DNA of 64,000 bases from Cloacibacterium normanense. GTDB lineage: Bacteria; Bacteroidota; Bacteroidia; Flavobacteriales; Weeksellaceae. The notes under the pieces are model-generated. The model made no database searches. It worked only from the letters and a program-made list of their open reading frames with translations, and was not told where the DNA came from. The stretch lies in the NCBI RefSeq assembly GCF_002943105.1, contig NZ_PTPZ01000009.1:1-64000 (forward strand), in the 5' to 3' direction. The position numbers and the translations under genes were made by a program. Positions 1 to 64,000 of this stretch are shown here, one piece after another (positions within the stretch are counted from its first letter, which is position 1; the number at the start of each line of letters is the position of its first letter).

Positions 1-15
1 AACCTATAAAAACAA

Positions 16-47
16 AAACCAAAGCAAAAACGTTTTTGCTTTGGTTT
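16..47. terminator. Bidirectional hairpin terminator
   Basis: Perfect 32-nt palindrome whose arms read AAACCAAAGCAAAAAC and its complement, giving A/T-rich ends on both strands. It lies downstream of the symporter gene on the minus strand and can stop transcription from either side. Nothing else recognisable lies in the first 109 bases. Confidence 0.7.
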
Positions 48-109
48 AATTATTTATTTTTGCCCTATAATCTGTATCGGTTTTTTAGGACTAGTCATTT
101 TTAAAATTT

Positions 110-1360
110 TTATAACTCACCACCGTGATTATCGAGCTGCCCTTCCCATTTAGAAACGGCTGAAGTAGCGAGTGCGTTTCCTAAAACATTGGTCATACTT
201 CTTCCCATATCGCAGAAATGGTCAATCGGTAAAATTAAGGCAATTCCTTCTGGCGGAATTCCAAACATAGAACAAGTCGCTACAATAATCACCAAACTCG
301 CTCTTGGAACTCCTGCAATTCCTTTTGAAGTCAACATTAACACTAAAAGCATAGTGATTTGTTGACCAACTGTCATGTCGATTCCATAAATCTGAGCAAT
401 GAAAATAGATGCGAAAGTCATATACATCATACTTCCATCTAAATTGAAAGAATATCCTAGTGGTAGAATGAATGATACAATTCTGTTATTACACCCAAAG
501 CGCTCTAATTCTGTTACCAACTTCGGAAAAACGGCTTCAGAACTGGTTGTAGAAAAGGCGATAAGCAAAGGTTCTTTGATTCTTCTTAATAATTCGAATA
601 ATCTATTTCCTAAAATGAGATAACCTACAATACATAAAATCAACCATAAAACAGCTAGTGCAAAGAAGAAATCTCGAAGATAAATCGCATAAACTTTGAA
701 AATTTCGAAACCATTGGTTGCCACAACTGCTGCTATAGCTCCTAAAACACCCAGTGGAGCAAACCACATGATATAACCTACCATTTTCAAAATAGCATGT
801 GCACAAATATCTAAAAACTTGATTACAGGTTTAGAATATTCATCTCCCAAATGAGAAAGGGCAATGCCAAACATAATAGAAAACAATACAATTTGTAAAA
901 CTTCATTGGTAGCAAAAGCTTCGAAAACGCTTTTTGGGACTACGTGTTTCACAAAATCTTCTAGAGAAAATCCTTTTGAGTTATCCAAGATTTCTTTTGC
1001 AGAATTGGCATCTTGAATAGGTAATTTGGTAACGTGACCAGGTTCTAACCAATTTACCAAAACCAAACCTAACAAAAGCGAAACCAAAGATGCGGTAATA
1101 AACCAAAGCATTGCTTTACCTCCCACTCTACCAATCATGGCAGTATCTCCCATTTTCGCGATTCCCACAACCAATGTTGTGAAAACCAATGGTGCGATAA
1201 TCATCTGTACTAATCTGATGAAAATGGTTCCGAGAAGTTTTATATTTTTAGAAAAAGATTCTGTATTTTCTGGAAACTGAGTGTGTACTACTCCACCAAT
1301 AATTACCCCTAAAACTAAAGCAATGATAATTGCAAAGAAAAGTTTGTTTTGTCCTTTCAT
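110..1360 (-). CDS. Dicarboxylate/amino acid:cation symporter (DAACS family)
   Basis: A 416-residue sodium- or proton-coupled carrier of the GltP/DctA type, importing acidic amino acids or C4-dicarboxylates across the inner membrane. The family marks are the serine-rich re-entrant loop STTSSEA (about residues 270-276), NLDGS (about 306), the SKGIAGVPRA loop (about 345) and the DMGRSMTNVLGN segment (about 384-395), with hydrophobic helices throughout. The ATG at 1360 is preferred over an upstream TTG at 1384, because a TATATTTG promoter box (1382-1389) overlaps that TTG. The substrate cannot be decided from sequence. It is a single gene with a terminator downstream. Confidence 0.9.
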   Translation of the reverse strand: MKGQNKLFFAIIIALVLGVIIGGVVHTQFPENTESFSKNIKLLGTIFIRLVQMIIAPLVFTTLVVGIAKMGDTAMIGRVGGKAMLWFITASLVSLLLGLVLVNWLEPGHVTKLPIQDANSAKEILDNSKGFSLEDFVKHVVPKSVFEAFATNEVLQIVLFSIMFGIALSHLGDEYSKPVIKFLDICAHAILKMVGYIMWFAPLGVLGAIAAVVATNGFEIFKVYAIYLRDFFFALAVLWLILCIVGYLILGNRLFELLRRIKEPLLIAFSTTSSEAVFPKLVTELERFGCNNRIVSFILPLGYSFNLDGSMMYMTFASIFIAQIYGIDMTVGQQITMLLVLMLTSKGIAGVPRASLVIIVATCSMFGIPPEGIALILPIDHFCDMGRSMTNVLGNALATSAVSKWEGQLDNHGGEL

Positions 1361-1381
1361 ATATTGATTTTCTATAGAATA

Positions 1382-1389
1382 CAAATATA
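1382..1389 (-). promoter_or_regulatory. -7 box of symporter gene
   Basis: TATATTTG on the minus strand fits the Bacteroidota TAnnTTTG -7 element, 21 nt before the ATG at 1360. No convincing -33 TTG was found. Confidence 0.5.
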
Positions 1390-1424
1390 GTTTTTTTAAT
1401 GAAATTTTGGTAATTGTTTTGAAG

Positions 1425-1570
1425 CGGTATTTCTGGACAAGCGATAGCAGTGGAAATCCTTTTTAGTGGCGGCAGCTTTGCTGCCGCCACCGAAAAAGAT
1501 TGTAACGAATAGCGCGGTCCCGAAATTTCTTGAATGGCAAAAGCTTTGAAGAAATTTTCGGGATGGCCCA
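1425..1570. repeat. REP-like intergenic element, copy 1
   Basis: GC-richer than its surroundings. It has a perfect 11-bp hairpin (1466-1476 with 1480-1490, GTGGCGGCAGC arm, TTT loop) framed by T5 and A5, preceded by GCGATAGC and followed by AACGAATAGCG and CCCGAAATTTC. A second element of the same plan lies at 6484-6590. No open frame of protein-like character is seen, so it is probably a repetitive extragenic palindrome family. Confidence 0.6.
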
Positions 1571-1580
1571 AAATAAAAAA

Positions 1581-1597
1581 TCCCGAAAAATTCGGGA
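1581..1597 (-). terminator. Terminator of the BON-domain operon
   Basis: TCCCGAA/TTCGGGA stem with a three-base loop, followed on the minus strand by a T6 run. It lies 28 bases after the stop of the BON-SH3 gene. Confidence 0.7.
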
Positions 1598-1624
1598 CTG
1601 TAAATATATTTTTGAGAATTGGAA

Positions 1625-2041
1625 TTAAGCTTTTAAATATCTAGAATAAGCGTAACCTTCTTCTCCGTCTTGGGTTTTAATTTTCCACCAATCGCTAGAA
1701 GATTGTTCTACTAGAGTTACTACTTCGCCTTTTGCAGCTTTTCCTAAAATTACTCCTTCTATAGAAGGTTCTTGTCTGATGTTCAAATTAGAATTTTCTG
1801 TATCTACAGTTAATGGAGTTCCTTTAGCTAAACCTGTAATTTGTATATTTATGTTGATATCAGAAGCTGAATAAGAGGCATCTAACTCTCCATAAGCATC
1901 CCAAACTTTATTTTTTGCAGCGCTTGTAGAAGTATTTCCAGAAATGTAAAGAATGCCGTCTTGCTCCACTACCTTTAAATCATTAATTTCAGCCGACTGA
2001 GCAGCCGAAACTACCTTTGAGTATTTTTCTTGTAATGACAT
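1625..2041 (-). CDS. BON-like plus SH3 domain protein
   Basis: 138 residues with no signal peptide. The N-terminal half (about 1-70) looks like a BON-type fold similar to the neighbouring lipoprotein; the C-terminal half (about 76-137) is a bacterial SH3 domain with the NIRQEPS...GVILGKAAKGEVV...WWKIKTQDGEEGYAYSRYL pattern usual for peptidoglycan or envelope binding. It starts 5 bases after the stop of the BON lipoprotein, so the two are co-transcribed and probably act together in envelope or osmotic stress. That function is inferred. Cellular location is unclear because no export signal is visible. Confidence 0.75.
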   Translation of the reverse strand: MSLQEKYSKVVSAAQSAEINDLKVVEQDGILYISGNTSTSAAKNKVWDAYGELDASYSASDININIQITGLAKGTPLTVDTENSNLNIRQEPSIEGVILGKAAKGEVVTLVEQSSSDWWKIKTQDGEEGYAYSRYLKA

Positions 2042-2046
2042 GGTAA

Positions 2047-2532
2047 TTATTTTTTAACGTTATAATCATAATTTACTTTTCCTACTTTCAGGGCATCTAC
2101 AGACATTTTAATTTTTCTTGCTTGTTCTGCTGTAACTTCTCCAGTTAAAGTAATTTCGCCATTCACCACGCCCATTTTTACCGATGGAAAATCCTTAATA
2201 GCATCTGCTACTTTTTGTTGGGTTTCTTGGTCAATCGCTGTAATCGTCTCCATTACAGGATCAGCAGCTTCTACACTTGCCATATCCATTACATCTCTTA
2301 CTCCTTTAATATTTTTAATCGCAGCAATGGCAGCATCTTTATCTCCTTGAGAAGCAAAAGTTCCGCTTAAATGTGCCACTCCATCTTTTACCTCAACGGA
2401 AGTTTCAGGATACGCAGAGATAGCTGTAGTAGATTGTGTAGTCAGTTCTGCATCTGAAACAGATTTTTGACATGAGATGGCTGCAAAAGAAACCACGAAA
2501 GCTAAAGCAGTGATTTTAATCGTTTTTTTCAT
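2047..2532 (-). CDS. BON domain lipoprotein (OsmY-like)
   Basis: 161 residues. The N-terminus is a lipoprotein signal peptide, with a hydrophobic run at 6-19 and a lipobox ending in Cys21 (AAISC). Two tandem BON repeats follow, at about 38-90 and 95-160, each with the GVV/GVAHLSG or NGEITLTGEVT strand pattern. BON proteins bind phospholipid or the outer membrane and are often osmotically induced. It is the first gene of a two-gene operon with the BON-SH3 protein. Confidence 0.85.
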   Translation of the reverse strand: MKKTIKITALAFVVSFAAISCQKSVSDAELTTQSTTAISAYPETSVEVKDGVAHLSGTFASQGDKDAAIAAIKNIKGVRDVMDMASVEAADPVMETITAIDQETQQKVADAIKDFPSVKMGVVNGEITLTGEVTAEQARKIKMSVDALKVGKVNYDYNVKK

Positions 2533-2650
2533 AATGAGAGGATTTTAATGATTATTGTTTCCAAATGTAAAGATAAAAACTAGGTCTGCTTTATACAATT
2601 TTTATAAAGTTTTATTAAATTTTTAAAAATTCAAATGAGATTCCAACAAA

Positions 2651-2674
2651 AAAGCCCCAGAATTCTGAGGCTTT
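2651..2674 (-). terminator. Terminator downstream of speA
   Basis: Hairpin AAAGCC..CAGAATTCTG..GGCTTT with one mismatch, followed on the minus strand by T6. It closes the arginine decarboxylase transcript, including the small downstream frame at 2702-2791. Confidence 0.7.
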
Positions 2675-2701
2675 AAAATTTATTTTGAATAAATCAATTT
2701 T

Positions 2702-2791
2702 TTATTTTTGGTTTAAATGATAGTAAACAAACATTTTATAGTACAACTTAGCTGTTAAAAACGCAGTAGGTTTCACGTAAGGAGAATCCAT
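2702..2791 (-). CDS. Candidate 29-residue protein or gene remnant after speA
   Basis: An ATG frame encoding 29 residues (MDSPYVKPTAF... ending YYHLNQK) lies between the speA stop and the terminator at 2651. The open frame extends about 12 codons upstream of the ATG (GKQSFDVVKS...) without a usual start codon. Composition is protein-like, with aromatic and basic residues. It could be a conserved small protein, or the tail of a degraded gene. I do not recognise a family. Confidence 0.3.
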   Translation of the reverse strand: MDSPYVKPTAFLTAKLYYKMFVYYHLNQK

Positions 2792-2823
2792 TGATTTAAC
2801 AACATCAAAACTCTGTTTACCAA

Positions 2824-4218
2824 TTATTTATACCCTAAAAGATGCAATACATCTTCTGGTTTTTGCTCTTCGCTGAAAACTTCGTATTGTAACTTTCCGT
2901 TTTTAGCTTTTTGGATGAGAATATGTTTTGGCTGAGGCAATAAACAGTGGTGAACTCCACCAAAACCAGCAATACTTTCCTGATAAGCTCCTGTGTTAAA
3001 GAAACCGATGTATAATGGTTTGGTATCGCTGAATACTGGCAAATAAATCGCATTCGCATGTTGCTCAGAATTGTAATAATCATCTGAATCACAAGTTAAT
3101 CCGCCCAAGAAAACTCTTTCGTAAGAATCTTCCCAACGATTCAGCGGAAACATGATAAAACGCTTAGAAATCGCCCAAGAATCTGGAAGTGTAGTCATGA
3201 AAGAAGAGTCTATCATGTTCCATTTTTCTCTGTCGTTTTGGCGTTTTTGAGAAATGATTTTATATAAATTTCCAGCACTTTCACCTACTGTAAAACTACC
3301 AAATTCAGTATAAATGTTTGGTTCTTCTACCCCTTCTTCTTCACAGAATTTTTTGATTTGATACACAATTTCATTTGCCATATATTCATAATCATAATCA
3401 AATTGAAGAGAATTTTTAATTGGGAAACCACCACCAATATTTAGTGAATCTACTTCTGGAGCAATTTTTTTCAATCTTGCATACACTCTCAAACATTTGA
3501 AAAGTTCGTTCCAATAATACGCAGTATCTTTAATTCCGGTATTGATGAAAAAGTGAAGCATTTTCAACCTTGCATTCGGGTGTTCTGCAATTTTTTGGCT
3601 GTAATAAGGGATAATATCTTTGTACCCAATTCCTAATCTACTGGTATAAAATTCGAATTTAGGCTCTTCTTCCGAAGCAATTCTAATCCCAATGTCAAAG
3701 GTAGTATCTATACTTTCGGTCAGTTTATCTAATTCTCTGTAATTATCTAAAACAGGAATCACATTTTCAAAACCATTATTGATTAAATCTGAAATTTTAG
3801 CCAAATAATCATCGGTTTTGAAACCATTACAAACCACTTCTATTGTCTTATCAATTTTCCCTGTTTCGAATAGATTTTTAACAATATTCATGTCAAAAGC
3901 AGAAGACGTTTCGATAGAAATATCATTCTTTAGCGCTTCTTCTAATACGAAAGAAAAATGCGAAGATTTGGTACAGTAACAGTATCTGTAAGAATTTTTA
4001 TATTCATTCTTTTTGATGGCATCTTTAAACCACGTTTTTGCACGCTGAATGTTTTGCGAAATCTTAGGTAAATAACTGAACTTCAAAGGAGTTCCGAATT
4101 TTTCTACCAAGTCCATCAATGGAATATCATGAAAGTACAACTGTTGATCCTCATACTTAAATTCCTCTTGCGGAAAGTAAAGTGTTTGGTCAATAAGTTC
4201 AGCATATTTTATCTTCAT
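2824..4218 (-). CDS. speA: Arginine decarboxylase (short flavobacterial SpeA type, PLP fold III)
   Basis: 464 residues, expected to convert arginine to agmatine for polyamine synthesis. The alanine-racemase-like barrel carries the PLP lysine in YCYCTKSSHF (Lys84), a glycine-rich IGGGFP phosphate loop at the middle, and EFGSFTVGESAG. The C-terminal beta domain has LTCDSDD and FFNTGAYQ, as in arginine/ornithine decarboxylases. It is shorter than the roughly 630-660 residue proteobacterial SpeA. I cannot exclude activity on another basic amino acid or diaminopimelate-like substrate, but the CDSD motif favours arginine. It appears monocistronic apart from the tiny downstream frame. Confidence 0.8.
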   Translation of the reverse strand: MKIKYAELIDQTLYFPQEEFKYEDQQLYFHDIPLMDLVEKFGTPLKFSYLPKISQNIQRAKTWFKDAIKKNEYKNSYRYCYCTKSSHFSFVLEEALKNDISIETSSAFDMNIVKNLFETGKIDKTIEVVCNGFKTDDYLAKISDLINNGFENVIPVLDNYRELDKLTESIDTTFDIGIRIASEEEPKFEFYTSRLGIGYKDIIPYYSQKIAEHPNARLKMLHFFINTGIKDTAYYWNELFKCLRVYARLKKIAPEVDSLNIGGGFPIKNSLQFDYDYEYMANEIVYQIKKFCEEEGVEEPNIYTEFGSFTVGESAGNLYKIISQKRQNDREKWNMIDSSFMTTLPDSWAISKRFIMFPLNRWEDSYERVFLGGLTCDSDDYYNSEQHANAIYLPVFSDTKPLYIGFFNTGAYQESIAGFGGVHHCLLPQPKHILIQKAKNGKLQYEVFSEEQKPEDVLHLLGYK

Positions 4219-4288
4219 TTATTGCAAAAATTTAAGACTACAAAAATGCAAAAAAAGATTGAATTTTTTGAGTTAAAAAATCACAAAT

Positions 4289-4909
4289 TTAGATTCCGAT
4301 AAAAATCAATACATCACCGTTTTCATACGTGATTTCTACAGTGTTTTCTCGGGCAAAATTTCGGGTTCCTACTCTTTTGGTTAAGCTCAAATCTTCATTA
4401 AAGAGCTCCCAGTTAAGACCTTTAGTCGAAATTTTTTCTACAAAAGGAAATGGTAAAAGCGAAATCATCTTTCCTTCTACCTCGTGAATTTTAAAATTTT
4501 TGGAAATGAAAAAATATCTGGAAAACTCGTCAAAAAAAGTGATTTCCATTTCATTTTTAAAGAGAAAAGCTACGTGAAGATTTCCTAAAAAGTGGTCTTG
4601 TTCACCACCGCTTCCTCCGTAAACGTCTACTTTTTGTACACCATGATTTTTGAGAATATCTAAAGCTTTTTGAAAATCGGTAAAATCTTGATCTGGAGTA
4701 TGAATGAATTTTTCGTGGTAAATATTTTCGTCACTGCCTTCATGAGAATCAAAATCTCCTGAAATAAAATCAAGTTTATCCAGAGGGAAATTTTTATCTT
4801 TTAAATAATGAAAAGCTCCATCGCTACAAGCCATCACATCATAACCTTCCAAATGAGGAAGTTCATTAGGAGGCGTTCCGTTGATGAAAAGTAGGGCAGA
4901 TTTTATCAC
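4289..4909 (-). CDS. thiN: Thiamine pyrophosphokinase
   Basis: 206 residues. Transfers pyrophosphate from ATP to thiamine to give thiamine diphosphate. Motifs are SDGAF (29-33), GDFDS (51-55), TPDQDFTDFQKAL (71-83) and GGSGGEQDH (98-106), the classic order for this family; the usual arginine of GGRxDH is glutamate here. The start is GTG at 4909. It is the last gene of an apparent lptB, adenosyltransferase, thiN run on the minus strand, 25 bases after the adenosyltransferase stop. Confidence 0.9.
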   Translation of the reverse strand: MIKSALLFINGTPPNELPHLEGYDVMACSDGAFHYLKDKNFPLDKLDFISGDFDSHEGSDENIYHEKFIHTPDQDFTDFQKALDILKNHGVQKVDVYGGSGGEQDHFLGNLHVAFLFKNEMEITFFDEFSRYFFISKNFKIHEVEGKMISLLPFPFVEKISTKGLNWELFNEDLSLTKRVGTRNFARENTVEITYENGDVLIFIGI

Positions 4910-4934
4910 AGATTTTATAATTGTTTAGAGCGTT

Positions 4935-5510
4935 TTACTTAGCTCTTTCTGAAGGATTCCAGTATTCTTCTTTTTCTCCAGAAATTTTAGAAATATATCT
5001 TGCCAAAATAAACAGATAATCAGACAATCTATTGAGATATTTGATGAGTTCTGGTCTTACTTCTTCGGTTTCATTGAGATGAACCATAGCGCGTTCTGCT
5101 CTTCTGCAAACCGTTCTACAAACGTGAATACATGCAGCAGCTTTTCCACCGCTTGGTAAAATAAAGAATTGTAAAGGTTCTAATTCTGCATCAAAATTGT
5201 CCATCCAACGTTCTAATTCCATAATTTCTTCTTCGGAAATTAACAAATCTAACCTGCTTTTACCATTTGCCAAAAACATTTTATCTGTTGGCGTTGCTGC
5301 TTCTGAACCTACGGTAAATAAATCAAATTGAATTTTTTGTAATTGACTTAAAACTTTTTCATCAGAAATTTCGGCTTTTGCCAAACCAATGAACGCATTG
5401 AGTTCGTCTAAAGTCCCGTAAGATTCTACTCTTGCAGCAGCTTTAGAAACTCTAGTTCCTCCGTATAAAGAAGTTTCGCCTTTATCGCCAGTTTTGGTGT
5501 AAATTTTCAT
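4935..5510 (-). CDS. Cob(I)alamin adenosyltransferase, PduO type
   Basis: 191 residues. Transfers the adenosyl group of ATP to cob(I)alamin, making adenosylcobalamin. Seen are the N-terminal ATP-binding signature TKTGDKGETSLYGG (5-18), YGTLDELNAFIG (31-42) and the RTVCRRAER helix (about 132-140), the conserved order for PduO/MMAB enzymes. It follows lptB on the same strand across a 36-base gap filled by a heptamer repeat array. Confidence 0.9.
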   Translation of the reverse strand: MKIYTKTGDKGETSLYGGTRVSKAAARVESYGTLDELNAFIGLAKAEISDEKVLSQLQKIQFDLFTVGSEAATPTDKMFLANGKSRLDLLISEEEIMELERWMDNFDAELEPLQFFILPSGGKAAACIHVCRTVCRRAERAMVHLNETEEVRPELIKYLNRLSDYLFILARYISKISGEKEEYWNPSERAK

Positions 5511-5516
5511 AAAATT

Positions 5517-5551
5517 GATGGATATTGGAAGTTAGATGATGGATGTTTAGA
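5517..5551. repeat. Heptamer array A (lptB to adenosyltransferase gap)
   Basis: Five consecutive 7-nt units, including GATGGAT (twice), ATTGGAA and GTTAGAT, fill almost the whole gap and overlap the lptB stop codon. The units differ but the 7-nt register is strict. It is the same kind of array as at 6297-6338 and other sites. Confidence 0.6.
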
Positions 5552-6275
5552 ATTTTTCAAATCTAAAATTCTCACCCAAATAAGCTTGTCTTACTTGTGG
5601 ATCATTAGCTAAATCTTCTGGAACACCTTCTTTTAAGATGTTTCCTTCGAACATGATGTAGGTTTTATTGGTAATCGCCAAAGTTTGTTGTACGTTGTGG
5701 TCGGTTATCAAAACACCGATGTCTTTTTTCACCAAACTTCTAATGATTTTCTGAATATCTTCCACAGCAATTGGGTCTACTCCTGCAAAAGGTTCGTCAA
5801 GAAGAATAAAATCTGGGTCTGTTGCGAGACATCGCGCGATTTCGGTTCTACGTCTTTCACCACCTGAAAGTAAATCTCCACGGTTTTTGCGAACGTGTTC
5901 TAAAGAAAATTCTTCGATGAGTTCATTGGTTCTGCGGATTTGCTCTTCTTTGGATTTATTTGTGAGTTGTAAAACGCCTAAAATATTATCTTCTACCGAC
6001 AGCTTTCTAAAAACAGAAGCTTCCTGAGCCAAATAACCAATTCCTTTTTGCGCACGTTTATACATGGCATCATTGGTAATATCTTTTCCGTCAAGCGTAA
6101 TTTTGCCAGAAGTAGGTTTTACCAATCCCACAATCATATAGAAAGTAGTGGTTTTTCCCGCACCATTTGGCCCGAGTAAACCTACAATTTCTCCTTTTTT
6201 TACTTCTACGGAAACGCCTTTTACTACTTTTTTAGGTCCGTATTCTTTAATTAAATTTTCGCCACGTAAAATCAT
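5547..6275 (-). CDS. lptB: LPS export ABC transporter ATPase LptB
   Basis: 242 residues. ATPase of the LptB2FG complex that pulls lipopolysaccharide from the inner membrane. Walker A is GPNGAGKTT (35-43). The family-typical stretch after it includes [24 protein letters not shown] and LSVEDNI; the signature is LSGGERRR, Walker [14 protein letters not shown], and the H-loop ITDHNV. The length is normal for LptB. The permease genes are not in this window. Confidence 0.93.
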
Positions 6276-6296
6276 AGAGACAAAGATATGAAAAAA

Positions 6297-6338
6297 GTCA
6301 GAAGTATGAAGTTGGAAGTCGGAAGTCGGAAGTCTTAA
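6297..6338 (+). repeat. Heptamer array B (upstream of lptB)
   Basis: Six consecutive heptamers in strict register, each starting GT and most ending GAA (for example GTATGAA, GTTGGAA and GTCGGAA twice). The array lies just upstream of the lptB start, in the 310-bp gap between lptB and hemB. Confidence 0.75.
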
Positions 6339-6383
6339 AATTGCAAATCTTAAGTTAAAAAAATGGAAGTTTTCAAATTACGA

Positions 6384-6429
6384 AACCCTTTCTGCGTTTT
6401 TTGTATGTGCATAAAACGCAGAAAGGGTT
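6384..6429. repeat. Perfect 17-bp inverted repeat
   Basis: Arms AACCCTTTCTGCGTTTT (6384-6400) and its exact complement (6413-6429) flank a 12-nt loop. Neither side has a clear T-run directly after the stem, so it is not a textbook terminator, although the plus strand is T-rich after a gap. Function unknown. Confidence 0.6.
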
Positions 6430-6483
6430 GGTTATATTTTTTTCTGTAAGTTATTTTTAGAAAAATAGGTTCTAAAAATCCCT

Positions 6484-6590
6484 GAACTTGCGCCCCAGAT
6501 TGAGCGGCATGTTTGAGCTCTTTTTTCTGCGGCGGCTTCGCCGCTGCAGAAAAAAAGCGAGTAGCGAAAGCTGGAATTTGGCGCCCTATT
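6484..6590. repeat. REP-like intergenic element, copy 2, possible hemB terminator
   Basis: Long hairpin 6521-6556 (TTTTTTCTGC arm, GCGGC inner stem, TTC loop, one G-U pair) framed by T6 and A6, followed by GCGAGTAGCG and GGAATTTGGCGCCC. It has the same plan as 1425-1570. It directly follows the hemB stop and, with its T6 tract, can also end hemB transcription. Together with array B and the 17-bp inverted repeat it accounts for most of the 6276-6585 gap. Confidence 0.6.
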
Positions 6591-7578
6591 GATTTAAAAG
6601 AATAGCAGCTTCTTTGGCAGCATAAGTAAAAATCATATCTGCACCAGCTCTTTTAATACAAGTAAGGCTTTCTATAATGGCTTTATCATTATCTAACCAA
6701 CCGTTTTGAGCAGCCGCTTTCAGCATTGCGTATTCTCCGCTTACATTATAAACTGCGATGGGTAAATCTATTTCCTGACGAACTTTTGCAACGATATCTA
6801 AATACGGAAGACCCGGTTTTATCATAATAATGTCTGCACCTTCTTCGATGTCTTTGTACACTTCATTTAAGGCCTCTCTAGAATTATGAAAATCCATTTG
6901 GTAAGTCTTTTTATCTTTTGGAATTTCCTGAAAATCTTTCGGAGCAGAATCTAATGCACTTCTGAAAGGTCCGTAAAATGAACTTGCATATTTTGCAGCG
7001 TAGCTCAAAATTCCTACGTTGGTATGACCTGTTTCTTCTAAAGCTTGACGAATTGCAGCAACTCTACCATCCATCATATCACTTGGCGCCACAACATCTG
7101 CACCTGCTTCTGCGTGAGAAACAGACATTCTTGCCAAAGCATCATTAGTCGCATCATTGTCTACTTGTCCGTTGGTAATAATTCCGTCGTGACCATAGAT
7201 TGAATAAGGGTCTAATGCAACATCTGGCATTACAATCATTTCTGGAATAGCATTTTTAATTTCTCTGATGGTTCTTTGCATCAAACCATGCGGATTCCAA
7301 GCTTCGGTTCCGAGATTGTCTTTTAAATTTTCTGGAACTTTCATATAAATATTAACCGCTTTCACTCCCAGTGAAAGAAGTTCTTTACATTCTTTCACCG
7401 TTAAATCTACTGTTCTGCGGAAAATTCCCGGCATTGATGGAATAGCTTCCTGTGCGTTTTCGCCTTCCATTACGAACATTGGCATTACAAAATCATTGGT
7501 AGTGAGTACTGTTTCTCTCACAAGACTTCTGATACTTTCGTTAGTACGTAATCTTCTATTTCTTGAAAAAATTATCAT
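6586..7578 (-). CDS. hemB: Porphobilinogen synthase (delta-aminolevulinate dehydratase)
   Basis: 330 residues. Condenses two 5-aminolevulinate molecules to porphobilinogen in haem synthesis. Both Schiff-base lysines are in their usual contexts, SYAAKYASSFYGPFR (about 195-209) and MIKPGLPYLD (about 250-259). The metal-site segment reads DVALDPYSIYGHDG, with aspartates instead of the three cysteines of zinc enzymes, so the enzyme should be the magnesium-type. ATG start at 7578, with a TAAATTTG box at 7608-7615. Confidence 0.95.
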   Translation of the reverse strand: MIIFSRNRRLRTNESIRSLVRETVLTTNDFVMPMFVMEGENAQEAIPSMPGIFRRTVDLTVKECKELLSLGVKAVNIYMKVPENLKDNLGTEAWNPHGLMQRTIREIKNAIPEMIVMPDVALDPYSIYGHDGIITNGQVDNDATNDALARMSVSHAEAGADVVAPSDMMDGRVAAIRQALEETGHTNVGILSYAAKYASSFYGPFRSALDSAPKDFQEIPKDKKTYQMDFHNSREALNEVYKDIEEGADIIMIKPGLPYLDIVAKVRQEIDLPIAVYNVSGEYAMLKAAAQNGWLDNDKAIIESLTCIKRAGADMIFTYAAKEAAILLNQ

Positions 7579-7607
7579 TTTTGGAACAAAGTTTGTTTTA
7601 TACGCTG

Positions 7608-7615
7608 CAAATTTA
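7608..7615 (-). promoter_or_regulatory. -7 box of hemB
   Basis: TAAATTTG on the minus strand, 29 nt before the hemB ATG, within the 115-bp divergent region shared with the small T9SS protein. Confidence 0.5.
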
Positions 7616-7629
7616 GTTATTTATAACTA

Positions 7630-7660
7630 TTGTGTATATCAATTCGTTTAAATAAATTTG
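7630..7660 (+). promoter_or_regulatory. Promoter of the small T9SS-sorted protein
   Basis: TTG (7630-7632), 20-nt spacer, TAAATTTG (7653-7660): both elements of the Bacteroidota housekeeping promoter with near-ideal spacing, 33 nt before the ATG at 7694. Confidence 0.6.
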
Positions 7661-7693
7661 TATATTCTTTGAGATAAGAATGAATTAAGTAAA

Positions 7694-8053
7694 ATGAAAA
7701 GAACTTTATATTTTATATTATTTTCGGTAGGTTTATTAATGTTTTCGGGCGAAGCAAAAGCTCAACAAACATTAAGAGAGCCGCTTTCTGATTCTCAAAA
7801 ATCTGATGATGGAGTTTTAGTCGCTTATCCTAATCCTACAAGAGATTTTATCATTGTAAAAGCTAAAAACCCAATGCTAAAGGTAAAATCCGTAACTTTT
7901 TACTCTATTATCGGGACTCAAGTTTCAGAAACCATGGTAAACATGAACACCGCCGAAATTAGATTAGACAAACTGAAACCTGGCAAATATTTAATGAAAT
8001 ACACTTTGTCAGACAATACCCAAAAGGTAACGCAAGTGGTAAAACAGCAATAA
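7694..8053 (+). CDS. Small T9SS type A sorting-domain protein
   Basis: 119 residues. Residues 1-23 form a Sec signal peptide (hydrophobic run, then GEAKA before QQ). From about residue 42 to the end is a T9SS type A C-terminal domain, recognised by VAYPNPTRDFIIVKA, VTFYSIIGTQV and LKPGKYLMKYTLSDN...TQVVKQ. Only about 20 residues lie between signal and sorting domain, so there is almost no cargo. It should be exported by Sec, then routed through the T9SS to the cell surface, where the domain is usually cleaved. It may be a remnant of a longer protein or a genuine stand-alone sorting domain. Confidence 0.85.
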   Translation: MKRTLYFILFSVGLLMFSGEAKAQQTLREPLSDSQKSDDGVLVAYPNPTRDFIIVKAKNPMLKVKSVTFYSIIGTQVSETMVNMNTAEIRLDKLKPGKYLMKYTLSDNTQKVTQVVKQQ

Positions 8054-8075
8054 TTTTTTTTAATCATAAAAAAGA

Positions 8076-8100
8076 AAAACCATCGAAGTTCGATGGTTTT
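8076..8100. terminator. Bidirectional terminator between convergent genes
   Basis: Hairpin AAAACCATCGAA / TTCGATGGTTTT with a 1-nt centre and A/T tracts on both sides, between the T9SS protein (plus) and deoC (minus). Confidence 0.8.
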
Positions 8101-8123
8101 TTATTTTTGGAAATTTCTAAAGA

Positions 8124-8867
8124 TTAGTAACCTCCAGAAACTTCTTCGTTTTTTATTAATGCTTTTGCAGAAGATGTTCCTATTCTTTTTACGCCTAGGT
8201 TAATCATATATTCTGCTTCTTCTGGTGTTCTTACACCACCTGCAGCTTTTACAGGAAGTGAACCTGCGTTTTCTAGCATGATTTTAATTCCTTCTACAGT
8301 TGCTCCATTTGGTTTTCCGCCTTCTGTTTGGTAGAAACCTGTAGATGATTTCACAAATATTCTGTGTAAATCTTCTGTTTTGAAATTTTCTTCAGCCCAA
8401 GTTGAGATTTTTTTGGTAATATCTGCAATTTGCTCATCGGTAAGCGCTGCGATTTCTATAATCCATTTTGCGATTTTACCGTTATCTAAGCAAAGTTTTG
8501 TACAATCTACAAATTCTGATTTCACAGCATCTACTTCACCATTTTTGTACGCTTCATAATTGATTACGAAATCTAATTCATCTACTCCATCTTCGATTGC
8601 TTTTTGAGCTTCAGCTAATTTATGTTCTTTAGAATAAGTTCCTTCGTGGAAACCGATTACAGTACCGATTACTACGTTAGAATTTTGCTCTGTAAGGAAT
8701 TGCTTCATTTTTTTAACGTAATCAGGTCTTATCATTACTGCAAAAATGTCATTTTCGATGGCTTCTTTGGCAAGATTAATTACCGTTTCTAGCGTTTGTT
8801 CTTCGGTAAGACCAGATTGAGCTGGAGTTTTTAGATAAGTAGAATCTAAATAAGTGTTGATTTTCAT
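8124..8867 (-). CDS. deoC: Deoxyribose-phosphate aldolase
   Basis: 247 residues. Cleaves 2-deoxyribose 5-phosphate to glyceraldehyde 3-phosphate and acetaldehyde in deoxynucleoside catabolism. Motifs: an N-terminal LDSTYLK stretch, GTVIGFHEGT, ELDFVINYEAYKNGE, KWIIEIAALT, then FVKSSTGF with the Schiff-base lysine (about 173), VKAAGGVRTPEEA and IGTSSA. The protein ends SGGY; a conserved C-terminal tyrosine is catalytic in characterised aldolases. It lies 4 bases after an Lrp/AsnC regulator gene and is co-transcribed with it. Confidence 0.93.
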   Translation of the reverse strand: MKINTYLDSTYLKTPAQSGLTEEQTLETVINLAKEAIENDIFAVMIRPDYVKKMKQFLTEQNSNVVIGTVIGFHEGTYSKEHKLAEAQKAIEDGVDELDFVINYEAYKNGEVDAVKSEFVDCTKLCLDNGKIAKWIIEIAALTDEQIADITKKISTWAEENFKTEDLHRIFVKSSTGFYQTEGGKPNGATVEGIKIMLENAGSLPVKAAGGVRTPEEAEYMINLGVKRIGTSSAKALIKNEEVSGGY

Positions 8868-8871
8868 AATG

Positions 8872-9342
8872 TTACACTTTTAATTGTCTGTTAATACTTT
8901 GCTCCAAAGATATGAAAGTTTCTGTTCTTGTGACGCCTTTTAGCTTCTGTATTTTGCTTAAAATTTGCATGAGATGATCATTATCAATACAAAGTACTTT
9001 AAGGAAAACCGTCCAGTTTCCTGTAGTATAATGAGCTTCTACGATTTCATTAATTTCGTTCAGAGATTTAATCAGTTCTTGGAAATGACTTGGTTGATCC
9101 ATGTAAACGCCGATGTAAGAAACTACTTTGTAACCTATTTTTCTTGGATTAAGAAAAGATACAGAATTTTCTATTACGCCTGCGGTTTCTAGTTTTTTTA
9201 TTCTCTGATGTACAGCAGTGGTAGAAATACCAATGTTTTTAGAAATTTGAGCCAAAGATGTTTTGGCATTGTCCATGAGCATATAGATTATTTTTTTATC
9301 TATTGCATCTAGCTTGTAACCTACTTCTGTAACGCTTTTCAT
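8872..9342 (-). CDS. Lrp/AsnC family transcriptional regulator
   Basis: 156 residues. Winged helix-turn-helix at about 10-60 (LDAIDKKIIYMLMDNAKTSLAQISKNIGISTTAVHQRIKKLETAGVI split over helix, turn and recognition helix), then an AsnC-type ligand-binding ferredoxin fold (about 70-150) with YIGVYMD, VEAHYTTGNWTVFLKVLC and a C-terminal ISLE strand. Such proteins respond to amino acids. It sits directly upstream of deoC and 7 bases after the endonuclease-family gene, so the three form an operon. Its target is unknown. Confidence 0.9.
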   Translation of the reverse strand: MKSVTEVGYKLDAIDKKIIYMLMDNAKTSLAQISKNIGISTTAVHQRIKKLETAGVIENSVSFLNPRKIGYKVVSYIGVYMDQPSHFQELIKSLNEINEIVEAHYTTGNWTVFLKVLCIDNDHLMQILSKIQKLKGVTRTETFISLEQSINRQLKV

Positions 9343-9349
9343 TTTTAAT

Positions 9350-10306
9350 TTAATTGTCTTTTGTTTCTAAAATTGTATAAACGGGATAATGATCGCTATA
9401 CCCACCAAGATATCTGGTTCCTGCAAAAGTTCTAAAAGGTCTTCCTTTAAACTTTTTGTCCCAATTACTTAATTTTTCTGAATTAAAGACTACAGCACTT
9501 TTAAATGCTAATGAAGAAATAGGCAAAAAGAAATGATTAGAAAATAGAATCTGATCGAACAACAGTCCTTGATTGTAGTGAAACGTAGAATAGATTTTAT
9601 TATTGTATAATTCTATGTATGGATTCACTAAGATTTTATCAACTCCATTGTCATATAATAAATTATTTAGATTTTCTTCAATCGGGTCATCGTTAAAATC
9701 TCCACAAATTATTACGGGTTCTTCTTTTTCTAATAATGTAAGAACTCTTTCTTTAATTGAATGAAGAATGTAATCTCTTTTGGGTTTGTTTACATCTTTT
9801 TCTCTTTTTGAAGGAAGATGTGCCACAAAAACATTTAGCAATTCATCATTGTATTTCAATTTACAAAAAAGAACATCTCTGGTTGTATCATAATACTCAT
9901 CTTGCTCTTCATTCACTCCTTCGAAAATAAAAGAAATGGCTTCAGAATCTACTAATTCTATTTTTCTCTTATCATACAGAAGCGCTGTATCTACGCCTCT
10001 TTCATCTAAAGAATTATAATGAACAAAATCATAATTTTGAAGGGGCTCTTGTTGAATCAAGTCTTGTAAAACCTCTTCATTATTCACTTCACATAAACCT
10101 ACAATCATCGGAAGCACCTCTTCTTTTTCTTCGATTAGCCTAAAAACATTGGCAATTTTTCGAAGTTTATTCTGATACTTTCTTTCGTCCCAATTCCTTA
10201 ATCCAGAAATGGTAGGATCTAAAAAATGTGTTGGTTTAGGGTCTGGAGAAAACAAGTTTTCTACATTATAGAACATGACAAGTTCTTTTTTCAAAAAATT
10301 CTCCAT
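9350..10306 (-). CDS. Endonuclease/exonuclease/phosphatase family protein
   Basis: 318 residues with no signal peptide. Metal-dependent phosphodiesterase fold: FYNVENLF near the N-terminus (about 12-19), GLCEVNN with the metal glutamate (about 70), RGVDTALLYDK, VFVAHLPSKREKDV, ICGDFNDDP (about 200-208) and the C-terminal GYSDHYPV histidine. The substrate could be nucleic acid or a small phosphodiester; the sequence does not decide. First gene of the Lrp-deoC operon; a TAAATTTA box lies upstream. Confidence 0.85.
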   Translation of the reverse strand: MENFLKKELVMFYNVENLFSPDPKPTHFLDPTISGLRNWDERKYQNKLRKIANVFRLIEEKEEVLPMIVGLCEVNNEEVLQDLIQQEPLQNYDFVHYNSLDERGVDTALLYDKRKIELVDSEAISFIFEGVNEEQDEYYDTTRDVLFCKLKYNDELLNVFVAHLPSKREKDVNKPKRDYILHSIKERVLTLLEKEEPVIICGDFNDDPIEENLNNLLYDNGVDKILVNPYIELYNNKIYSTFHYNQGLLFDQILFSNHFFLPISSLAFKSAVVFNSEKLSNWDKKFKGRPFRTFAGTRYLGGYSDHYPVYTILETKDN

Positions 10307-10359
10307 AGCCTTGCCTCAATTTTTCGGATTGTAAATTTAGTAAAAATAATTTATTATGA

Positions 10360-11040
10360 TTAGAAATCTTTTAATAAATCTGGTCTTTTCTGCTGTGTAA
10401 TTTCTATTGCTTTCTGATGTCTCCATTCTTCAATTTTCCCAAAATTACCGCTTAAAAGTATTTCTGGAACTCGCATTCCTTTGTAAACCTCTGGTTTGGT
10501 ATAAATAGGCGGAGAAAGCAAATCATCTTGAAAACTATCCGTCAAAGCAGATTGTTCATCATTTAAAACGCCTGGCAAAAGACGAATAATCGCATCAGCA
10601 AGTACACAAGCTGCCAGTTCGCCACCAGTTAGCACAAAATCACCAATCGAAATCTCTCTGGTAATGTGTAAATCTCTAATTCTTTGGTCTATTCCTTTGT
10701 AATGACCACAAAGCAGAATTAAATTTTTCTTCAGCGAGTAAGAATTCGCTATTTTTTGGTTAAAAGTTTCTCCATCTGGAGTTAAGTAAATAACATCATC
10801 ATACTCTCTCTCAGCTTTTAACTGAGAAATACATAAATCTAATGGTTCACACATCATCACCATTCCAGCGCCACCACCATAAACTGTATCATCTATTTGA
10901 CGATGTTTGTTAAATGCAAAATCACGAACATTATGAAAATGAACTTCTGCCAAACCTTTTTCCATTGCTCTTTTCAAGATGGAAGTTTTGAAAGGACTTT
11001 CTAATAAATCAGGAACTGCACTTATAATATCTATTCTCAT
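10360..11040 (-). CDS. trmD: tRNA (guanine-37-N1)-methyltransferase
   Basis: 226 residues. Methylates G37 next to the anticodon using S-adenosylmethionine. Shows the SPOUT trefoil-knot motifs [15 protein letters not shown] (about 53-67), [15 protein letters not shown] (about 111-125) and [19 protein letters not shown] (about 130-148), and the C-terminal [22 protein letters not shown]. The ATG overlaps the stop of the NADH dehydrogenase gene (ATGA), so the two are translationally coupled. Confidence 0.96.
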
Positions 11041-12302
11041 TGTTCGGTTTTATTTTTTTTATTTGGGATGATGATTAAGCGAAGCGAAGAATCTCTATTA
11101 ATGTAACTCCACATCCAATTGAAGAAAATGGCGAGTTTATTTCTTACACTTAAAATCAACATTAAATGAAGAAACATCCAAAAATACCACGCAAAAATCC
11201 CTTGAAATTTAAATTTTGGCAAATCTACTACTGCTCTATGCTTCCCAATGGTTGCCATGCTTCCTTTGTCATCATATTCGTAAGGTTGCCATTCATTCTC
11301 TGATTTTTTCAAGAAATTTTTAGCCAAATTTTTTCCTTGATTAATCGCTACATTCGCCACTTGAGGATGACCATTTGGATATTTTGGGGTTTCCATGTAG
11401 GCAATATCTCCTATCGCATAAATATCATCAAATCCTACTATTTTATTATATCGGTCTACGATGTACCTATTGTTTTTAATGGAATTTTCGGTTAATCCTT
11501 CAATAATATTCCCAGTTACACCTGCTGCCCAAATCACATTATTGCTCGGAATGATATTCCCAGAACTTAGATAAACTCTATCACCATCATAATCTGTCAC
11601 CCTATCGTTTGAGATAAATCTCACGCCCAAATCTTTCAAATATTTTTCTGATTTTCCTTGAGATTCTTCGCTCATTACCGCCAAAGGTTTTTCGGTAGAA
11701 CTCACCAAAATAATTTCTAAATCATCAAAATTCATTCTAGGATAATCTCTCGGCAAGATTTCTCTTTTCATTTCGGCAAAAGCACCAGCCAATTCCACAC
11801 CAGTTGGTCCGGAACCTACGATTACGATGTTCCAATTGCCATCATCACTTCTGCTTTTTTCAATAATTAATTTTTCGAAAGTAAGCAAAACATGGTTTCT
11901 TATAGAAATCGCTTCCTGAGTATTTTTCATCCCAAAAGCCAGATTTTCCATTTTTTGATTTCCAAAGAAATTCGTTTTACAGCCAGTTGCAATCACCAAT
12001 TTATCATAGTGAAAAACATGGTCTTCTGTAATAATTTTATTTTCCGAAGGAATAATCTGTTTCACTTCCGTCATTCTAAATTGAATATTTTTAGAACGCT
12101 GAAAAATCTTTCTAAACGGAAACGAAATATTAGAAGGCTCAATTCTTCCGCAAGCTACTTGATAAAATAACGGTTGAAACATATGATGATTCGCTTTGTC
12201 AATCATCACCAATTTCTTGGTACGATTGCCATTAAGTTTTTTAGCGAATTGCAATCCTGCAAAACCACCACCGATGACGATTATTTTATCTCTAATTTCC
12301 AT
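11037..12302 (-). CDS. ndh: Type II NADH dehydrogenase (NDH-2)
   Basis: 421 residues. Single-subunit flavoprotein passing electrons from NADH to quinone without pumping protons. FAD Rossmann motif [12 protein letters not shown] (about 8-19), NAD Rossmann motif [18 protein letters not shown] (about 161-178), second FAD motif [12 protein letters not shown], and [11 protein letters not shown] near the quinone site. A hydrophobic C-terminal stretch ([15 protein letters not shown], about 375-390) would anchor it to the membrane. Its stop overlaps trmD. TAATTTTG promoter box at 12313-12320. Confidence 0.9.
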
Positions 12303-12312
12303 AAGATTCTGG

Positions 12313-12351
12313 CAAAATTACTGAATTTATTTTCTAAAAATTTTACTTTTG
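12313..12351. promoter_or_regulatory. Overlapping divergent promoters of ndh and the GH25 gene
   Basis: Minus-strand TAATTTTG (12313-12320) serves ndh; plus-strand TACTTTTG (12344-12351) serves the muramidase gene, whose ATG starts 9 bases later. The -33 region of each falls near the -7 box of the other, so the two are likely mutually exclusive. Confidence 0.55.
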
Positions 12352-12359
12352 CAAAACTT

Positions 12360-13223
12360 ATGTCAAAAACCAATCCAAAAGCCACCAAAAGAAAAAAAAT
12401 CCATAAAACCAGACGAAAAAATTATCTTTTTCGCAGATATATTTTGTTGGCTATTTTAGGATTAACCTTGCTAGGAACTGGGCTTTACCTCAGAGACAAA
12501 GTGGCATTTTATTACGCCATGTATTTTGAGAAATTTGTACATAAAAATTTAAAAAATTCGGAAGAAGAAACCGCAAGAATCAATAAAATCGTCACTGAAT
12601 ATAATGACAAAATTTTCGGTTTCGATATTTCTCATTATCAGCACAAACGAGACATAAAATGGGACAGCCTTACCATTGCCAATGGTTCAATACCATTAGA
12701 ATTTGTAATTATGAGGGCGACTATGGGAAATCGAAAAAAAGATAAACATTTTGATGATTTTTGGGAATTAGCCAAAGAAAATAATCTTACAAGAGGTGCT
12801 TATCATTTTTATCGTGCAGACGAAGACCCTATTTTACAAGCTAATAATTTCTTAGAAAGTGTACATTTAGAAAGCGGAGATTTACGACCTGTTTTAGACA
12901 TCGAAAGAATTCCCAGAAGAAAATCTAAGGAAAAATTGATAGAAGACTTGAAGGTTTGGTGTAAAATTATAGAAGAAAAATATTGTGAAAAGCCAATTAT
13001 CTATACTTATTACCATTACTACAAAGATTATTTGCGTGGCGAGTTTGACGATTATCCACTTTGGCTAGCCAACTACAATGATGTTTTAGTTCCGTCGGAA
13101 GAAGACTCATGGAAAATGTGGCAATTCACGGAAAAAGGCATTGTAAAAGGAATTAATGTAAAAGTTGACCTTAATATTTATAATGGAAATTCTTGGAGTT
13201 TCAGCGAATTAAAACTTGATTAA
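12360..13223 (+). CDS. Membrane-anchored GH25 muramidase (lysozyme)
   Basis: 287 residues from the ATG at 12360. The frame stays open further upstream, but that part overlaps ndh on the other strand and precedes the promoter box. A basic N-terminus (1-26) and one membrane helix (about 27-44) are followed by a GH25 domain with FDISHYQ (88-94), IMRATMG, GAYHFYR (146-152) and PVLDIE (177-182), which hold the catalytic aspartate and glutamate of the family. It should cleave the MurNAc-GlcNAc bond of peptidoglycan while facing the periplasm. HopJ-family gene follows after 11 bases. Confidence 0.85.
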   Translation: MSKTNPKATKRKKIHKTRRKNYLFRRYILLAILGLTLLGTGLYLRDKVAFYYAMYFEKFVHKNLKNSEEETARINKIVTEYNDKIFGFDISHYQHKRDIKWDSLTIANGSIPLEFVIMRATMGNRKKDKHFDDFWELAKENNLTRGAYHFYRADEDPILQANNFLESVHLESGDLRPVLDIERIPRRKSKEKLIEDLKVWCKIIEEKYCEKPIIYTYYHYYKDYLRGEFDDYPLWLANYNDVLVPSEEDSWKMWQFTEKGIVKGINVKVDLNIYNGNSWSFSELKLD

Positions 13224-13234
13224 AGAAAAATAAA

Positions 13235-13567
13235 ATGATAGTAGAACAATTAAAAAACACACCAGAAGAATTGGTTTTCAGCAACGTAATTGCTTATATA
13301 GATGAATATTACGAATTCACACCCTCTAAATTCACCAATGGAAATACGGTAAATGAAGCCAATCAAAATAATGGCTCTTGCAAAGTTTTCAGTTTTGCCA
13401 AAATCAACCAACTTTCTCCAGAAGAGACGCTTTTATTATTTAGCGAGTTTTACAGAGAAGACGTTTTGAAAAATCCAGAAGGAACAGACCATCAAAATAT
13501 CAGAAATTTCATGAAATTTGGCTGGGAAGGAATTGTTTTCGAAGGAGAAGCTTTGAAGAAAAAATAA
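13235..13567 (+). CDS. HopJ-family protein (PF08888 type)
   Basis: 110 residues. Matches the conserved pattern FTNGNTVNEANQNNGSCKVF (about 38-57), then LFSEFYREDVLKNPEGTDHQNIRNFMKFGWEGIVF (split about 70-104). The family is named after a Pseudomonas type III effector but is common in free-living bacteria with no type III system, and none is seen here. Its biochemical role is unknown. It lies 11 bases after the muramidase gene on the same strand. Confidence 0.8.
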   Translation: MIVEQLKNTPEELVFSNVIAYIDEYYEFTPSKFTNGNTVNEANQNNGSCKVFSFAKINQLSPEETLLLFSEFYREDVLKNPEGTDHQNIRNFMKFGWEGIVFEGEALKKK

Positions 13568-13647
13568 ATCTTTTCACAATAAAATTTATTCCCATTTCAT
13601 TTTTTGTACTTTCGCAATCTCAACCTTAACCTTTTCCTCAACCTAAC

Positions 13648-15534
13648 ATGAACTACGTTTCCGCAGAAAATCTGACCAAATCTTATTGCATCAAAACGCT
13701 TTTTAAAAATATTTCTTTCCATATCAATGAAGGAGACAAAATTGCGATTGTCGCCAAAAACGGCACTGGAAAATCTACGCTTTTGAAAATCCTTTTAGGA
13801 AAAGAAATTGCAGATTCTGGCGAAGTAGTGATTAATAAAGATGTTCAGGTAGTTTTGTTCGACCAAGAAATTGAGTTTGACTCTCAACTTTCTGTGGAAG
13901 AATTTATGATGACACTCGATTCTAAGCCTATTCAAGCGCTTAAAAATTATCACAAATCGCTTCATTCTACTGACCAAAAATTCATAGAAAAAGCTTTGGC
14001 AGAAATGGAAATTCACAAAGCTTGGGATTTAGAAACCGAAATGAAACAAATTCTTTCGCAACTAAAAATCACCAATTTAGAGGCGAAGATGGGCACACTT
14101 TCTGGAGGACAAATCAAAAGAGTTGCCCTTGCAAAACTCCTTACCGAAACCAGAGCAGAACACAGACACGTCTTGCTGATTATGGACGAACCTACCAATC
14201 ACTTAGACGTAGAAATGGTAGAATGGTTAGAAAATTACCTTTCTAAAACCATGATTACGTTGCTTTTGGTAACGCACGACCGTTATTTTCTGGATTCAGT
14301 TTGCGACACGGTTTGGGAAATGGAAGACCAAAATCTCTATGTTCATAACGGAAGTTATGCGACTTATCTGGAAAACAAGATGATTCGTGAAGATAATCTG
14401 AACGCTACGATTGACAAAGCCAACAATCTTTACCGAAAAGAATTAGAATGGATGCGCCGTCAACCAAAAGCGAGAACCACCAAATCAAAATCTAGAATTG
14501 ATGCGTTCTACGACACCGAAAAAGTAGCAAAAACCAATACCAAAAAGCAATCTCTGGAACTCGATTTTGAAATGAAAAGATTGGGAAAAAAGATTTTGGA
14601 GCTCAAAAATATCAATAAAAGTTATGGAGATTTGGTTTTGCTCAAAGATTTTTCATATTCATTTCAGCGAGGCGAAAAAGTAGGAATTGTAGGAAAAAAT
14701 GGAGCAGGAAAATCTACACTTCTCAATATTATTCAAGGTTTAGAGCCCAAAAATTCTGGCGAAATAGAAACAGGAGAAACCATCAAATTTGGGTATTTTT
14801 CGCAAAAAGGTTTGCAATATAACGAGGAAGAAAGAGTAATAGATTTCATCAAAAATATTTCTGAAAATTTCCCTTTAGCCAACGGAAGAACCATTTCTGC
14901 ATCGCAGTTTTTAAGAATTTTCTTATTTGACGACCAAACGCAATATTCGCCGATTTCTAAACTTTCTGGCGGAGAAAAACGAAGATTACACTTAATGTAT
15001 GTGTTGTATCAAAATCCTAACTTTTTGATTTTTGATGAACCTACCAATGATTTAGACTTGCCAACATTGACGGTTTTAGAAAACTTTTTACAGAATTTCG
15101 CAGGTTGTCTCATCATCGTTTCTCACGACCGTTATTTTATGGATAGAATTGTAGACCATGTTTTGGCGTTTGAAGGTGATGGAAAAATCAAAGATTTTGT
15201 TGGGAATTTTTCGGAATTTAGAGAATGGAAAAAGACTGAAATCGGAAGTCCAAAGTCTGACACTTCGACTCCGCTCAGTGTGACAAACCAACAACCAACA
15301 ACCAACAACCAGCAACCAAAAAAGAAACTCTCTTTCAAAGAACAGCGCGAACTCGAAACGATAGAAAAAGAAATGCCAGAATTAGAGAAAAAACGTTCTG
15401 AAATTCTAGAAAAACTAAATAATGAAGCTGATTATGAGAAAATCGCAACACTTTCTGCTGAGTTGGAAAAAGTTTCCGAAAAACTAGAAGAATACGAGAT
15501 GCGTTGGCTAGAATTACAGGAAATTCTAAATTAA
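13648..15534 (+). CDS. uup: ABC-F family ATPase, Uup type
   Basis: 628 residues, no membrane helices. Two ABC cassettes: Walker A AKNGTGKST (36-44), signature LSGGQIKR, Walker B LLIMDEPTNHLD; then GKNGAGKST (about 348), LSGGEKRR and FLIFDEPTNDLD. A lysine/arginine-rich linker lies between them and a coiled coil (about 565-628) at the C-terminus, the Uup layout. ABC-F proteins act on ribosomes or DNA branch structures. Residues about 532-558, between cassette 2 and the coiled coil, are encoded by repetitive DNA (15241-15322). The gene converges with the helicase gene, with a 4-base overlap. Confidence 0.88.
   Translation: MNYVSAENLTKSYCIKTLFKNISFHINEGDKIAIVAKNGTGKSTLLKILLGKEIADSGEVVINKDVQVVLFDQEIEFDSQLSVEEFMMTLDSKPIQALKNYHKSLHSTDQKFIEKALAEMEIHKAWDLETEMKQILSQLKITNLEAKMGTLSGGQIKRVALAKLLTETRAEHRHVLLIMDEPTNHLDVEMVEWLENYLSKTMITLLLVTHDRYFLDSVCDTVWEMEDQNLYVHNGSYATYLENKMIREDNLNATIDKANNLYRKELEWMRRQPKARTTKSKSRIDAFYDTEKVAKTNTKKQSLELDFEMKRLGKKILELKNINKSYGDLVLLKDFSYSFQRGEKVGIVGKNGAGKSTLLNIIQGLEPKNSGEIETGETIKFGYFSQKGLQYNEEERVIDFIKNISENFPLANGRTISASQFLRIFLFDDQTQYSPISKLSGGEKRRLHLMYVLYQNPNFLIFDEPTNDLDLPTLTVLENFLQNFAGCLIIVSHDRYFMDRIVDHVLAFEGDGKIKDFVGNFSEFREWKKTEIGSPKSDTSTPLSVTNQQPTTNNQQPKKKLSFKEQRELETIEKEMPELEKKRSEILEKLNNEADYEKIATLSAELEKVSEKLEEYEMRWLELQEILN
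15241..15322 (+). repeat. Composite repeat inside the ABC-F gene (array C)
   Basis: Three heptamers (ATCGGAA, GTCCAAA, GTCTGAC), a 27-nt block built around CTTCGACTCCGCTCAGTG (15259-15285), then CCAACAA three times, CCAGCAA and a degenerate unit (15288-15322). Similar CTTCGACTCCGCTCAGTG blocks are, as far as I recall, frequent between genes in Bacteroidota. Here the block is translated in frame as a Ser/Thr/Asn/Gln/Pro-rich linker. Confidence 0.75.
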
Positions 15535-17663
15535 TTTTGCTTCTTCAAAAAGAAATTCCAAAGCAATCTGATTTCGTGGAATTCAAAATCTTTTGGCAAA
15601 ACTTTTAACCAATCTTTCAATTCTTCTTGAGGATTCTCATCAAAAACTTTCTTGAAAATTTCTATTTTTTCGATAGGATAAATTCTTTTCATATCTTCAA
15701 AATCCAGAACTCCCTGTTCTGCAATTTTTGCCATGTGTGAAAAAATAGTAGACACTAAAACTCCCTTTGACAAAGCGATTTCGTTAAGCGTTTTTCCTTG
15801 TTCAAATAATTGATAAGATAAAACATGAGAAGGAACTTTGGCAATTTTCACCGAAATTTTTTCGTCATTTTTTTCGTCAAAAAGAGGTTTTTCTAACAAG
15901 TGAACCTGCTTTAAATCGTTCAAATAATCTTCTAAATCATCCAGAAAAACTCGCGTATCTTCATTGTATTGTTTCATTCCTTTTACGCCTTTTGTTTCGG
16001 CATAAAATTCTCTAAATGGTTTGAAAATCTCTTCATTTACCTTGGTAAAAAAGAAATTTACCGCTCCTGAAGATTTGATTTCTATTTCTTCCCAATTTTC
16101 TTGCGTTTGAATGAATTTTCTGGTTTTTGGCCAAATAAATTTTTCAAATTTCAGATAAATATCTGTGAGATTTTCCACAGATTTTTTGATGAGAAAATAT
16201 AAATTCTGCGTTTTTTCTTTGTCTACAAATTTGCTTTCTTTAGAAGCCTTATTCCAAGTTTCCAAAGATTCTTTAGCCCATGAAATATCTAAATAACGAA
16301 GCACTTTTCTGATGCTGTAATCGTATTTTTCGGCATGCAAAATTTCTTCTAATCGGTCATTTGCATGAGTAGCATCTTGAAATTCTGCCACTCTTCTATC
16401 ACTGAAAATCACATCGCTAGAAATTTTAGATTTCAAAACAATTCCTTCTAAAGTTCTACAGCGCGAAAGTGCCACGTAAACCTGACCAGAAGCGAAAGAT
16501 TTCCCAGCATCTACAATTAATCGGTCAAAAGTAAGTCCTTGAGATTTATGAATCGTCACCGCCCAAGCCAAACGAATGGGATACTGCTCGAAACTTCCTA
16601 ACACTTCTTCTTCGATGTTTTTTTCTGCATCGAGAGAATATTTTTTCTGTTCCCAGTTTTCTTTTTTGAGTTTATAATCTTCATCATCTCCATCTATTCT
16701 CACCCAAATTTCATCAGCAGACAAGTCTAGCACCTCTGCTAATTTTCCGTTGAAATATTTTTTTTCTTGAGTAGCGTCATTTCTGATGAACATGACTTGC
16801 GCGCCTACTTTGAGCTCTAGAACTTCTTCATTTGGAAATTGAGATTCCTTGAAATCACCAACAATTTTAGCTTTAAACTGATACGTTTTTCCACCTAATT
16901 CATTGAGCTTTTTCGTGTTAATATCATCTGCAATTCTATTGTGAGAAGTGAGATAAACGTAGGCTTCTTCTTTTGGTTCAAAATCTGGAATGTATCTTTC
17001 GTGAAGTTTTTCGTAATGTTCCCTAGAAAGATTTCCGTCTCTGATTTCATTTAAAATTTCTAGAAAATCTTCATCTTTTTGTCTGAAAACTTCGGTCAAT
17101 TCCACCGTGAGAAGATTGGTGTTTTTTAAAACAAAAGCATCGAAAAAAAATGGCGAAGCATAAAATTGCTTCATAATGTATTCATTTTCGTCTCTTACCA
17201 CAGGCGGAAGTTGGTACAAATCACCAATAAAAAGCATCTGAACACCTCCGAATTTTTCTTGATTTCTGCGAATATGGCGCAGCGAAAAATCCATCATATC
17301 CAACACATCAGCTCTTAGCATAGAAACCTCATCCACAATGATGACTTCTACTTCTCTTAGCAATTTTAGTTTATCTTTTCTGTACTTAAAATGCTGCATT
17401 AAATCTGGAATATTCATCGCCAGATTTTCATTAATTCGGTCTAAAGTTGGGATAAAAGTTCTGAGTGGAAACCCGAACATAGAATGAATGGTTACACCAC
17501 CAGCATTGATAGCAGCAATTCCAGTAGGCGCTACTACAATGTGTTTTTTACGTGTTTTTTTAACGAAATTATTCAGAAAAGTGGTTTTACCGGTTCCTGC
17601 TTTTCCTGTGAGGAAAATGTTTCGTGAAGTGTTTTCTACAAGGTCAAAAAGTTGGTTATTCAT
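15531..17663 (-). CDS. Pif1/RecD-like SF1 helicase with C-terminal HTH domain
   Basis: 710 residues. ATP-dependent DNA helicase: Walker A LTGKAGTGKTTFL (18-30), motif Ia VVAPTGIAAINAGG, Walker B VIIVDEVSMLRADV (about 116-129), motif III FIGDLYQLPPV, motif V AVTIHKSQGLTFD and motif VI VYVALSRCRTLEG. The C-terminal region (about 630-700) has a helix-turn-helix of the type found at the end of some RecQ proteins (LFEQGKTLNEIALSKGVLVSTIFSH). Role in replication or recombination is inferred. TATTTTTG box at 17672-17679. Confidence 0.87.
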   Translation of the reverse strand: MNNQLFDLVENTSRNIFLTGKAGTGKTTFLNNFVKKTRKKHIVVAPTGIAAINAGGVTIHSMFGFPLRTFIPTLDRINENLAMNIPDLMQHFKYRKDKLKLLREVEVIIVDEVSMLRADVLDMMDFSLRHIRRNQEKFGGVQMLFIGDLYQLPPVVRDENEYIMKQFYASPFFFDAFVLKNTNLLTVELTEVFRQKDEDFLEILNEIRDGNLSREHYEKLHERYIPDFEPKEEAYVYLTSHNRIADDINTKKLNELGGKTYQFKAKIVGDFKESQFPNEEVLELKVGAQVMFIRNDATQEKKYFNGKLAEVLDLSADEIWVRIDGDDEDYKLKKENWEQKKYSLDAEKNIEEEVLGSFEQYPIRLAWAVTIHKSQGLTFDRLIVDAGKSFASGQVYVALSRCRTLEGIVLKSKISSDVIFSDRRVAEFQDATHANDRLEEILHAEKYDYSIRKVLRYLDISWAKESLETWNKASKESKFVDKEKTQNLYFLIKKSVENLTDIYLKFEKFIWPKTRKFIQTQENWEEIEIKSSGAVNFFFTKVNEEIFKPFREFYAETKGVKGMKQYNEDTRVFLDDLEDYLNDLKQVHLLEKPLFDEKNDEKISVKIAKVPSHVLSYQLFEQGKTLNEIALSKGVLVSTIFSHMAKIAEQGVLDFEDMKRIYPIEKIEIFKKVFDENPQEELKDWLKVLPKDFEFHEIRLLWNFFLKKQN

Positions 17664-17671
17664 TCTAGGCT

Positions 17672-17679
17672 CAAAAATA
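17672..17679 (-). promoter_or_regulatory. -7 box of the helicase gene
   Basis: TATTTTTG on the minus strand, 8 nt before the ATG, predicting a very short or absent leader. Confidence 0.5.
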
Positions 17680-17809
17680 GTGAAAAAAAATCAAGATGTG
17701 ATGATTTGAGAATTTAGCATTCTGAAGATTTTAAATCTAATTTTTCAAAATTATTGATGTAAAAAATGGAGAAAGATTTAACGATATATAAAAACTATCA
17801 AGTTAATAG

Positions 17810-17854
17810 ATGATATAAATCATAAAAAAGATATTGACCAAGAAATTAACTTTG
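17810..17854 (+). promoter_or_regulatory. FNR/CRP-like activator site and promoter of the norCB-like operon
   Basis: ATGATATAAATCAT (17810-17823) contains TGAT-N4-ATCA, the core of the FNR/DNR consensus. TAACTTTG (17847-17854) is the -7 box, predicting a start near 17858. The palindrome centre (17816.5) is then about 41.5 bases upstream, the class II activator position. No TTG occurs at -33, as expected for an activator-dependent promoter. Confidence 0.6.
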
Positions 17855-17879
17855 CACCAGAATTTTTAAGAGATATCCT

Positions 17880-18266
17880 ATGAAAAAGATATGGATTTTT
17901 TTGACGCTCTTTTTTGCGTTTGCCACTTATTCTTCTTGGATTTATACAGGCGCAACAGACTACGGAACCGTAATGACTACCCGACAACAATTGGGTAAAA
18001 AAATATATCAAGAGTACAATTGTCAATCTTGCCATCAGATTTTTGGTTTAGGAGGATATTTAGGTCCAGAACTTACCACCGCTATTTCAGATAAAACTCG
18101 TGGAGAAGCCTACGTAAAAGCTTTTATAGAAAATGGTGGCGGAACCAGAATGCCTAATTTTCATTTCAGTAAAGAACAAACAGAAGCATTGGTAGATTAT
18201 TTAAAATATGTAGACGAAAACGCTTTTTCTTATAAAAACACTACACCAAATGAAACTGAAAAATAA
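17880..18266 (+). CDS. NorC-like membrane-anchored cytochrome c
   Basis: 128 residues. One N-terminal membrane helix (about 4-22) followed by a single cytochrome c domain with CQSCH (Cys48, Cys51, His52) and a likely haem methionine in RMPNF (Met91). The LGKKIYQEYNCQSCHQIFGLGGYLGPELT pattern is typical of NorC-type subunits, which feed electrons to the catalytic subunit. The 3' end overlaps the NorB-like gene by 17 bases, so the two are translationally coupled. No norD, norQ or norE neighbours are present. Confidence 0.82.
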   Translation: MKKIWIFLTLFFAFATYSSWIYTGATDYGTVMTTRQQLGKKIYQEYNCQSCHQIFGLGGYLGPELTTAISDKTRGEAYVKAFIENGGGTRMPNFHFSKEQTEALVDYLKYVDENAFSYKNTTPNETEK

Positions 18267-19584
18267 CATCATCGGAAGTTGGTTCATTATCATTGCCATT
18301 TTTTCGCTTTTTTTAGGACTTGTTTTTGGAGTTTTAGGAGGATTGCAACATCTTTATCCTAATTTATTGAAAGATACATTGTCTTTCCAAAAAATGAGAC
18401 CGCTTCACACTTATCTTTCTATCAACTGGATTTTTACAGCAGCTACAGGAATTATTTATTACTATTTACCAGAAGTTTCGGGTAGAAAAATTTATTCTGA
18501 AAAACTGGCGAAATTACAAATCGCTTTGCAAATTTTAATACTAGTTTTGGTAACGGTTTTCTTTGTACTAGGAAAATTCGGAGGAAGAGAATATTTAGAA
18601 TTCCCGCCATATATCGTGATTTTGATTGTGAGTTCTTGGTTGATTTTCATGTATAATTTCTTCATGACGGTAAAACCCAATTACAAGACCGTTCCTGTTT
18701 ACATTTGGAGTTGGAGTACAGGTTTAATTTTCTTTTTGATTACTACAATAGAAGCTCAACTTTGGCAATTATCATTTTTTAATGACAATATCATTCGAGA
18801 TGTAACCATTCAATGGAAAGCGATGGGTTCTATGGTAGGTTCTTGGAATATGCTGGTCTACGGAACTGCTATGTTTGCTATGGAAAAAATCTCTGGAGAC
18901 CAAAAAATCAATCAATCCAAAATTGCATTTTTCTTTTATTTTCTTGGCTTAACGAATCTCATGTTCAACTGGGGACATCATACTTACATTGTTCCTGCTT
19001 CACCAACAGTGAAACTGATTGCTTACAGCATTAGTATGACGGAATTGCTTATTTTGGCGAATATTATTTACTCTTTTAGAAAAACTTATCTAAAAGCGAA
19101 CCACCAAAATCACAAGCTTTCGTTTAAGATTCTTACTTACGCAGAAATCTGGATTTTGCTCAATTTGGTTCTTTCTATTTCTATATCTATCCCTGCTATA
19201 AATTTCTATACGCACGGAACACATATTACAGTGGCGCATGCAATGGGTTCTACAATTGGCATCAATACTTTACTGTTATTAGCTTCAATCACTTTAATTG
19301 TAGATGATGTGGCGCCGCATTTTTTAAATTGGAAAAGATACAATTGGAGTCTTTTAGTCTTCAATTTATCATTGGTTATATTTTGGGTTTGTTTAGTCGG
19401 AATGGGACTACAAAAAATTTCTGAAAAATTGCAAAACAAGAGTTTTTATGACATGATTAACGCCTTGAGCATTTATTTCAAAATTTTCACCAGTTCCGGC
19501 GCTGTACTTCTTTTGGCACTGATAGCGCTACTCTATCCTTTGTTCAAATTTAGTTGGCAATCTGTGACAAAGAAAATACAGTAA
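18250..19584 (+). CDS. Divergent NorB-like haem-copper oxidase superfamily subunit
   Basis: 444 residues, about 12 membrane helices. Retained are PLHTYLSINW (His53, low-spin haem b side), NWGHH (His243, His244, metal ligands), Glu265 and THGTHITVAH (His330, high-spin haem ligand). With the spacing of cNOR from Pseudomonas, His207 corresponds to Met192, Glu211 to Val196, Glu215 to Asn200 and His349 to Met332; residues 177-242 contain no histidine. So only two protein histidines are left for the non-haem metal, and the low-spin haem may be His/Met-ligated. It is probably a nitric oxide reductase-like enzyme, but activity is uncertain. Start ATG overlaps the NorC-like gene. Confidence 0.75.
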   Translation: MKLKNNIIGSWFIIIAIFSLFLGLVFGVLGGLQHLYPNLLKDTLSFQKMRPLHTYLSINWIFTAATGIIYYYLPEVSGRKIYSEKLAKLQIALQILILVLVTVFFVLGKFGGREYLEFPPYIVILIVSSWLIFMYNFFMTVKPNYKTVPVYIWSWSTGLIFFLITTIEAQLWQLSFFNDNIIRDVTIQWKAMGSMVGSWNMLVYGTAMFAMEKISGDQKINQSKIAFFFYFLGLTNLMFNWGHHTYIVPASPTVKLIAYSISMTELLILANIIYSFRKTYLKANHQNHKLSFKILTYAEIWILLNLVLSISISIPAINFYTHGTHITVAHAMGSTIGINTLLLLASITLIVDDVAPHFLNWKRYNWSLLVFNLSLVIFWVCLVGMGLQKISEKLQNKSFYDMINALSIYFKIFTSSGAVLLLALIALLYPLFKFSWQSVTKKIQ

Positions 19585-19617
19585 AAAAAGCCTGATTCTC
19601 CACGAGTCAGGCTTTTG
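19584..19617. terminator. Bidirectional terminator between norB-like and acetyltransferase genes
   Basis: AAAAAGCCTGA / TCAGGCTTTT stem with A-rich and T-rich flanks, between convergent genes. Confidence 0.8.
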
Positions 19618-19633
19618 ATTTATTGTTCTGAAT

Positions 19634-20176
19634 TTAAATATTTTCTTGAAAAATAGCATATCGGTGTAAATCCAAAAATTGACCATTCTTAAGGACTTCT
19701 TGCTTCAAAATTCCTTCAAATTCGAAACAGTTTTTCTGCAAAACTTTTCCCGAAGCAGGATTGTGCGGAAAATGAGAAGCATAAATTTTATTAAGATGTA
19801 ATTCTTCGAAGCCAAATTCCACAATTTTTTGTAATGCTTCTGAAACATAGCCTTTATTCCAAAAAGATTTCCCGAGCCAATATCCAATTTCTGCTTTTCG
19901 ATTTGCAAAATCCACATGAAGACCAATCGCACCAATTAGTTTTAAATTTTCTTTTTCACGAATAGCAAAAATGTAAGCATCTTTTTTCGCAAAACCATCT
20001 TCAGCCATTTTTAGCCAAAAATGAGCATTCTTTTCTTCATAAGGATAAGGAAAAGTAATGGTGTTTTCTGCAATTTCCGAAGTAGAATTGGCATGAAAAA
20101 TAATGTCCTCTAAATCTGAAATCGCAGGCAAAGAAAGCACTAATCTGGCTGTGGAAAACGTGGGGAAATTTTGCAT
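19634..20176 (-). CDS. GNAT family N-acetyltransferase (RimJ/RimL-like)
   Basis: 180 residues. Transfers an acetyl group from acetyl-CoA to an amine. N-terminal STARLVLSLP (about 7-16), beta-strand KLIGAIGLHVD (about 78-88), RKAEIGYWLGKSFWNKGYVSEAL (about 92-114, acetyl-CoA loop) and the NPASGKVLQKNCFEFEG helix (about 138-154) match the Acetyltransf_3 type that modifies ribosomal proteins or small amines. The substrate cannot be told. Confidence 0.87.
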   Translation of the reverse strand: MQNFPTFSTARLVLSLPAISDLEDIIFHANSTSEIAENTITFPYPYEEKNAHFWLKMAEDGFAKKDAYIFAIREKENLKLIGAIGLHVDFANRKAEIGYWLGKSFWNKGYVSEALQKIVEFGFEELHLNKIYASHFPHNPASGKVLQKNCFEFEGILKQEVLKNGQFLDLHRYAIFQENI

Positions 20177-20269
20177 TTTAGTTCAGAGTTCCGATATTTT
20201 TTAATATTTTAACAAATTGTAGCATGATGAAGATTCTCTATTTTTCTACCATTCTCCAACTCTAACACT

Positions 20270-20791
20270 CTATTTCTCCCCTTTATACCAAGAAGAATAT
20301 TTCACGTAATTATTTGCAATTCTGTCTATTTCACCAGAAATCAGTTCCTGTGAAACGTCTTTTATTTTTTTTGCAGGAACTCCTCCCCATAATTCACCTG
20401 CTCTAATGTGTGTTCCTTGTGTAACTACAGAACCTGCCGCCACAATAGAATTACTTTCTATCAAACAATTATCCATTACTACAGAACTCATCCCAATCAG
20501 TACATTATCATGAATCGTGCAACCATGTACACAAGCATTATGCCCAATTGAAACATTATTCCCAATCACTAAAGGAAATTTTTCATACGTACAATGCAAC
20601 ATCACATTATCTTGCACATTTACTTTGTTTCCTAATTTTATATAGTGTACATCTCCTCTAATTACCGCATTATACCAAATACTGCAATCATTTCCCATCT
20701 CTACATCGCCTATGATTACAGCTGTTTCCGCTAAAAAAGTATTTTCCCCGATTTTGGGAGTTTTTCCTAAAAGTTCTCTTACTAAAGCCAT
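20270..20791 (-). CDS. Gamma carbonic anhydrase-like hexapeptide-repeat protein (YrdA/PaaY type)
   Basis: 173 residues. Left-handed beta-helix with repeated hexapeptides (IIGDVEMGNDCSIW, IKLGNKVNVQDN, IGNNVSIGHN, IHDNVLIGMSS). RGDVHYI, VMLHC and SIGHNACVHGC contain the three metal histidines of gamma-class carbonic anhydrases (about 65-95). The C-terminal helix carries YVKYSSWYKGEK. Many relatives in this group lack measurable CO2 hydration activity, so the reaction is uncertain. Confidence 0.88.
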   Translation of the reverse strand: MALVRELLGKTPKIGENTFLAETAVIIGDVEMGNDCSIWYNAVIRGDVHYIKLGNKVNVQDNVMLHCTYEKFPLVIGNNVSIGHNACVHGCTIHDNVLIGMSSVVMDNCLIESNSIVAAGSVVTQGTHIRAGELWGGVPAKKIKDVSQELISGEIDRIANNYVKYSSWYKGEK

Positions 20792-20892
20792 ATTTTTAGT
20801 CTATAATTTGTGGTTGAAATTTTAAAATTTTGAAAAATATTAATAATTGAAAAAATCTAACTTGCATCTTCTCTCTTCTGACTTGCTTTCCG

Positions 20893-20900
20893 TATTTTTG
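20893..20900 (+). promoter_or_regulatory. -7 box of the Nfu-type gene
   Basis: TATTTTTG, 21 nt before the ATG at 20922. Confidence 0.5.
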
Positions 20901-20921
20901 CATCTCAAATTTAAATAAAAA

Positions 20922-21800
20922 ATGCATACAATTATTATAGAACCTACTGCAAACCCAAATGTAATTAAGTTTGTAGCTGATTATACGCTGATTCCTGGTT
21001 CATTAGAACTTGATAGGACTTCTGATATTTCTGAAATTCCATTAGCTCAAGAACTTTTCAATTATCCTTTTGTTTCTAAGGTTTTTATCTCTGCTAATTT
21101 TGTAGCAGTTGCCAAAGAAGACCATGTAGAATGGGAGCACATCGCAGAAAGTCTTAAAAATGTAATCGAAGATGAGCTTCTAGCAAATCCTAGAATTTAC
21201 AGACAAAAGCCCCAACAGAGATATGAAATCTTTGCTGAAATGACACCCAATCCTTCGGTAATGAAATTCGGTGGAAACAGATTATTATTAGACGGTTTCG
21301 TAGAAGTAAAATCTAGAGAAGAAGCAGATGAAGTTCCTTTAGCAAAAGTACTTTATGATGAATTCAAATTTGTAAAAGAAGTCTTTGTCTCAGAAAATTT
21401 CGTGGCAGTAACCAAAGATGATTCTGTACAATGGCATGAAGTGATGACTGTAGTGAGAAATGTGATTGCTGAGTTTTTACAAAATGGCCACAAAATTACC
21501 AACAAAGAACCTCAGAAACACGAAAGTCCTGTAGAAAAAATTATCAATAGAGAATATACAGATGTTGAGCAAAAAATTTCTGATATTTTAACTGAATACG
21601 TTTCACCAGCTGTAGAAAACGACGGTGGAAAAATCTCGCTTTTAGAATATGATGCAGAAAATAAAACCGCAAAAATGCTTTTACAAGGTGCTTGTAGCGG
21701 TTGCCCAAGTTCTACCGCTACGCTAAAAGGAGGAATAGAACAAGTGCTTAAAAATTTCTTGCCAGATTTAGTAGAAAAAGTAGAAGCTGTAAACGGATAA
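20922..21800 (+). CDS. Nfu/NifU-type Fe-S scaffold with two Nfu N-terminal domains
   Basis: 292 residues. Two tandem copies of the Nfu N-terminal fold (about 2-92 and 103-195) share EPTANPNVIKFVADYTLIPGS versus EMTPNPSVMKFGGNRLLLDG, and PFVSKVFISANFVAVAKED versus KFVKEVFVSENFVAVTKDD. The C-terminal NifU domain (about 215-290) has the cluster-binding CxxC in GACSGCPSST. It should carry a [4Fe-4S] cluster for delivery to apoproteins. hemH follows on the same strand after a repeat-filled 75-bp gap. Confidence 0.9.
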   Translation: MHTIIIEPTANPNVIKFVADYTLIPGSLELDRTSDISEIPLAQELFNYPFVSKVFISANFVAVAKEDHVEWEHIAESLKNVIEDELLANPRIYRQKPQQRYEIFAEMTPNPSVMKFGGNRLLLDGFVEVKSREEADEVPLAKVLYDEFKFVKEVFVSENFVAVTKDDSVQWHEVMTVVRNVIAEFLQNGHKITNKEPQKHESPVEKIINREYTDVEQKISDILTEYVSPAVENDGGKISLLEYDAENKTAKMLLQGACSGCPSSTATLKGGIEQVLKNFLPDLVEKVEAVNG

Positions 21801-21803
21801 TTA

Positions 21804-21855
21804 GTTTTTAGTGGATAGTTGTCAGTTGATAGTATTTACACTGATAACTTTCGAT
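21804..21855. repeat. Heptamer array D upstream of hemH
   Basis: Five plus-strand heptamers in register, each beginning GT and ending A (GTGGATA, GTTGTCA and GTTGATA among them), followed at once by three heptamers in the opposite orientation (GTGTAAA, GTTATCA, ATCGAAA read on the minus strand). GTTGTCAGTTG here is complementary at 10 of 11 positions to part of the array at 21883-21910, so a hairpin across the hemH start is possible. Confidence 0.7.
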
Positions 21856-21875
21856 AATATAAAAAAATCAAAGTT

Positions 21876-22919
21876 TTGAATACCAACAACCAACAACCGA
21901 CAACCAACAACATAAAAAAAGGAATACTCCTCGTAAATCTTGGTTCGCCGAAATCTACAAAAGTAGAAGACGTAAAAGAATATCTAGATGAATTCTTGAT
22001 GGACGAACGTGTGATAGACTATCCATGGTTCTTTAGAGCGCTTTTAGTAAAAGGAATTATCCTCAATACTCGCCCTAAAAAGTCTGCGGCAGCTTACAAA
22101 ACCGTTTGGACAGATGAAGGTTCGCCATTGATTGTCATCACGAAACAGATTCAACAAAAATTGCAGAAATTAGTGGATATTCCTGTAGAAATTGGGATGA
22201 GATACGCTGAACCAAGCATAGAAACCGGAATCAGAAACTTGGTAGAAAAAGGCGTAGAAGAAATAGTTCTTTTCCCGCTTTATCCTCAATATGCGATGAG
22301 TACTACAGAAACTGTAGTTGAAAAAGCGAAAGAAGTTCAAGCGAAATTTTTTCCAAATATCAAAATCAATTATGTAAAACCTTTCTATAATAGAGACCTT
22401 TACATCAATTGTTTGGCTGAAAGCATTAAAGAAAAATTGCCAGAAAATTTGGATTTGCTTCAGTTTTCGTATCATGGAGTTCCAGAAAGACATATTTACA
22501 AAACAGACCCTACCAAAACTTGTAAAATAGGCGATTGTTGCTTCAAAGAAGATCATCCTTCACATCAATATTGCTATAGACACCAATGTCTGAAAACTAC
22601 TGAACTGGTAAGACAAAAATTAGGTTTGGAAGACAGCCAAGTGAAATCTACTTTCCAATCTAGATTAGGAAAAGACAAATGGATAGAGCCTTACACAGAT
22701 GAAACTTTAGAAAATTTACCTAAAAATGGCGTGAAAAACCTAGCGATTGTTTGTCCAGCTTTTGTAAGCGATTGTTTAGAAACCTTAGAAGAGATTTCTG
22801 TAGAAGGAAAAGAAGAATTTTTACATGCAGGTGGAGAAAACTTCCACTACGTTCCTTGCCTTAACGACGAAGATAGATGGATAGAAGTCGTAAAACAACT
22901 TTGCGAAGAAGAATTATAA
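21876..22919 (+). CDS. hemH: Ferrochelatase with repeat-encoded N-terminus
   Basis: Up to 347 residues. Inserts Fe2+ into protoporphyrin IX in the last step of haem synthesis. Conserved parts are GILLVNLGSP, VEDVKEYLDEFLMDERVID, GMRYAEPSIE, LFPLYPQYAMSTTE, FSYHGVPERH (catalytic histidine) and SRLGKDKWIEPYT. A cysteine-rich insert (CKIGDCCF...HQC, about 205-230) is also seen. The start is unusual: where relatives begin MKKGILL, this gene has ATA AAA AAA GGA, preceded by four CCAACAA-type heptamers that stay in frame. The nearest accepted start is TTG at 21876. Real initiation may be at TTG or at the ATA (21912). Confidence 0.9.
   Translation: MNTNNQQPTTNNIKKGILLVNLGSPKSTKVEDVKEYLDEFLMDERVIDYPWFFRALLVKGIILNTRPKKSAAAYKTVWTDEGSPLIVITKQIQQKLQKLVDIPVEIGMRYAEPSIETGIRNLVEKGVEEIVLFPLYPQYAMSTTETVVEKAKEVQAKFFPNIKINYVKPFYNRDLYINCLAESIKEKLPENLDLLQFSYHGVPERHIYKTDPTKTCKIGDCCFKEDHPSHQYCYRHQCLKTTELVRQKLGLEDSQVKSTFQSRLGKDKWIEPYTDETLENLPKNGVKNLAIVCPAFVSDCLETLEEISVEGKEEFLHAGGENFHYVPCLNDEDRWIEVVKQLCEEEL
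21883..21910 (-). repeat. Heptamer array E at the hemH 5' end
   Basis: Four CCAACAA-type heptamers (one reads CCGACAA), orientated so that the GT-first unit is GTTGTTG on the minus strand. It sits between the TTG at 21876 and the codon where other ferrochelatases begin. Confidence 0.8.
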
Positions 22920-22940
22920 AAATAAATATATTTTTTAACA

Positions 22941-22966
22941 AATACCCCTAAAAAAATAGGGGTATT
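22941..22966 (+). terminator. hemH terminator
   Basis: AATACCCCTA / TAGGGGTATT stem with an A6 loop and a following T-rich tract, 21 bases after the hemH stop. Confidence 0.85.
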
Positions 22967-22991
22967 TTTATTTTATTACATTTTTTATTCA

Positions 22992-22999
22992 TAATTTTG
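22992..22999 (+). promoter_or_regulatory. -7 box of the toxin-antitoxin operon
   Basis: TAATTTTG, 35 nt before the antitoxin ATG. The leader contains TTAATAAAA twice (direct repeat), a possible autoregulatory site. Confidence 0.5.
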
Positions 23000-23034
23000 A
23001 CTAAAAATAAGGGTTAATAAAAAAATTAATAAAA

Positions 23035-23271
23035 ATGGAAAATAATTTAGATTCTTTAAAAAGCAAAATCAACTCACTTCCTGCTGAGTTTTTAGAAATG
23101 ATTTCAAATTACTTTGAAAACCTAGAACCTAAAAAAAATTCAGGGATTTGCACTTACCAAATAGACGAAGTAAAAGAAAGGTTAGAATTTCATAGAGAAA
23201 ATCCTAAAAGTAGACTAGATTTTTTTGAAAACATAAAAGAACTAGAACATTCTCTTTACACATCATTATGA
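23035..23271 (+). CDS. Putative antitoxin of a RelE/ParE-type module
   Basis: 78 residues. It lies immediately upstream of a RelE/ParE-like toxin gene and overlaps it by 4 bases (ATGA), the usual antitoxin-toxin order. The N-terminal half is predicted helical (LKSKINSLPAEFLEMISNYFENL), resembling addiction-module antitoxins that begin with a PAEFLEMISNYFENL-like helix; the charged C-terminal part (ERLEFHRENPKSRLDFFENIKELE) would wrap the toxin. No clear DNA-binding fold is visible. Identity rests mainly on context. Confidence 0.65.
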   Translation: MENNLDSLKSKINSLPAEFLEMISNYFENLEPKKNSGICTYQIDEVKERLEFHRENPKSRLDFFENIKELEHSLYTSL

Positions 23272-23546
23272 AAATACAACTTTCATCTATCGCCAAAAAC
23301 GACATTTTACTTTATGCCAGAAAATATAAATCTGATGATCCTTCATTAGGTCAAAAATTTCTGGAAGAAATAAAACTAAAAGCCATCCAAATTTCTGAAA
23401 ATCCAGAACAATCTGAAATCATCTACGAAAACATCAGAATCATAGAACTCGACAGTTTTCCTATTAATTTGCATTATACGTTCGAAAAAGAAACAGAGAC
23501 CGTTTTTATCACCGCTGTTTTCGTCAAGAAAAATATAGAAAATTAA
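23268..23546 (+). CDS. RelE/ParE family toxin
   Basis: 92 residues. Matches the small ParE/RelE fold: N-terminal IQLSSIAKNDILLYARKY helix (about 3-20), FLEEIKLKAIQISENPEQSEI (about 30-50), and C-terminal strands with FPINLHYTFEKETETVFITAVF (about 63-84). The family either cleaves mRNA on the ribosome (RelE) or poisons gyrase (ParE); the sequence does not decide which. Start ATG overlaps the antitoxin stop. Confidence 0.8.
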   Translation: MKIQLSSIAKNDILLYARKYKSDDPSLGQKFLEEIKLKAIQISENPEQSEIIYENIRIIELDSFPINLHYTFEKETETVFITAVFVKKNIEN

Positions 23547-23552
23547 ACAAAT

Positions 23553-24758
23553 TTATCTTTTTCTGGTTTCACCGTAGCCAATTAAACCGTCATAATTTCT
23601 ATCAAAAGGAGCGTAATATAAAAATGCCTGATATAAATTTTCGGTTTGCCAAAAATTACCATTAATTTCACCTAAATCAATGAAGCCTGTCGCATCTTTG
23701 GTAGCCAAAATATAATTGTAAAAACCTTGTTTCAAATAAATTCTGGCAATATATTTTTTAGCATTTTCATCATAAGACATTCTATTTTCTTCTGAAGGAA
23801 TGAAATCATTAAAAGCGCCTAAAACATAAATTTCCTTTTCTGTTTTTTCTGAATCCAAAGAAAAATACACCCAAGAATAATCCGCTTCTGTATCTGCATT
23901 TCTTTCAATTCCTAAATCATTTCTTCTGAAATAAAAAGCTCCGTTTACATCTGGCTGATATTGATAGTTAAGCGGAAAAGCCCAAACCGAATGCAAATAG
24001 GTATGATTTCCTTCGTCATCATTGTTCGTTGCAGCCACCATATCAAAAGGTTGATTCATATTTTTATTATCAAAATAATAGAACTCATTATTTCCCGGAT
24101 AAACCAAATTCATCTGTTGAAAAAGCAACTTATTTCCCATCGCTGCACTAGGTTTCTGATTATAAATCCCAAGTCCAAAATTATTATTTTGAATCACATT
24201 CAGACTAATGGAATTGAGGTTTGAGAACAAACTTGCTTGATTAGAAATCGCAGAAACTTCTATTCTTTGATTAAGATTTGGCGCTTTGCTATCTGCAAAT
24301 CTGGTTACATTAATCCCTAAATTCGCTCCATTTTCTACTACACAAAATCTTTTCTTAAAAAGGGGTTTATTCACTGATTCATCAAAAACGATGATTTCAT
24401 AATTTCCAGAAATTTTCAGTTGAGCTTTTTCATTCGGGAATTTTAAAGTGTAGTGTGTATACTTTTGAACCGTATTAAAAGAGTATCTAAAATCTTGAAT
24501 GTAAGAATTCACAGGACCTTTTGCATATTCTGTAAAAAACAAACCGTCATCTTTCCAATTTCTATCAAAATGTTTAAATGTATATCGATAAACCGTAGAT
24601 TTATTTTCTAAATCATCAAAATTCAAAACCAATTGTTCCCCAAATTTAATGACAGGTGTTTCATCATTGGTTTGAGGATTAAAAAGCTGAACACTTCTAA
24701 TTTTTTGACCAAAAACCAAAACAGAAAGCAATAAAAAAGTAAATTTTAGAAATTTCAT
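23553..24758 (-). CDS. Type IX secretion system plug protein (DUF5103 family)
   Basis: 401 residues. Signal peptide at 1-18 (hydrophobic run ending VFGQ). The body begins IRSVQLFNPQTNDETPVIKFGEQLVLNFDDL and contains the HFDRNWKDDGL, YIQDFRYSFNT, YTHYTLKFPN and YLHSVWAFPLNYQYQPDVNGAFYFRR patterns I associate with the T9SS plug. In Flavobacterium johnsoniae a plug protein blocks the periplasmic end of the SprA outer-membrane channel when it is not transporting. This agrees with the T9SS-sorted protein at 7694. It converges with the toxin gene. Confidence 0.8.
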   Translation of the reverse strand: MKFLKFTFLLLSVLVFGQKIRSVQLFNPQTNDETPVIKFGEQLVLNFDDLENKSTVYRYTFKHFDRNWKDDGLFFTEYAKGPVNSYIQDFRYSFNTVQKYTHYTLKFPNEKAQLKISGNYEIIVFDESVNKPLFKKRFCVVENGANLGINVTRFADSKAPNLNQRIEVSAISNQASLFSNLNSISLNVIQNNNFGLGIYNQKPSAAMGNKLLFQQMNLVYPGNNEFYYFDNKNMNQPFDMVAATNNDDEGNHTYLHSVWAFPLNYQYQPDVNGAFYFRRNDLGIERNADTEADYSWVYFSLDSEKTEKEIYVLGAFNDFIPSEENRMSYDENAKKYIARIYLKQGFYNYILATKDATGFIDLGEINGNFWQTENLYQAFLYYAPFDRNYDGLIGYGETRKR

Positions 24759-24816
24759 ATCACGAAGATAACGAAAATCGAGCCAAAATATTGAAAATTA
24801 AAACGCAGAAAATGAT

Positions 24817-24824
24817 TAAATTTG
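24817..24824 (+). promoter_or_regulatory. -7 box that fixes the start of the MBL-fold gene
   Basis: TAAATTTG predicts transcription from about 24831, excluding the upstream TTG (24791) and ATG (24812) and supporting the ATG at 24851. Confidence 0.55.
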
Positions 24825-24850
24825 AAATCTTAAAATCTAAACTTCAAAAC

Positions 24851-25486
24851 ATGCTCCACATTCATATTTTTCAGTTCAATCCTTTTTCAGAAAACACTTA
24901 CGTATTTTTTAATGACCAAAAAAATGGCGTCATTATAGACCCGGGAAACTGGAACGAAAAAGAAAATGAAATTCTAGAAAATTTCATCGAAGAAAAAGAA
25001 ATTTCTATCAAAAATATTTTATTGACTCATGCTCACATAGACCATGTTTTAGGCTTACAATGGGCTTTTGACACTTATAAAGTTGCCGTAAAAATGCACG
25101 AAGAAGAAAAAGATGTACTCGACAGAAATCCGATGTCTGCCAGAAATTATGGATTTGACTTCAAACCTTTTGTTGGCGAAATAGAACTTTTAAACGAAGG
25201 CGAAAAATACTTTATAGACGAAGATTCTTTTGAAATTTTCCATGTTCCGGGACATTCGCCAGGAAGCATAGCTTTCTACAATGAAGCGCAGAAATTTGTA
25301 ATTTCTGGCGATGCACTTTTCCAAGGAAGCATTGGGAGAACAGATTTATACAGAGGAAATCATGAGCAATTGCTAGAAAGCATTCGCACGAAACTTTTTA
25401 CTTTACCAGAAGAAACAGAAGTGTATAGCGGTCACGGAAACGCAACGCAAATCGGCTTTGAGAAAAAACACAATCCGTTTTTCTAA
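24851..25486 (+). CDS. MBL-fold metallo-hydrolase (glyoxalase II-like)
   Basis: 211 residues from the ATG at 24851. Metallo-beta-lactamase fold with THAHIDH (about 61-67), HVPGHSPGS (about 134-142), SGDALFQGSIGRTD (about 154-167) and a C-terminal SGHG. Residues for two metal ions are complete. It is shorter than classical hydroxyacylglutathione hydrolases and lacks their C-terminal helical domain, so it probably hydrolyses another thioester or is a general MBL hydrolase. Strong terminator follows. Confidence 0.88.
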   Translation: MLHIHIFQFNPFSENTYVFFNDQKNGVIIDPGNWNEKENEILENFIEEKEISIKNILLTHAHIDHVLGLQWAFDTYKVAVKMHEEEKDVLDRNPMSARNYGFDFKPFVGEIELLNEGEKYFIDEDSFEIFHVPGHSPGSIAFYNEAQKFVISGDALFQGSIGRTDLYRGNHEQLLESIRTKLFTLPEETEVYSGHGNATQIGFEKKHNPFF

Positions 25487-25493
25487 AAAATAA

Positions 25494-25525
25494 AAAAAGA
25501 GTCAAGTTTAATGCTTGACTCTTTT
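25494..25525. terminator. Bidirectional terminator between MBL and thioredoxin-like genes
   Basis: AAAAAGAGTCAAG / CTTGACTCTTTT stem with a 7-nt loop, A-run before and T-run after, between convergent genes. Confidence 0.85.
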
Positions 25526-25547
25526 GCTTCTTATGAGGTAATTTTAA

Positions 25548-26105
25548 TTATTTCCATTTGATATTACAACCCATGCTTGGTTTTTGTAATTCTTCCTGTG
25601 GATTTCCTGACAATAGATTTTCGAAAGCGATAATTAAGTCTTCACCTGTGATTTCTTTTTGATTTCCTGGTCTAGAATCATCCATTTGTCCACGGTAAAC
25701 CAAGTCTAATTTTTCATCAAAGAAATAAAAATCCGGTGTACAAGCTGCGTCATAAGCTTTTGCCACCGCTTGACTTTCGTCAAATAAATAAGGGAATTCA
25801 AATTTTCTTTCGATTTGAAATTCTATCATTTTTTCTGGAGAATCTGCTGGATATTTTTCTACATCATTCGCGTTAATAGCGATAAATTCTATTCCTTGCG
25901 TATGATAATCTTCGTATAATTCCGTCAATTTATCGATAACGTGTAAAACAAACGGACAGTGATTACACATAAAAATCACCAACGTTCCTTTTTCGCCTTT
26001 TAAATCTTCTAAAGATTGAATTTCGTTGCTGTGAGAAGGATTTGGTAGTTCAAAAAAAGGTGCTTTAGTACCTAAAGCGAGCATATTGGAAGGTGTATTT
26101 GCCAT
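25548..26105 (-). CDS. Thioredoxin/peroxiredoxin-like protein with CNHCPF motif
   Basis: 185 residues, no signal peptide. Thioredoxin fold of the AhpC/TSA-like type: APFFELPNP (about 14-22), LVIFMCNHCPFVLHV with the CxxC at about 47-50, IEFIAINANDVEKYPADSPEKM, FPYLFDESQAVAKAYDAACTPDFYFFD and LVYRGQMDDSRPGN. This is the CNHCPF subgroup, common in bacteria and of undefined substrate. The TAATTTTG box at 26137-26144 gives its promoter. Confidence 0.85.
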   Translation of the reverse strand: MANTPSNMLALGTKAPFFELPNPSHSNEIQSLEDLKGEKGTLVIFMCNHCPFVLHVIDKLTELYEDYHTQGIEFIAINANDVEKYPADSPEKMIEFQIERKFEFPYLFDESQAVAKAYDAACTPDFYFFDEKLDLVYRGQMDDSRPGNQKEITGEDLIIAFENLLSGNPQEELQKPSMGCNIKWK

Positions 26106-26136
26106 AACTATGGATTTATCATTAATTTATTGACTG

Positions 26137-26144
26137 CAAAATTA
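26137..26144 (-). promoter_or_regulatory. -7 box of the CNHCPF thioredoxin-like gene
   Basis: TAATTTTG on the minus strand, 31 nt before the ATG. Confidence 0.5.
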
Positions 26145-26150
26145 CGGAAT

Positions 26151-27056
26151 TTATTTTTCTATCTTCGATAAAATCTCATGAAGCTGCTCTACTGAATAAT
26201 CATACGGAAGCCAAGTCACATTTTCTACTTTTCTATTCCACGTTTCTTGACGTTTTGCATACCTGCGAGAGTTTTTCTTGATTTCTTCAATAGCAAAATC
26301 TAAATCCCAAGTCCCTTCTAAATATTTAAAAATTTCGGTGTAACCTACCGTTTGTAGCGGAACAAGGTTTTTATATCCTGTCAAAGATTTCACCTCATCT
26401 ATCAAACCATTTTCTAACATTTTATCTACTCGAAGATTAATTCTTTCGTACATGATTTCTCTGGGCGCAGTAATTCCTATTCTTACAACTTTAAAATCTC
26501 TTTTATGCTTAGGTTCTGCAATAATTTCAGAATATTTTCTGCCGGTCTGCCAAATCACATCTATGGCTCGTAATAATCTTCTGGGATTCTCTTTGTGAAC
26601 TACATTATAATATTCTTCGTCTAGATTTTTGAGAATTTCTTGGAGTTTTCCCAGACCTTCTTCGTCCAAAATTCTTTGTAAGTTTTTTTGGTTTTCAGCG
26701 TTGGCTTCTGGCAAATCGTTCAGTCCTTCTACAACTGCTTTTTCGTACATCATGCTTCCTCCAACCAAAACTGCAAAATCATTTTTCTCAAAAATTTCTT
26801 CTATTTTTTCCAAAGCATCTTCTTCATATTGACCTATAGAATAGTAATCTTGAACCGAAAGATGACCAATAAAATGATGTTTAGCTTTTGCTAATTCCTC
26901 ATCTGTAGGAGTTGCAGTTCCTATTTTCATTTCTTTGAAAAACTGTCTAGAATCACAAGAAATAATCTCTGTACCGAAATGTTTTGCCATTTCTATGGCC
27001 AGTTTTGTCTTGCCAATTCCTGTAGAACCAACGATAGAAATGAGTGTTTTCTGCAT
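26151..27056 (-). CDS. miaA: tRNA dimethylallyltransferase
   Basis: 301 residues. Adds dimethylallyl to N6 of A37 in tRNAs reading UNN codons. P-loop VGSTGIGKTKLA (9-20), then IISCDSRQFFKEMKIGTATPT (about 34-54), VLVGGSMMYEKAV with the conserved GGSxxY, NPRRLLRAIDV and QTVGYTEIFKYLEG; the order and length are standard. The ATG at 27056 lies only 4 bases after a TAAATTTG box, so the mRNA is probably leaderless. Confidence 0.95.
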   Translation of the reverse strand: MQKTLISIVGSTGIGKTKLAIEMAKHFGTEIISCDSRQFFKEMKIGTATPTDEELAKAKHHFIGHLSVQDYYSIGQYEEDALEKIEEIFEKNDFAVLVGGSMMYEKAVVEGLNDLPEANAENQKNLQRILDEEGLGKLQEILKNLDEEYYNVVHKENPRRLLRAIDVIWQTGRKYSEIIAEPKHKRDFKVVRIGITAPREIMYERINLRVDKMLENGLIDEVKSLTGYKNLVPLQTVGYTEIFKYLEGTWDLDFAIEEIKKNSRRYAKRQETWNRKVENVTWLPYDYSVEQLHEILSKIEK

Positions 27057-27060
27057 AGTG

Positions 27061-27068
27061 CAAATTTA
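27061..27068 (-). promoter_or_regulatory. -7 box of miaA, leaderless arrangement
   Basis: TAAATTTG on the minus strand, its last base 5 nt from the A of the ATG; the predicted start falls at or next to the start codon. Confidence 0.55.
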
Positions 27069-27134
27069 TTCAAAAAAAATCGTCCCAAGAAAATCTCGGA
27101 ACGATTTAAAAAAACACAAATGAAATTATTTTAT

Positions 27135-27458
27135 TTACTCTATTATTTCTGCATCGATAACTTTATTATCTTTCTTTACCGCATTTTTTTCGTTTTCCCA
27201 AATGATAAATCGGTCTACTTCTTTTAAAACCATCGGTAAAACCAATGCTAGAATTCCTAAATCATCTAAGAAAATTCCTGGTAAAAAATCTAATGGCGAA
27301 ATGATATAAACAAATGCTGCTAATGGAATGATTACATTCATGAGATCCATTTGAAATTCGCCTTTTTTGTACGCTTTAAACATTTTTAAAATTTTCGGAA
27401 ATTTAGAAAACAGTCCGTCTTTTTTAAATGCTTGAAACAACAATGCTATTTTTTTCAT
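27135..27458 (-). CDS. YkvA family membrane protein (DUF1232)
   Basis: 107 residues. DUF1232 core PLAAFVYIISPLDFLPGIFLDDLGILALVLPMVLKEVDRFI (split about 45-84), with the YxxSPxDFxP signature and two short membrane segments. Basic N-terminus. Function unknown in all bacteria I know of. The neighbouring genes (miaA, a TlpA-like thioredoxin) give no hint. Confidence 0.82.
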   Translation of the reverse strand: MKKIALLFQAFKKDGLFSKFPKILKMFKAYKKGEFQMDLMNVIIPLAAFVYIISPLDFLPGIFLDDLGILALVLPMVLKEVDRFIIWENEKNAVKKDNKVIDAEIIE

Positions 27459-27575
27459 TTTTATATTTTGAGTTTTTAGGTGTGTTGTAATTTAGATTTC
27501 AAAATCTTTGCCAATTTAAATTAAAAACTCTTTGCTTATTTTATTTTAATAGATTTTAACTTTATTTAATAATTC

Positions 27576-28133
27576 TTAAGGATTTACAGAATCCAAAAAC
27601 TGATGCACAGACTCAGAATTCCAATCTTTTGCAGCATCTTCTTTCATCAAAATCCTTCCATTTTTGCCCAAAATAAAAGTCGTAGGAAATACTTTTGGCA
27701 GCATTTTTTCAGAAAGTGGCGATGTAGCAAAATAAACCGGCGTAGTATAATTGTTATCTGTTAAGAATTTTTTCACTTTTTCTTCTTCATCTTGCATGGC
27801 AATCAGCACGAAAGCCACTTTATTTTTTTTGGCCTCGTATAATTTTTGAATACTCGGATATTCTGCTCTACAAGGTGGACACCAACTTCCCCAAAAATTT
27901 AAGAAAACGACTTTGTCCTTAAAATCTGCCAAATTCGCATCAGGAACATTCACTCCTTTCAGTTGAATATTCATTTCCTCAGCTGTAAAAGTGACATCTT
28001 TTTCTACTTTTTCTAAAGAAGGTTTCATCAAAATTTGTCGCTGAACAAACGCTCTAAAATCTGGAAACAAAAACATAGAAACCAGAAACACCGAAAGCAA
28101 TAATGTGAGCCAGTTTTTTCTTAAAAAGTTCAT
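27576..28133 (-). CDS. TlpA-like membrane-anchored thiol-disulfide oxidoreductase
   Basis: 185 residues. One N-terminal membrane helix (about 7-24), then a periplasmic thioredoxin domain with FLNFWGSWCPPCRAEYPSI (WCPPC at about 84-88), FVLIAMQDEEEKVKKFL and the cis-proline context PKVFPTTFILGKNGRI. WCPPC enzymes of this group reduce apocytochromes or other exported proteins, which would fit the cytochrome c encoded in this window, but no direct link is shown. Confidence 0.87.
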   Translation of the reverse strand: MNFLRKNWLTLLLSVFLVSMFLFPDFRAFVQRQILMKPSLEKVEKDVTFTAEEMNIQLKGVNVPDANLADFKDKVVFLNFWGSWCPPCRAEYPSIQKLYEAKKNKVAFVLIAMQDEEEKVKKFLTDNNYTTPVYFATSPLSEKMLPKVFPTTFILGKNGRILMKEDAAKDWNSESVHQFLDSVNP

Positions 28134-28138
28134 AAATT

Positions 28139-28178
28139 GATGTGTTGATGTGATAATTTGTTGATGTGATAATATTTA
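28139..28178. repeat. Octamer array F
   Basis: Units of 8 nt in register, GATGTGTT, GATGTGAT (twice) and AATTTGTT, then a decayed unit, directly upstream of the TlpA-like gene start. It resembles the heptamer arrays but with a period of eight. Confidence 0.6.
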
Positions 28179-28183
28179 TTTTT

Positions 28184-28232
28184 ACACCCCGACTTCGCTT
28201 TGCGAAGCCACCCCTCTAAAAGAGGGGAACTC
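28184..28232. repeat. CACCCC-type intergenic element
   Basis: CACCCCGACTTCGC, a short TTCGC/GCGAA hairpin, then CCCCTCT/AGAGGGG hairpin. Such CACCCC...CCCCTC...GAGGGG blocks recur, as far as I recall, between flavobacterial genes. It follows the octamer array and can fold into two stems downstream of the WCGDA thioredoxin-like gene. Confidence 0.5.
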
Positions 28233-28238
28233 TTCTAA

Positions 28239-28796
28239 CTACAGTAGTTCTAAAATTTCTTGAATTGCATCTTTACCTTTATTTTTAGCGTAATACACTT
28301 GTAAATCGTTATAAAACTCTTCACGAGGATACGTTTCTGGATTTTCTTTGAATTTTTTCAATAATTCTGTTCCATATTGCGGTCTTGGTCCCCAAACATT
28401 TTTCAGCGAAAAATCTTCATTCAAGATTAAAATTTTAGGAATAGATTGGGTTCCGTTCGTTAGGAATTGGTCAATTAAAGAAGTATCAGAATCACGATAG
28501 AAAATTCTCACATCATTATGTCCTTCAAAAAATTTAGAAACAGCAGGAACAGTAGCACTTGCATCTCCGCACCAAGGTTCTGTGATGATAAGGATTTTAC
28601 CATTGAAGTTTTTAGATTTCAGCGTTTCTAATTGCTTCTCGTCTACTTTATAAGTTTTCAAAGTTCTGTTCATTCTCTGAAGCCCCAATTCATAATATTC
28701 ATTATGGTCATCTTCAGGATTTTGAACTTCAATTCTACGTTCCGTTTCTTTAATATATTCGTCAAAAGTGACTGCGTTTTGCCAGTAATTTTTCAT
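28239..28796 (-). CDS. Thioredoxin-like protein with WCGDA active-site motif
   Basis: 185 residues, no signal peptide. Helical N-terminal part (about 1-65), then a thioredoxin fold with KILIITEPWCGDASATVP (about 68-85) where the second active-site cysteine is missing (WCGDA instead of WCxxC), followed by VRIFYRDSDTSLIDQFLTNGTQSIPKILIL with the cis-proline. This belongs to a one-cysteine thioredoxin-like group that is frequent in Bacteroidota and Firmicutes. It lies 9 bases after aroC on the same strand. Confidence 0.82.
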   Translation of the reverse strand: MKNYWQNAVTFDEYIKETERRIEVQNPEDDHNEYYELGLQRMNRTLKTYKVDEKQLETLKSKNFNGKILIITEPWCGDASATVPAVSKFFEGHNDVRIFYRDSDTSLIDQFLTNGTQSIPKILILNEDFSLKNVWGPRPQYGTELLKKFKENPETYPREEFYNDLQVYYAKNKGKDAIQEILELL

Positions 28797-28805
28797 TTTT
28801 AAATT

Positions 28806-29867
28806 TTAAATTCTTCTAATCTGATTCATCAAAAACAAGTCCGCAAGAACAAATGCTGCCAAATTTTCCACTACGGGAACTGCTCTTGGCAAAACACAAG
28901 GGTCATGTCTTCCTTTTCCTTCTACAATAACTAAATTTCCGTCTTTATCTACACTTTCTTGAGGTCTAAGAATCGTAGCAATTGGTTTAAAAGCAACACG
29001 GAAATAAATGTCCATTCCGTTTGAAATCCCACCTTGAATTCCGCCAGAAAGATTAGTTTTCGTAGTAAAATCTTCATTGAACAAATCATTATGCTCTTTT
29101 CCAGTCATCGTTGCTCCACAAAAACCGCTTCCGTACTCAAAACCTTTTGCAGCATTGATATTCATCATCGCTTTTGCCAATTCTGCCTGTAATTTTAGGA
29201 AAATAGGTTCGCCAATTCCTACAGGAAGATTTTTGATGACACAAGTAATGGTTCCACCGATGGTATTTCCTTCTTTTTTGATTTCCTTGATTTTAGAAAT
29301 CATTTTCTCGGCGGTTTCTTCGTCTGGACAACGAACGTCATTGCTTTCGATTTTAGAAAAATCTAAATCCTGATAAGGTTTCATGCAAAAAATATCTCCC
29401 ACCGAAGAAACATAAGCATGAATTTCTACATTTTCGGGTAAAATATGTTTCGCCAAAGCTCCTGCTGCAACCCAATTGATGGTTTCTCGCGCAGAAGATT
29501 TTCCACCACCTCTATAATCTCTGATTCCAAACTTTTGGTCATACGTAAAATCTGCATGAGAAGGTCTGTAAGCAGTGGCAATATGTTCGTAATCTTTCGA
29601 TTTTTGATTTTCATTATAAATCACAAAACCAATCGGAGTTCCTGTAGATTTCCCCTCAAAAGTTCCCGAAAGAAATTGTACGGTATCACTTTCTTTTCTT
29701 TGGGTAACGATAGAACTTTGACCAGGTTTTCTGCGGTCAAGTTGATGCTGAATTTCTTCAAAATTAATTTCAATTCCTGCTGGAAAATTGGTGATAATTC
29801 CACCATAAGCTATTCCGTGACTTTCGCCAAAGGTAGAAAGTGTGAGAAAATTTCCTAAATTGTTCAT
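28806..29867 (-). CDS. aroC: Chorismate synthase
   Basis: 353 residues. Converts 5-enolpyruvylshikimate 3-phosphate to chorismate, using reduced FMN. Motifs: [19 protein letters not shown] (about 14-32), [55 protein letters not shown] (split about 103-131, FMN loop) and [14 protein letters not shown] at the end. The ATG lies 5 bases from a TAACTTTG box, giving a near-leaderless mRNA. The WCGDA thioredoxin-like gene follows. Confidence 0.96.
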
Positions 29868-29872
29868 AAAAG

Positions 29873-29880
29873 CAAAGTTA
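29873..29880 (-). promoter_or_regulatory. -7 box of aroC, near-leaderless arrangement
   Basis: TAACTTTG on the minus strand, ending 6 nt from the A of the start codon. Confidence 0.55.
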
Positions 29881-29888
29881 GTGAAAAG

Positions 29889-29957
29889 GAGTGAGGTGCG
29901 AAGTGCGAGTTGTAAGATTTTTATAACATAAGAACTTGTATCACGTAACTCGTATCA
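29889..29957. repeat. Inverted heptamer arrays G between aroC and a membrane protein gene
   Basis: Plus-strand units including GTGCGAA and GTGCGAG (29889-29916), then, after about 17 bases, units in the opposite orientation (GATACGA, GTTACGT, GATACAA on the minus strand, about 29934-29957) running up to the stop of the neighbouring gene. Confidence 0.6.
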
Positions 29958-31562
29958 AAATTTAGAGATAATTCCCTTCAATTTTTCTTTATCTTTAGTT
30001 GACAGTTTCTTCCAAACGAAACCATCTTTTATGTTCTTTGATATTTTTTGCGGAAAAATTCCTGCTTCGTAATATTTTTTTACTGAATATGGAGCAATCG
30101 ATGGATGTGGCGTATCATAAGCCAAATGATGATGTGGTATGTAAAATTTAAGGTTACCTATTTTAAACTCAGAATATTTAAAAGCCGCAAAAGAAGCTGG
30201 TCTATATATCTGTTTCTGAGTAAAACCTTGCATATAATGTCCTGATTTAAATGATGGGAAATTCTTTTGTAAAAGTTGAGGGAAAGATAAAGAAAAAAGG
30301 ATAAAAAAAACTCCGATAAAAAAACTAGCAAAGGATAATTTTTGTTTAATTTTTGTTTGAAAAAGAATTAGAAAAAAAACAAAGAAAATTGCTATAAAAA
30401 AACGGTGCTGAGCTGAGAAAATAAGTACGAGAAAACTTTTGAAAAAAATAGCAATAAATAGGGCGGTAGTTAATCTATTTCTTTGTATTAATGCTAAGGT
30501 CCCAAATGAAAACATTACAAAAATAAAAGCAAAATGAATATATTTTTTATAAGAGTTTAAAGTGAACCAATTATAAATATAATCCCATGTAGTAAATTTT
30601 TTTATTTCAGAAATACTGTATTGCAAATCGTATGTTTTCATTAAAGCCAGTTCAGAAGATTGTTTCAGCACATCTTGATGAGGCATCCATAAAAGGTGAA
30701 GATTGCCAATTTGGATAGGGAAAAAAGGATAACCAAATACTATGATATTCTTAAAAATATAAATTCCTAAAACCATAATTCCCAAGCCTGCATATTTAAA
30801 ATTTTCTTTTTTAAAGAAATACATTGTAACAAATAATAATACCCAAACAATAGTAGGTTTTATTGTGAAAATGAAAGCAGAAAAGGCAAAAAGAAGTTTG
30901 ATATTTTTGTTACCATTTATTACCTCATTTAAGATAATAAGTGATAATGCAATCGCGGGCAAATCAGAATTAGGAGACTGTATGAAAAACAAAAAAATAG
31001 GCAAAATAAAAAGCGTGGCCCAAGCTTTTTTTTCTAAAATATAAAGCAAAAAAACCAATAGAAAAATTACATTTATCCTAAGGAAAACATCAGAAAAATT
31101 AGAAAAACCCGCTTGGAAAATATGCCAAACAGACATTTGCGCATATATCAACTCAATATTTGCTAAGCCCTTTGTTAATCCGAACTCTCTTAGCCAGTGA
31201 ATACTAGGAACATAATACCCAAAATGATCAATAATGAAAGGATAATAACTACCTGCAAAAACTATTGGTAAACTAAGTACCAAAAATTTTATCATCTCTT
31301 CATTCTTATATTTTAAAAAATCTTTATAACTTTTGAAATAAAAAAAGGATATTACACCTATGCCTAAACTTATACTCTCAACCCATATATTAAGCGGAAG
31401 AAAAAAAGCTAAAACTTGCCAAATTAAGGTTAAAAAAAACATTCCAGAAAATAATTTAGCCGAAAGACCAGACCAAATCCTCCCAAACAACTTTTGGAAA
31501 ATCTCACCAAAACCCATCAAAACGGGAAAAATAATCAATAAAGAAAGAAAAATTTTAAGCAT
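29955..31562 (-). CDS. Large integral membrane protein, possibly GT-C-like (LIC_10190 type)
   Basis: 535 residues with about 12 hydrophobic helices and a C-terminal soluble tail (about 440-535). Short loops contain YYPFIIDHFGYYVPSIHWLREFG (about 105-127) and FGYPFFPIQIGN (about 280-291), a layout resembling polytopic membrane proteins annotated as LIC_10190-like or as glycosyltransferases of the GT-C type, whose first loop has acidic residues. No activity can be assigned. Its A/T content is higher than that of its neighbours and the frame is intact. It may belong to surface glycan synthesis. Confidence 0.6.
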   Translation of the reverse strand: MLKIFLSLLIIFPVLMGFGEIFQKLFGRIWSGLSAKLFSGMFFLTLIWQVLAFFLPLNIWVESISLGIGVISFFYFKSYKDFLKYKNEEMIKFLVLSLPIVFAGSYYPFIIDHFGYYVPSIHWLREFGLTKGLANIELIYAQMSVWHIFQAGFSNFSDVFLRINVIFLLVFLLYILEKKAWATLFILPIFLFFIQSPNSDLPAIALSLIILNEVINGNKNIKLLFAFSAFIFTIKPTIVWVLLFVTMYFFKKENFKYAGLGIMVLGIYIFKNIIVFGYPFFPIQIGNLHLLWMPHQDVLKQSSELALMKTYDLQYSISEIKKFTTWDYIYNWFTLNSYKKYIHFAFIFVMFSFGTLALIQRNRLTTALFIAIFFKSFLVLIFSAQHRFFIAIFFVFFLILFQTKIKQKLSFASFFIGVFFILFSLSFPQLLQKNFPSFKSGHYMQGFTQKQIYRPASFAAFKYSEFKIGNLKFYIPHHHLAYDTPHPSIAPYSVKKYYEAGIFPQKISKNIKDGFVWKKLSTKDKEKLKGIISKF

Positions 31563-31581
31563 TATGTAAATATAAATAAAA

Positions 31582-31612
31582 AAATCCCGAAAATTTTAAA
31601 TTTTCAGGATTT
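31582..31612 (-). terminator. tRNA-Cys terminator
   Basis: AAATCC.GAAAATTT / AAATTTTC.GGATTT stem with one mismatch, followed on the minus strand by T7, 19 bases after the tRNA. Confidence 0.7.
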
Positions 31613-31630
31613 GTGTTGTTGTGTGCGTTG

Positions 31631-31701
31631 AGGTACCTAGCGGATTCGAACCGCTGTAGATGGTGTTGCAGACCACTGCCTAGCCGCTCGGCCAAAGTAC
31701 C
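31631..31701 (-). tRNA. tRNA-Cys (GCA)
   Basis: 71 nt. Acceptor GGTACTT pairs with AGGTACC (one G-U), discriminator U as usual for cysteine, anticodon GCA, and T-arm GGTTCGAATCC. CCA is not encoded. Confidence 0.95.
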
Positions 31702-31765
31702 ATGTGTTTCGGAGTGCAAATATAGGATTTTTTCAGAATTTTAAAAATTTTAGAAATAGATTTTT

Positions 31766-32125
31766 TTAAAAAATTTCTTCAATTTCTACGCTTGCACCTT
31801 TCATTTCCGCTCTTAACGGCGGTCTAGTTTTTGTTATTTTGATTTTAATTTTCTGAACCTGAGGAAATTCTGATTTAATTTTTCTAATAATCCTACCCGC
31901 TACGTGTTCTAACAAATGTGAAAGAATTTCCATTTCTTCATGAATAATATCGTTAATCAATGCATAATTAATGGTATCATTCAAGTCATCGGTCTCAGTA
32001 GCTTTGGTAATATCTGCTACAATTTCTGCATTGATAATGTAATAGGTTCCTAAAATTTTCTCTTCGGGTAGAACACCATGATAGGCATAAATCTTAATAT
32101 CTTCTAAAAGTATTTTTGAGGTCAT
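31766..32125 (-). CDS. folB: Dihydroneopterin aldolase
   Basis: 119 residues. Converts dihydroneopterin to 6-hydroxymethyl-dihydropterin and glycolaldehyde in folate synthesis. Motifs are IKIYAYHGVLPEEKILG (about 10-26, substrate glutamate), TDDLNDTINYALI (about 45-57), LLEHVAGRI with the pterin-binding glutamate, and KIKITKTRPPL with the catalytic lysine (about 99). Length is typical. nadA lies upstream on the same strand, separated by a heptamer array. Confidence 0.92.
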   Translation of the reverse strand: MTSKILLEDIKIYAYHGVLPEEKILGTYYIINAEIVADITKATETDDLNDTINYALINDIIHEEMEILSHLLEHVAGRIIRKIKSEFPQVQKIKIKITKTRPPLRAEMKGASVEIEEIF

Positions 32126-32139
32126 CTGAAAAATTGGGA

Positions 32140-32167
32140 GTTTCGGGATACGAGTTACAAGTAAAAA
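32140..32167 (+). repeat. Heptamer array H between nadA and folB
   Basis: Four units in register: GTTTCGG, GATACGA, GTTACAA, GTAAAAA. GATACGA also occurs in array G. Confidence 0.55.
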
Positions 32168-32186
32168 CTCATATCTATTTTTATTT

Positions 32187-33203
32187 TTATTTAATTGTTT
32201 TACTTAATTCAAGCATGGCTTCAATAGGTTTCAAAGCTTTTAAGCGAAGTTCTTCGTCCATTGTGATTTCTGGCAATTCATACTTCATGCACAAATACAA
32301 CTTTTCTAGAGTATTTCTCTTCATGAAGAAACATTCTGAACAGTTGCAACTTTCGTCAAAAACCAAAGCCGGAATCAATTCTTTATGAGGAGCACGTTTT
32401 TTCATTTCGTGAAGAATTCCTTCTTCTGTAGCGATGATAAACTTCTGACAATCATCTTTTTCCACATAATTTAGCAAAGCTGAGGTAGAACCAATAAAAT
32501 GCGCCAATTCTAACACTGGAGTTTCAGATTCTGGGTGTGCAATCAATTTAGCATCAGGATTTTCTGCCAATTGTTTTGCAATTCTTTCCATAGAAAATGC
32601 TTCGTGAACGATGCAACTTCCGTCCCACAAAATCATGTCTCTTCCCGTTTTTTTCATCAAATATCTTCCCAAATTTTTATCTGGCGCGAAAATAATCGGT
32701 TGATCTTTTGGCAATGCATTGATAATAGTTTCTGCATTAGAACTGGTGACAATAATATCAGATTCTGCCTTAGTTTCTGCATTACAATTAATATAAGTTG
32801 CCACCAAAGCTCCAGGATGCTGTTCACGCATTTTTCTAAGACCTTCTCCACTGCAACCATCTGCAAGTGAACAACCTGCCAAAGTATCTGGAAGAACTAC
32901 TTTTTTTGTAGGATTAAGGATTTTTGCAGCTTCAGCCATAAAATGTACCCCACAAAAAGCAATCATATCTGCATCTGTATCTTTTGCAGCTCTGGCTAAT
33001 TGTAGAGAATCTCCCAAATAATCTGCAATATCTTGAATTTCTCCTGGCTGATAATAATGCGCTAAAATCACGGCATTTTTTTCTTTTTTGAGCTTTAAAA
33101 TCGCATCAATTAAATCTTGACCTTGAGGAATTTGAATATCTTTCAAATCCAAAAATCCTTTTACAGGAAGGTTATTTTTTGCTATATCTAATGCTTGTTC
33201 CAT
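32187..33203 (-). CDS. nadA: Quinolinate synthase
   Basis: 338 residues from the ATG at 33203; a TTG at 33239 would overlap gmk and adds nothing conserved. Condenses iminoaspartate with dihydroxyacetone phosphate to quinolinate for NAD synthesis. Conserved: [63 protein letters not shown], and [10 protein letters not shown] near the C-terminus; three cysteines ligate the [4Fe-4S] cluster. It follows gmk closely and is probably co-transcribed. Confidence 0.94.
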
Positions 33204-33228
33204 TGGGTAATCGTATTTGGTGTTGGTT

Positions 33229-33792
33229 TTATTCTTCAATAAAATTTCTTACAATTCGCTCAATTTCTTTCTGAGCGGTTTCTAAATCATCATTAATGAT
33301 AATTTGGTCAAATTCTTCAGCATACGTCATTTCTTCTTTAGCTTTTGCTACTCTGGTTTTGATGGTTTCTAAATCATCTGTAGCTCTAGATATCAATCTT
33401 CGTTCCAATTCATCAATAGAAGGTGGTGCAATAAAAATAGAAAGGGCATTTTCTCCGAAAATTTTCTTCAGATTTACGCCACCTTTTACATCAACATCGA
33501 AAATAACCACTTTTCCTTCTTGCCAAATTCTTTCCACTTCAGATTTTAAGGTTCCGTAAAATTTATCTTGATAAACTTCTTCATATTCTACAAAAGCATC
33601 TTCTGCAATCAGATTTTTAAATTCTTCAACTGAAAGAAAAAAATAGTCTTTCCCATGAATTTCCTCACCTCTCAATGCTCTAGTTGTAGCAGAAATAGAA
33701 AATTGTAGTTCAGGAAAAATGCCTAAACAATATTTTACCAAAGTGGTTTTTCCACTTCCTGAAGGTGCTGAAAATATAATTACTTTGTTCAT
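33229..33792 (-). CDS. gmk: Guanylate kinase
   Basis: 187 residues. Phosphorylates GMP to GDP with ATP. P-loop [13 protein letters not shown] (7-19), then the GMP-binding segment [24 protein letters not shown] (split about 32-55), [19 protein letters not shown] and [18 protein letters not shown]. Lies downstream of yicC across a repeat-filled gap and upstream of nadA. In many bacteria yicC and gmk are neighbours, as here. Confidence 0.96.
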
Positions 33793-33800
33793 TTTTAATA

Positions 33801-33880
33801 GTTATGAGTGATGAATTATGAATGATGAGTTATTTAAAGACTAAAAAACAACTTATAACTCATGACTTATAACTCATCAT
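33801..33880. repeat. Convergent heptamer arrays I between yicC and gmk
   Basis: Plus-strand units GTTATGA, GTGATGA, ATTATGA, ATGATGA (33801-33828), then minus-strand units ATGATGA, GTTATAA, GTCATGA, GTTATAA (33853-33880). The two halves are complementary over ATGATGAGTTAT and can form a stem with a roughly 25-40 nt loop. They fill the whole 87-bp gap. Confidence 0.75.
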
Positions 33881-34737
33881 TACAATACGTTTAACGTTTG
33901 TTCTTTAATTTTTTCTAAATCGTCTTTCATCATCACTACCAGTTTTTGGATTTCGTGGTGATTGGCTTTTGAACCAAGAGTATTGATTTCTCTACCGATT
34001 TCTTGAGAGATAAATCCTAGTTTTTTCCCATTGAAGGTTTCGTTTTGCATCACTTCAAGATAATATTTCAAGTGCTGAGTTAAACGTACTTTTTCTTCGG
34101 AAATATCTAATTTTTCGGTGTAATAAGCCAGTTCTTGATAGAATCTGGTTTCGTCTACATTCTCAAATTCCTTCAAAGTGTTCTGATAACGTTCTTTTAC
34201 CGCTATCATTCTATCGTCTTCGTAAGGAATGACTTTGAGAAGATTTTCTTCAATATTTTTAAGATTTTTAGCCAGCTCTTCGTGTAAAATTGCGCCTTCT
34301 GTCTTTCTGAAATCTACAAATTTTGCTAAGGCTTCTTTAATCAAGTTTTCCAAAGATTTCCACTCTTCTTCATTTAATTCTGCAGGTTTACCGTTTATTG
34401 CTTCAGGCATTCTGATGGCCATTTTCAGATATTCGAACTCTTCTGCATTGGGAGAAATCTCACGCAGCTGATTCATGTATGCTTTTACAATGTCTTGGTT
34501 GATTTTTACATCATTGCAGTCATCGATGGTTTCGCAATTGATATAGCAATCTACTTTTCCACGGAGAATGGTGTCATTTAACAATTTTCTTACTTCGAAT
34601 TCTTTCTCTTTGTAACGAAGCGGAATTCTTAGATTCAAGTCAAATGATTTGCTATTAAGCGATTTGAGTTCGATGCTAATTTTTTTTCCTTCAAAAATAC
34701 CTTCGGCTCTTCCGAAGCCTGTCATTGATAAAATCAT
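33880..34737 (-). CDS. yicC: YicC/YloC family endoribonuclease
   Basis: 285 residues from the ATG at 34737; an upstream TTG at 34758 overlaps the promoter box and is rejected. Begins MILSMTGFGRAEG, the family hallmark, followed by IELKSLNSKSFDLNLRIP (about 21-38) and ending in KLGFISQEIGREINTLGSKANHHEIQKLVVMMKDDLEKIKEQTLN. E. coli YicC is an endoribonuclease acting on regulatory RNA. It leads a yicC-gmk-nadA run. Confidence 0.93.
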   Translation of the reverse strand: MILSMTGFGRAEGIFEGKKISIELKSLNSKSFDLNLRIPLRYKEKEFEVRKLLNDTILRGKVDCYINCETIDDCNDVKINQDIVKAYMNQLREISPNAEEFEYLKMAIRMPEAINGKPAELNEEEWKSLENLIKEALAKFVDFRKTEGAILHEELAKNLKNIEENLLKVIPYEDDRMIAVKERYQNTLKEFENVDETRFYQELAYYTEKLDISEEKVRLTQHLKYYLEVMQNETFNGKKLGFISQEIGREINTLGSKANHHEIQKLVVMMKDDLEKIKEQTLNVL

Positions 34738-34755
34738 AATGTGTATATGTAAGCA

Positions 34756-34763
34756 CAAAGATA
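34756..34763 (-). promoter_or_regulatory. -7 box of yicC
   Basis: TATCTTTG on the minus strand, 18 nt before the ATG at 34737. Confidence 0.5.
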
Positions 34764-34868
34764 AGAAAAGATGCTGAAAGTTAATTTTTTCTTAAAACTT
34801 AAAACCGATAAGACTTCTCATTGTTAATAAGTAGATGAAATAGTCCCAAAAAATCCTTAAAAATTTCG

Positions 34869-34908
34869 TAAATTTGCCCCCTGATTAAATGACGAATTTC
34901 AGTCGTCA
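34869..34908 (+). promoter_or_regulatory. -7 box and leader hairpin of lpxK
   Basis: TAAATTTG (34869-34876) and then, within the predicted leader, TGACGA / TCGTCA (34890-34895 with 34903-34908) forming a 6-bp stem. lpxK ATG is at 34926. Confidence 0.5.
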
Positions 34909-34925
34909 GAAAGAAAATTTATTGC

Positions 34926-35957
34926 ATGAAAAGATGGTATCTCTACCCTTTTTCCTTGGTTTATCATTTTGTTACTGCCCTCAGAAACAGAATGTACGAT
35001 TGGGGAATTTTTTCTTCTACGAAATTTAAAACTCCTATGATTGGCGTAGGAAATTTATCTGTAGGTGGCAGTGGAAAATCGCCTATGGTAATGTATTTGG
35101 CAGATTATCTTGCTAAAAATTTTAGAACTGGGGTTCTATCTCGTGGTTATGGAAGAAAAACCAAAGGTTATGGTATTGTAAATTACGATAGTAATTTTAA
35201 AATGGTGGGTGATGAAGCCATGCAACTCTTCGAAAGATTTAAAAACAGATTTGTTATCGGCGTTTGTGAAGATCGCGTTTTTGGGGCAAAAAAAATCATC
35301 GAAGACATGGATTTAGATGTACTTCTATTAGATGACAGCTACCAACACCGCAGAATAAAACCCGGTTTTAATATTCTGTTGACCGATTATAATGACCCGT
35401 ATTTTAAAGATTTTGTTTTACCTGCAGGTAATCTTAGAGAGTCAAGACGTGGCGCAAAACGTGCTAACATCATTGTAGTGACCAAGTGTCCAGAAAATAT
35501 TACCGAAGAAAAAAAACAATTCTATATTTCTAGAATTAAACCTAGATATTACCAAAAAGTGTTCTTCTCTACCATCAATTATGATGAAGAAATTTTTTGT
35601 TTTGACCCAAAATTGAAACTTCCAGATAACAACATGAGTTATTATGACATTCTCCTCATAACAGGAATTGCCAACCCAAAAACCTTTGTAGAAGAAGTAA
35701 AAAGATACAGCTCAAATGTAAAACACTTAAGATTCAAAGACCATCACAGTTTCACCACAGAAGATATTTCTCTCATCAAAAAAGAATATGAAAAACTAGG
35801 AGAATATAAATTGATTTTGACCACAGAAAAAGATTATGTTCGATTAAAAGGTTTCGATTATTTAAGAGAAAAATTATACTATTGGCCGATTAATGTAGAA
35901 ATAGACCGCGCAGAAGAATTTAATCAAATCATTCAAGATTATGTTAGAAAAAATTAA
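34926..35957 (+). CDS. lpxK: Tetraacyldisaccharide 4'-kinase
   Basis: 343 residues. Phosphorylates the 4' position of the lipid A disaccharide precursor. An N-terminal membrane-associated helix (MKRWYLYPFSLVYHFVTALRN region, residues 1-21), P-loop VGNLSVGGSGKSPMVMYLA (about 40-58), GVLSRGYGRKTKGY, VGDEAMQLFERF, LLDDSYQHRRIKP (Walker B, about 137-149) and the C-terminal FKDHHSFTTEDI are all as in the family. It overlaps the purine nucleoside phosphorylase gene by 17 bases. Confidence 0.95.
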   Translation: MKRWYLYPFSLVYHFVTALRNRMYDWGIFSSTKFKTPMIGVGNLSVGGSGKSPMVMYLADYLAKNFRTGVLSRGYGRKTKGYGIVNYDSNFKMVGDEAMQLFERFKNRFVIGVCEDRVFGAKKIIEDMDLDVLLLDDSYQHRRIKPGFNILLTDYNDPYFKDFVLPAGNLRESRRGAKRANIIVVTKCPENITEEKKQFYISRIKPRYYQKVFFSTINYDEEIFCFDPKLKLPDNNMSYYDILLITGIANPKTFVEEVKRYSSNVKHLRFKDHHSFTTEDISLIKKEYEKLGEYKLILTTEKDYVRLKGFDYLREKLYYWPINVEIDRAEEFNQIIQDYVRKN

Positions 35958-36756
35958 ACAAACCGCCGAATTCATCCAAAATATCATTCAAGAAACTCCT
36001 GATTTCGCCATCGTTTTGGGTTCTGGTTTAGGCAAATTACAAGAAGAAGTAGGGGCTATTCACACTTTAGAATATCACGAAATTCCTAATTTCCCGCAAA
36101 CTACAGTGGTAGGACACGGTGGAAAACTCATTTACGGGATTTTAGAAGGTAAAAAAGTATTAATGATGAGTGGTAGATTTCATTACTACGAAGGTCATTC
36201 TATGGAAACAGTAACTTTTCCTTTCAGAGTTTTTAAACTTTTGGGAATTCAGAATTTAATCGTTTCTAATGCTTCTGGAGGAGTAAATCCTAATTTCAGA
36301 GTGGCAGATATTATGATTATCGAAGACCATATCAATATGATGCCAGAGCATCCGCTTCGTGGTAAAAACATTGATGAATTGGGACCAAGATTCGTAGATA
36401 TGAGCGAACCTTACAACCGAAAAATGATTGCTGTCGCAGAAGAAGTGGCAAAAAATTTAGAAATTAAAGTGCACAAAGGTTGTTATGTTGCACTTCAAGG
36501 TCCTACTTTCGAAACGCCTGCAGAATACGGAATGGTAAGAGCAATTGGTGGAGATGCAGTAGGAATGAGTACCGTTCCCGAAGTGATTGTAGCAAAACAC
36601 ATGGGAATGGATTGTTTCGGAATTTCTATCATTACGGATGTTGGCGGACCAGAAATCGCTTTCACCGTTTCTCATGAAGAAGTTTTACAAGCAGCTAATA
36701 AAGCAATGCCTAATGTGATTAAAATTGTAAAAGGCTTGGTAAAGAATTATCAATAA
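35941..36756 (+). CDS. punA: Purine-nucleoside phosphorylase (trimeric, PNP I type)
   Basis: 271 residues. Phosphorolysis of guanosine, inosine and deoxy forms for purine salvage. Motifs: IVLGSGLGKLQEEVG (about 22-36, phosphate), VVGHGGKLIYG, MMSGRFHYYEGHSMETVTFPFRV (about 76-98), VSNASGGVNPNF, ALQGPTFETPAEYGM (about 188-202) and GMSTVPEVIVAKHMGM with the base-contacting context. It is coupled to lpxK by a 17-base overlap, an odd but common functional pairing. Confidence 0.94.
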   Translation: MLEKIKQTAEFIQNIIQETPDFAIVLGSGLGKLQEEVGAIHTLEYHEIPNFPQTTVVGHGGKLIYGILEGKKVLMMSGRFHYYEGHSMETVTFPFRVFKLLGIQNLIVSNASGGVNPNFRVADIMIIEDHINMMPEHPLRGKNIDELGPRFVDMSEPYNRKMIAVAEEVAKNLEIKVHKGCYVALQGPTFETPAEYGMVRAIGGDAVGMSTVPEVIVAKHMGMDCFGISIITDVGGPEIAFTVSHEEVLQAANKAMPNVIKIVKGLVKNYQ

Positions 36757-36792
36757 ATGAATTTTTGCTTCGCAGTGAATTTTTAAAATATT

Positions 36793-36823
36793 ACGCTTCA
36801 ATTTTTTTTTGGAGCGTTTTTTT
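36793..36823 (+). terminator. lpxK-punA terminator
   Basis: ACGCTTC / GGAGCGT stem (one G-U) and a T7 run, 37 bases after the punA stop. Confidence 0.75.
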
Positions 36824-36912
36824 ATGAAAATTCTATAACGTTACTATAAAATTCTGTAAAGACTTAATGGCAGCCTTATCTTAATTTTGTTTCAAAGTAA
36901 AAAAGGAAAAAA

Positions 36913-36984
36913 ATGAATACGTTTAGATTAGTTGCCTTTAAAGTAGCCTATCTCCTTCTCAGAAGGAAAGATAACTATACCTAA
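36913..36984 (+). CDS. Candidate 23-residue peptide within the small transcript
   Basis: ATG frame encoding 23 residues (MNTFRLVAFKVAYLLLRRKD and three more), basic and amphipathic with LLLRRK, and ending TAA. It sits 24 nt after a -7 box and 22 nt before a strong terminator, so if translated it is a stand-alone peptide; it could also act as a leader peptide. It overlaps the hairpins of the candidate RNA almost exactly, so the reading frame might be accidental. No family recognised. Confidence 0.35.
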   Translation: MNTFRLVAFKVAYLLLRRKDNYT

Positions 36985-37006
36985 TCTAAATATTTTTCAT
37001 AGGAAG

Positions 37007-37033
37007 CACCTCGATTTTCGAGGTGTTTTTTTT
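37007..37033 (+). terminator. Strong terminator before padR
   Basis: CACCTCGA / TCGAGGTG 8-bp stem with a TTT loop followed by T8. Confidence 0.9.
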
Positions 37034-37070
37034 GTTTCTAAGTTTTTAAAAAAAATTTTCACACATAAGA

Positions 37071-37101
37071 AAATTATGTATATATTTGTAATGCATAATT
37101 T
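37071..37101 (+). promoter_or_regulatory. padR promoter with operator-like inverted repeat
   Basis: TATATTTG (37081-37088) lies between the arms of a perfect inverted repeat, AAATTATG (37071-37078) and CATAATTT (37094-37101). Placement across the -7 box suggests autorepression by the PadR protein. Confidence 0.55.
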
Positions 37102-37109
37102 ATATAGGT

Positions 37110-37433
37110 ATGAAGAAAAACGCATTATATAAAGGAACTTTACAAAATATTATTCTGAAACTTCTCGCTTCAGAAGTAAAAATGTATGGTTATCAGTTGA
37201 CGCAACGCGCTAAAGAACTTACAAAAGGTGAACTGGAGATGACAGAAGGTGCGCTTTATCCTTTGTTACACAAATTAGAAAATGAAGGAGTTATTTATTC
37301 TGAAATGCAACAAGTAAATGGTAGAGATAGAAAATATTATTTGCTGACCGAAAAAGGAAAAAAACAACAAGCCTTACAAGAAGAAGAAATGAAATCTTAC
37401 CTATTTAATCTGAATGCAATTTTTAATATTTAA
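37110..37433 (+). CDS. PadR family transcriptional regulator
   Basis: 107 residues. Winged helix of the PadR type: LYKGTLQNIILKLLASEVKMYGYQLTQ (about 6-32), then ELEMTEGALYPLLHKLENEGVIYSEMQQVNGRDRKYYLLTEKGKKQ (split about 43-90). Short subfamily-1 form with a small C-terminal dimer helix. It starts an operon with two paralogous membrane proteins, which it probably controls along with itself, in the manner of PadR regulators that govern adjacent membrane proteins or transporters. Confidence 0.92.
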   Translation: MKKNALYKGTLQNIILKLLASEVKMYGYQLTQRAKELTKGELEMTEGALYPLLHKLENEGVIYSEMQQVNGRDRKYYLLTEKGKKQQALQEEEMKSYLFNLNAIFNI

Positions 37434-37443
37434 AAACTAAAGC

Positions 37444-38160
37444 ATGATTACCAAAGAACAAAATACTGAAATTACAAAATTTCTACTTTCTAAAAAATTA
37501 CCCATTGATTTACTCTTGGAAGTAAAAGACCACTTTATTTCCCAAATTTTGGAATTAGAAAAAGAGGAAAATTTAAGTTTTAAAGATGCGTTTGAGAAGA
37601 CTAAAAATGATTGGAAAGATGAACTTAAACTTCGTTTTAATCTATTAAGTTTTAACTACATTACCAAATTTGAAAGTAGAATTATTCAGAAATTTCTAAC
37701 TAATGTTATACTAAAATCTTTAGGATTATTAGCTCTTCAATTCGTTTTAAACACCATTATATTTAAAAATTTCAATAAAGATTTCTCCGAAAATTATCTA
37801 TTAACACTATTTTGGATGGGTTTTACATTAAGTGTTGTTCTGATAATTATGAATTATAAACTTATAAAAAGTTGTAATTCAAATTATAAGAAGAGAATAA
37901 GCATTTACCAAAATTATTTTGTGAGATTTCTTAATAGTGGTTTTGTGATAATTGCAATAAATATTTTCATCTTCAATAATCAATTTGAAAAAATTTTTGA
38001 AGCTCATGAGAAAATCTTAAATATGGATTTTTCTAACATTAATAAACATTATATTGTTTCTAACATTTTTATTCTATTTCTATTCACAGGTATTTTTAAT
38101 TTAATGGAATACAAAAAAGTTTATAAAAAGTTATCTACACATTTAAAAATCTCTTTGTAA
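37444..38160 (+). CDS. Membrane protein with conserved N-terminal helical domain, paralogue 1
   Basis: 238 residues, family not recognised. Residues about 5-60 form a soluble helical domain (FLLSKKLPIDLLLEVKDHFISQI, then EENLSFKDAFEKTKNDW) that is nearly repeated in the next gene. After it come about four membrane helices (about 80-100, 115-135, 160-178, 200-218). It resembles the soluble prefix domains found on membrane proteins encoded next to PadR regulators. Starts 10 bases after padR. Confidence 0.65.
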   Translation: MITKEQNTEITKFLLSKKLPIDLLLEVKDHFISQILELEKEENLSFKDAFEKTKNDWKDELKLRFNLLSFNYITKFESRIIQKFLTNVILKSLGLLALQFVLNTIIFKNFNKDFSENYLLTLFWMGFTLSVVLIIMNYKLIKSCNSNYKKRISIYQNYFVRFLNSGFVIIAINIFIFNNQFEKIFEAHEKILNMDFSNINKHYIVSNIFILFLFTGIFNLMEYKKVYKKLSTHLKISL

Positions 38161-38873
38161 TGACCGAATCACAACTCTCAGAAATCCGCAATTACCTGCT
38201 CTCAAAAAAACTGCCAATTGATATTCTCATCGAAGTAAATGACCATTTTATTTCTCAGATTTCAGATTTGCAAAGAGAAGAAAATTTGAGTTTTGAGGAA
38301 GCTTTTGAAAAAACTAAATTAAGTTGGGACAAAGAATTGAAACCATACTGGAGAGGAAATTTAAATCTTGAGGATATTTCTGATTTTATGGTTAAAACTA
38401 AAAAGGAAATTGACAAGACTAATTTGTTTTTTGCATTAAAATTTTCAACTATCCCTACCCTTTTAATTTTTATCATTGCTTTCAATTTTAAAGCAGAAAC
38501 TTTTGGATATTTAACCTTGTCAATAGTATTTGGATTGACGTTTTATACTTTAATAAAATATTTTTCCCATTACCAAGATTTCAAATTAGCTAAAAAATTT
38601 AAAAAGTATGTTCTCACTTTACATCAACATTCTGTTTTTATTTTTTTAATTATTTTTTCTCCATTACTGAATATTTACACAAGGTTAATAGATAATCCTG
38701 AGAAATATCAAAAAATCATCACTTTCCAAAGTGATAAACCAATTTTTATAGAAATCACATTTACCTTCATGTCAATTTACTTAATTATTTTTGGTGTTTT
38801 CTATTCACTTTCTGCACAGAAAAACTACATCAAACAAATCGAAAAAGTAAAACCTTTTTTGAAATATTTATAA
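38160..38873 (+). CDS. Membrane protein with conserved N-terminal helical domain, paralogue 2
   Basis: 237 residues. The N-terminal 55 residues match those of the preceding protein closely (LLSKKLPIDILIEVNDHFISQI; EENLSFEEAFEKTKLSWDKELK), while the membrane part has diverged and holds about four helices. The start shares one base with the preceding stop (TAATG). The pair arose by tandem duplication and likely forms a complex. Function unknown. Confidence 0.65.
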   Translation: MTESQLSEIRNYLLSKKLPIDILIEVNDHFISQISDLQREENLSFEEAFEKTKLSWDKELKPYWRGNLNLEDISDFMVKTKKEIDKTNLFFALKFSTIPTLLIFIIAFNFKAETFGYLTLSIVFGLTFYTLIKYFSHYQDFKLAKKFKKYVLTLHQHSVFIFLIIFSPLLNIYTRLIDNPEKYQKIITFQSDKPIFIEITFTFMSIYLIIFGVFYSLSAQKNYIKQIEKVKPFLKYL

Positions 38874-38887
38874 AATCCCCAATTCCT

Positions 38888-38895
38888 TATCTTTG
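38888..38895 (+). promoter_or_regulatory. -7 box of dinB, leaderless arrangement
   Basis: TATCTTTG ends 4 nt before the ATG at 38899, so the predicted transcription start coincides with the start codon. Confidence 0.55.
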
Positions 38896-38898
38896 TGT

Positions 38899-39990
38899 AT
38901 GCAAATTCCACAGAGAAAAATCATACATGTAGATATGGATGCGTTTTACGCTTCTGTGGAACAGCACGATAATCCTGAACTTAAAGGAAAACCTATTGCT
39001 GTAGGCGGTGAACATAGAGGTGTAGTAGCCGCAGCAAGTTACGAATCCCGAAAATTTGGCGTTCGTTCTGCTATGTCTAGCAAAATTGCCAAAGAAAAAT
39101 GTCCGAACCTTATTTTTGTAAAGCCAAGATTTCATCGTTACAAAGAAATTTCGCAAAAAATCAGAGAAATTTTTCATGAATATACTGACTTGGTAGAACC
39201 GCTTTCTCTAGACGAAGCCTATTTAGACGTTACCGAAAACAAAAAAAACATAGAGTCTGCCAATGAAATAGCAAGAGAAATTCGTCAAAAAATTTTTGAA
39301 GAAACAGGACTTACTGCTTCTGCGGGAATTTCGGTGAATAAATTTTTGGCTAAAGTAGCTTCGGATATCAATAAACCCAACGGACAAAAAACCATTCATC
39401 CTACTCAGATTTTAGATTTTTTAGAAGAACTTCCGATTGAAAAATTCTACGGAATCGGGAAAGTCACCGCCAATAAAATGTACAGTTTACAGATTTTCAG
39501 AGGCAAAGATTTGAAGGCAAAATCTATGGAAGAACTGGCAAGACTTTTCGGAAAATCTGGAATTTACTACTATAACGTAGTTCGCGGAATTCATCATGGA
39601 GAAGTAAAACCTCATCGAATTCAAAAAAGTGTAGGTGTAGAACATACTTTTTGGGATGATATCAACGAAGATGAAGAACTTTACCAAAAACTAAAATCAC
39701 TAAGCGAAGAACTAGAATCTAGACTTTCGAAAAGAGAAATTAAGGGCAAAACCTTGACTTTAAAAATAAAATACAAGGATTTTTCTCAATACACGCGTAG
39801 CAAAACACAAGAAGTGTATTATGAAAACGCTGAAGATTTCTACGAAACCGCCCAAAAACTTTGGGAACTAAGACCTTATAATAAAGCGATTCGTTTGTTA
39901 GGTCTATCACTTTCTAACCTCAACACAGAAGAGAAAAAACAAATTTCTGTACAACTCAAAATTCCTTTTGAAGAATTCGAAAAAGAATAA
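38899..39990 (+). CDS. dinB: DNA polymerase IV (Y family)
   Basis: 363 residues from the ATG at 38899; an upstream TTG at 38893 lies inside the -7 box. Error-prone translesion polymerase. Catalytic motifs are IHVDMDAFYASVEQ (about 9-22) and PLSLDEAYLDVT (about 101-112) with the acidic triad. Also ASYESRKFGVRSAMSS, ASAGISVNKFLAKVASDINKPNG and FYGIGKVTANKM, then a little-finger domain (about 235-345). Second Y-family polymerase of the window (see umuC). Confidence 0.95.
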   Translation: MQIPQRKIIHVDMDAFYASVEQHDNPELKGKPIAVGGEHRGVVAAASYESRKFGVRSAMSSKIAKEKCPNLIFVKPRFHRYKEISQKIREIFHEYTDLVEPLSLDEAYLDVTENKKNIESANEIAREIRQKIFEETGLTASAGISVNKFLAKVASDINKPNGQKTIHPTQILDFLEELPIEKFYGIGKVTANKMYSLQIFRGKDLKAKSMEELARLFGKSGIYYYNVVRGIHHGEVKPHRIQKSVGVEHTFWDDINEDEELYQKLKSLSEELESRLSKREIKGKTLTLKIKYKDFSQYTRSKTQEVYYENAEDFYETAQKLWELRPYNKAIRLLGLSLSNLNTEEKKQISVQLKIPFEEFEKE

Positions 39991-40040
39991 TTATAAAATA
40001 ATTCCCTGAAAATCTGTAAATTAATTTCGGTTCATCGTTC

Positions 40041-40048
40041 TAATTTTG
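40041..40048 (+). promoter_or_regulatory. -7 box of the alpha-amylase gene
   Basis: TAATTTTG, 17 nt before the ATG at 40066. Confidence 0.5.
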
Positions 40049-40065
40049 CAACATAAAAAACAGAA

Positions 40066-41544
40066 ATGATGAACGGAACCATGATTCAATATTTCCATTG
40101 GTACACAGAAGGCGATGGAAAACTTTGGGAAGAAGTACAACAAAACGCAAAATATTTAGCAGAACTTGGCATTACAATGGTTTGGTTACCACCTGCTTAC
40201 AAAGCTAATGGTGGCGGATTTTCTGTGGGTTATGATCCCTATGATTTATTTGATTTGGGAGAATTTGACCAAAAAGGTGGAATTCCTACCAAATATGGAA
40301 CTAAAGAACAATATATTTCTGCTATCAATATGCTTCGTGAAAAAGGAATTGGAGCAATTGTAGATATTGTTCTGAATCACAAAGCTGGCGGTGATGAAAA
40401 AGAACGCTTCCAAGTATACAAAGTAGACCCAAACAATCGACAAAATTTCATTTCTGAACCTTTTGAAATAGAAAGTTACACTAAATTTACTTTTCCGGGA
40501 AGAAATAAAAAATATTCAGATTTCGAATGGAATTTCACTTGTTTTACAGGCGTAGATTTTGCCGAAGGTGAAGAAGGAGATTTCATTTATCAAATTATTA
40601 CCGAACATGGTGATGGTTGGGAAGAAATGACCAGCGATGAAAAAGGAAATTACGATTTTTTGATGTACAATGACATCGAACATCGCAATCCTCATGTAAG
40701 AGAAGAACTTAATTATTGGGGAAAATGGTATCATGAAACCGTCGGTTTTGAAGGTGTTCGTTTAGATGCTGTGAAACATCAATCGCCTGAATTTTATAAA
40801 GAATGGCTTCAGTTATTACGAGCCAATACTGGTAAAAACCTCTTTGCAGTAGGAGAATTTTGGGCTCCCGGTGATTTACCACTTTTAGAAAAATATATTG
40901 AAGAAACCGAAGGTTGTATGAGCCTTTTTGATGCTTCTTTGCATTATAATTTGCATACTGCTTCACGATCGGGAAGTGAATTTGACATGCGAACAATTTT
41001 TGACAACACTTTGGTTCAAGCTCAACCAAATTTAGCTGTTACCGTTACTGATAACCATGACACTCAACCTTTGCAAGCTTTAGAAGCTCCTGTAGAACCT
41101 TGGTTTAAGCCGACTGCTTATGCATTAATTTTACTTAGACAAGAAGGTTTTCCTTGTGTTTTTTACCCAGATTTATTTGGAGCAACTTACAAAGATTATG
41201 GAAATGATGGCAATGAACACGAAATTTTCTTAGAAAAAGTAGACCAAATAGAAGAACTTTTGAAGTTGAGAAAAAATAATGCTTACGGAATGCAAAGAGA
41301 TTATTTCGAAGATGCTAATTGCATCGGTTGGACTCGAGAAGGTGATGGCGAACATAAAGGTTGTGCAGTAGTCATCAGCAATAAAGAACAATACGAAAAA
41401 CCTATGGAAATGGGAACTCAATATGCTGGTCAGTTTTTTTATGACGCATTAGGAAGATTCGAACATACTGTTCAAATTGATGAAAATGGTTGGGGAAATT
41501 TCACTGTTCCCGCTGGAAATGTAAGCGTTTGGATTCCTGAATAG
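40066..41544 (+). CDS. Cytoplasmic alpha-amylase (GH13, subfamily 5-like)
   Basis: 492 residues with no signal peptide, so the enzyme should act on internal or imported alpha-glucans. (beta/alpha)8 barrel motifs: GIGAIVDIVLNHKAGGD (region I), GFEGVRLDAVKH with the nucleophile aspartate (region II), LFAVGEFWAPGD with the acid/base glutamate (region III) and VTVTDNHDTQP (region IV). The N-terminal MIQYFHWYTEGDGKLWEEV is typical of bacterial intracellular amylases. It stands alone, without SusC/SusD or other glycan genes nearby. Confidence 0.92.
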   Translation: MMNGTMIQYFHWYTEGDGKLWEEVQQNAKYLAELGITMVWLPPAYKANGGGFSVGYDPYDLFDLGEFDQKGGIPTKYGTKEQYISAINMLREKGIGAIVDIVLNHKAGGDEKERFQVYKVDPNNRQNFISEPFEIESYTKFTFPGRNKKYSDFEWNFTCFTGVDFAEGEEGDFIYQIITEHGDGWEEMTSDEKGNYDFLMYNDIEHRNPHVREELNYWGKWYHETVGFEGVRLDAVKHQSPEFYKEWLQLLRANTGKNLFAVGEFWAPGDLPLLEKYIEETEGCMSLFDASLHYNLHTASRSGSEFDMRTIFDNTLVQAQPNLAVTVTDNHDTQPLQALEAPVEPWFKPTAYALILLRQEGFPCVFYPDLFGATYKDYGNDGNEHEIFLEKVDQIEELLKLRKNNAYGMQRDYFEDANCIGWTREGDGEHKGCAVVISNKEQYEKPMEMGTQYAGQFFYDALGRFEHTVQIDENGWGNFTVPAGNVSVWIPE

Positions 41545-41545
41545 T

Positions 41546-42823
41546 CTATTTCAAAGCTTTTTTAACTTCTGAAAATTTCCCATCAATAGGTTCTGAAATT
41601 TTTAAACCGAGAATTTCCGCAACCAAAGGATAAACACTCACATTCTGAAATTCATCGATTTCTGTTTGGTTTTTGAAAACATTTCCCCAAGCGTAAAAAA
41701 TGGCTTTCATTTCTGGTGTTTTTCTAGAATTGTAGCCATGTTTTCCTGCAGAAGTAGATTTTCCTTTTTCTAAAAATATTTTTGGCGCTTTTGGAACTAA
41801 TAAAATCTGACCGATACGGCTATATTTGTCATCTTTTGTTCCATAATGCAGTTTTCTAGGAAATTTTTTGGTCAAAAAAACTTGGTAATCTTCAGTTTTT
41901 GAATTTTTCAATTCACGAAATGCTGATTTTACCTCATCAGGATTTTTAACCACCACTCTGAGTAAGGTTTGAGAATTATAAATATCAAATCTTTCTTTAT
42001 TGAGAAGCATTTCTGGAATAGACAGTGGATTTTCTTTATCAACTTTAATCATTCCGTGGTCTGAAACGAAGATGAAATTCACGTTTTTCAAACCCAATTG
42101 ATTCACTTTTTCCACCAAATTTCCGATGGCGTTGTCTACCAACTGTACAGATTTTTCGGCTTCTGGAGATTCTGGTCCAAATCGATGACCTGCTCCATCT
42201 ACTTCTGGAAAATAAAGTGAAATAAAGTGCGGACGAACATTTTCTGGCAATTTTAACCAGTTCACTACTTTATTAATTTTTTCTTCAGGTGAAAATTTTT
42301 CGTGATAGTGATAATAGTAAGTTGGTCTTGTTTTTCCAGCGTCACTTGCAGAACCAACCCATTGCAGAGAAGCGGTAACCATTCCTTGTTGCTCTGCCAA
42401 ACTCCAAAGCGGAATTCCGCCGTACCAAGAACCATCTTCTGCATTTTCTTTTTTATTCATTGCATAGGCTTTTTTTCTGGAGTAATCATAGAAAAAATTA
42501 TCTACCAAACCGTGATGAGAAGGATATAAACCTGTAATAATAGACCAATGATTCGGGAAAGTGATGCTGGGGTAACTTGGCAACATGGCTTTTGCTTTTA
42601 CACCTTCATTTGAAAATTTTTGAAGATTTTGAGCATTATATTTTTCGGTATAATCATATCTGTAACCGTCTGCAGAAATAAAAATAAGGTATGGCTTTTC
42701 TAGTGCTTCTGTTGAATTAAATCTATTAGGAGTAATAACTTGGGCTGTATCAACCGCGAGATTATGTTGAGCAAAAAAGAGAGAAAACAGAAAAATAGTG
42801 AAACCCGAAAATATTTTTTTCAT
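41546..42823 (-). CDS. Nucleotide pyrophosphatase/phosphodiesterase-like alkaline phosphatase superfamily protein
   Basis: 425 residues from the ATG at 42823; the upstream extension starts before the promoter box and is rejected. Signal peptide 1-18 (MKKIFSGFTIFLFSLFFAQ). Catalytic fold: LIFISADGYRYDY (first metal aspartate), SYPSITFPNHWSIITGLYPSHHG (threonine nucleophile in TFPNH), SLYFPEVDGAGHRFGP and FVSDHGM (second metal site). It should hydrolyse nucleotide or other phosphodiesters in the periplasm. Convergent with amylase, one base between stops. Confidence 0.88.
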   Translation of the reverse strand: MKKIFSGFTIFLFSLFFAQHNLAVDTAQVITPNRFNSTEALEKPYLIFISADGYRYDYTEKYNAQNLQKFSNEGVKAKAMLPSYPSITFPNHWSIITGLYPSHHGLVDNFFYDYSRKKAYAMNKKENAEDGSWYGGIPLWSLAEQQGMVTASLQWVGSASDAGKTRPTYYYHYHEKFSPEEKINKVVNWLKLPENVRPHFISLYFPEVDGAGHRFGPESPEAEKSVQLVDNAIGNLVEKVNQLGLKNVNFIFVSDHGMIKVDKENPLSIPEMLLNKERFDIYNSQTLLRVVVKNPDEVKSAFRELKNSKTEDYQVFLTKKFPRKLHYGTKDDKYSRIGQILLVPKAPKIFLEKGKSTSAGKHGYNSRKTPEMKAIFYAWGNVFKNQTEIDEFQNVSVYPLVAEILGLKISEPIDGKFSEVKKALK

Positions 42824-42839
42824 TGCAGATGATTTGCTA

Positions 42840-42847
42840 CAAAAATA
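42840..42847 (-). promoter_or_regulatory. -7 box of the pyrophosphatase-like gene
   Basis: TATTTTTG on the minus strand, 16 nt before the ATG at 42823. Confidence 0.5.
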
Positions 42848-42868
42848 CACGTTTTTTGCAAAAAAAAT

Positions 42869-42892
42869 CCTAGCCATTTTAAAATGGCTAGG
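42869..42892 (-). terminator. Terminator of the DUF3467 gene
   Basis: Perfect 24-nt palindrome (CCTAGCCATTTT and complement) followed on the minus strand by T7, 26 bases after the DUF3467 stop. Confidence 0.9.
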
Positions 42893-42918
42893 ATTTAGAA
42901 TATTTTATTAAGTTTTGA

Positions 42919-43221
42919 TTATGCTTGAGCATTACCAGCACCTACTACGAAAGGTTCAACTTCTTTGATTTCTCCGAATTGAGCTTCATAGTTTTGGATA
43001 TTTTGTTGAAGAGCAGCTAAAACTCTTTTTGCATGAAGAGGAGCAAGGATTACTCTGCTTCTTACTTGAGCTTGCTGAACTCCTGGCATTAATTGAATGA
43101 AATCTAATACAAACTCAGATGGAGAGTGGTTTACTAATGCAAGGTTGCAATAAGCACCAGCTGCTACCATTTCGTTTAATTGAATATTGATGTTTTGATC
43201 TTGGTTTTGGTTGTTATCCAT
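42919..43221 (-). CDS. DUF3467 protein
   Basis: 100 residues. Matches DUF3467: INIQLNEMVAAGAYCNLALVNHSPSEFVLDFIQLMPGVQQAQVRSRVILAPLHAKRVLAALQQNI in segments (about 11-76). Acidic/glutamine-rich N-terminus. Function unknown; its place directly after rpoC is, to my recollection, conserved in Bacteroidota. A strong terminator lies between rpoC and this gene, so its expression depends on read-through or on its own promoter. Confidence 0.85.
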   Translation of the reverse strand: MDNNQNQDQNINIQLNEMVAAGAYCNLALVNHSPSEFVLDFIQLMPGVQQAQVRSRVILAPLHAKRVLAALQQNIQNYEAQFGEIKEVEPFVVGAGNAQA

Positions 43222-43256
43222 TTGTATAAGTTTTAATAAGTTAATATTTTACATTC

Positions 43257-43303
43257 AAAAAAAAAAGAAGGTTTAAAGAACAGTAGAACTGTCTTTAAAC
43301 CTT
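43257..43303 (-). terminator. Terminator after rpoC
   Basis: AAGGTTTAAAG / CTTTAAACCTT arms with inner ACAG/CTGT pairing, then a run of ten T on the minus strand. It separates rpoC from DUF3467. Confidence 0.85.
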
Positions 43304-43312
43304 ACATTCATA

Positions 43313-46300
43313 TTAATTTAAATCCTCGAATTCTTTTTTAGAACCCACGATTACACTTTGATAATCTTTAAGACCTGTACCTGCAGGAATTCTATGACCT
43401 ACGATTACATTTTCTTTAAGACCGTTTAGTTCGTCTACTTTACCAGACACTGCTGCTTCGTTTAGAACTTTAGTAGTCTCCTGGAATGATGCTGCAGACA
43501 TGAAAGACTTAGTCTGTAAAGCTGCTCTGGTAATACCTTGTAATACAGGCGTTGCAGTTGCAGTAAGTGCTTCACGAACTTCTACTAATTGAAGATCTTC
43601 TCTCTTCAGTTTAGAATTTTCGTCTCTCAATTCTCTAGCGGTAATCATTTGACCAGCTTTGAAAATTTTAGAATCTCCTGGTTCAGTTACAACTTTCAAT
43701 CCGAAAACTCTGTTGTTTTCTTCAAGGAAATCATATTTATGTTCTAGACTGTTTTCAAGGAATTGGGTATCACCTCCGTCTACGATTTCTACTTTAGTCA
43801 TCATCTGTCTTACGATGATTTCGAAATGCTTATCGTCAATTTTTACCCCTTGTAAACGGTAAACTTCTTGAATTTCGTTTACTAAGTACTCTTGAACAGC
43901 TGTTGGACCTTTGATTCTTAAGATATCATCTGGTGTTACAGAACCGTCAGAAAGTGGCGAACCAGCTCTCACGAAGTCGTTTTCTTGAACTAAGATTTGA
44001 TTAGAAAGTTTTACTAAATATTTCTTAATCTCACCCGTTTTAGATTCTACGATTAATTCACGGTTACCTCTCTTAATTTTACCATAAGAAACTACCCCGT
44101 CAATTTCTGTAACTACAGCAGGATTAGAAGGATTTCTCGCTTCGAATAATTCGGTTACTCTTGGTAAACCTCCTGTAATATCCCCTGCTTTTGCAGATTT
44201 TCTAGGAATTTTGATTAAGACTTTACCAGCCTTAATTTTTTCACCATCATTTACCATTAAGTGGGCTCCTACTGGTAAGTTGTATGCTTTTTGCTCAACT
44301 CCTTTAGAATCTACCACTTTCAAGGTAGGAATGGCTTTCTTATTTCTAGATTCTGAGATTACTTTTTCTTCGAAACCTGTTTGTTCGTCGATTTCTAATT
44401 GGAAAGAAACCCCTTGAATAATATCTTCGTATTCTACTTTACCAGCAGTTTCTGCGATGATAACCGCGTTATATGGATCCCATTTTGCAATAAGGTCTCC
44501 TTTTTTCACTTTATCACCAGGTTTTACAGAAAGTGCAGAACCATAAGGTACGTTTGCTACCATTAATGGAGTTCTCGCTGCATTATCTGCCACTAAACGG
44601 AATTCTGTAGAACGAGAAATTACGATATCTGCTTCATTACCGTTTTCATCTTCAGAAATAATGGTTCTTAATTCGTCAAATTCTACGATACCATCTCTCT
44701 TAGCAACGATAGTAGGATTTTCTGAAACGTTTCCTGCAGTTCCCCCTTGGTGGAAAGTTCTCAGTGTAAGCTGAGTACCTGGTTCCCCAATTGATTGTGC
44801 CGCAATTACACCTACAGCTTCTCCCATGTGAATCATCTTGCCTGTAGCTAGGTTACGTCCGTAACATTTCGCACAGATACCTTTTTTAGCTTCACAAGTT
44901 AATGGTGAACGAACTTCTACAGTTTCTATACCCGCTTCTTCTACTTTTTTAGCAAGCTCTTCGTTAATTAACTCATCTGCGTGAACTAAAATTTCGTCGT
45001 TTTCTGGGTTATAGATGTCGTGAAGAGAAACTCTACCAAGAATTCTTTCTGATAGTTTTTCTACGATTTCATCATTTTTCTTCAATGCAGCTACTTCTGT
45101 ACCTCTTAATGTACCACAATCATCTTCTGTAATGATTACGTCTTGAGCTACGTCTACTAATCTTCTTGTTAAGTAACCAGCATCCGCAGTTTTAAGAGCG
45201 GTATCCGCAAGACCTTTACGAGCACCGTGGGTAGAAATAAAGTATTCCAAAATTGACAAACCTTCTTTAAAGTTCGCTATAATTGGGTTTTCGATGATCT
45301 CTGCTCCTACTGCACCAGCTTTTTGTGGTTTTGCCATCAAACCTCTCATACCAGATAACTGACGAATCTGTTCTTTAGAACCCCTCGCTCCAGAATCTAG
45401 CATCATATATACAGAGTTGAATCCACCTTGGTCAGATTTCATTCTGCTCATAATCATCTCAGTAAGACCAGCATTGGTATTGGTCCAAACGTCAATTACT
45501 TGGTTATAACGTTCTGTATCTGTGATAAGACCCATGTTATAGTTCCCTTTAATCTCGTCTACTGTTTCAATTGCTTGAGCAATCATGGTTTTCTTTTCTG
45601 CTGGTACTACAATATCAGCCAGTGAGAAAGATAGACCGCCTTTGAAAGCGTTCATATAACCAAGATTTTTCATATCATCAAGGAACTTAACAGTAGTTGG
45701 GAAATCTGTATCTGCTAAGATTTTACCAATTACGTTTCTTAATGATTTTTTAGTCAATAATTCATCAATATAACCTACTTGTTTAGGAACAATTTGGTTA
45801 AATAGAATTCTACCAACTGTAGTATCTTGAAGTTTAGTTACGATTTCTCCTTCTTCTGTTTTAAATGGAAGTCTACATCTTACTTTAGCGTTAAGAGAAA
45901 CTTGACCTTCAGAGTAAGCAATTTCTACTTCTTCTGGAGAATAGAATACTAAACCTTCACCTTTTACCTTGTGCGTTTCTGTAGAATGCGCTTCTTTGGT
46001 CATGAAATATAGACCAAGAACCATGTCCTGAGAAGGTACGGTAATAGGAGAACCATTTGCAGGGTTCAAGATATTCTGAGAACCTAACATTAATAACTGA
46101 GCTTCTAGAATTGCTTCTGGGCCTAAAGGTAAGTGTACCGCCATCTGGTCACCATCGAAGTCGGCGTTGAATGCCGTAGTTACTAACGGGTGAAGTTGGA
46201 TAGCTTTACCTTCAATCATTTTAGGCTGGAACGCTTGGATACCCAATCTGTGAAGGGTAGGTGCACGGTTCAATAGAACTGGGTGACCTTTCATCACGTT

Positions 46301-47578
46301 TTCTAGAATATCATAAACTACTGGTTCTTTTCTATCAATAATTCTTTTTGCAGATTTTACTGTTTTTACAATACCTCTTTCAATAAGTTTTCTAATGATA
46401 AATGGTTTGTAAAGTTCTGCTGCCATATCTTTAGGAATACCACACTCATGTAATTGTAAGTTAGGACCTACAACAATAACCGAACGTGCAGAGTAGTCTA
46501 CCCTTTTCCCTAATAAGTTCTGACGGAAACGACCTTGCTTACCTTTCAATGAATCTGAAAGGGATTTCAATGGTCTGTTTGATTCTGATTTTACAGCAGA
46601 TGATTTTCTAGTATTATCAAATAATGAATCTACCGCTTCTTGAAGCATACGCTTCTCATTTCTCAAGATAACTTCTGGAGCTTTAATCTCTAAAAGTCTC
46701 TTTAGACGGTTGTTTCTAATGATAACTCTTCTGTATAAATCATTTAAATCTGATGTAGCGAATCTACCACCATCTAGTGGAACTAATGGTCTTAATTCTG
46801 GTGGAATTACAGGAAGAACACGCATCACCATCCATTCTGGGCGGTTAATCATTCTGGTATTAGCACCTCTAAGAGCTTCTACTACAGATAATCTTTTTAA
46901 TGCTTCAGTTCTTCTTTGTTTAGAAGATTCATTGTGAGCTTTGTGACGAAGATCGTAAGAAAGAGCATCTAAATCAATTCTCTTTAACAATTCTTCCACA
47001 GCTTCAGCACCCATTTTAGCAACAAATTTGTTAGGGTCTGTATCTTCTAAATATTGATTTTCGATAGGAAGGGTTTCTAAAACATCTAGATATTCTTCTT
47101 CTGTTAAGAATTCTTTGTCTTCGAAATCAGAACCGTCTGCTTTTTTAGCGATACCTTGTTGGATTACTACATATCTTTCGTAGTAGATAATCATATCTAA
47201 TTTCTTAGAAGGTAATCCTAAAAGGTAACCAATTTTGTTTGGAAGTGAGCGGAAATACCAGATGTGAGCAACTGGAACCACTAAATTAATGTGTCCAATT
47301 CTCTCTCTACGTACTTTTTTCTCGGTAACTTCTACACCACAACGGTCACAAACGATGCCTTTGTATCGAATTCTCTTATATTTTCCACAAGCACATTCGT
47401 AATCCTTTACAGGACCGAAGATTTTCTCGCAGAATAAACCATCTCTTTCTGGTTTGTGAGTTCTATAGTTAATCGTTTCTGGTTTTAGCACCTCTCCTTT
47501 TGACTCTTGAAGAATGATTTCAGGAGAAGCTAAACCGATGGTGATTTTACTAAATCTACTTGTTTTATTTTTTGACAT
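43313..47578 (-). CDS. rpoC: RNA polymerase subunit beta'
   Basis: 1421 residues. Largest catalytic subunit. Seen are the N-terminal zinc site [20 protein letters not shown] (about 61-80), [29 protein letters not shown], the active-site [12 protein letters not shown] (catalytic aspartates, about 468-479), the second zinc site [14 protein letters not shown], and the trigger/bridge region with [18 protein letters not shown]. It follows rpoB by 33 bases. Length is usual for Bacteroidota, with a standard insertion pattern. Confidence 0.99.
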
Positions 47579-47611
47579 AATCTGTTCAAATAAAAATTAA
47601 AAAAATGAGGA

Positions 47612-50600
47612 TTACTCTTCCAATCTTATATCAAGACCTAGACCTTGTAATTCGTGTAACAATACGTTGAAAGATTCTGGAATACCAGGTTCTGGCATAG
47701 CCTCACCTTTTGCGATTGCTTCATACGTTTTCGCTCTACCGATTACGTCGTCTGATTTCACGGTTAAGATTTCTCTCAAGATGTTAGACGCTCCGAATGC
47801 TTCTAGAGCCCAAACCTCCATCTCTCCGAATCTCTGACCACCGAATTGTGCTTTACCTCCTAATGGTTGCTGAGTAATTAATGAATAAGGACCGATAGAA
47901 CGTGCGTGCATCTTATCATCTACCATGTGTCCTAGTTTCAACATATAAATTACCCCAACTGTAGCAGGCTGAGTAAATCTCTCACCAGTACCACCATCAT
48001 ATAAATAAGTACTTCCGTAGATAGGAAGACCTGCTTTTTCGGTGTATTCTGTGATTTGTTCTAAGCTTGCACCATCAAAGATAGGAGTAGCAAATTTTAA
48101 TCCTAATTTTTTACCAGCCCATCCTAAAACGGTTTCGTAAATCTGACCGATGTTCATACGAGAAGGTACACCTAGTGGATTCAATACGATATCTACAGGA
48201 GTTCCGTCTTCTAAGAATGGCATATCTTCTTCTCTTACGATTCTAGACACGATACCTTTGTTACCGTGACGACCTGCCATTTTATCACCTACGTTTAATT
48301 TACGTTTTTTAGCGATGTATACTTTAGCTAGTTTAATGATACCTGCTGGTAGTTCGTCTCCAATAGAAATAGCATATTTCTCACGGTTTTTAACTCCTTG
48401 AATATCATTATATTTAATTTTATAATTATGAATTAATTGTTTAATTAAATCATTTTTATCAGCATCTACAGTCCAATCTGCACCACTTACGTTTACATAA
48501 TCTTCTACAGATTGAAGAAGTTTAAGCGTAAACTTAGCTCCTTTTGGAATGATTTCTTCTTCTAAGTCGTTATTAACACCTTGAGAAGTTTTACCATTAA
48601 CAAGAGTATTTAATTTTTCAAGAAGGGTATTTCTTAATTCATCGAATTGAGCTTTGTATCTGTTTTCGATTTCTTCAAGTTTTAACTTCTCTTCAGTTCT
48701 TTTCTTCTTGTCTTTGATGTTTCTTGAGAATAATTTTTTGTTGATAACAACACCTCTCAGTGAAGAGTCTGCTTTTAATGAAGCATCTTTTACATCACCA
48801 GCTTTGTCACCAAAGATTGCTCTCAATAGTTTTTCTTCTGGTGTAGGATCAGATTCACCTTTTGGAGTAATTTTACCAATTAAGATATCACCAGGCTTCA
48901 CTTCTGCACCAATTCTAATCATACCGTTTTCATCAAGGTCTTTCGTAGCCTCTTCAGAAACGTTAGGAATATCTGCAGTTAGTTCTTCCATACCTAGTTT
49001 GGTATCTCTTACCTCTAGTGAATACTCATCTACGTGTATAGAAGTAAACCAGTCTTCTCTTACTACTTTCTCGTTGATTACAATCGCATCCTCGAAGTTA
49101 TACCCTTTCCAAGGCATGAAGGCTACAGTAAGGTTTCTACCAATAGCTAATTCTCCTTTTTCGGTAGCGTAACCATCACAAAGCACTTGTCCTTTTACTA
49201 CGGTATCACCCACTCTTACGTTTGGTCTAAGAGTAATGGTAGTAGATTGGTTGGTTTTTCTGAACTTAGTTAAGTTATATGTTTTAGTAGCAGATTCGAA
49301 TTGTACTAAATCCTCATCTTCGCTTCTTTCGTATTTAATTACGATTTTGTCTGCATCTACATATTCTACTACACCATTTCCTTCAGCATTAATTAAGATT
49401 CTAGAATCTGTAGCCACTTGTTTTTCTAAACCTGTACCTACGATTGGAGCTTCTGGTTTTAACAATGGAACAGCCTGACGCATCATGTTAGATCCCATCA
49501 ATGCACGGTTCGCATCATCATGCTCCAAGAAAGGAATTAAAGATGCAGAAATACCAGCAATCTGGTTAGGTGCGATATCTAATAAGTCTACTTGACTAGG
49601 CTCTACTACTGGATAGTCACCATCAAGACGAGCAATAACTCTTTCTGTATTGAAACTTCCATCTTCTGCTAAATCTACGTTTGCCTGAGCAATGATTTTA
49701 GATTCTTCATCTTCTGCATTTAAATAGATTGGTGCTGCAGAGAAATCTACTTTACCATTTTCTACTTTTCTATATGGAGTTTCGATGAAACCTAAATTAT
49801 TGATTTTAGCATAACATCCTAATGAAGAAATCAAACCGATGTTTGGTCCTTCTGGAGTTTCAATCGGACAAATTCTTCCGTAGTGAGTATGGTGAACGTC
49901 ACGCACCTCGAAACCTGCTCTTTCTCTTGATAAACCACCAGGTCCTAAAGCTGAAAGTCTTCTCTTATGAGTGATTTCAGATAGTGGGTTGGTTTGGTCC
50001 ATGAACTGAGAAAGCTGGTTGGTACCAAAGAATGAGTTGATTACTGATGTTAATGTTTTAGCATTTACTAAGTCTAATGGCGTAAAGATTTCGTTATCTC
50101 TTACGTTCATTCTTTCTTTAATTGTTCTCGCAATTCTAGAAAGACCTACACCGAATTGACCAGCTAATTGCTCACCAACAGTTTTAATTCTTCTGTTTGA
50201 TAAGTGGTCGATATCGTCAACTTCAGTTTTAGAGTTTGCAAGCTCTATTAAGTGTCTTACGATAGAGATAATATCTTCTTTAGTAAGAACTTCTGTAGTA
50301 GTAGGGATGTTAAGACCTAGTTTTTTGTTCAATCTGTAACGACCAACTTCACCTAATGAATATCTTTGTTCAGAGAAGAATAATTTTTCGATAATTCCTC
50401 TTGCAGTTTCTTCATCTGGTGGATCTGCGTTACGTAACTGACGATAAATGTATTCTACCGCTTCTTTTTCTGAGTTGGTAGGGTCTTTTTGTAATGTATT
50501 TTGAATGATAGAGAATTCACCGCTATTTTCGTTGTGGATTAAGATAGACTTAACACCAGCATCTAAAATAAGGTCTAAGTGTTCTTTTTCAAGAACAGTT

Positions 50601-51439
50601 TCTCTGTCAAGGATAATTTCATTTCTTTCGATAGAAACTACTTCACCTGTATCTTCGTCTACGAAATCTTCGAACCAAGTATTCAATACTCTCGCTGCTA
50701 AAGTTCTACCTTGAACTTTTTTAAGATTCGCTTTAGATACTTTTACTTCTTCTGCCAAGTCAAAAATCTGAAGAATTTCTTTATCAGACTCATAACCGAT
50801 TGCTCTAAGTAATGTAGTTAAAGGTAATTTCTTTTTACGGTCAATATACGCATACATTACGTTATTGATATCCGTAGTAAATTCCATCCAAGATCCTTTG
50901 AAAGGGATAATTCTTGAATAGTACAATTTAGTTCCGTTTGCGTGATACGTCTGTCCAAAGAATACACCTGGAGATCTGTGTAACTGTGTTACAATTACAC
51001 GTTCTGCACCATTGATGATGAATGAACCAGAAGGAGTCATGTAAGGAACTGGACCTAAATATACATCTTGAATTACTGTCTGGAAATCTTCATGTTCCGG
51101 GTCAGTACAGTATAGTTTAAGTCTTGCTTTAAGAGGCACACTGTAAGTAAGTCCTCTTTCCACGCATTCGTCAATAGAATAACGAGGAGAATCTACCAAA
51201 TAATCTAGAAATTCTAATACGAATTGATTTCTAGAATCTGTAATAGGAAAGTTTTCTTGAAAAGTCTTGTAAAGACCCTCATTCACTCTGTCCTCAGGAA
51301 GTGTATCTAACTGGAAAAACTCTTTGAAAGATTGCAACTGGATATCTAAGAAATCCGGAGTCACAACGTTCCCTTTCGCAGAAGAAAAGTTAATTCTTTG
51401 ATTTTCCTGAGTGCTTGTGATAGCTTTTGATTTACTCAT
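47612..51439 (-). CDS. rpoB: RNA polymerase subunit beta
   Basis: 1275 residues. Carries the rifampicin region ([33 protein letters not shown] in segments, about 490-520), the [14 protein letters not shown] motif, [21 protein letters not shown] (about 1075) and the C-terminal [18 protein letters not shown] clamp. Residues at the usual rifampicin sites look wild type. A 267-bp leader separates it from rplL. Confidence 0.99.
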
Positions 51440-51657
51440 AAAATGGTAAGAAAAGTTGGGTTAAAAAATATTTTACTTTATTTTGAAAAATATCAGCAAG
51501 ATTAAAGACTAACGTCTTCGCTCTTAACTAACTGCAACACTGGTATATCTTTTCACAGTGTAGTGCAAAATATTTTTTCTTTAGAATTTAAAATTTTCAA
51601 ATAATTGAAAATCAGTGAGTTATAATTTTAAAACAATTTAACTCTTAAAATAGACAT

Positions 51658-51683
51658 AGACCTACCCAATTCTGGGAAGGTCT
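51658..51683 (-). promoter_or_regulatory. Hairpin in the rplL-rpoB interval (attenuator-like)
   Basis: AGACCT.CCC / GGG.AGGTCT stem, 24 bases after the rplL stop and without a long T-run on the minus strand. It sits where other bacteria have an attenuator or processing site reducing rpoBC relative to ribosomal protein expression. A weaker ACACTG/CAGTGT hairpin lies further down (about 51540-51565) in the same 267-bp interval; nothing else was recognised there. Confidence 0.5.
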
Positions 51684-51706
51684 AAGTCTTATACGGTGTA
51701 AATAGA

Positions 51707-52075
51707 TTATTTTAATTCTACTTCTGCACCAGCTTCTTCTAATTGCTTCTTAAGAGCTTCAGCTTCATCTTTAGATGCACCTTCTTTAATTGCAGTTGGA
51801 GCACCATCTACCATATCTTTAGCTTCTTTAAGACCAGCACCAGTTAAATCTTTTACTAATTTAACGATAGCTAATTTAGAAGCACCAGCTGATTTAAGGA
51901 TTACGTCGAATTCAGTTTTTTCTTCAGCAGCATCAGCAGCTCCACCAGCAGCTACAACTACAGCAGCAGCAGCAGGCTCAATTCCGTACTCATCCTTAAG
52001 GATAGCAGCAAGTTCGTTTACGTCTTTTACAGTTAAGTTTACTAGCGTTTCAGCTAAATTTTTTAAATCTGACAT
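51707..52075 (-). CDS. rplL: Ribosomal protein bL12 (L7/L12)
   Basis: 122 residues. Stalk protein that recruits translation factors. N-terminal dimerisation helix (about 1-30), alanine/glycine-rich hinge (about 36-52, [18 protein letters not shown]) and C-terminal factor-binding domain with [39 protein letters not shown]. Follows rplJ on the same strand. Confidence 0.98.
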
Positions 52076-52141
52076 TGTATTAATGTTTAAATTGTTGAAC
52101 GATTTATGTTATTTTTTTGAGTGTCTATTGAGACGGTTTAA

Positions 52142-52747
52142 TTATTCAGCAGCAGGAGCTTCACCTTCAGCTGCAGGAGCTTCTGGAGTTTCTTCTGTTG
52201 CAGGAGCTTCTACTTCTGTTGCAGGAGCTTCTACAGCTGGAGCTTCTTCAGTTTTAGCACCTTTTGCTTCTTCTTTATTTTCTAAAGCAGAAATTAATCT
52301 TTGGATAGGAGATTGAAGTAATCCGATGATTTCACCAATCATTTCTTCTCTAGACTTGATATTTGCAAGAGTATCTAGGTTGTTATCTCCAACGTAGAAC
52401 GTTTCTTGTAAATAAGCAGACTTAAGAGCTGGGAAAGCTTCTTTCTTTCTGAATCCTTGAATTAATTTAGCAGGAGCGTTTGCAGTTTCTGAAATCATTA
52501 CAGCAGTATTCCCTTTGAAAGTTGGGAACATTTCTGAATAATCTACACCTTCAATTTGCTCCATTGCTTTTTGTAATAAAGTATTCTTTACTACTTTAAG
52601 CTTAATATTATTTTTAAATGCTTGTCTTCTAAAATCTGAAGTCTGAGCAGCATTCAATCCTTCAAGATTTGCTACATACACTACTTTAGCGTCTTGTAAC
52701 ATATCTTTAATCTCTTGTATTACTAATACTTTTTCTTCTTTTGTCAT
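52142..52747 (-). CDS. rplJ: Ribosomal protein uL10 with Ala/Pro/Glu-rich C-terminal tail
   Basis: 201 residues, against about 165-175 usual. The first 165 residues are a normal uL10 (VVYVANLEGLNAAQTSDFRRQAF, VVKNTLLQKAME, TAVMISETANAPAKLIQGFRK). Residues about 168-201 are a low-complexity tail with repeated EAPA/VEAPAT units. The tail should be disordered and follows the helix that binds bL12. Confidence 0.97.
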   Translation of the reverse strand: MTKEEKVLVIQEIKDMLQDAKVVYVANLEGLNAAQTSDFRRQAFKNNIKLKVVKNTLLQKAMEQIEGVDYSEMFPTFKGNTAVMISETANAPAKLIQGFRKKEAFPALKSAYLQETFYVGDNNLDTLANIKSREEMIGEIIGLLQSPIQRLISALENKEEAKGAKTEEAPAVEAPATEVEAPATEETPEAPAAEGEAPAAE

Positions 52748-52760
52748 TGTCTTTCAGATT

Positions 52761-53453
52761 TTAGTTAACAGATTTAGTATCAATTGCAATCCCCGGACTC
52801 ATTGTAGAAGAAAGATAGATAGATTTTACGTAAGTACCTTTAGCAGCGGTAGGCTTAAGCTTAATTAATGTATGAATTAATTCAGCAGCGTTTTCTTTCA
52901 ATTGTTCTGGAGAGAAAGAAACTTTACCAATACCAGCGTGTACAATACCGTATTTATCTACTTTGAAATCAATTTTACCAGCTTTTACTTCTGCAACAGC
53001 TTTACCTACTTCCATAGTTACAGTACCTGATTTAGGGTTTGGCATTAAACCTCTAGGACCTAAAATTCTTCCTAATGGACCTAATTTACCCATTACAGCA
53101 GGCATAGTAACGATTACGTCTACATCTGTCCAACCGTCTTTGATTTTTTGTAAATATTCATCAAGACCTACATAATCAGCACCAGCTTCTTTAGCTTCTG
53201 CTTCTTTATCTGGAGTTACTAATGCTAATACTTTAACATCTTTACCAGTTCCGTGAGGAAGAGATACTACACCTCTTACCATTTGGTTTGCTTTTCTAGG
53301 ATCTACCCCTAATCTAACTGCAAGGTCAACAGAAGCATCAAACTTAGCATAGTTTAATTCTTTTACTAATGCAGAAGCTTCATCAAGGTTATATACCCTG
53401 TTTTTCTCTACTTTGCTCGCAACTTCTTTTTGCTTTTTCGTTAATTTTGCCAT
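52761..53453 (-). CDS. rplA: Ribosomal protein uL1
   Basis: 230 residues. Binds the L1 stalk of 23S rRNA and in many bacteria represses its own operon. Conserved: [25 protein letters not shown] (about 34-58), [33 protein letters not shown] (split about 125-146) and the C-terminal [14 protein letters not shown]. rplK lies 11 bases upstream. Confidence 0.98.
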
Positions 53454-53464
53454 TTCAATAAGTT

Positions 53465-53908
53465 TTAAGCGTTAGACGGTTTAGTTCCAGTTACTCTCAA
53501 TCCCATAGATCTTGCAGTTCCTGCAACCATTGATAATGCAGAATCCATTGTAAAGCAGTTCAAATCAGCCATTTTATCTTCAGCGATTTTTTTCACTTGT
53601 TCCCAAGTTACAGAACCTACTTTTACTCTGTTTGGTTCTCCAGAACCTCCTTTTACCTTAGCAGCTTCCATTAATTGGATTGCAGCTGGCGGAGTTTTAA
53701 TTACGAATTCGAAAGACTTATCTTCGTAAACAGTAATTAGAACCGGTAAAACTTGCCCTGGCTTGTCTTGTGTTCTTCCATTAAATTGTTTACAAAACTC
53801 CATAATGTTTACCCCAGCAGAACCTAAAGCAGGACCAACTGGTGGTGAAGGGTTAGCAGCGCCACCTTTCACTTGGAGTTTCACCATTTTAAAGACTTTT
53901 TTAGCCAT
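53465..53908 (-). CDS. rplK: Ribosomal protein uL11
   Basis: 147 residues. Binds the GTPase-associated centre of 23S r[37 protein letters not shown] (split about 10-43) and the C-terminal [17 protein letters not shown] are typical. First gene of the rplKAJL transcription unit, with a consensus promoter at 54006-54035. Confidence 0.98.
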
Positions 53909-54005
53909 TTTTTAATTTTTAAAAATTTTTAATTTATGAATGTGGAAGCATTTATAAATCAGCAAGTTAGATTATCTCACCTTCCTAACTTACTTTTTGT
54001 GGGTG

Positions 54006-54035
54006 CAAAATTAAGAAAAATTTCTTAACTAACAA
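54006..54035 (-). promoter_or_regulatory. Consensus promoter of rplKAJL
   Basis: On the minus strand TTG (54033-54035), a 19-nt spacer and TAATTTTG (54006-54013), an exact match to the Bacteroidota TTG-N19-TAnnTTTG consensus. It lies between umuC and rplK and gives the ribosomal genes their own start, about 100 nt upstream of rplK. Confidence 0.8.
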
Positions 54036-54074
54036 GTGTAAATCGCTGAAATTTAAAAAGATATTCAATATTTT

Positions 54075-55346
54075 TTAATGAAACCTAAAATTAGCTTCGG
54101 GTAAAGTATTGCTTTTCAGAAATTCTTCATATTCTGGCGAAAGCAATTTTCTTTCGTAGGTAGGTTTTCCGTTTTGTGAGGCCAATCGTATTTTATTTTT
54201 GCCATATTTCTTGTTCAGAGAATCCATAGCTTTCATAATCGGGAGATGTTTTTCTTCTACATCTTCTTCAAAAATATTAATCAGTCTTTGATTTTCTGGA
54301 ACAAAATCAGAAACAATTACGCCAGCCTTTTTATACAAAAAACCATCTTTATAAATGGCTTCAAAAATAGCATTTGCGGCTTTAGACAAAACAATGGAAG
54401 AACTACTTGGGTTAGGCAAAACCACAGAAAATCCGTTTTTGTATTCTGGTAAATCTTTTCTAAATCTATTCGTTTGTAGAAATACAGAAATCACTTTACA
54501 ACAACTGTTCTGTTTCCTTAACTTTTCGGCACAAGAGAAAGCAAAGGTTTCTACGCGTTCTCTCAGCATTTCTTTATCCGAAATCATCTCCATAAAGCTT
54601 CTGGTAGTGGCAATAGATTGTTTTTTAGAAGGAGAATCAAGTTCTAATTGTTTAATTCCTTTTAATTCATTAATCATTCTCACGCCGTGAATTCCCATCA
54701 ATTTTCTAACCCAAATTTCTGGCTTCTTAAGCAAATCTGCCGCTTTATACACTCCCGCATCTTTCATCTTATTTCCCAATCTTCTGCCAATTCCCCAAAC
54801 ATCACCAATCTCTAACCACTGAAGTGCTTTTTCTATTTTTTGTGGAGTATCGAGCATACAAACCCCTTGAAATTTTTCTGGATATTTCTTAGCAATTCTA
54901 TTGGCTACTTTTGCCAATGTTTTGGTAGGAGCTATTCCTATACTCACAGGAATTTTTGTTTTCTGCAGGATAACGTTTTTGATATTTTGAGAATACTCTT
55001 CTAAATTGAAATATTTGAACCCATGAAAATCTAGAAATAGTTCATCTATACTGTAAATTTCAAAATTGGGAGAAAACTCTCTGGCAATCGCAGAAACTTG
55101 TTGACTTTTGAAATTGTAATATTCAAATTTAGCGGAGAAACATTTCACTCCATGTTGCTCAAATAAATCTCTATACTTGAAGACTGGCGCTCCCATAGGA
55201 ACTCCTAAATCCTTCGCTTCATTACTTCTAGACACTACACAACCATCATTATTAGACAAAACCACGACTGGAACCTCCTGTAAAGAAGGGTCTAAAACTC
55301 TTTCGCAGCTCACAAAAAAATTATTACAGTCTAATAGCGCAAACAT
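54075..55346 (-). CDS. umuC: Y-family DNA polymerase V catalytic subunit UmuC
   Basis: 423 residues. Translesion polymerase: [21 protein letters not shown] (2-22, catalytic aspartate), [41 protein letters not shown] with the catalytic [25 protein letters not shown] and [11 protein letters not shown]; the C-terminal DUF4113-like end includes [14 protein letters not shown]. No umuD-like gene is adjacent. It is inserted between nusG and rplK, where most bacteria have no gene, with a terminator upstream and a promoter downstream. Confidence 0.93.
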
Positions 55347-55443
55347 AATAGAAGAAATTTAGAAGAATTAAACGCTAAAATGAGAGTGTAAAATTAGAAA
55401 GATTACACGACAAAAGAGGGCGTTTTTAGAAAGATTTATCCAC

Positions 55444-55468
55444 AAAAAAACCACTCTAATCAGAGTGG
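55444..55468 (-). terminator. Terminator between nusG and umuC
   Basis: CCACTCT / AGAGTGG stem with an AATC loop and T7 on the minus strand, 23 bases after the nusG stop. Confidence 0.85.
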
Positions 55469-55491
55469 CTCATTATTTTGTATGATAAATT

Positions 55492-56034
55492 TTACAATTT
55501 TTCTACTTGCATGTAAGAAAGTTCCATAGGAGTTTTTCTACCGAAAATCATTACAGAAACTTCTAATTTCTTCTTGTCTTCTAAGATTTTTTCTACAGTA
55601 CCATTAAATCCATTGAAAGGACCATCGATTACTTTTACACTTTCTCCTACTACAAATGGAATTTCTATTTCTGTAGCAAATTCAGAAAGTTCATCCATTT
55701 TACCAAGCATTCTGTTTACTTCAGATTTACGCATCGGAACAGGATCACCTCCTTTTGTAAGACTTAAAAAAGAAATTACACCAGGTAAATTTTTAATAAT
55801 ATGTGGGATTTCTCCTATCAGATTAGCTTCTACCATTAAGTAACCAGGGTAAAAAGGCTTTTCTTTAGGCACTTTTTTACCATTTCTTACTTGGATTACT
55901 TTTTCCATAGGAATAACTACTTGAGTAACGTAAGCTTCAAGATTTAATCTTTTAACTTCGCTCTCAATGTAGGCCTTAACTTTATTTTCCTGGCCACTAA
56001 TAGCTTTTAATACATACCATTTTAAATCGCTCAT
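55492..56034 (-). CDS. nusG: Transcription termination/antitermination protein NusG
   Basis: 180 residues. NGN domain (about 3-120: KWYVLKAISGQENKVKAYIE, then YPGYLMVEANL and GVISFLS) and a C-terminal KOW domain (about 128-178: VVGESVKVIDGPFNGFNGTVEKI). Links RNA polymerase to ribosome or Rho. Follows secE by 10 bases. Confidence 0.97.
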   Translation of the reverse strand: MSDLKWYVLKAISGQENKVKAYIESEVKRLNLEAYVTQVVIPMEKVIQVRNGKKVPKEKPFYPGYLMVEANLIGEIPHIIKNLPGVISFLSLTKGGDPVPMRKSEVNRMLGKMDELSEFATEIEIPFVVGESVKVIDGPFNGFNGTVEKILEDKKKLEVSVMIFGRKTPMELSYMQVEKL

Positions 56035-56044
56035 GGAAAAATTT

Positions 56045-56251
56045 TTAATTAAAGAAACCTATGAAAATTGCTAATATATTTTTAATAGCTGTGCTAAATA
56101 ATGAATCTACTCCGAAAGTAAACAATGCTAATATAACAGTAGCTACAGCCACTACTATTGTAGAAGATTGTAAATCAGCCCACTTTGGCCATTCTACTTT
56201 ATATCTAAATTCTGAATAAGAATCTTTTAAAAAATTGATAAGTGAGTTCAT
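56045..56251 (-). CDS. secE: Preprotein translocase subunit SecE
   Basis: 68 residues, single-helix form. Amphipathic N-terminus (FLKDSYSEFRYKVEWPKWADLQSS) with the conserved VEWPxW, then one membrane helix (about 32-60). Part of SecYEG. It starts 12 bases after the 3' end of tRNA-Trp, so the tRNA and secE are probably co-transcribed. Confidence 0.95.
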   Translation of the reverse strand: MNSLINFLKDSYSEFRYKVEWPKWADLQSSTIVVAVATVILALFTFGVDSLFSTAIKNILAIFIGFFN

Positions 56252-56263
56252 AATTTATATTTG

Positions 56264-56334
56264 CACGGGCACAAGGATTCGAACCCTGATCAACGGTTTT
56301 GGAGACCGGTATCCTACCATTGGACGATGCCCGT
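56264..56334 (-). tRNA. tRNA-Trp (CCA)
   Basis: 71 nt. Acceptor ACGGGCA / TGCCCGT, discriminator G, anticodon CCA and T-arm GGGTTCGAATCC. 3' CCA not encoded. Upstream of secE. Confidence 0.95.
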
Positions 56335-56344
56335 AGTTAAAAAA

Positions 56345-56369
56345 GCTCCGTAAGTTTCCTTACGGAAGC
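56345..56369 (-). terminator. tuf terminator
   Basis: GCTTCCGTAAG / CTTACGGAGC stem (one bulge) followed by T6 on the minus strand, between tuf and tRNA-Trp. Confidence 0.8.
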
Positions 56370-56387
56370 TTTATTTATTTAAGATGA

Positions 56388-57575
56388 TTAATCTAAGATT
56401 TCAGTAACCTGACCAGCACCTACTGTTCTACCACCTTCTCTGATCGCAAATCTAAGACCTACGTTAAGAGCGATTGGCTGTAACAATTCTACAGTGATAG
56501 TTAAGTTATCACCAGGCATTACCATCTCTACACCTTCTGGTAAGAAGATTTCACCTGTTACGTCAGTAGTTCTTACATAGAACTGAGGACGATATTTGTT
56601 GTGGAATGGAGTGTGTCTACCACCTTCTTCTTTAGAAAGAACGTAAACCTCAGCTTTGAATTTCTTGTGTGGTTTCACAGAATCTTTCTTAGCGATTACC
56701 ATACCTCTCTTGATGTCAGTTTTCTCGATACCTCTTAATAATAAACCTACGTTATCACCAGCTTCACCTCTATCTAAGATTTTTCTAAACATCTCAACAC
56801 CAGTGATAGTAGAAGTTAACTTCTCATCACCCATACCTACGATGTCTACTGGATCACCTGTATTGATAACACCTGATTCAATTCTACCAGTTGCTACAGT
56901 ACCTCTACCTGTAATAGAGAATACGTCTTCGATTGGCATTAAGAATGGCTTATCTTGATCTCTAACTGGTAATTCAATCCAGTTATCAACAGCATCCATA
57001 AGAGCTTCTACAGTTTCAACCCATTTTGGTTCACCGTTAAGTGCACCTAGAGCAGAACCTTGAATTACTGGAGAGTTATCACCATCATATTCGTAAGAAG
57101 ATAATAAATCTCTTACTTCTAATTCTACTAATTCTAATAATTCAGCATCGTCTACCATGTCAACTTTGTTCATGAAAACAACGATTCTTGGTACGTTTAC
57201 CTGACGGCAAAGTAGGATGTGCTCTCTAGTTTGTGGCATTGGACCATCAGTAGCAGCAACTACTAAGATAGCTCCATCCATTTGAGCAGCACCAGTAACC
57301 ATGTTTTTAACATAATCGGCGTGACCTGGACAGTCTACGTGAGCATAGTGTCTGTTTACAGTTTCATACTCTACGTGAGCAGTATTAATAGTAATACCTC
57401 TTTCTTTTTCTTCTGGAGCAGAGTCAATTGAAGAGAAGTCTTTCATTTCAGCTAATCCTTTCTCAGCTAATACTTTAGTAATAGCAGCAGTAAGGGTAGT
57501 TTTACCATGGTCAACGTGACCAATAGTACCAATGTTTAAGTGTGGTTTGTTACGATTAAACGTTTCCTTTGCCAT
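56388..57575 (-). CDS. tuf: Elongation factor Tu
   Basis: 395 residues. Delivers aminoacyl-tRNA to the ribosome. G1 GHVDHGKTT (19-27), switch [15 protein letters not shown]3 DCPGHADYV (about 81-89), G4 [10 protein letters not shown]5 SALGAL; domain II and III signatures [13 protein letters not shown] and [15 protein letters not shown]-like end are complete. Own promoter (57619-57626) and own terminator. Confidence 0.99.
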
Positions 57576-57618
57576 GATTTTAATATTTAATTTATTAACT
57601 ATTGAAATTTTCAGTGCG

Positions 57619-57626
57619 CAAATATA
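57619..57626 (-). promoter_or_regulatory. -7 box of tuf
   Basis: TATATTTG on the minus strand, 43 nt before the ATG; TTTTG lies 16 nt further upstream as a possible -33 element. Confidence 0.6.
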
Positions 57627-57748
57627 GTGATTTTTTGAATATCAAAATCTTTTTATTAAAAAAAATTTCAACATTCAGTTTCAATACGTTTGACACTATG
57701 ATATTATCTTATTTTTGAGGGTACAAATTTAAGAATTTATTTTAAATA

Positions 57749-57782
57749 AAAAAGTCTCTCAAAATATTTTGAGAGACTTTTA
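57749..57782 (-). terminator. Terminator of the tRNA Thr-Tyr-Gly-Thr unit
   Basis: AAAAGTCTCTCAAAAT / ATTTTGAGAGACTTTT perfect palindrome with a T-rich end, 6 bases after tRNA-Thr(GGT). It isolates the tRNA unit from tuf. Confidence 0.85.
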
Positions 57783-57787
57783 TTTTG

Positions 57788-57859
57788 AGCCAACTATGAG
57801 ATTTGAACTCACGACCTCTTCCTTACCAAGGAAGCGCTCTACCCCTGAGCTAAGTCGGC
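57788..57859 (-). tRNA. tRNA-Thr (GGT)
   Basis: 72 nt. Acceptor GCCGACT / AGTTGGC (with G-U), discriminator U, anticodon GGT in the loop after CTTCCTT. CCA not encoded. Last tRNA of the unit. A 9-bp AAATCACAT / ATGTGATTT hairpin (57869-57900) lies between it and tRNA-Gly. Confidence 0.95.
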
Positions 57860-57906
57860 TTGAAAAAAAAATCACATACCGCTTATTTGGAATGTGATTT
57901 ATTTAG

Positions 57907-57979
57907 AGCGGAAGACGGGGGTCGAACCCGCGACATTCAGCTTGGAAGGCTGACGCTCTACCAACTGAGCTACTTCCGC
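57907..57979 (-). tRNA. tRNA-Gly (TCC)
   Basis: 73 nt. Acceptor GCGGAAG / CTTCCGC, discriminator U, anticodon TCC, T-arm GGGTTCGACCCC. CCA not encoded. Confidence 0.95.
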
Positions 57980-58064
57980 AATTTGTGTTTACAAATTATT
58001 GTTGGTAAACGGTGTGCAAATTTATAAAATTTTTCTAAACCTGCAAATTAAATTTATAAAAAAG

Positions 58065-58147
58065 TGGGGAGAGCAGGATTCGAACCTGCGAAGTCGTAAG
58101 ACAGCAGAGTTACAGTCTGATCCATTTGGCCACTCTGGAATCTCCCC
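58065..58147 (-). tRNA. tRNA-Tyr (GTA)
   Basis: 83 nt with the long variable arm of tyrosine tRNAs. Acceptor GGGGAGA / TCTCCCC, discriminator A, anticodon GTA. CCA not encoded. Confidence 0.95.
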
Positions 58148-58168
58148 GCTTGTTTTTTATAAATTATG

Positions 58169-58242
58169 AGCCTCCAGAGGGATTCGAACCCACGACCCCG
58201 AGATTACAAATCACGTGCTCTGGCCAACTGAGCTATGGAGGC
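58169..58242 (-). tRNA. tRNA-Thr (TGT)
   Basis: 74 nt. Acceptor GCCTCCA / TGGAGGC, discriminator U, anticodon TGT. CCA not encoded. First tRNA of the Thr-Tyr-Gly-Thr unit. Confidence 0.95.
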
Positions 58243-58287
58243 AAAATTTGAGATTTCAAAAGAACTGTTATTCCCTTTTTGCGAGTG

Positions 58288-58319
58288 CAAATATAATACA
58301 GTTTTTTTGAAATCCACAA
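58288..58319 (-). promoter_or_regulatory. Promoter of the tRNA unit
   Basis: TATATTTG (58288-58295) with TTG (58317-58319) 21 nt upstream on the minus strand; 45 nt before tRNA-Thr(TGT). Confidence 0.65.
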
Positions 58320-58349
58320 ATATTTTTTAAAAAAATTTTAATTATTTTT

Positions 58350-58640
58350 CTATGCCATTTCTTTTTTCTTGATTAACAGTTTCTTAGCAGTATCATAACA
58401 CTGGTCTAAACTTTCTTCAAAACTAGCACTTGTCTTCTTTACCACAATATCATCACCTGGAACATGTAATCTTATCTCAGCAGTCTTGTTTTCTTTTTCA
58501 GAAGAATTCTCTACTTTTAAGAAAACTTCGCACTCGATAATTTTATCATAAAAGGTTTCTAACTTATTTAATTTTTTGTCTAAATATTCTTCTAGTGGTG
58601 CATGTGGTGTTAAACCGATTGATTGTACTGTAATTTTCAT
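58350..58640 (-). CDS. hpf: Ribosome hibernation promoting factor (short HPF/RaiA)
   Basis: 96 residues. Begins MKITVQSIGLTPHAPLEEYLDKKLNKLETFYDKI and has the basic, dsRBD-like HPF fold with VPGDDIVVKKTSASFEESLDQCYDTAKKLLIKKK. It should bind the 30S decoding site and inactivate ribosomes in slow growth. It is the short form, without the C-terminal dimerisation domain. Lies 34 bases after xerC on the same strand. Confidence 0.9.
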   Translation of the reverse strand: MKITVQSIGLTPHAPLEEYLDKKLNKLETFYDKIIECEVFLKVENSSEKENKTAEIRLHVPGDDIVVKKTSASFEESLDQCYDTAKKLLIKKKEMA

Positions 58641-58674
58641 AACGCTAACATTTTTTTTAATTAAAAAAGAAAAA

Positions 58675-59559
58675 CTAATCTTCTTTTTTATAGGCTCTGG
58701 GATGAGCCTGATTAAACACTCTTTTTAATTGCTCTATATTGCCATTCGTGTAAACTTGTGTAGAAGCTAAACTAGAATGACCTAAGATTTTTTTAACTTT
58801 AGAAATTTCCGCGCCATTATTCAAAACATGAGTGGCAAAGCTATGCCTTAAAATATGTGGACTCTTTTTTTTCTTTAAAGTTATAAGACTAAGATAGCTA
58901 TTTACCACTGAATACACAAATTTTTCGGATAGTTTTTTTCCATTTTCACGAACGAAAAAATAAATACCAGAATCTTCATTAAACTTTCTAATTGCTATGT
59001 ATTCCCTCATCTGTTTTAGTAGATTTTCAGAAATGGGAACTACTCTTTGCTTATTTCCTTTCCCTTTGACAAATATTTCAGATTTTGAAAAATCTACTTG
59101 CTCTAATAATATATTGCAGAGTTCCGATTTCCTCATTCCAGTTTGGTAAAGCGTTTCTATAATAAGCTTTTCTAAAGAATTCTCTGATTCACTTTCTAAA
59201 ATCTCTCCTAAATTTTCCATCTCCTCTTCAGAAATAGGAATTTGTTTTTCGGCATAAAATTTTAGGGAAGGTATCGTTTCTAAAGGAGAAACTTGAATTT
59301 CACCTATTTTCAGAAGATATAAATAAAAGCTCCTTAAACTAGAAAGTTTACGGTTAATACTTCTTTTTTGGATTTTTTTCTCAGAAAGTGAGACAATGAA
59401 ATTACGAATGATTTTTTTATCTACCTTTTTTAAATCTTCCGTTCCTTCTGTTTCTGAAATAAACAGCAGCAAGTCTTCTAAATCTTTTTTATAACTCACC
59501 AGCGTATTTTGAGAATAACGCTTCTCTACAGAAATATAATCTAGAAACTTGTTAATCAT
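58675..59559 (-). CDS. xerC: Tyrosine recombinase XerC-like
   Basis: 294 residues. N-terminal SAM-like domain (about 1-85: FLDYISVEKRYSQNTLVSYKKDL) and C-terminal catalytic domain with the active-site residues in LYQTGMRKSELCNI (Arg), GKGNKQRVVPI (Lys), HILRHSFATHVLNNG (His-x-x-Arg), ILGHSS (His) and STQVYTN (Tyr nucleophile). A housekeeping chromosome-dimer recombinase in this context between rpsU and hpf, rather than a phage integrase. Confidence 0.92.
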   Translation of the reverse strand: MINKFLDYISVEKRYSQNTLVSYKKDLEDLLLFISETEGTEDLKKVDKKIIRNFIVSLSEKKIQKRSINRKLSSLRSFYLYLLKIGEIQVSPLETIPSLKFYAEKQIPISEEEMENLGEILESESENSLEKLIIETLYQTGMRKSELCNILLEQVDFSKSEIFVKGKGNKQRVVPISENLLKQMREYIAIRKFNEDSGIYFFVRENGKKLSEKFVYSVVNSYLSLITLKKKKSPHILRHSFATHVLNNGAEISKVKKILGHSSLASTQVYTNGNIEQLKRVFNQAHPRAYKKED

Positions 59560-59582
59560 AAATTAATAGGTGTATAAAATAA

Positions 59583-59620
59583 AAATCACTTCTCAAATAT
59601 AAGAATTTGAAAAGTGATTT
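59583..59620 (-). terminator. rpsU terminator
   Basis: AAATCACTT..TCAAAT / TTTGA.AAGTGATTT stem followed on the minus strand by TTTTTATTTT. Confidence 0.8.
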
Positions 59621-59644
59621 AGATATTTTTTAAAGAAAAACTAA

Positions 59645-59842
59645 TTAAGCTTGTTCTTCTTTGCTTAATTCTCTTTGCTTATGAGCTGCTTTTAGCTTTG
59701 ATTGTCTAAAAGTTACAGAAGGTTTTGTAAACTGTTGTCTAGCTCTTAAAGCTCTTACAACACCAGTTTTATCAAATTTTCTTTTATACTTTTTAAGTGC
59801 TCTGTCGATAGACTCTCCGTCTTTTACTGGAATTATTAACAT
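59645..59842 (-). CDS. rpsU: Ribosomal protein bS21
   Basis: 65 residues. MLIIPVKDGESIDRALKKYKRKFDKTGVVRALRARQ in segments, then a basic helical tail, the standard bS21. Own promoter and terminator. Confidence 0.96.
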   Translation of the reverse strand: MLIIPVKDGESIDRALKKYKRKFDKTGVVRALRARQQFTKPSVTFRQSKLKAAHKQRELSKEEQA

Positions 59843-59866
59843 ATATTACATCTCATTTTGTGGTTG

Positions 59867-59896
59867 CAAAAGTATGAAATTTTTTAAACTCCACAA
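59867..59896 (-). promoter_or_regulatory. Consensus promoter of rpsU
   Basis: On the minus strand TTG (59894-59896), 19-nt spacer, TACTTTTG (59867-59874): full match to TTG-N19-TAnnTTTG, 24 nt before the ATG. Confidence 0.8.
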
Positions 59897-59912
59897 AATT
59901 TAATTACAAAAA

Positions 59913-61664
59913 TTAAAAAATTTCTTTGTGAAGCTGTGCTTTATACAGATTTGCATAATATCCATTTTTCGCCAATAGTTCTTCGTGTTTGCCTTCTTCT
60001 ACTACTTTACCAGAATCCATCACAAGAATTTTGTCGGCTTTTTCTATGGTTGACAATCTATGCGCAATGATAATTGAAGTTCTGTTTTGAGTAATTTTCT
60101 CAGTAGCTTTCTGTATCAATTTTTCACTTTCTGGGTCTATAGAAGAAGTTGCTTCGTCTAAAATCAAAATTTTAGGATCAGAAAGATAAGCTCTTAAGAA
60201 AGATAACAATTGTCGCTGACCAAGAGAAATACTACTTCCTCTCTCGCTTACTACAAAGTCATAACCTCCCGGTAATCGCTCAATAAATTCATCTACTTCT
60301 ATATCTTGGGCAACTTTTTTAATTTTTTCAAGCGGAATAATGTCCCCCAAAGTAAGATTTTCATAAATACTCCCATGAAAAAGGAAAACATCTTGCAGAA
60401 CTACCCCTACTTTGCTTCGCAAATCGTACAATTCATAATCTCTGATATCAATATCATCCAGTAAAATTTTACCTGAGTTAATATCATAAAATCTTGTAAT
60501 CAACTGAATAATGGTAGATTTCCCAGCACCAGTCGCTCCAACTATTGCTACTGTTTCGCCTGGATTTACTTTGAAATCGACTCCTTTCAGAACTTCTTGC
60601 TTTTCGTCATAAGAAAATCTTACATTTTGGAATTCTATCTTTCCTTCGATATGGTCTTTTTTGATGGTTCCGAGATTCGGCATCGAGTTTTCTTCGTCCA
60701 TAATTCCTAAAACTCTTTCTGCACCTACCAAACCACGCTGAATATTATTAAATCTATCTGCAATCTGACGAAGCGGACGAATTAACATATTAATATAAGA
60801 AATAAACGCAATCACTTGTCCTGGAGAAATATCTCTCGCCGTCAATGCATTATATCCTGCCACAAAAAGAATCAACCCTATAAAAACAGAAGAAATCAAT
60901 TCCACCACAGGAAAAAACAATGAAAAATAGAAAACCGTTTTCAGTAAAGCTGCCTTTAAATTGACATTAATATCATCAAATTTCTTAAATTCTGCTTCTT
61001 GTCTATTAAAAACTTGAATGAGTGACATTCCCGAAAGTCTTTCTTGCACGAAACTGTTTTGAGTAGAAGTCCAAGCTCTTTCGTCACCAAATGCTTTTCT
61101 TAGTTTTTTCTGAAAAAACCTTGTAATCACCAACATGATAGGTAAAATGGTAAGCGAAATATAACTCAGCTCCGTATTCACCTGAAACATCGCTACCAAA
61201 ACGAAAACCACTTTTAAAATATCTCCGAAAACCATCAAAAATCCATCCGTATAAACCGTAGCAATGGTTTCTACATCTCCTACTGCTCTGGTCACCAAAT
61301 TTCCGATGGCTGTTTTATCAAAGAAAGCAGTTTTAAAATAAATAAGTTTATGATACAGCCTTTCTCTAATGTCTCTAATTACATTTTGAGCGATATAATT
61401 AGAAAGAAAAACAAGAAAGAAATTCAAAATAGTTTCTGCTACTACCAAACCAATTAAGAAATAAATATCCTTCATCAAGACGTTATTGTCTTTAAGTTTT
61501 AAGATATCAATATCTACGATCTGCTGAGTAAGAATAGGTCTATACACCGAAACTATCGCTAAAATAATAGAAATAATTAGGGCTAAAATAAACCACGTTC
61601 TAAATTTCATTCCTATGAAAAAAAGACGCTGAATGATATTGCTGGTGGTTGGTTTTTTGTTCAT
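59913..61664 (-). CDS. ABC exporter, fused permease-ATPase (MsbA/LmrA-like)
   Basis: 583 residues. Six-helix exporter membrane domain (about 1-320) and ATPase (about 335-583) with Walker A VAIVGATGAGKSTII, signature ISLGQRQLLSFLRAY, Walker B ILILDEATSSIDPESE and H-loop IIAHRLSTIEKADKI. The signature is SLGQR rather than SGGQR, which in some heterodimeric exporters marks a variant site, but no partner gene is adjacent. Substrate unknown: lipid or drug are both possible. Follows truA by 6 bases. Confidence 0.9.
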   Translation of the reverse strand: MNKKPTTSNIIQRLFFIGMKFRTWFILALIISIILAIVSVYRPILTQQIVDIDILKLKDNNVLMKDIYFLIGLVVAETILNFFLVFLSNYIAQNVIRDIRERLYHKLIYFKTAFFDKTAIGNLVTRAVGDVETIATVYTDGFLMVFGDILKVVFVLVAMFQVNTELSYISLTILPIMLVITRFFQKKLRKAFGDERAWTSTQNSFVQERLSGMSLIQVFNRQEAEFKKFDDINVNLKAALLKTVFYFSLFFPVVELISSVFIGLILFVAGYNALTARDISPGQVIAFISYINMLIRPLRQIADRFNNIQRGLVGAERVLGIMDEENSMPNLGTIKKDHIEGKIEFQNVRFSYDEKQEVLKGVDFKVNPGETVAIVGATGAGKSTIIQLITRFYDINSGKILLDDIDIRDYELYDLRSKVGVVLQDVFLFHGSIYENLTLGDIIPLEKIKKVAQDIEVDEFIERLPGGYDFVVSERGSSISLGQRQLLSFLRAYLSDPKILILDEATSSIDPESEKLIQKATEKITQNRTSIIIAHRLSTIEKADKILVMDSGKVVEEGKHEELLAKNGYYANLYKAQLHKEIF

Positions 61665-61670
61665 AATTTT

Positions 61671-62402
61671 TTAAAAATCGTATCCTACATCTACTAAAAA
61701 TAATGCATGAGCTGGTGCAGAAGTTCCTGCAACACCTCTATTTTTAGCTTCTATCACATTTCTTAAATCGGCAGGTTTTAGTTTTCCACTGCCTATTTCT
61801 ACCATAGTTCCTACAATCGCACGAACCATATTTCTGAGAAATCTATCTGCTGAGATGGTAAATTTAAGTTCATTTCCGTTTTGTTCCCAATTTGCGTGAT
61901 AGATTTTACAAATATTGGTTTTATTATCTGCTCCCACTTTTGCAAAACTCCCGAAATCTTCGTACTCAAAGAGAATTTTGCACGCTTCATTCATTTTTTC
62001 CATATCCAGAGATTTTCTCCAATGTTGCCACGCAAATTTTTCAGAAAAAGGATTTTTCTCCAGCGAAATATAATATTCATACGTTCTGTATTTTGCTGAA
62101 AATCTCGCGTGAAAATCTTCTTTTACCTCAAAAATCTTCTTCACAGCAATACTTGGTGGAAGAAAAGAATTCAGTTGATGCACTAATTTCTTAGAAATTT
62201 CCCCATCAAAATCAAAATGAGCAAACATTTTTTTGGCGTGAACTCCCGTGTCTGTTCTTCCTGCTCCTGTAGTTTTAATTTCAGTTCGCAGAATCATAGA
62301 AAGTGCTTTTTCTAATTCTTCTTGCACAGAAATCTCATTTGGCTGAATTTGATAGCCAAAAAACGTAGAACCATTGTAGGAAAACTCAATAAAGTAACGC
62401 AA
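61671..62402 (-). CDS. truA: tRNA pseudouridine(38-40) synthase
   Basis: 243 residues. Makes pseudouridine at positions 38-40 of the anticodon stem. Begins RYFIEFSYNGSTFFGYQIQPNEISVQEELEKAL; the catalytic aspartate is in TTGAGRTDTGVHAKKMFAHFD (about 45-65); then RFSAKYRTYEYYI and RFLRNMVRAIVGTMVEIGSGK. The start codon is TTG at 62402 at exactly the position where the conserved protein begins; no ATG is available. Confidence 0.94.
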   Translation of the reverse strand: MRYFIEFSYNGSTFFGYQIQPNEISVQEELEKALSMILRTEIKTTGAGRTDTGVHAKKMFAHFDFDGEISKKLVHQLNSFLPPSIAVKKIFEVKEDFHARFSAKYRTYEYYISLEKNPFSEKFAWQHWRKSLDMEKMNEACKILFEYEDFGSFAKVGADNKTNICKIYHANWEQNGNELKFTISADRFLRNMVRAIVGTMVEIGSGKLKPADLRNVIEAKNRGVAGTSAPAHALFLVDVGYDF

Positions 62403-62408
62403 TTTTTA

Positions 62409-62437
62409 TATTTTTGTAGAATTCAACTGCAAAAATA
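62409..62437. promoter_or_regulatory. Interlocked divergent promoters of truA and yfcE-like gene
   Basis: TATTTTTG (62409-62416, plus strand) and its complement CAAAAATA (62430-62437, which is TATTTTTG on the minus strand) form an inverted repeat around a 13-nt centre. Both predicted starts fall near 62423. RNA polymerase can hardly occupy both at once. Confidence 0.6.
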
Positions 62438-62444
62438 CATTTTT

Positions 62445-62939
62445 TTGAAAAGAATCCTTCTACTTTCCGACACCCATTCTTATATAGACGATAGAATTTT
62501 AGAATATGCTAAAAATGCTGATGAAATTTGGCATGCTGGTGATTTTGGAAATTTAGAAGTGATAGACGAACTGAAAAAAGTAGGAACATTACGAGGTGTT
62601 TTCGGGAATATTGATGAAGCAAAAATAAGAGCTGAATTCCCAGAAATAAATGTTTTTGATTGTGAAAAAGTAAAAGTAGTGATGATTCACATTGGCGGAT
62701 ATCCTCATAAATATGCACCAAGAGTGAAACAAATATTAAAGGAAGAAAAACCTCAAATTTTTATTTCCGGACATTCTCACATTTTGAAAGTAATGTATGA
62801 CAGAGAATTAGAAATTCTGCATCTCAATCCTGGCGCTGCTGGAAAACATGGTTGGCATAAAATGAGAACCATGCTGAGATTTGAAATCAATGGTGAGAAA
62901 ATTGAAAATCTAGAAGTGGTGGAATTGGGAGCGAAGTAA
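62445..62939 (+). CDS. YfcE-like metallophosphoesterase
   Basis: 164 residues from a TTG at 62445. The longer frame upstream overlaps truA and precedes the promoter. The protein then begins (M)KRILLLSDTHSYIDD, with the first metal motif at residues 6-10, then IWHAGDFGN (second motif), GVFGNIDE, VVMIHIGGYP, FISGHSHILKV and LHLNPGAAGKHGWH, all as in the YfcE/MJ0936 family of small phosphodiesterases. The substrate is not known. Confidence 0.87.
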   Translation: MKRILLLSDTHSYIDDRILEYAKNADEIWHAGDFGNLEVIDELKKVGTLRGVFGNIDEAKIRAEFPEINVFDCEKVKVVMIHIGGYPHKYAPRVKQILKEEKPQIFISGHSHILKVMYDRELEILHLNPGAAGKHGWHKMRTMLRFEINGEKIENLEVVELGAK

Positions 62940-62950
62940 ATTATAAGAAT

Positions 62951-63295
62951 TTGGAAAATTTAGAAAACTTATTGAAGTTAAATCTCGAGTTTGATAGTGT
63001 TGAGAATATTTTAAAACTTATTTCAAAAGCACAAAATCTAGAACTTCATTCAATCGTTCTAGAAAAAAAATATTGTGAGGAGATCTATGCATTAAGGTAT
63101 GAAATAAGTGAAGAACTAGGAAATCAACCGCCATATTTTATGAAAGCCTTTCATAAGCTTGTTGAAAATTTAAAACACAGCAATACCGCAAATATTGGAA
63201 TTACTAGTTTTAATTTAGAAGATGATAACGATAGATTTTACATTATTTTCTTTGAAAAAATCGAAAATAAAATTTTAGGAATATTGTCAAAATAA
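62951..63295 (+). CDS. Hypothetical protein, 114 residues
   Basis: No family recognised. The start is TTG at 62951 (next methionine is past residue 60). The protein is helical and charged in its first half (LENLLKLNLEFDSVENILKLISKA) with a YFMKAFHKLVENLKHSN segment and a final beta-rich part (NIGITSFNLEDDNDRFYIIFFEKI). It sits between the phosphoesterase and the Smr gene, 11 and 7 bases away, so it is in their operon. Confidence 0.6.
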   Translation: MENLENLLKLNLEFDSVENILKLISKAQNLELHSIVLEKKYCEEIYALRYEISEELGNQPPYFMKAFHKLVENLKHSNTANIGITSFNLEDDNDRFYIIFFEKIENKILGILSK

Positions 63296-63302
63296 CTTTA
63301 AA

Positions 63303-63797
63303 ATGAAAATAGGCGATTTGGTTTCGGTGATAGATGATGATTTGAAAGGGAAAATTTCTGCTTTCAAAGAAAATCTAGTGCAAATAGAAGACGAACATGG
63401 TTTTCATTATGACATTGAAAAAAGTAAAGTCGTACTCTACAATCATAATATTTATGATGATATTTCTATCACTGCAAAAAAGGAAACCTCTACTAAAATT
63501 TCTAAAAAAAATCAAACTCAACCGCAGTCCATCGATTTACATTTCGAAAAATTGGTCAATAATCCTCAAGATTTTGAATCTTGGGAAAGATTGATGATTC
63601 AGCGTGAAAAGCTCATTGAAAAATTAGAATATTGCAGAAGCAACAACATGAAAAAACTGAACATTATCCACGGAATTGGGGATGGCGTTTTGCAAAATAT
63701 GGTACACGAAGTTTTACAAGGTTTCGCAGGAATAGAATACGAAGACCATGATTTTTTCTATCACAGCACGGGAAATGCCTTGGTTACTTTTTTGTAG
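63303..63797 (+). CDS. Smr domain protein
   Basis: 164 residues. N-terminal small beta domain (about 1-50: KIGDLVSVIDDDLKGKISAFKENLVQIEDEHGF), a lysine-rich linker, and a C-terminal Smr domain (about 75-164) with SIDLHFEKL (DLH) and LNIIHGIGDGVLQNMVHEVL (HGxG), the motifs of Smr nucleases. The final VTFL strand is complete. It probably cuts DNA or RNA or acts in ribosome rescue; MutS2 itself is not here. Convergent with the DUF6370 gene, overlapping by 14 bases. Confidence 0.87.
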   Translation: MKIGDLVSVIDDDLKGKISAFKENLVQIEDEHGFHYDIEKSKVVLYNHNIYDDISITAKKETSTKISKKNQTQPQSIDLHFEKLVNNPQDFESWERLMIQREKLIEKLEYCRSNNMKKLNIIHGIGDGVLQNMVHEVLQGFAGIEYEDHDFFYHSTGNALVTFL

Positions 63798-64000
63798 AAT
63801 TTGGCAGCAATTTGAAATAACTTACCACAAATTTTCCATCCTTCACTTCACCGATGACTTCTGCTTTTTTGACGGCATTGCAAAAACCGTCATCAGCATG
63901 TGCATCTCCGTGTTCATCTATTTTAGTACCTTCTACGAAATAACTTTTCCCGTCAATTCTTACGGCTAAATCACAACCTTTTTTGTCTTTCATTTTGAAC
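63784..64000 (-). CDS. DUF6370 protein, C-terminal part, cut by window edge
   Basis: The last 71 or so residues of a gene that continues beyond base 64000. KKGCDLAVRIDGKSYFVEGTKIDEHGDAHADDGFCNAVKKAEVIGEVKDGKFVVSYFKLLP in segments matches DUF6370, whose full members have a signal peptide and an earlier CxxC. An internal methionine at 63993 could be mistaken for the start, but the frame stays open upstream (F-K-M-K-D) to the edge. Function unknown. Confidence 0.75.
   Translation of the reverse strand, partial: FKMKDKKGCDLAVRIDGKSYFVEGTKIDEHGDAHADDGFCNAVKKAEVIGEVKDGKFVVSYFKLLPNSTKK

What the first reader, a model, noticed from the sequence alone, without database searches (positions are those of the whole stretch)
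5517..33880. A class of degenerate heptamer arrays with fixed 7-nt period but variable unit sequence
At least nine intergenic or junction sites (5517-5551, 6297-6338, 15241-15322, 21804-21855, 21883-21910, 29889-29957, 32140-32167, 33801-33880; an 8-nt version at 28139-28178) hold 3-8 tandem units that stay in strict 7-nt register while the unit differs between sites and within arrays. Most units start with GT and many end GAA, GATA, ATGA or ATAA. Arrays often come as inverted pairs facing each other. Ordinary microsatellites keep the unit and vary the number; here the period and the GT anchor are kept while the rest drifts. Three units make 21 bp, two helical turns, so a phased protein-binding or a templated-synthesis origin are both conceivable. 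I do not know of a described mechanism.
Basis: partly seen in the sequence, partly recalled or inferred. Interest (0 to 1): 0.75.

Follow-up and report, generated by a model that had tools for sequence, protein, structure and literature searches.

The report
Heptamer hairpin repeats between operon genes
Short spacers between neighbouring genes in this Cloacibacterium genome often hold drifting 7-letter repeats, many as two arrays facing each other, much like heptamer repeats known from cyanobacteria; at one well-studied spot the 7-letter rhythm persists across species while the letters change.

Summary
The window is Cloacibacterium (Weeksellaceae). Period-7 segments are about 7-fold over shuffled expectation in intergenic DNA (39 vs 5.4), and are found without the window too (30 in 280 gaps). 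Periods 4-6 and 10-13 show no clear excess in the own genome; 8 (and 9 in some relatives) a small one. Arrays share a weak anchor, GAWNTYR, in Cloacibacterium, not shown in other genera. They lie in co-directional gaps (72 of 535), rarely in convergent ones (1 of 91), close to stop and start codons. Many gaps hold two facing arrays. At the yicC-gmk gap (61 sequences) lag-7 identity is 0.51 and the two arms match their own partner better than other species' arms, also among 12 representatives under 60% identical. Close relatives can differ in unit family at one slot inside ~95% identical flanks. This is a Bacteroidota counterpart of cyanobacterial STRR heptamers and of the Nostoc trnL P6b heptamer stem: a new variant of a known kind. 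Most likely 7-nt slippage plus replacement in permissive operon gaps; a selected RNA stem remains possible, though two RNA-level tests did not support it.

The parts
5517..5546 (-). Degenerate heptamer array filling the 36-nt gap between the ABC-type ATPase gene (lptB-like) and the next gene's start
   Evidence: lag-7 score 8, shuffle fraction 0.03; scores 11-14 in G001, G002, G003, G005, G006 and 0 in G004
6295..6334 (-). Heptamer array (AAGTYGG / CCGACTT type) 19 nt before the start of the lptB-like gene
   Evidence: arrays with other units in G002, G003, G005; none detected in G006 and G004
15241..15327 (+). Array (AACCAAC type) behind a REP-like palindrome, in frame inside an ABC-F-like gene (Pfam ABC_tran x2, ABC_tran_CTD)
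   Evidence: nearly the same in G001, G002, G006; different sequence in G003 (96 instead of 90 nt)
21804..21830 (+). Array just after the stop of the NifU-like gene (facing pair, first arm)
   Evidence: same in G001 and G002, other sequence in G003, G006, G004
21882..21911 (+). Array (ACCAACA) before the ferrochelatase gene (facing pair, second arm)
   Evidence: the exact start codon of that gene was not settled
28139..28178 (-). 8-nt-period array (TTGATGTG) before the start of the gene at 27576-28133
   Evidence: same in G002 and G003, a shorter form in G006, a different hairpin in G001 and G005
29889..29954 (-). Two facing heptamer arrays upstream of aroC (chorismate synthase)
   Evidence: G006 has a 54-nt gap with an 8-nt unit, G004 a 194-nt gap of other sequence
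32140..32167 (-). Short heptamer array upstream of the folB-like gene
   Evidence: score 7, shuffle fraction 0.012; the gap differs (172 to 7603 nt) in all six relatives compared
33801..33833 (-). yicC-gmk slot, array next to the gmk start
33843..33877 (-). yicC-gmk slot, facing array next to the yicC stop
51497..51527 (-). rplL-rpoB spacer cassette, read by eye as two heptamers (AAGATTA AAGACTA) facing two (TCTTCGC TCTTAAC); longer, or of another unit family, in relatives at the same spot
   Evidence: (score 8)

Best explanation
These are STRR-class heptamer repeats of Weeksellaceae: short spacers in co-directional gene runs whose ends carry 7-nt arrays, often as a facing pair that could form a stem-loop. 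Shown: 7-nt period, weak shared anchor in Cloacibacterium, preference for co-directional gaps and for positions near gene ends, arm-to-arm match at the yicC-gmk slot, different unit families at the same slot in close relatives. Inferred: arrays grow and shrink by slippage in 7-nt steps; new unit families arrive by regrowth from a few bases, by copying from another locus, or by recombination between lineages; the second arm stays complementary through copying across the hairpin (quasi-palindrome correction) and because operon-internal gaps tolerate it, no terminator or promoter being damaged. The stem-loop may affect the mRNA mildly, but no sequence-specific reader is needed.
For: Period 7 with its multiple 14 strongly in excess in three Cloacibacterium sets (39 vs 5.4, 24 vs 3.6, 33 vs 4.6). 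Neighbouring units more alike than in unit-permuted arrays (0.76 vs 0.71, 0.78 vs 0.74, 0.78 vs 0.73 in the three sets), third neighbours not. Length differences own vs G002 are multiples of 7 in 4 of 11 changed array gaps vs 2 of 38 changed other gaps (Fisher 0.018), though only one of the four (258 vs 237 nt) is a plain change inside one unit family. Identity under 0.7 in 5 of 19 array gaps vs 8 of 96 others (Fisher 0.039), flank identity 96.8 vs 96.5; in three of the five both genomes have arrays, of different units. Arm match at yicC-gmk 10.8 vs 7.1 +- 0.33 permuted (61 sequences), 10.1 vs 6.6 +- 0.66 (12 representatives). The rplL-rpoB flank of G003 resembles G004/G005 beyond the cassette, as recombination predicts. 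One-arm tracts and one near-full-length facing pair of the same unit family (75% identical over 60 of 70 nt) occur at unrelated loci.
Against: Slippage alone does not explain persistence at yicC-gmk (score 8 or more in 40 of 55 loci, 12 or more in 18; periods 6 and 8 in 0 and 1), nor the constant polarity there (first half G>C in 46, C>G in 4; second half C>G in 55 of 55); this suggests some selection or deep inheritance. The rank test on identity gives only P 0.054. Arm copying was not observed. In non-homologous array gaps the arm match is clear in one set (z 4.9), moderate in own (2.9), weak in G002 (1.4), and non-array gaps also give z 3.2, 2.0, 1.0 with smaller effects. Some arrays are long and one-sided, e.g. 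(CATAACT)15.
Confidence: 0.52

Rival explanations
1. Selected intercistronic RNA stem-loop: the arm after the stop codon pairs with the arm before the next start codon, hiding the start until a ribosome finishing the upstream gene opens the stem (translational coupling), or marking a processing or stability site. Only pairing matters, so sequence is free.
For: In the three Cloacibacterium sets arrays begin a median 1-3 nt after stops and end a median 5-19 nt before starts, each array being assigned to its nearer end. Co-directional 72 of 535, convergent 1 of 91, divergent 9 of 106 over three overlapping sets; own alone 27 of 209, 1 of 44, 2 of 51 (Fisher co vs convergent 1e-4 pooled, co vs divergent 0.20 pooled, co vs all others 0.007 in own). 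Arms co-vary at yicC-gmk. Median folding z in own is lower with arrays (-2.00 vs -0.78) and the share of bases paired across the gap is higher in all three sets (0.29, 0.24, 0.43 vs 0.22, 0.20, 0.19). Transcript stability or translation coupling was suggested for cyanobacterial STRR hairpins (PMC2670836, passage seen).
Against: The fraction of array gaps with folding z below -2 is higher than other gaps only in own (0.47 vs 0.33), lower in the two others (0.20 vs 0.36, 0.20 vs 0.33), and their median z hardly differs (-1.19 vs -0.90, -1.08 vs -1.06; 17, 10 and 10 array gaps, 12 shuffles each). G-U mismatches in the sense strand are not favoured (57 vs 52 expected) while A-C are (103 vs 77), which selection on sense RNA would not give. 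Many arrays have no partner. In the 20 stretches of other Weeksellaceae genera array gaps are few (co 5 of 171, divergent 2 of 47, convergent 0 of 36).
Confidence: 0.27
2. A dispersed element or cassette family that moves between gaps by ectopic copying (REP- or MITE-like), with a heptamer minisatellite as its body.
For: One-arm tracts 83-93% alike at several loci in own and other genomes. A facing pair at G006:C1:2323415-2323475 matches 60 of 70 nt of the G001 yicC-gmk cassette at 75%. A REP-like palindrome lies beside the coding array.
Against: No copy above 80% identity covering most of a cassette away from its own slot in the listed matches of 7 genomes (only scored candidates are listed). 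No fixed ends or target duplications were apparent by eye in the ten aligned slots.
Confidence: 0.11
3. Phased DNA-binding sites for an unknown protein that reads the anchor every 7 bp.
For: Shared anchor above null in Cloacibacterium.
Against: Anchor weak (3.7 bits over 7 positions) and absent from the small set of other genera; unit families differ at orthologous slots within the genus.
Confidence: 0.05
4. Enzymatic templated synthesis (telomerase- or retron-like) of heptamer tracts.
For: Strict 7-nt register with drifting unit is compatible.
Against: Not searched for; 8-nt variants and facing pairs are not predicted.
Confidence: 0.02

Closest known systems
Cyanobacterial STRR (short tandemly repeated repetitive) heptamers
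   Same: 7-bp units, between genes (e.g. hupS-hupL), able to form hairpins (PMC2670836, three passages seen)
   Different: Here Weeksellaceae; units drift inside arrays and differ from slot to slot; facing pairs followed across species
Nostoc trnL (tRNA-Leu UAA) intron P6b stem
   Same: Stem built on degenerate heptamers (Class I TDNGATT, Class II NNTGAGT), one class replacing the other repeatedly with similar structure (PMC4476775, abstract and passages seen); units here such as TTAGATT and TATGAGT fit those motifs by eye
   Different: One intron locus in one RNA; here many intergenic slots
TAACTGA direct repeats of Beggiatoaceae, cyanobacteria and five Bacteroidetes (MacGregor 2015)
   Same: Heptamer arrays near start codons; larger assemblages of heptamers noted in Elizabethkingia anophelis, other heptamers in Gramella and Aequorivita (PMC4679880: abstract, introduction, methods, first results sections, Cyanobacteria and Bacteroidetes sections read)
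   Different: One fixed unit was searched; facing pairs and unit exchange at orthologous gaps in Weeksellaceae do not appear in the parts read
GGGNATC / GGGGAYT repeats of Xanthomonas and Nostoc
   Same: Heterogeneous heptamer arrays in gaps, same neighbours but variable sequence between close species, some inverted pairs (PMC4692102, passages and discussion read)
   Different: G-rich quadruplex-type unit with fixed consensus

Membership tests
Heptanucleotide simple repeats / STRR | Tandem 7-nt units in excess over other periods in intergenic DNA | tested here: met
Heptanucleotide simple repeats / STRR | Capacity to form a hairpin in the gap | tested here: inconclusive
   arm match at yicC-gmk strong; general folding z mixed
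Heptanucleotide simple repeats / STRR | A few fixed units repeated genome-wide | tested here: not met
   many unit families, weak anchor only; STRR units themselves recalled, except 7-bp size and hairpins
TAACTGA repeats (MacGregor) | Exact unit TAACTGA | tested here: not met
   not seen as the unit of arrays listed (near units TAACTCA, CATAACT occur); no genome-wide count of TAACTGA was made
Intrinsic terminators | Found at 3' ends, including convergent gaps | tested here: not met
   1 of 91 convergent gaps
REP/BIME or MITE | Dispersed copies with conserved ends | tested here: inconclusive
   no fixed ends by eye; partial and one near-full-length 75% relative elsewhere
Protein-binding iterons | Bound by a cognate protein | not testable with these tools
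   needs a binding assay

The most novel reading that the evidence does not exclude
A sequence-free intercistronic element: selection keeps only a 7-nt rhythm and arm-to-arm complementarity at fixed operon slots across a family, while the letters are replaced at will, coupling expression of neighbouring genes through a stem whose register can slip in 7-nt steps.
Probability: 0.2. Interest if true: 0.75.

Novelty: new variant of a known kind. Interest (0 to 1): 0.5.

Why it matters
It gives a culturable group (Cloacibacterium, Chryseobacterium) and one slot (yicC-gmk, tens of species) in which the old puzzle of why bacterial long-unit repeats prefer 7 nt, and whether such intergenic hairpins do anything, can be tested directly. 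It also warns that comparing gaps by sequence identity alone misses a feature conserved as period and pairing.

Tried and rejected
Terminators: near-absent from convergent gaps. RNA selection: folding z mixed, wobble bias against; kept as a rival. Strand polarity as a general rule: strong at yicC-gmk; start-side arrays C>G vs G>C 11 vs 6 in own (n.s.), 10 vs 2 in G002, 22 vs 1 in other Cloacibacterium, 5 vs 0 in other genera; stop side 6 vs 11, 7 vs 6, 6 vs 6, 2 vs 2; non-array start sides lean the same way, 139 vs 77 in own; whole-gap halves in own show no bias. Not claimed as general. Slot conservation at rplL-rpoB: period-7 score 10 or more in 6 of the 33 family loci (L087 and L088 are same-genus, L095 and L108 only score 10; in 8 of the 33 no rpoB start was found and 500 nt were scored); none of the 22 order loci and 22 wider loci resolved (one unresolved in each). 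So that slot is not conserved. At yicC-gmk the three named Elizabethkingia loci L276, L277, L279 lack arrays. Taxonomic reach: other Weeksellaceae genera 12 vs 4.6, other families of the order 3 vs 1.6, other orders 1 vs 0.4, other classes 2 vs 0.4 (20, 14, 6 and 18 stretches of 20 kb, low power). Whole cassettes elsewhere; I first wrote that there were none, which rereading one search did not bear out (a 75% match over 60 of 70 nt in G006, fetched, read, is a facing pair); I lowered the main reading from 0.55 to 0.52 and raised the dispersal rival from 0.08 to 0.11 for that. Unit decay first shown was partly due to how arrays were picked; controls for that. Rfam gave six tRNAs and Flavo-1, nothing at arrays. 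Window bases 1-20000 against plasmids: no match. On print: searches (listings, top rows only where more papers held the terms) showed no description of facing heptamer pairs in Cloacibacterium or Chryseobacterium; most subscription papers are not held. Mazel 1990 (STRR) and Jackman and Mulligan 1995 (structured intergenic regions) are recalled, not seen. Gene names lptB and nadA, and the ABC-F label, are my reading; Pfam supports guanylate kinase, YicC-like, chorismate synthase, NifU-like, ferrochelatase, FolB, L7/L12 and RNA polymerase beta, and ABC domains for the other two. Searches gave side passages only.


Full report
What was checked. The nine sites are in the sequence. Scored against Markov shuffles of each site, period 7 is the best of lags 4-10 at eight sites and period 8 at 28139-28178. 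One site, 15241-15327, lies inside the gene 13648-15534, which has two ABC domains. The others lie in gaps between genes.

Is it more than chance? ORFs of 80 codons or more defined the gaps. In 325 gaps of the own genome (57.5 kb) there are 39 period-7 segments of score 12 or more against 5.4 expected and 28 of period 14 against 4.8; period 8 gives 10 against 5.6, period 9 7 against 5.6, period 12 6 against 4.8, and the rest of 4-13 are at or below expectation (earlier version, 31 vs 5.8 +- 1.8). Leaving the window out leaves 30 in 280 gaps, counted without margins. In 156 kb of coding DNA there are 5 period-7 segments against 2.0. G002 gives 24 vs 3.6 and other Cloacibacterium stretches 33 vs 4.6, the latter with period 9 at 11 vs 4.4. 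Other Weeksellaceae genera show a weaker excess (12 vs 4.6) and wider groups little at low power.

Who is it? Most of the nearest named loci at gmk are Chryseobacterium, Kaistella and Elizabethkingia.

Shared anchor. Arrays from other genera do not exceed the null.

Where they sit. Over three Cloacibacterium sets that overlap in ancestry, arrays occupy 72 of 535 co-directional, 9 of 106 divergent and 1 of 91 convergent gaps; own alone 27 of 209, 2 of 51 and 1 of 44; other genera 5 of 171, 2 of 47, 0 of 36. Co against convergent is significant, co against divergent is not. Arrays begin a median 1-3 nt after a stop or end a median 5-19 nt before a start in the Cloacibacterium sets; in the few of other genera 4 nt before a start and 41 nt after a stop. 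Near-absence from convergent gaps speaks against a general terminator role.

Facing arms. In the yicC-gmk gap of 61 sequences (59 loci plus two Cloacibacterium alleles) lag-7 identity is 0.506, lag 14 0.452, lag 21 0.382, the others from 2 to 29 between 0.257 and 0.332. The two halves match each other better than halves of other sequences: 10.8 vs 7.1 +- 0.33, no permutation of 2000 above 8.4. With 12 representatives under 60% identical: lag 7 0.507; arms 10.1 vs 6.6 +- 0.66, maximum of 2000 permutations 9.25. In non-homologous array gaps the arm match is 9.65 vs 7.26 (z 2.9) in own, 8.10 vs 6.77 (z 1.4) in G002 and 12.2 vs 7.7 (z 4.9) in other Cloacibacterium stretches; non-array gaps give smaller effects (7.70 vs 7.20, z 3.2; 7.66 vs 7.33, z 2.0; 7.46 vs 7.29, z 1.0), as ordinary hairpins would.

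Fixed slot, free letters. At yicC-gmk, own, G002, G003 and G006 carry TTATGAG/TGATGAA units in facing arrays, G001 carries GATGTTG/GAAGTTG in facing arrays, G004 TGATAAG/TGATGAA, G005 GAGTTTC with a 1025-nt gap. Of 55 loci of the relatives, 40 have a period-7 score of 8 or more, 26 of 10 or more, 18 of 12 or more; for period 6 none and for period 8 one at 8 or more; other gaps of 40-130 nt in the same loci give 30, 25 and 18 of 119, many of them a second slot just after gmk. At rplL-rpoB the spacer holds a cassette at one spot: two plus two heptamers in own (by eye), longer arms of the same family in G005, and another family in G003 and G004. In G003 the flank beyond the cassette also resembles G004/G005, which points to recombination. 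At the aroC gap G006 has an 8-nt unit where most others have 7. Own versus G002 over about 360 kb, 125 orthologous gaps: array gaps (19) have median identity 0.87 and 5 under 0.7; other gaps (96) 0.97 and 8 under 0.7 (Fisher 0.039; rank test 0.054). Of the five, three are array against array with different units.

How it most likely works. Neighbouring units are more alike than in unit-permuted arrays, third neighbours are not, and length changes are often multiples of 7 (4 of 11 vs 2 of 38, one of the four a plain change): local duplication in 7-nt steps. The literature seen reports heptamers as the commonest long-unit class and a polymerase-footprint reason for it (PMC4679880, PMC4692102). 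Units recur as one-arm tracts at many loci, and one facing pair at another G006 locus is 75% like the G001 yicC-gmk cassette over 60 of 70 nt, so copying between loci is possible. Long one-sided arrays such as (CATAACT)15 exist. I infer slippage plus replacement in gaps that tolerate it, with the second arm kept complementary by copying across the hairpin. A selected RNA stem (coupling, processing) would explain position, and polarity and persistence at yicC-gmk, but folding z is lower with arrays only in own and not in the two other sets, and mismatches do not favour G-U over A-C in the sense strand (57 vs 52 expected, 103 vs 77).

What is known. Cyanobacterial STRR heptamers form intergenic hairpins with suggested roles in transcript stability or coupling (PMC2670836, passages). 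The Nostoc trnL intron P6b stem is built on one of two heptamer classes, replaced repeatedly with similar structure (PMC4476775, abstract and passages); this is the nearest precedent. TAACTGA repeats (PMC4679880, sections read) come with notes on heptamer assemblages in Elizabethkingia and Gramella and on relatives without them. In the phylum table of PMC4060949 (passage) the 7n3 pattern is above zero for Bacteroidetes (0.75) and few others. So the class is known. The facing-pair, slot-persistent, unit-free behaviour in Weeksellaceae was not seen described in searches.

Noticed in passing
window 15258-15285: REP-like palindrome (CACTTCGACTCCGCTCAGTGTGACA; label recalled) inside an ABC-F-like coding sequence, in frame; similar-looking elements lie beside arrays in L349 and L350 (by eye).
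   Followed up: partly
window 1431-1523: Flavo-1 RNA (RF01705) on the + strand, 55.3 bits.
   Followed up: no
L349:143-220: A long 8-nt-period array (about 10 units, TTCACAAC-like) about 220 nt from a 15-unit heptamer array; period 8 appears as a minor sister class.
   Followed up: partly
L348:434-537: (CATAACT)15-like array before a gene start, no facing partner seen.
   Followed up: no
L275:3564-3685 and similar places just downstream of gmk in L268-L333: A second heptamer slot (CTAACTT/CTAATTT units) after gmk in many Chryseobacterium loci.
   Followed up: no
gap 28134-28238, G001 and G005 alleles: A different hairpin with GCTGATTTA-like 9-nt units shared by G001 and G005 but not by nearer relatives, suggesting exchange between lineages.
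   Followed up: no
window 33880-34737: The gene upstream of the best-studied slot is YicC-like, an endoribonuclease family in Pfam; whether it acts on its own downstream hairpin is an open thought.
   Followed up: no
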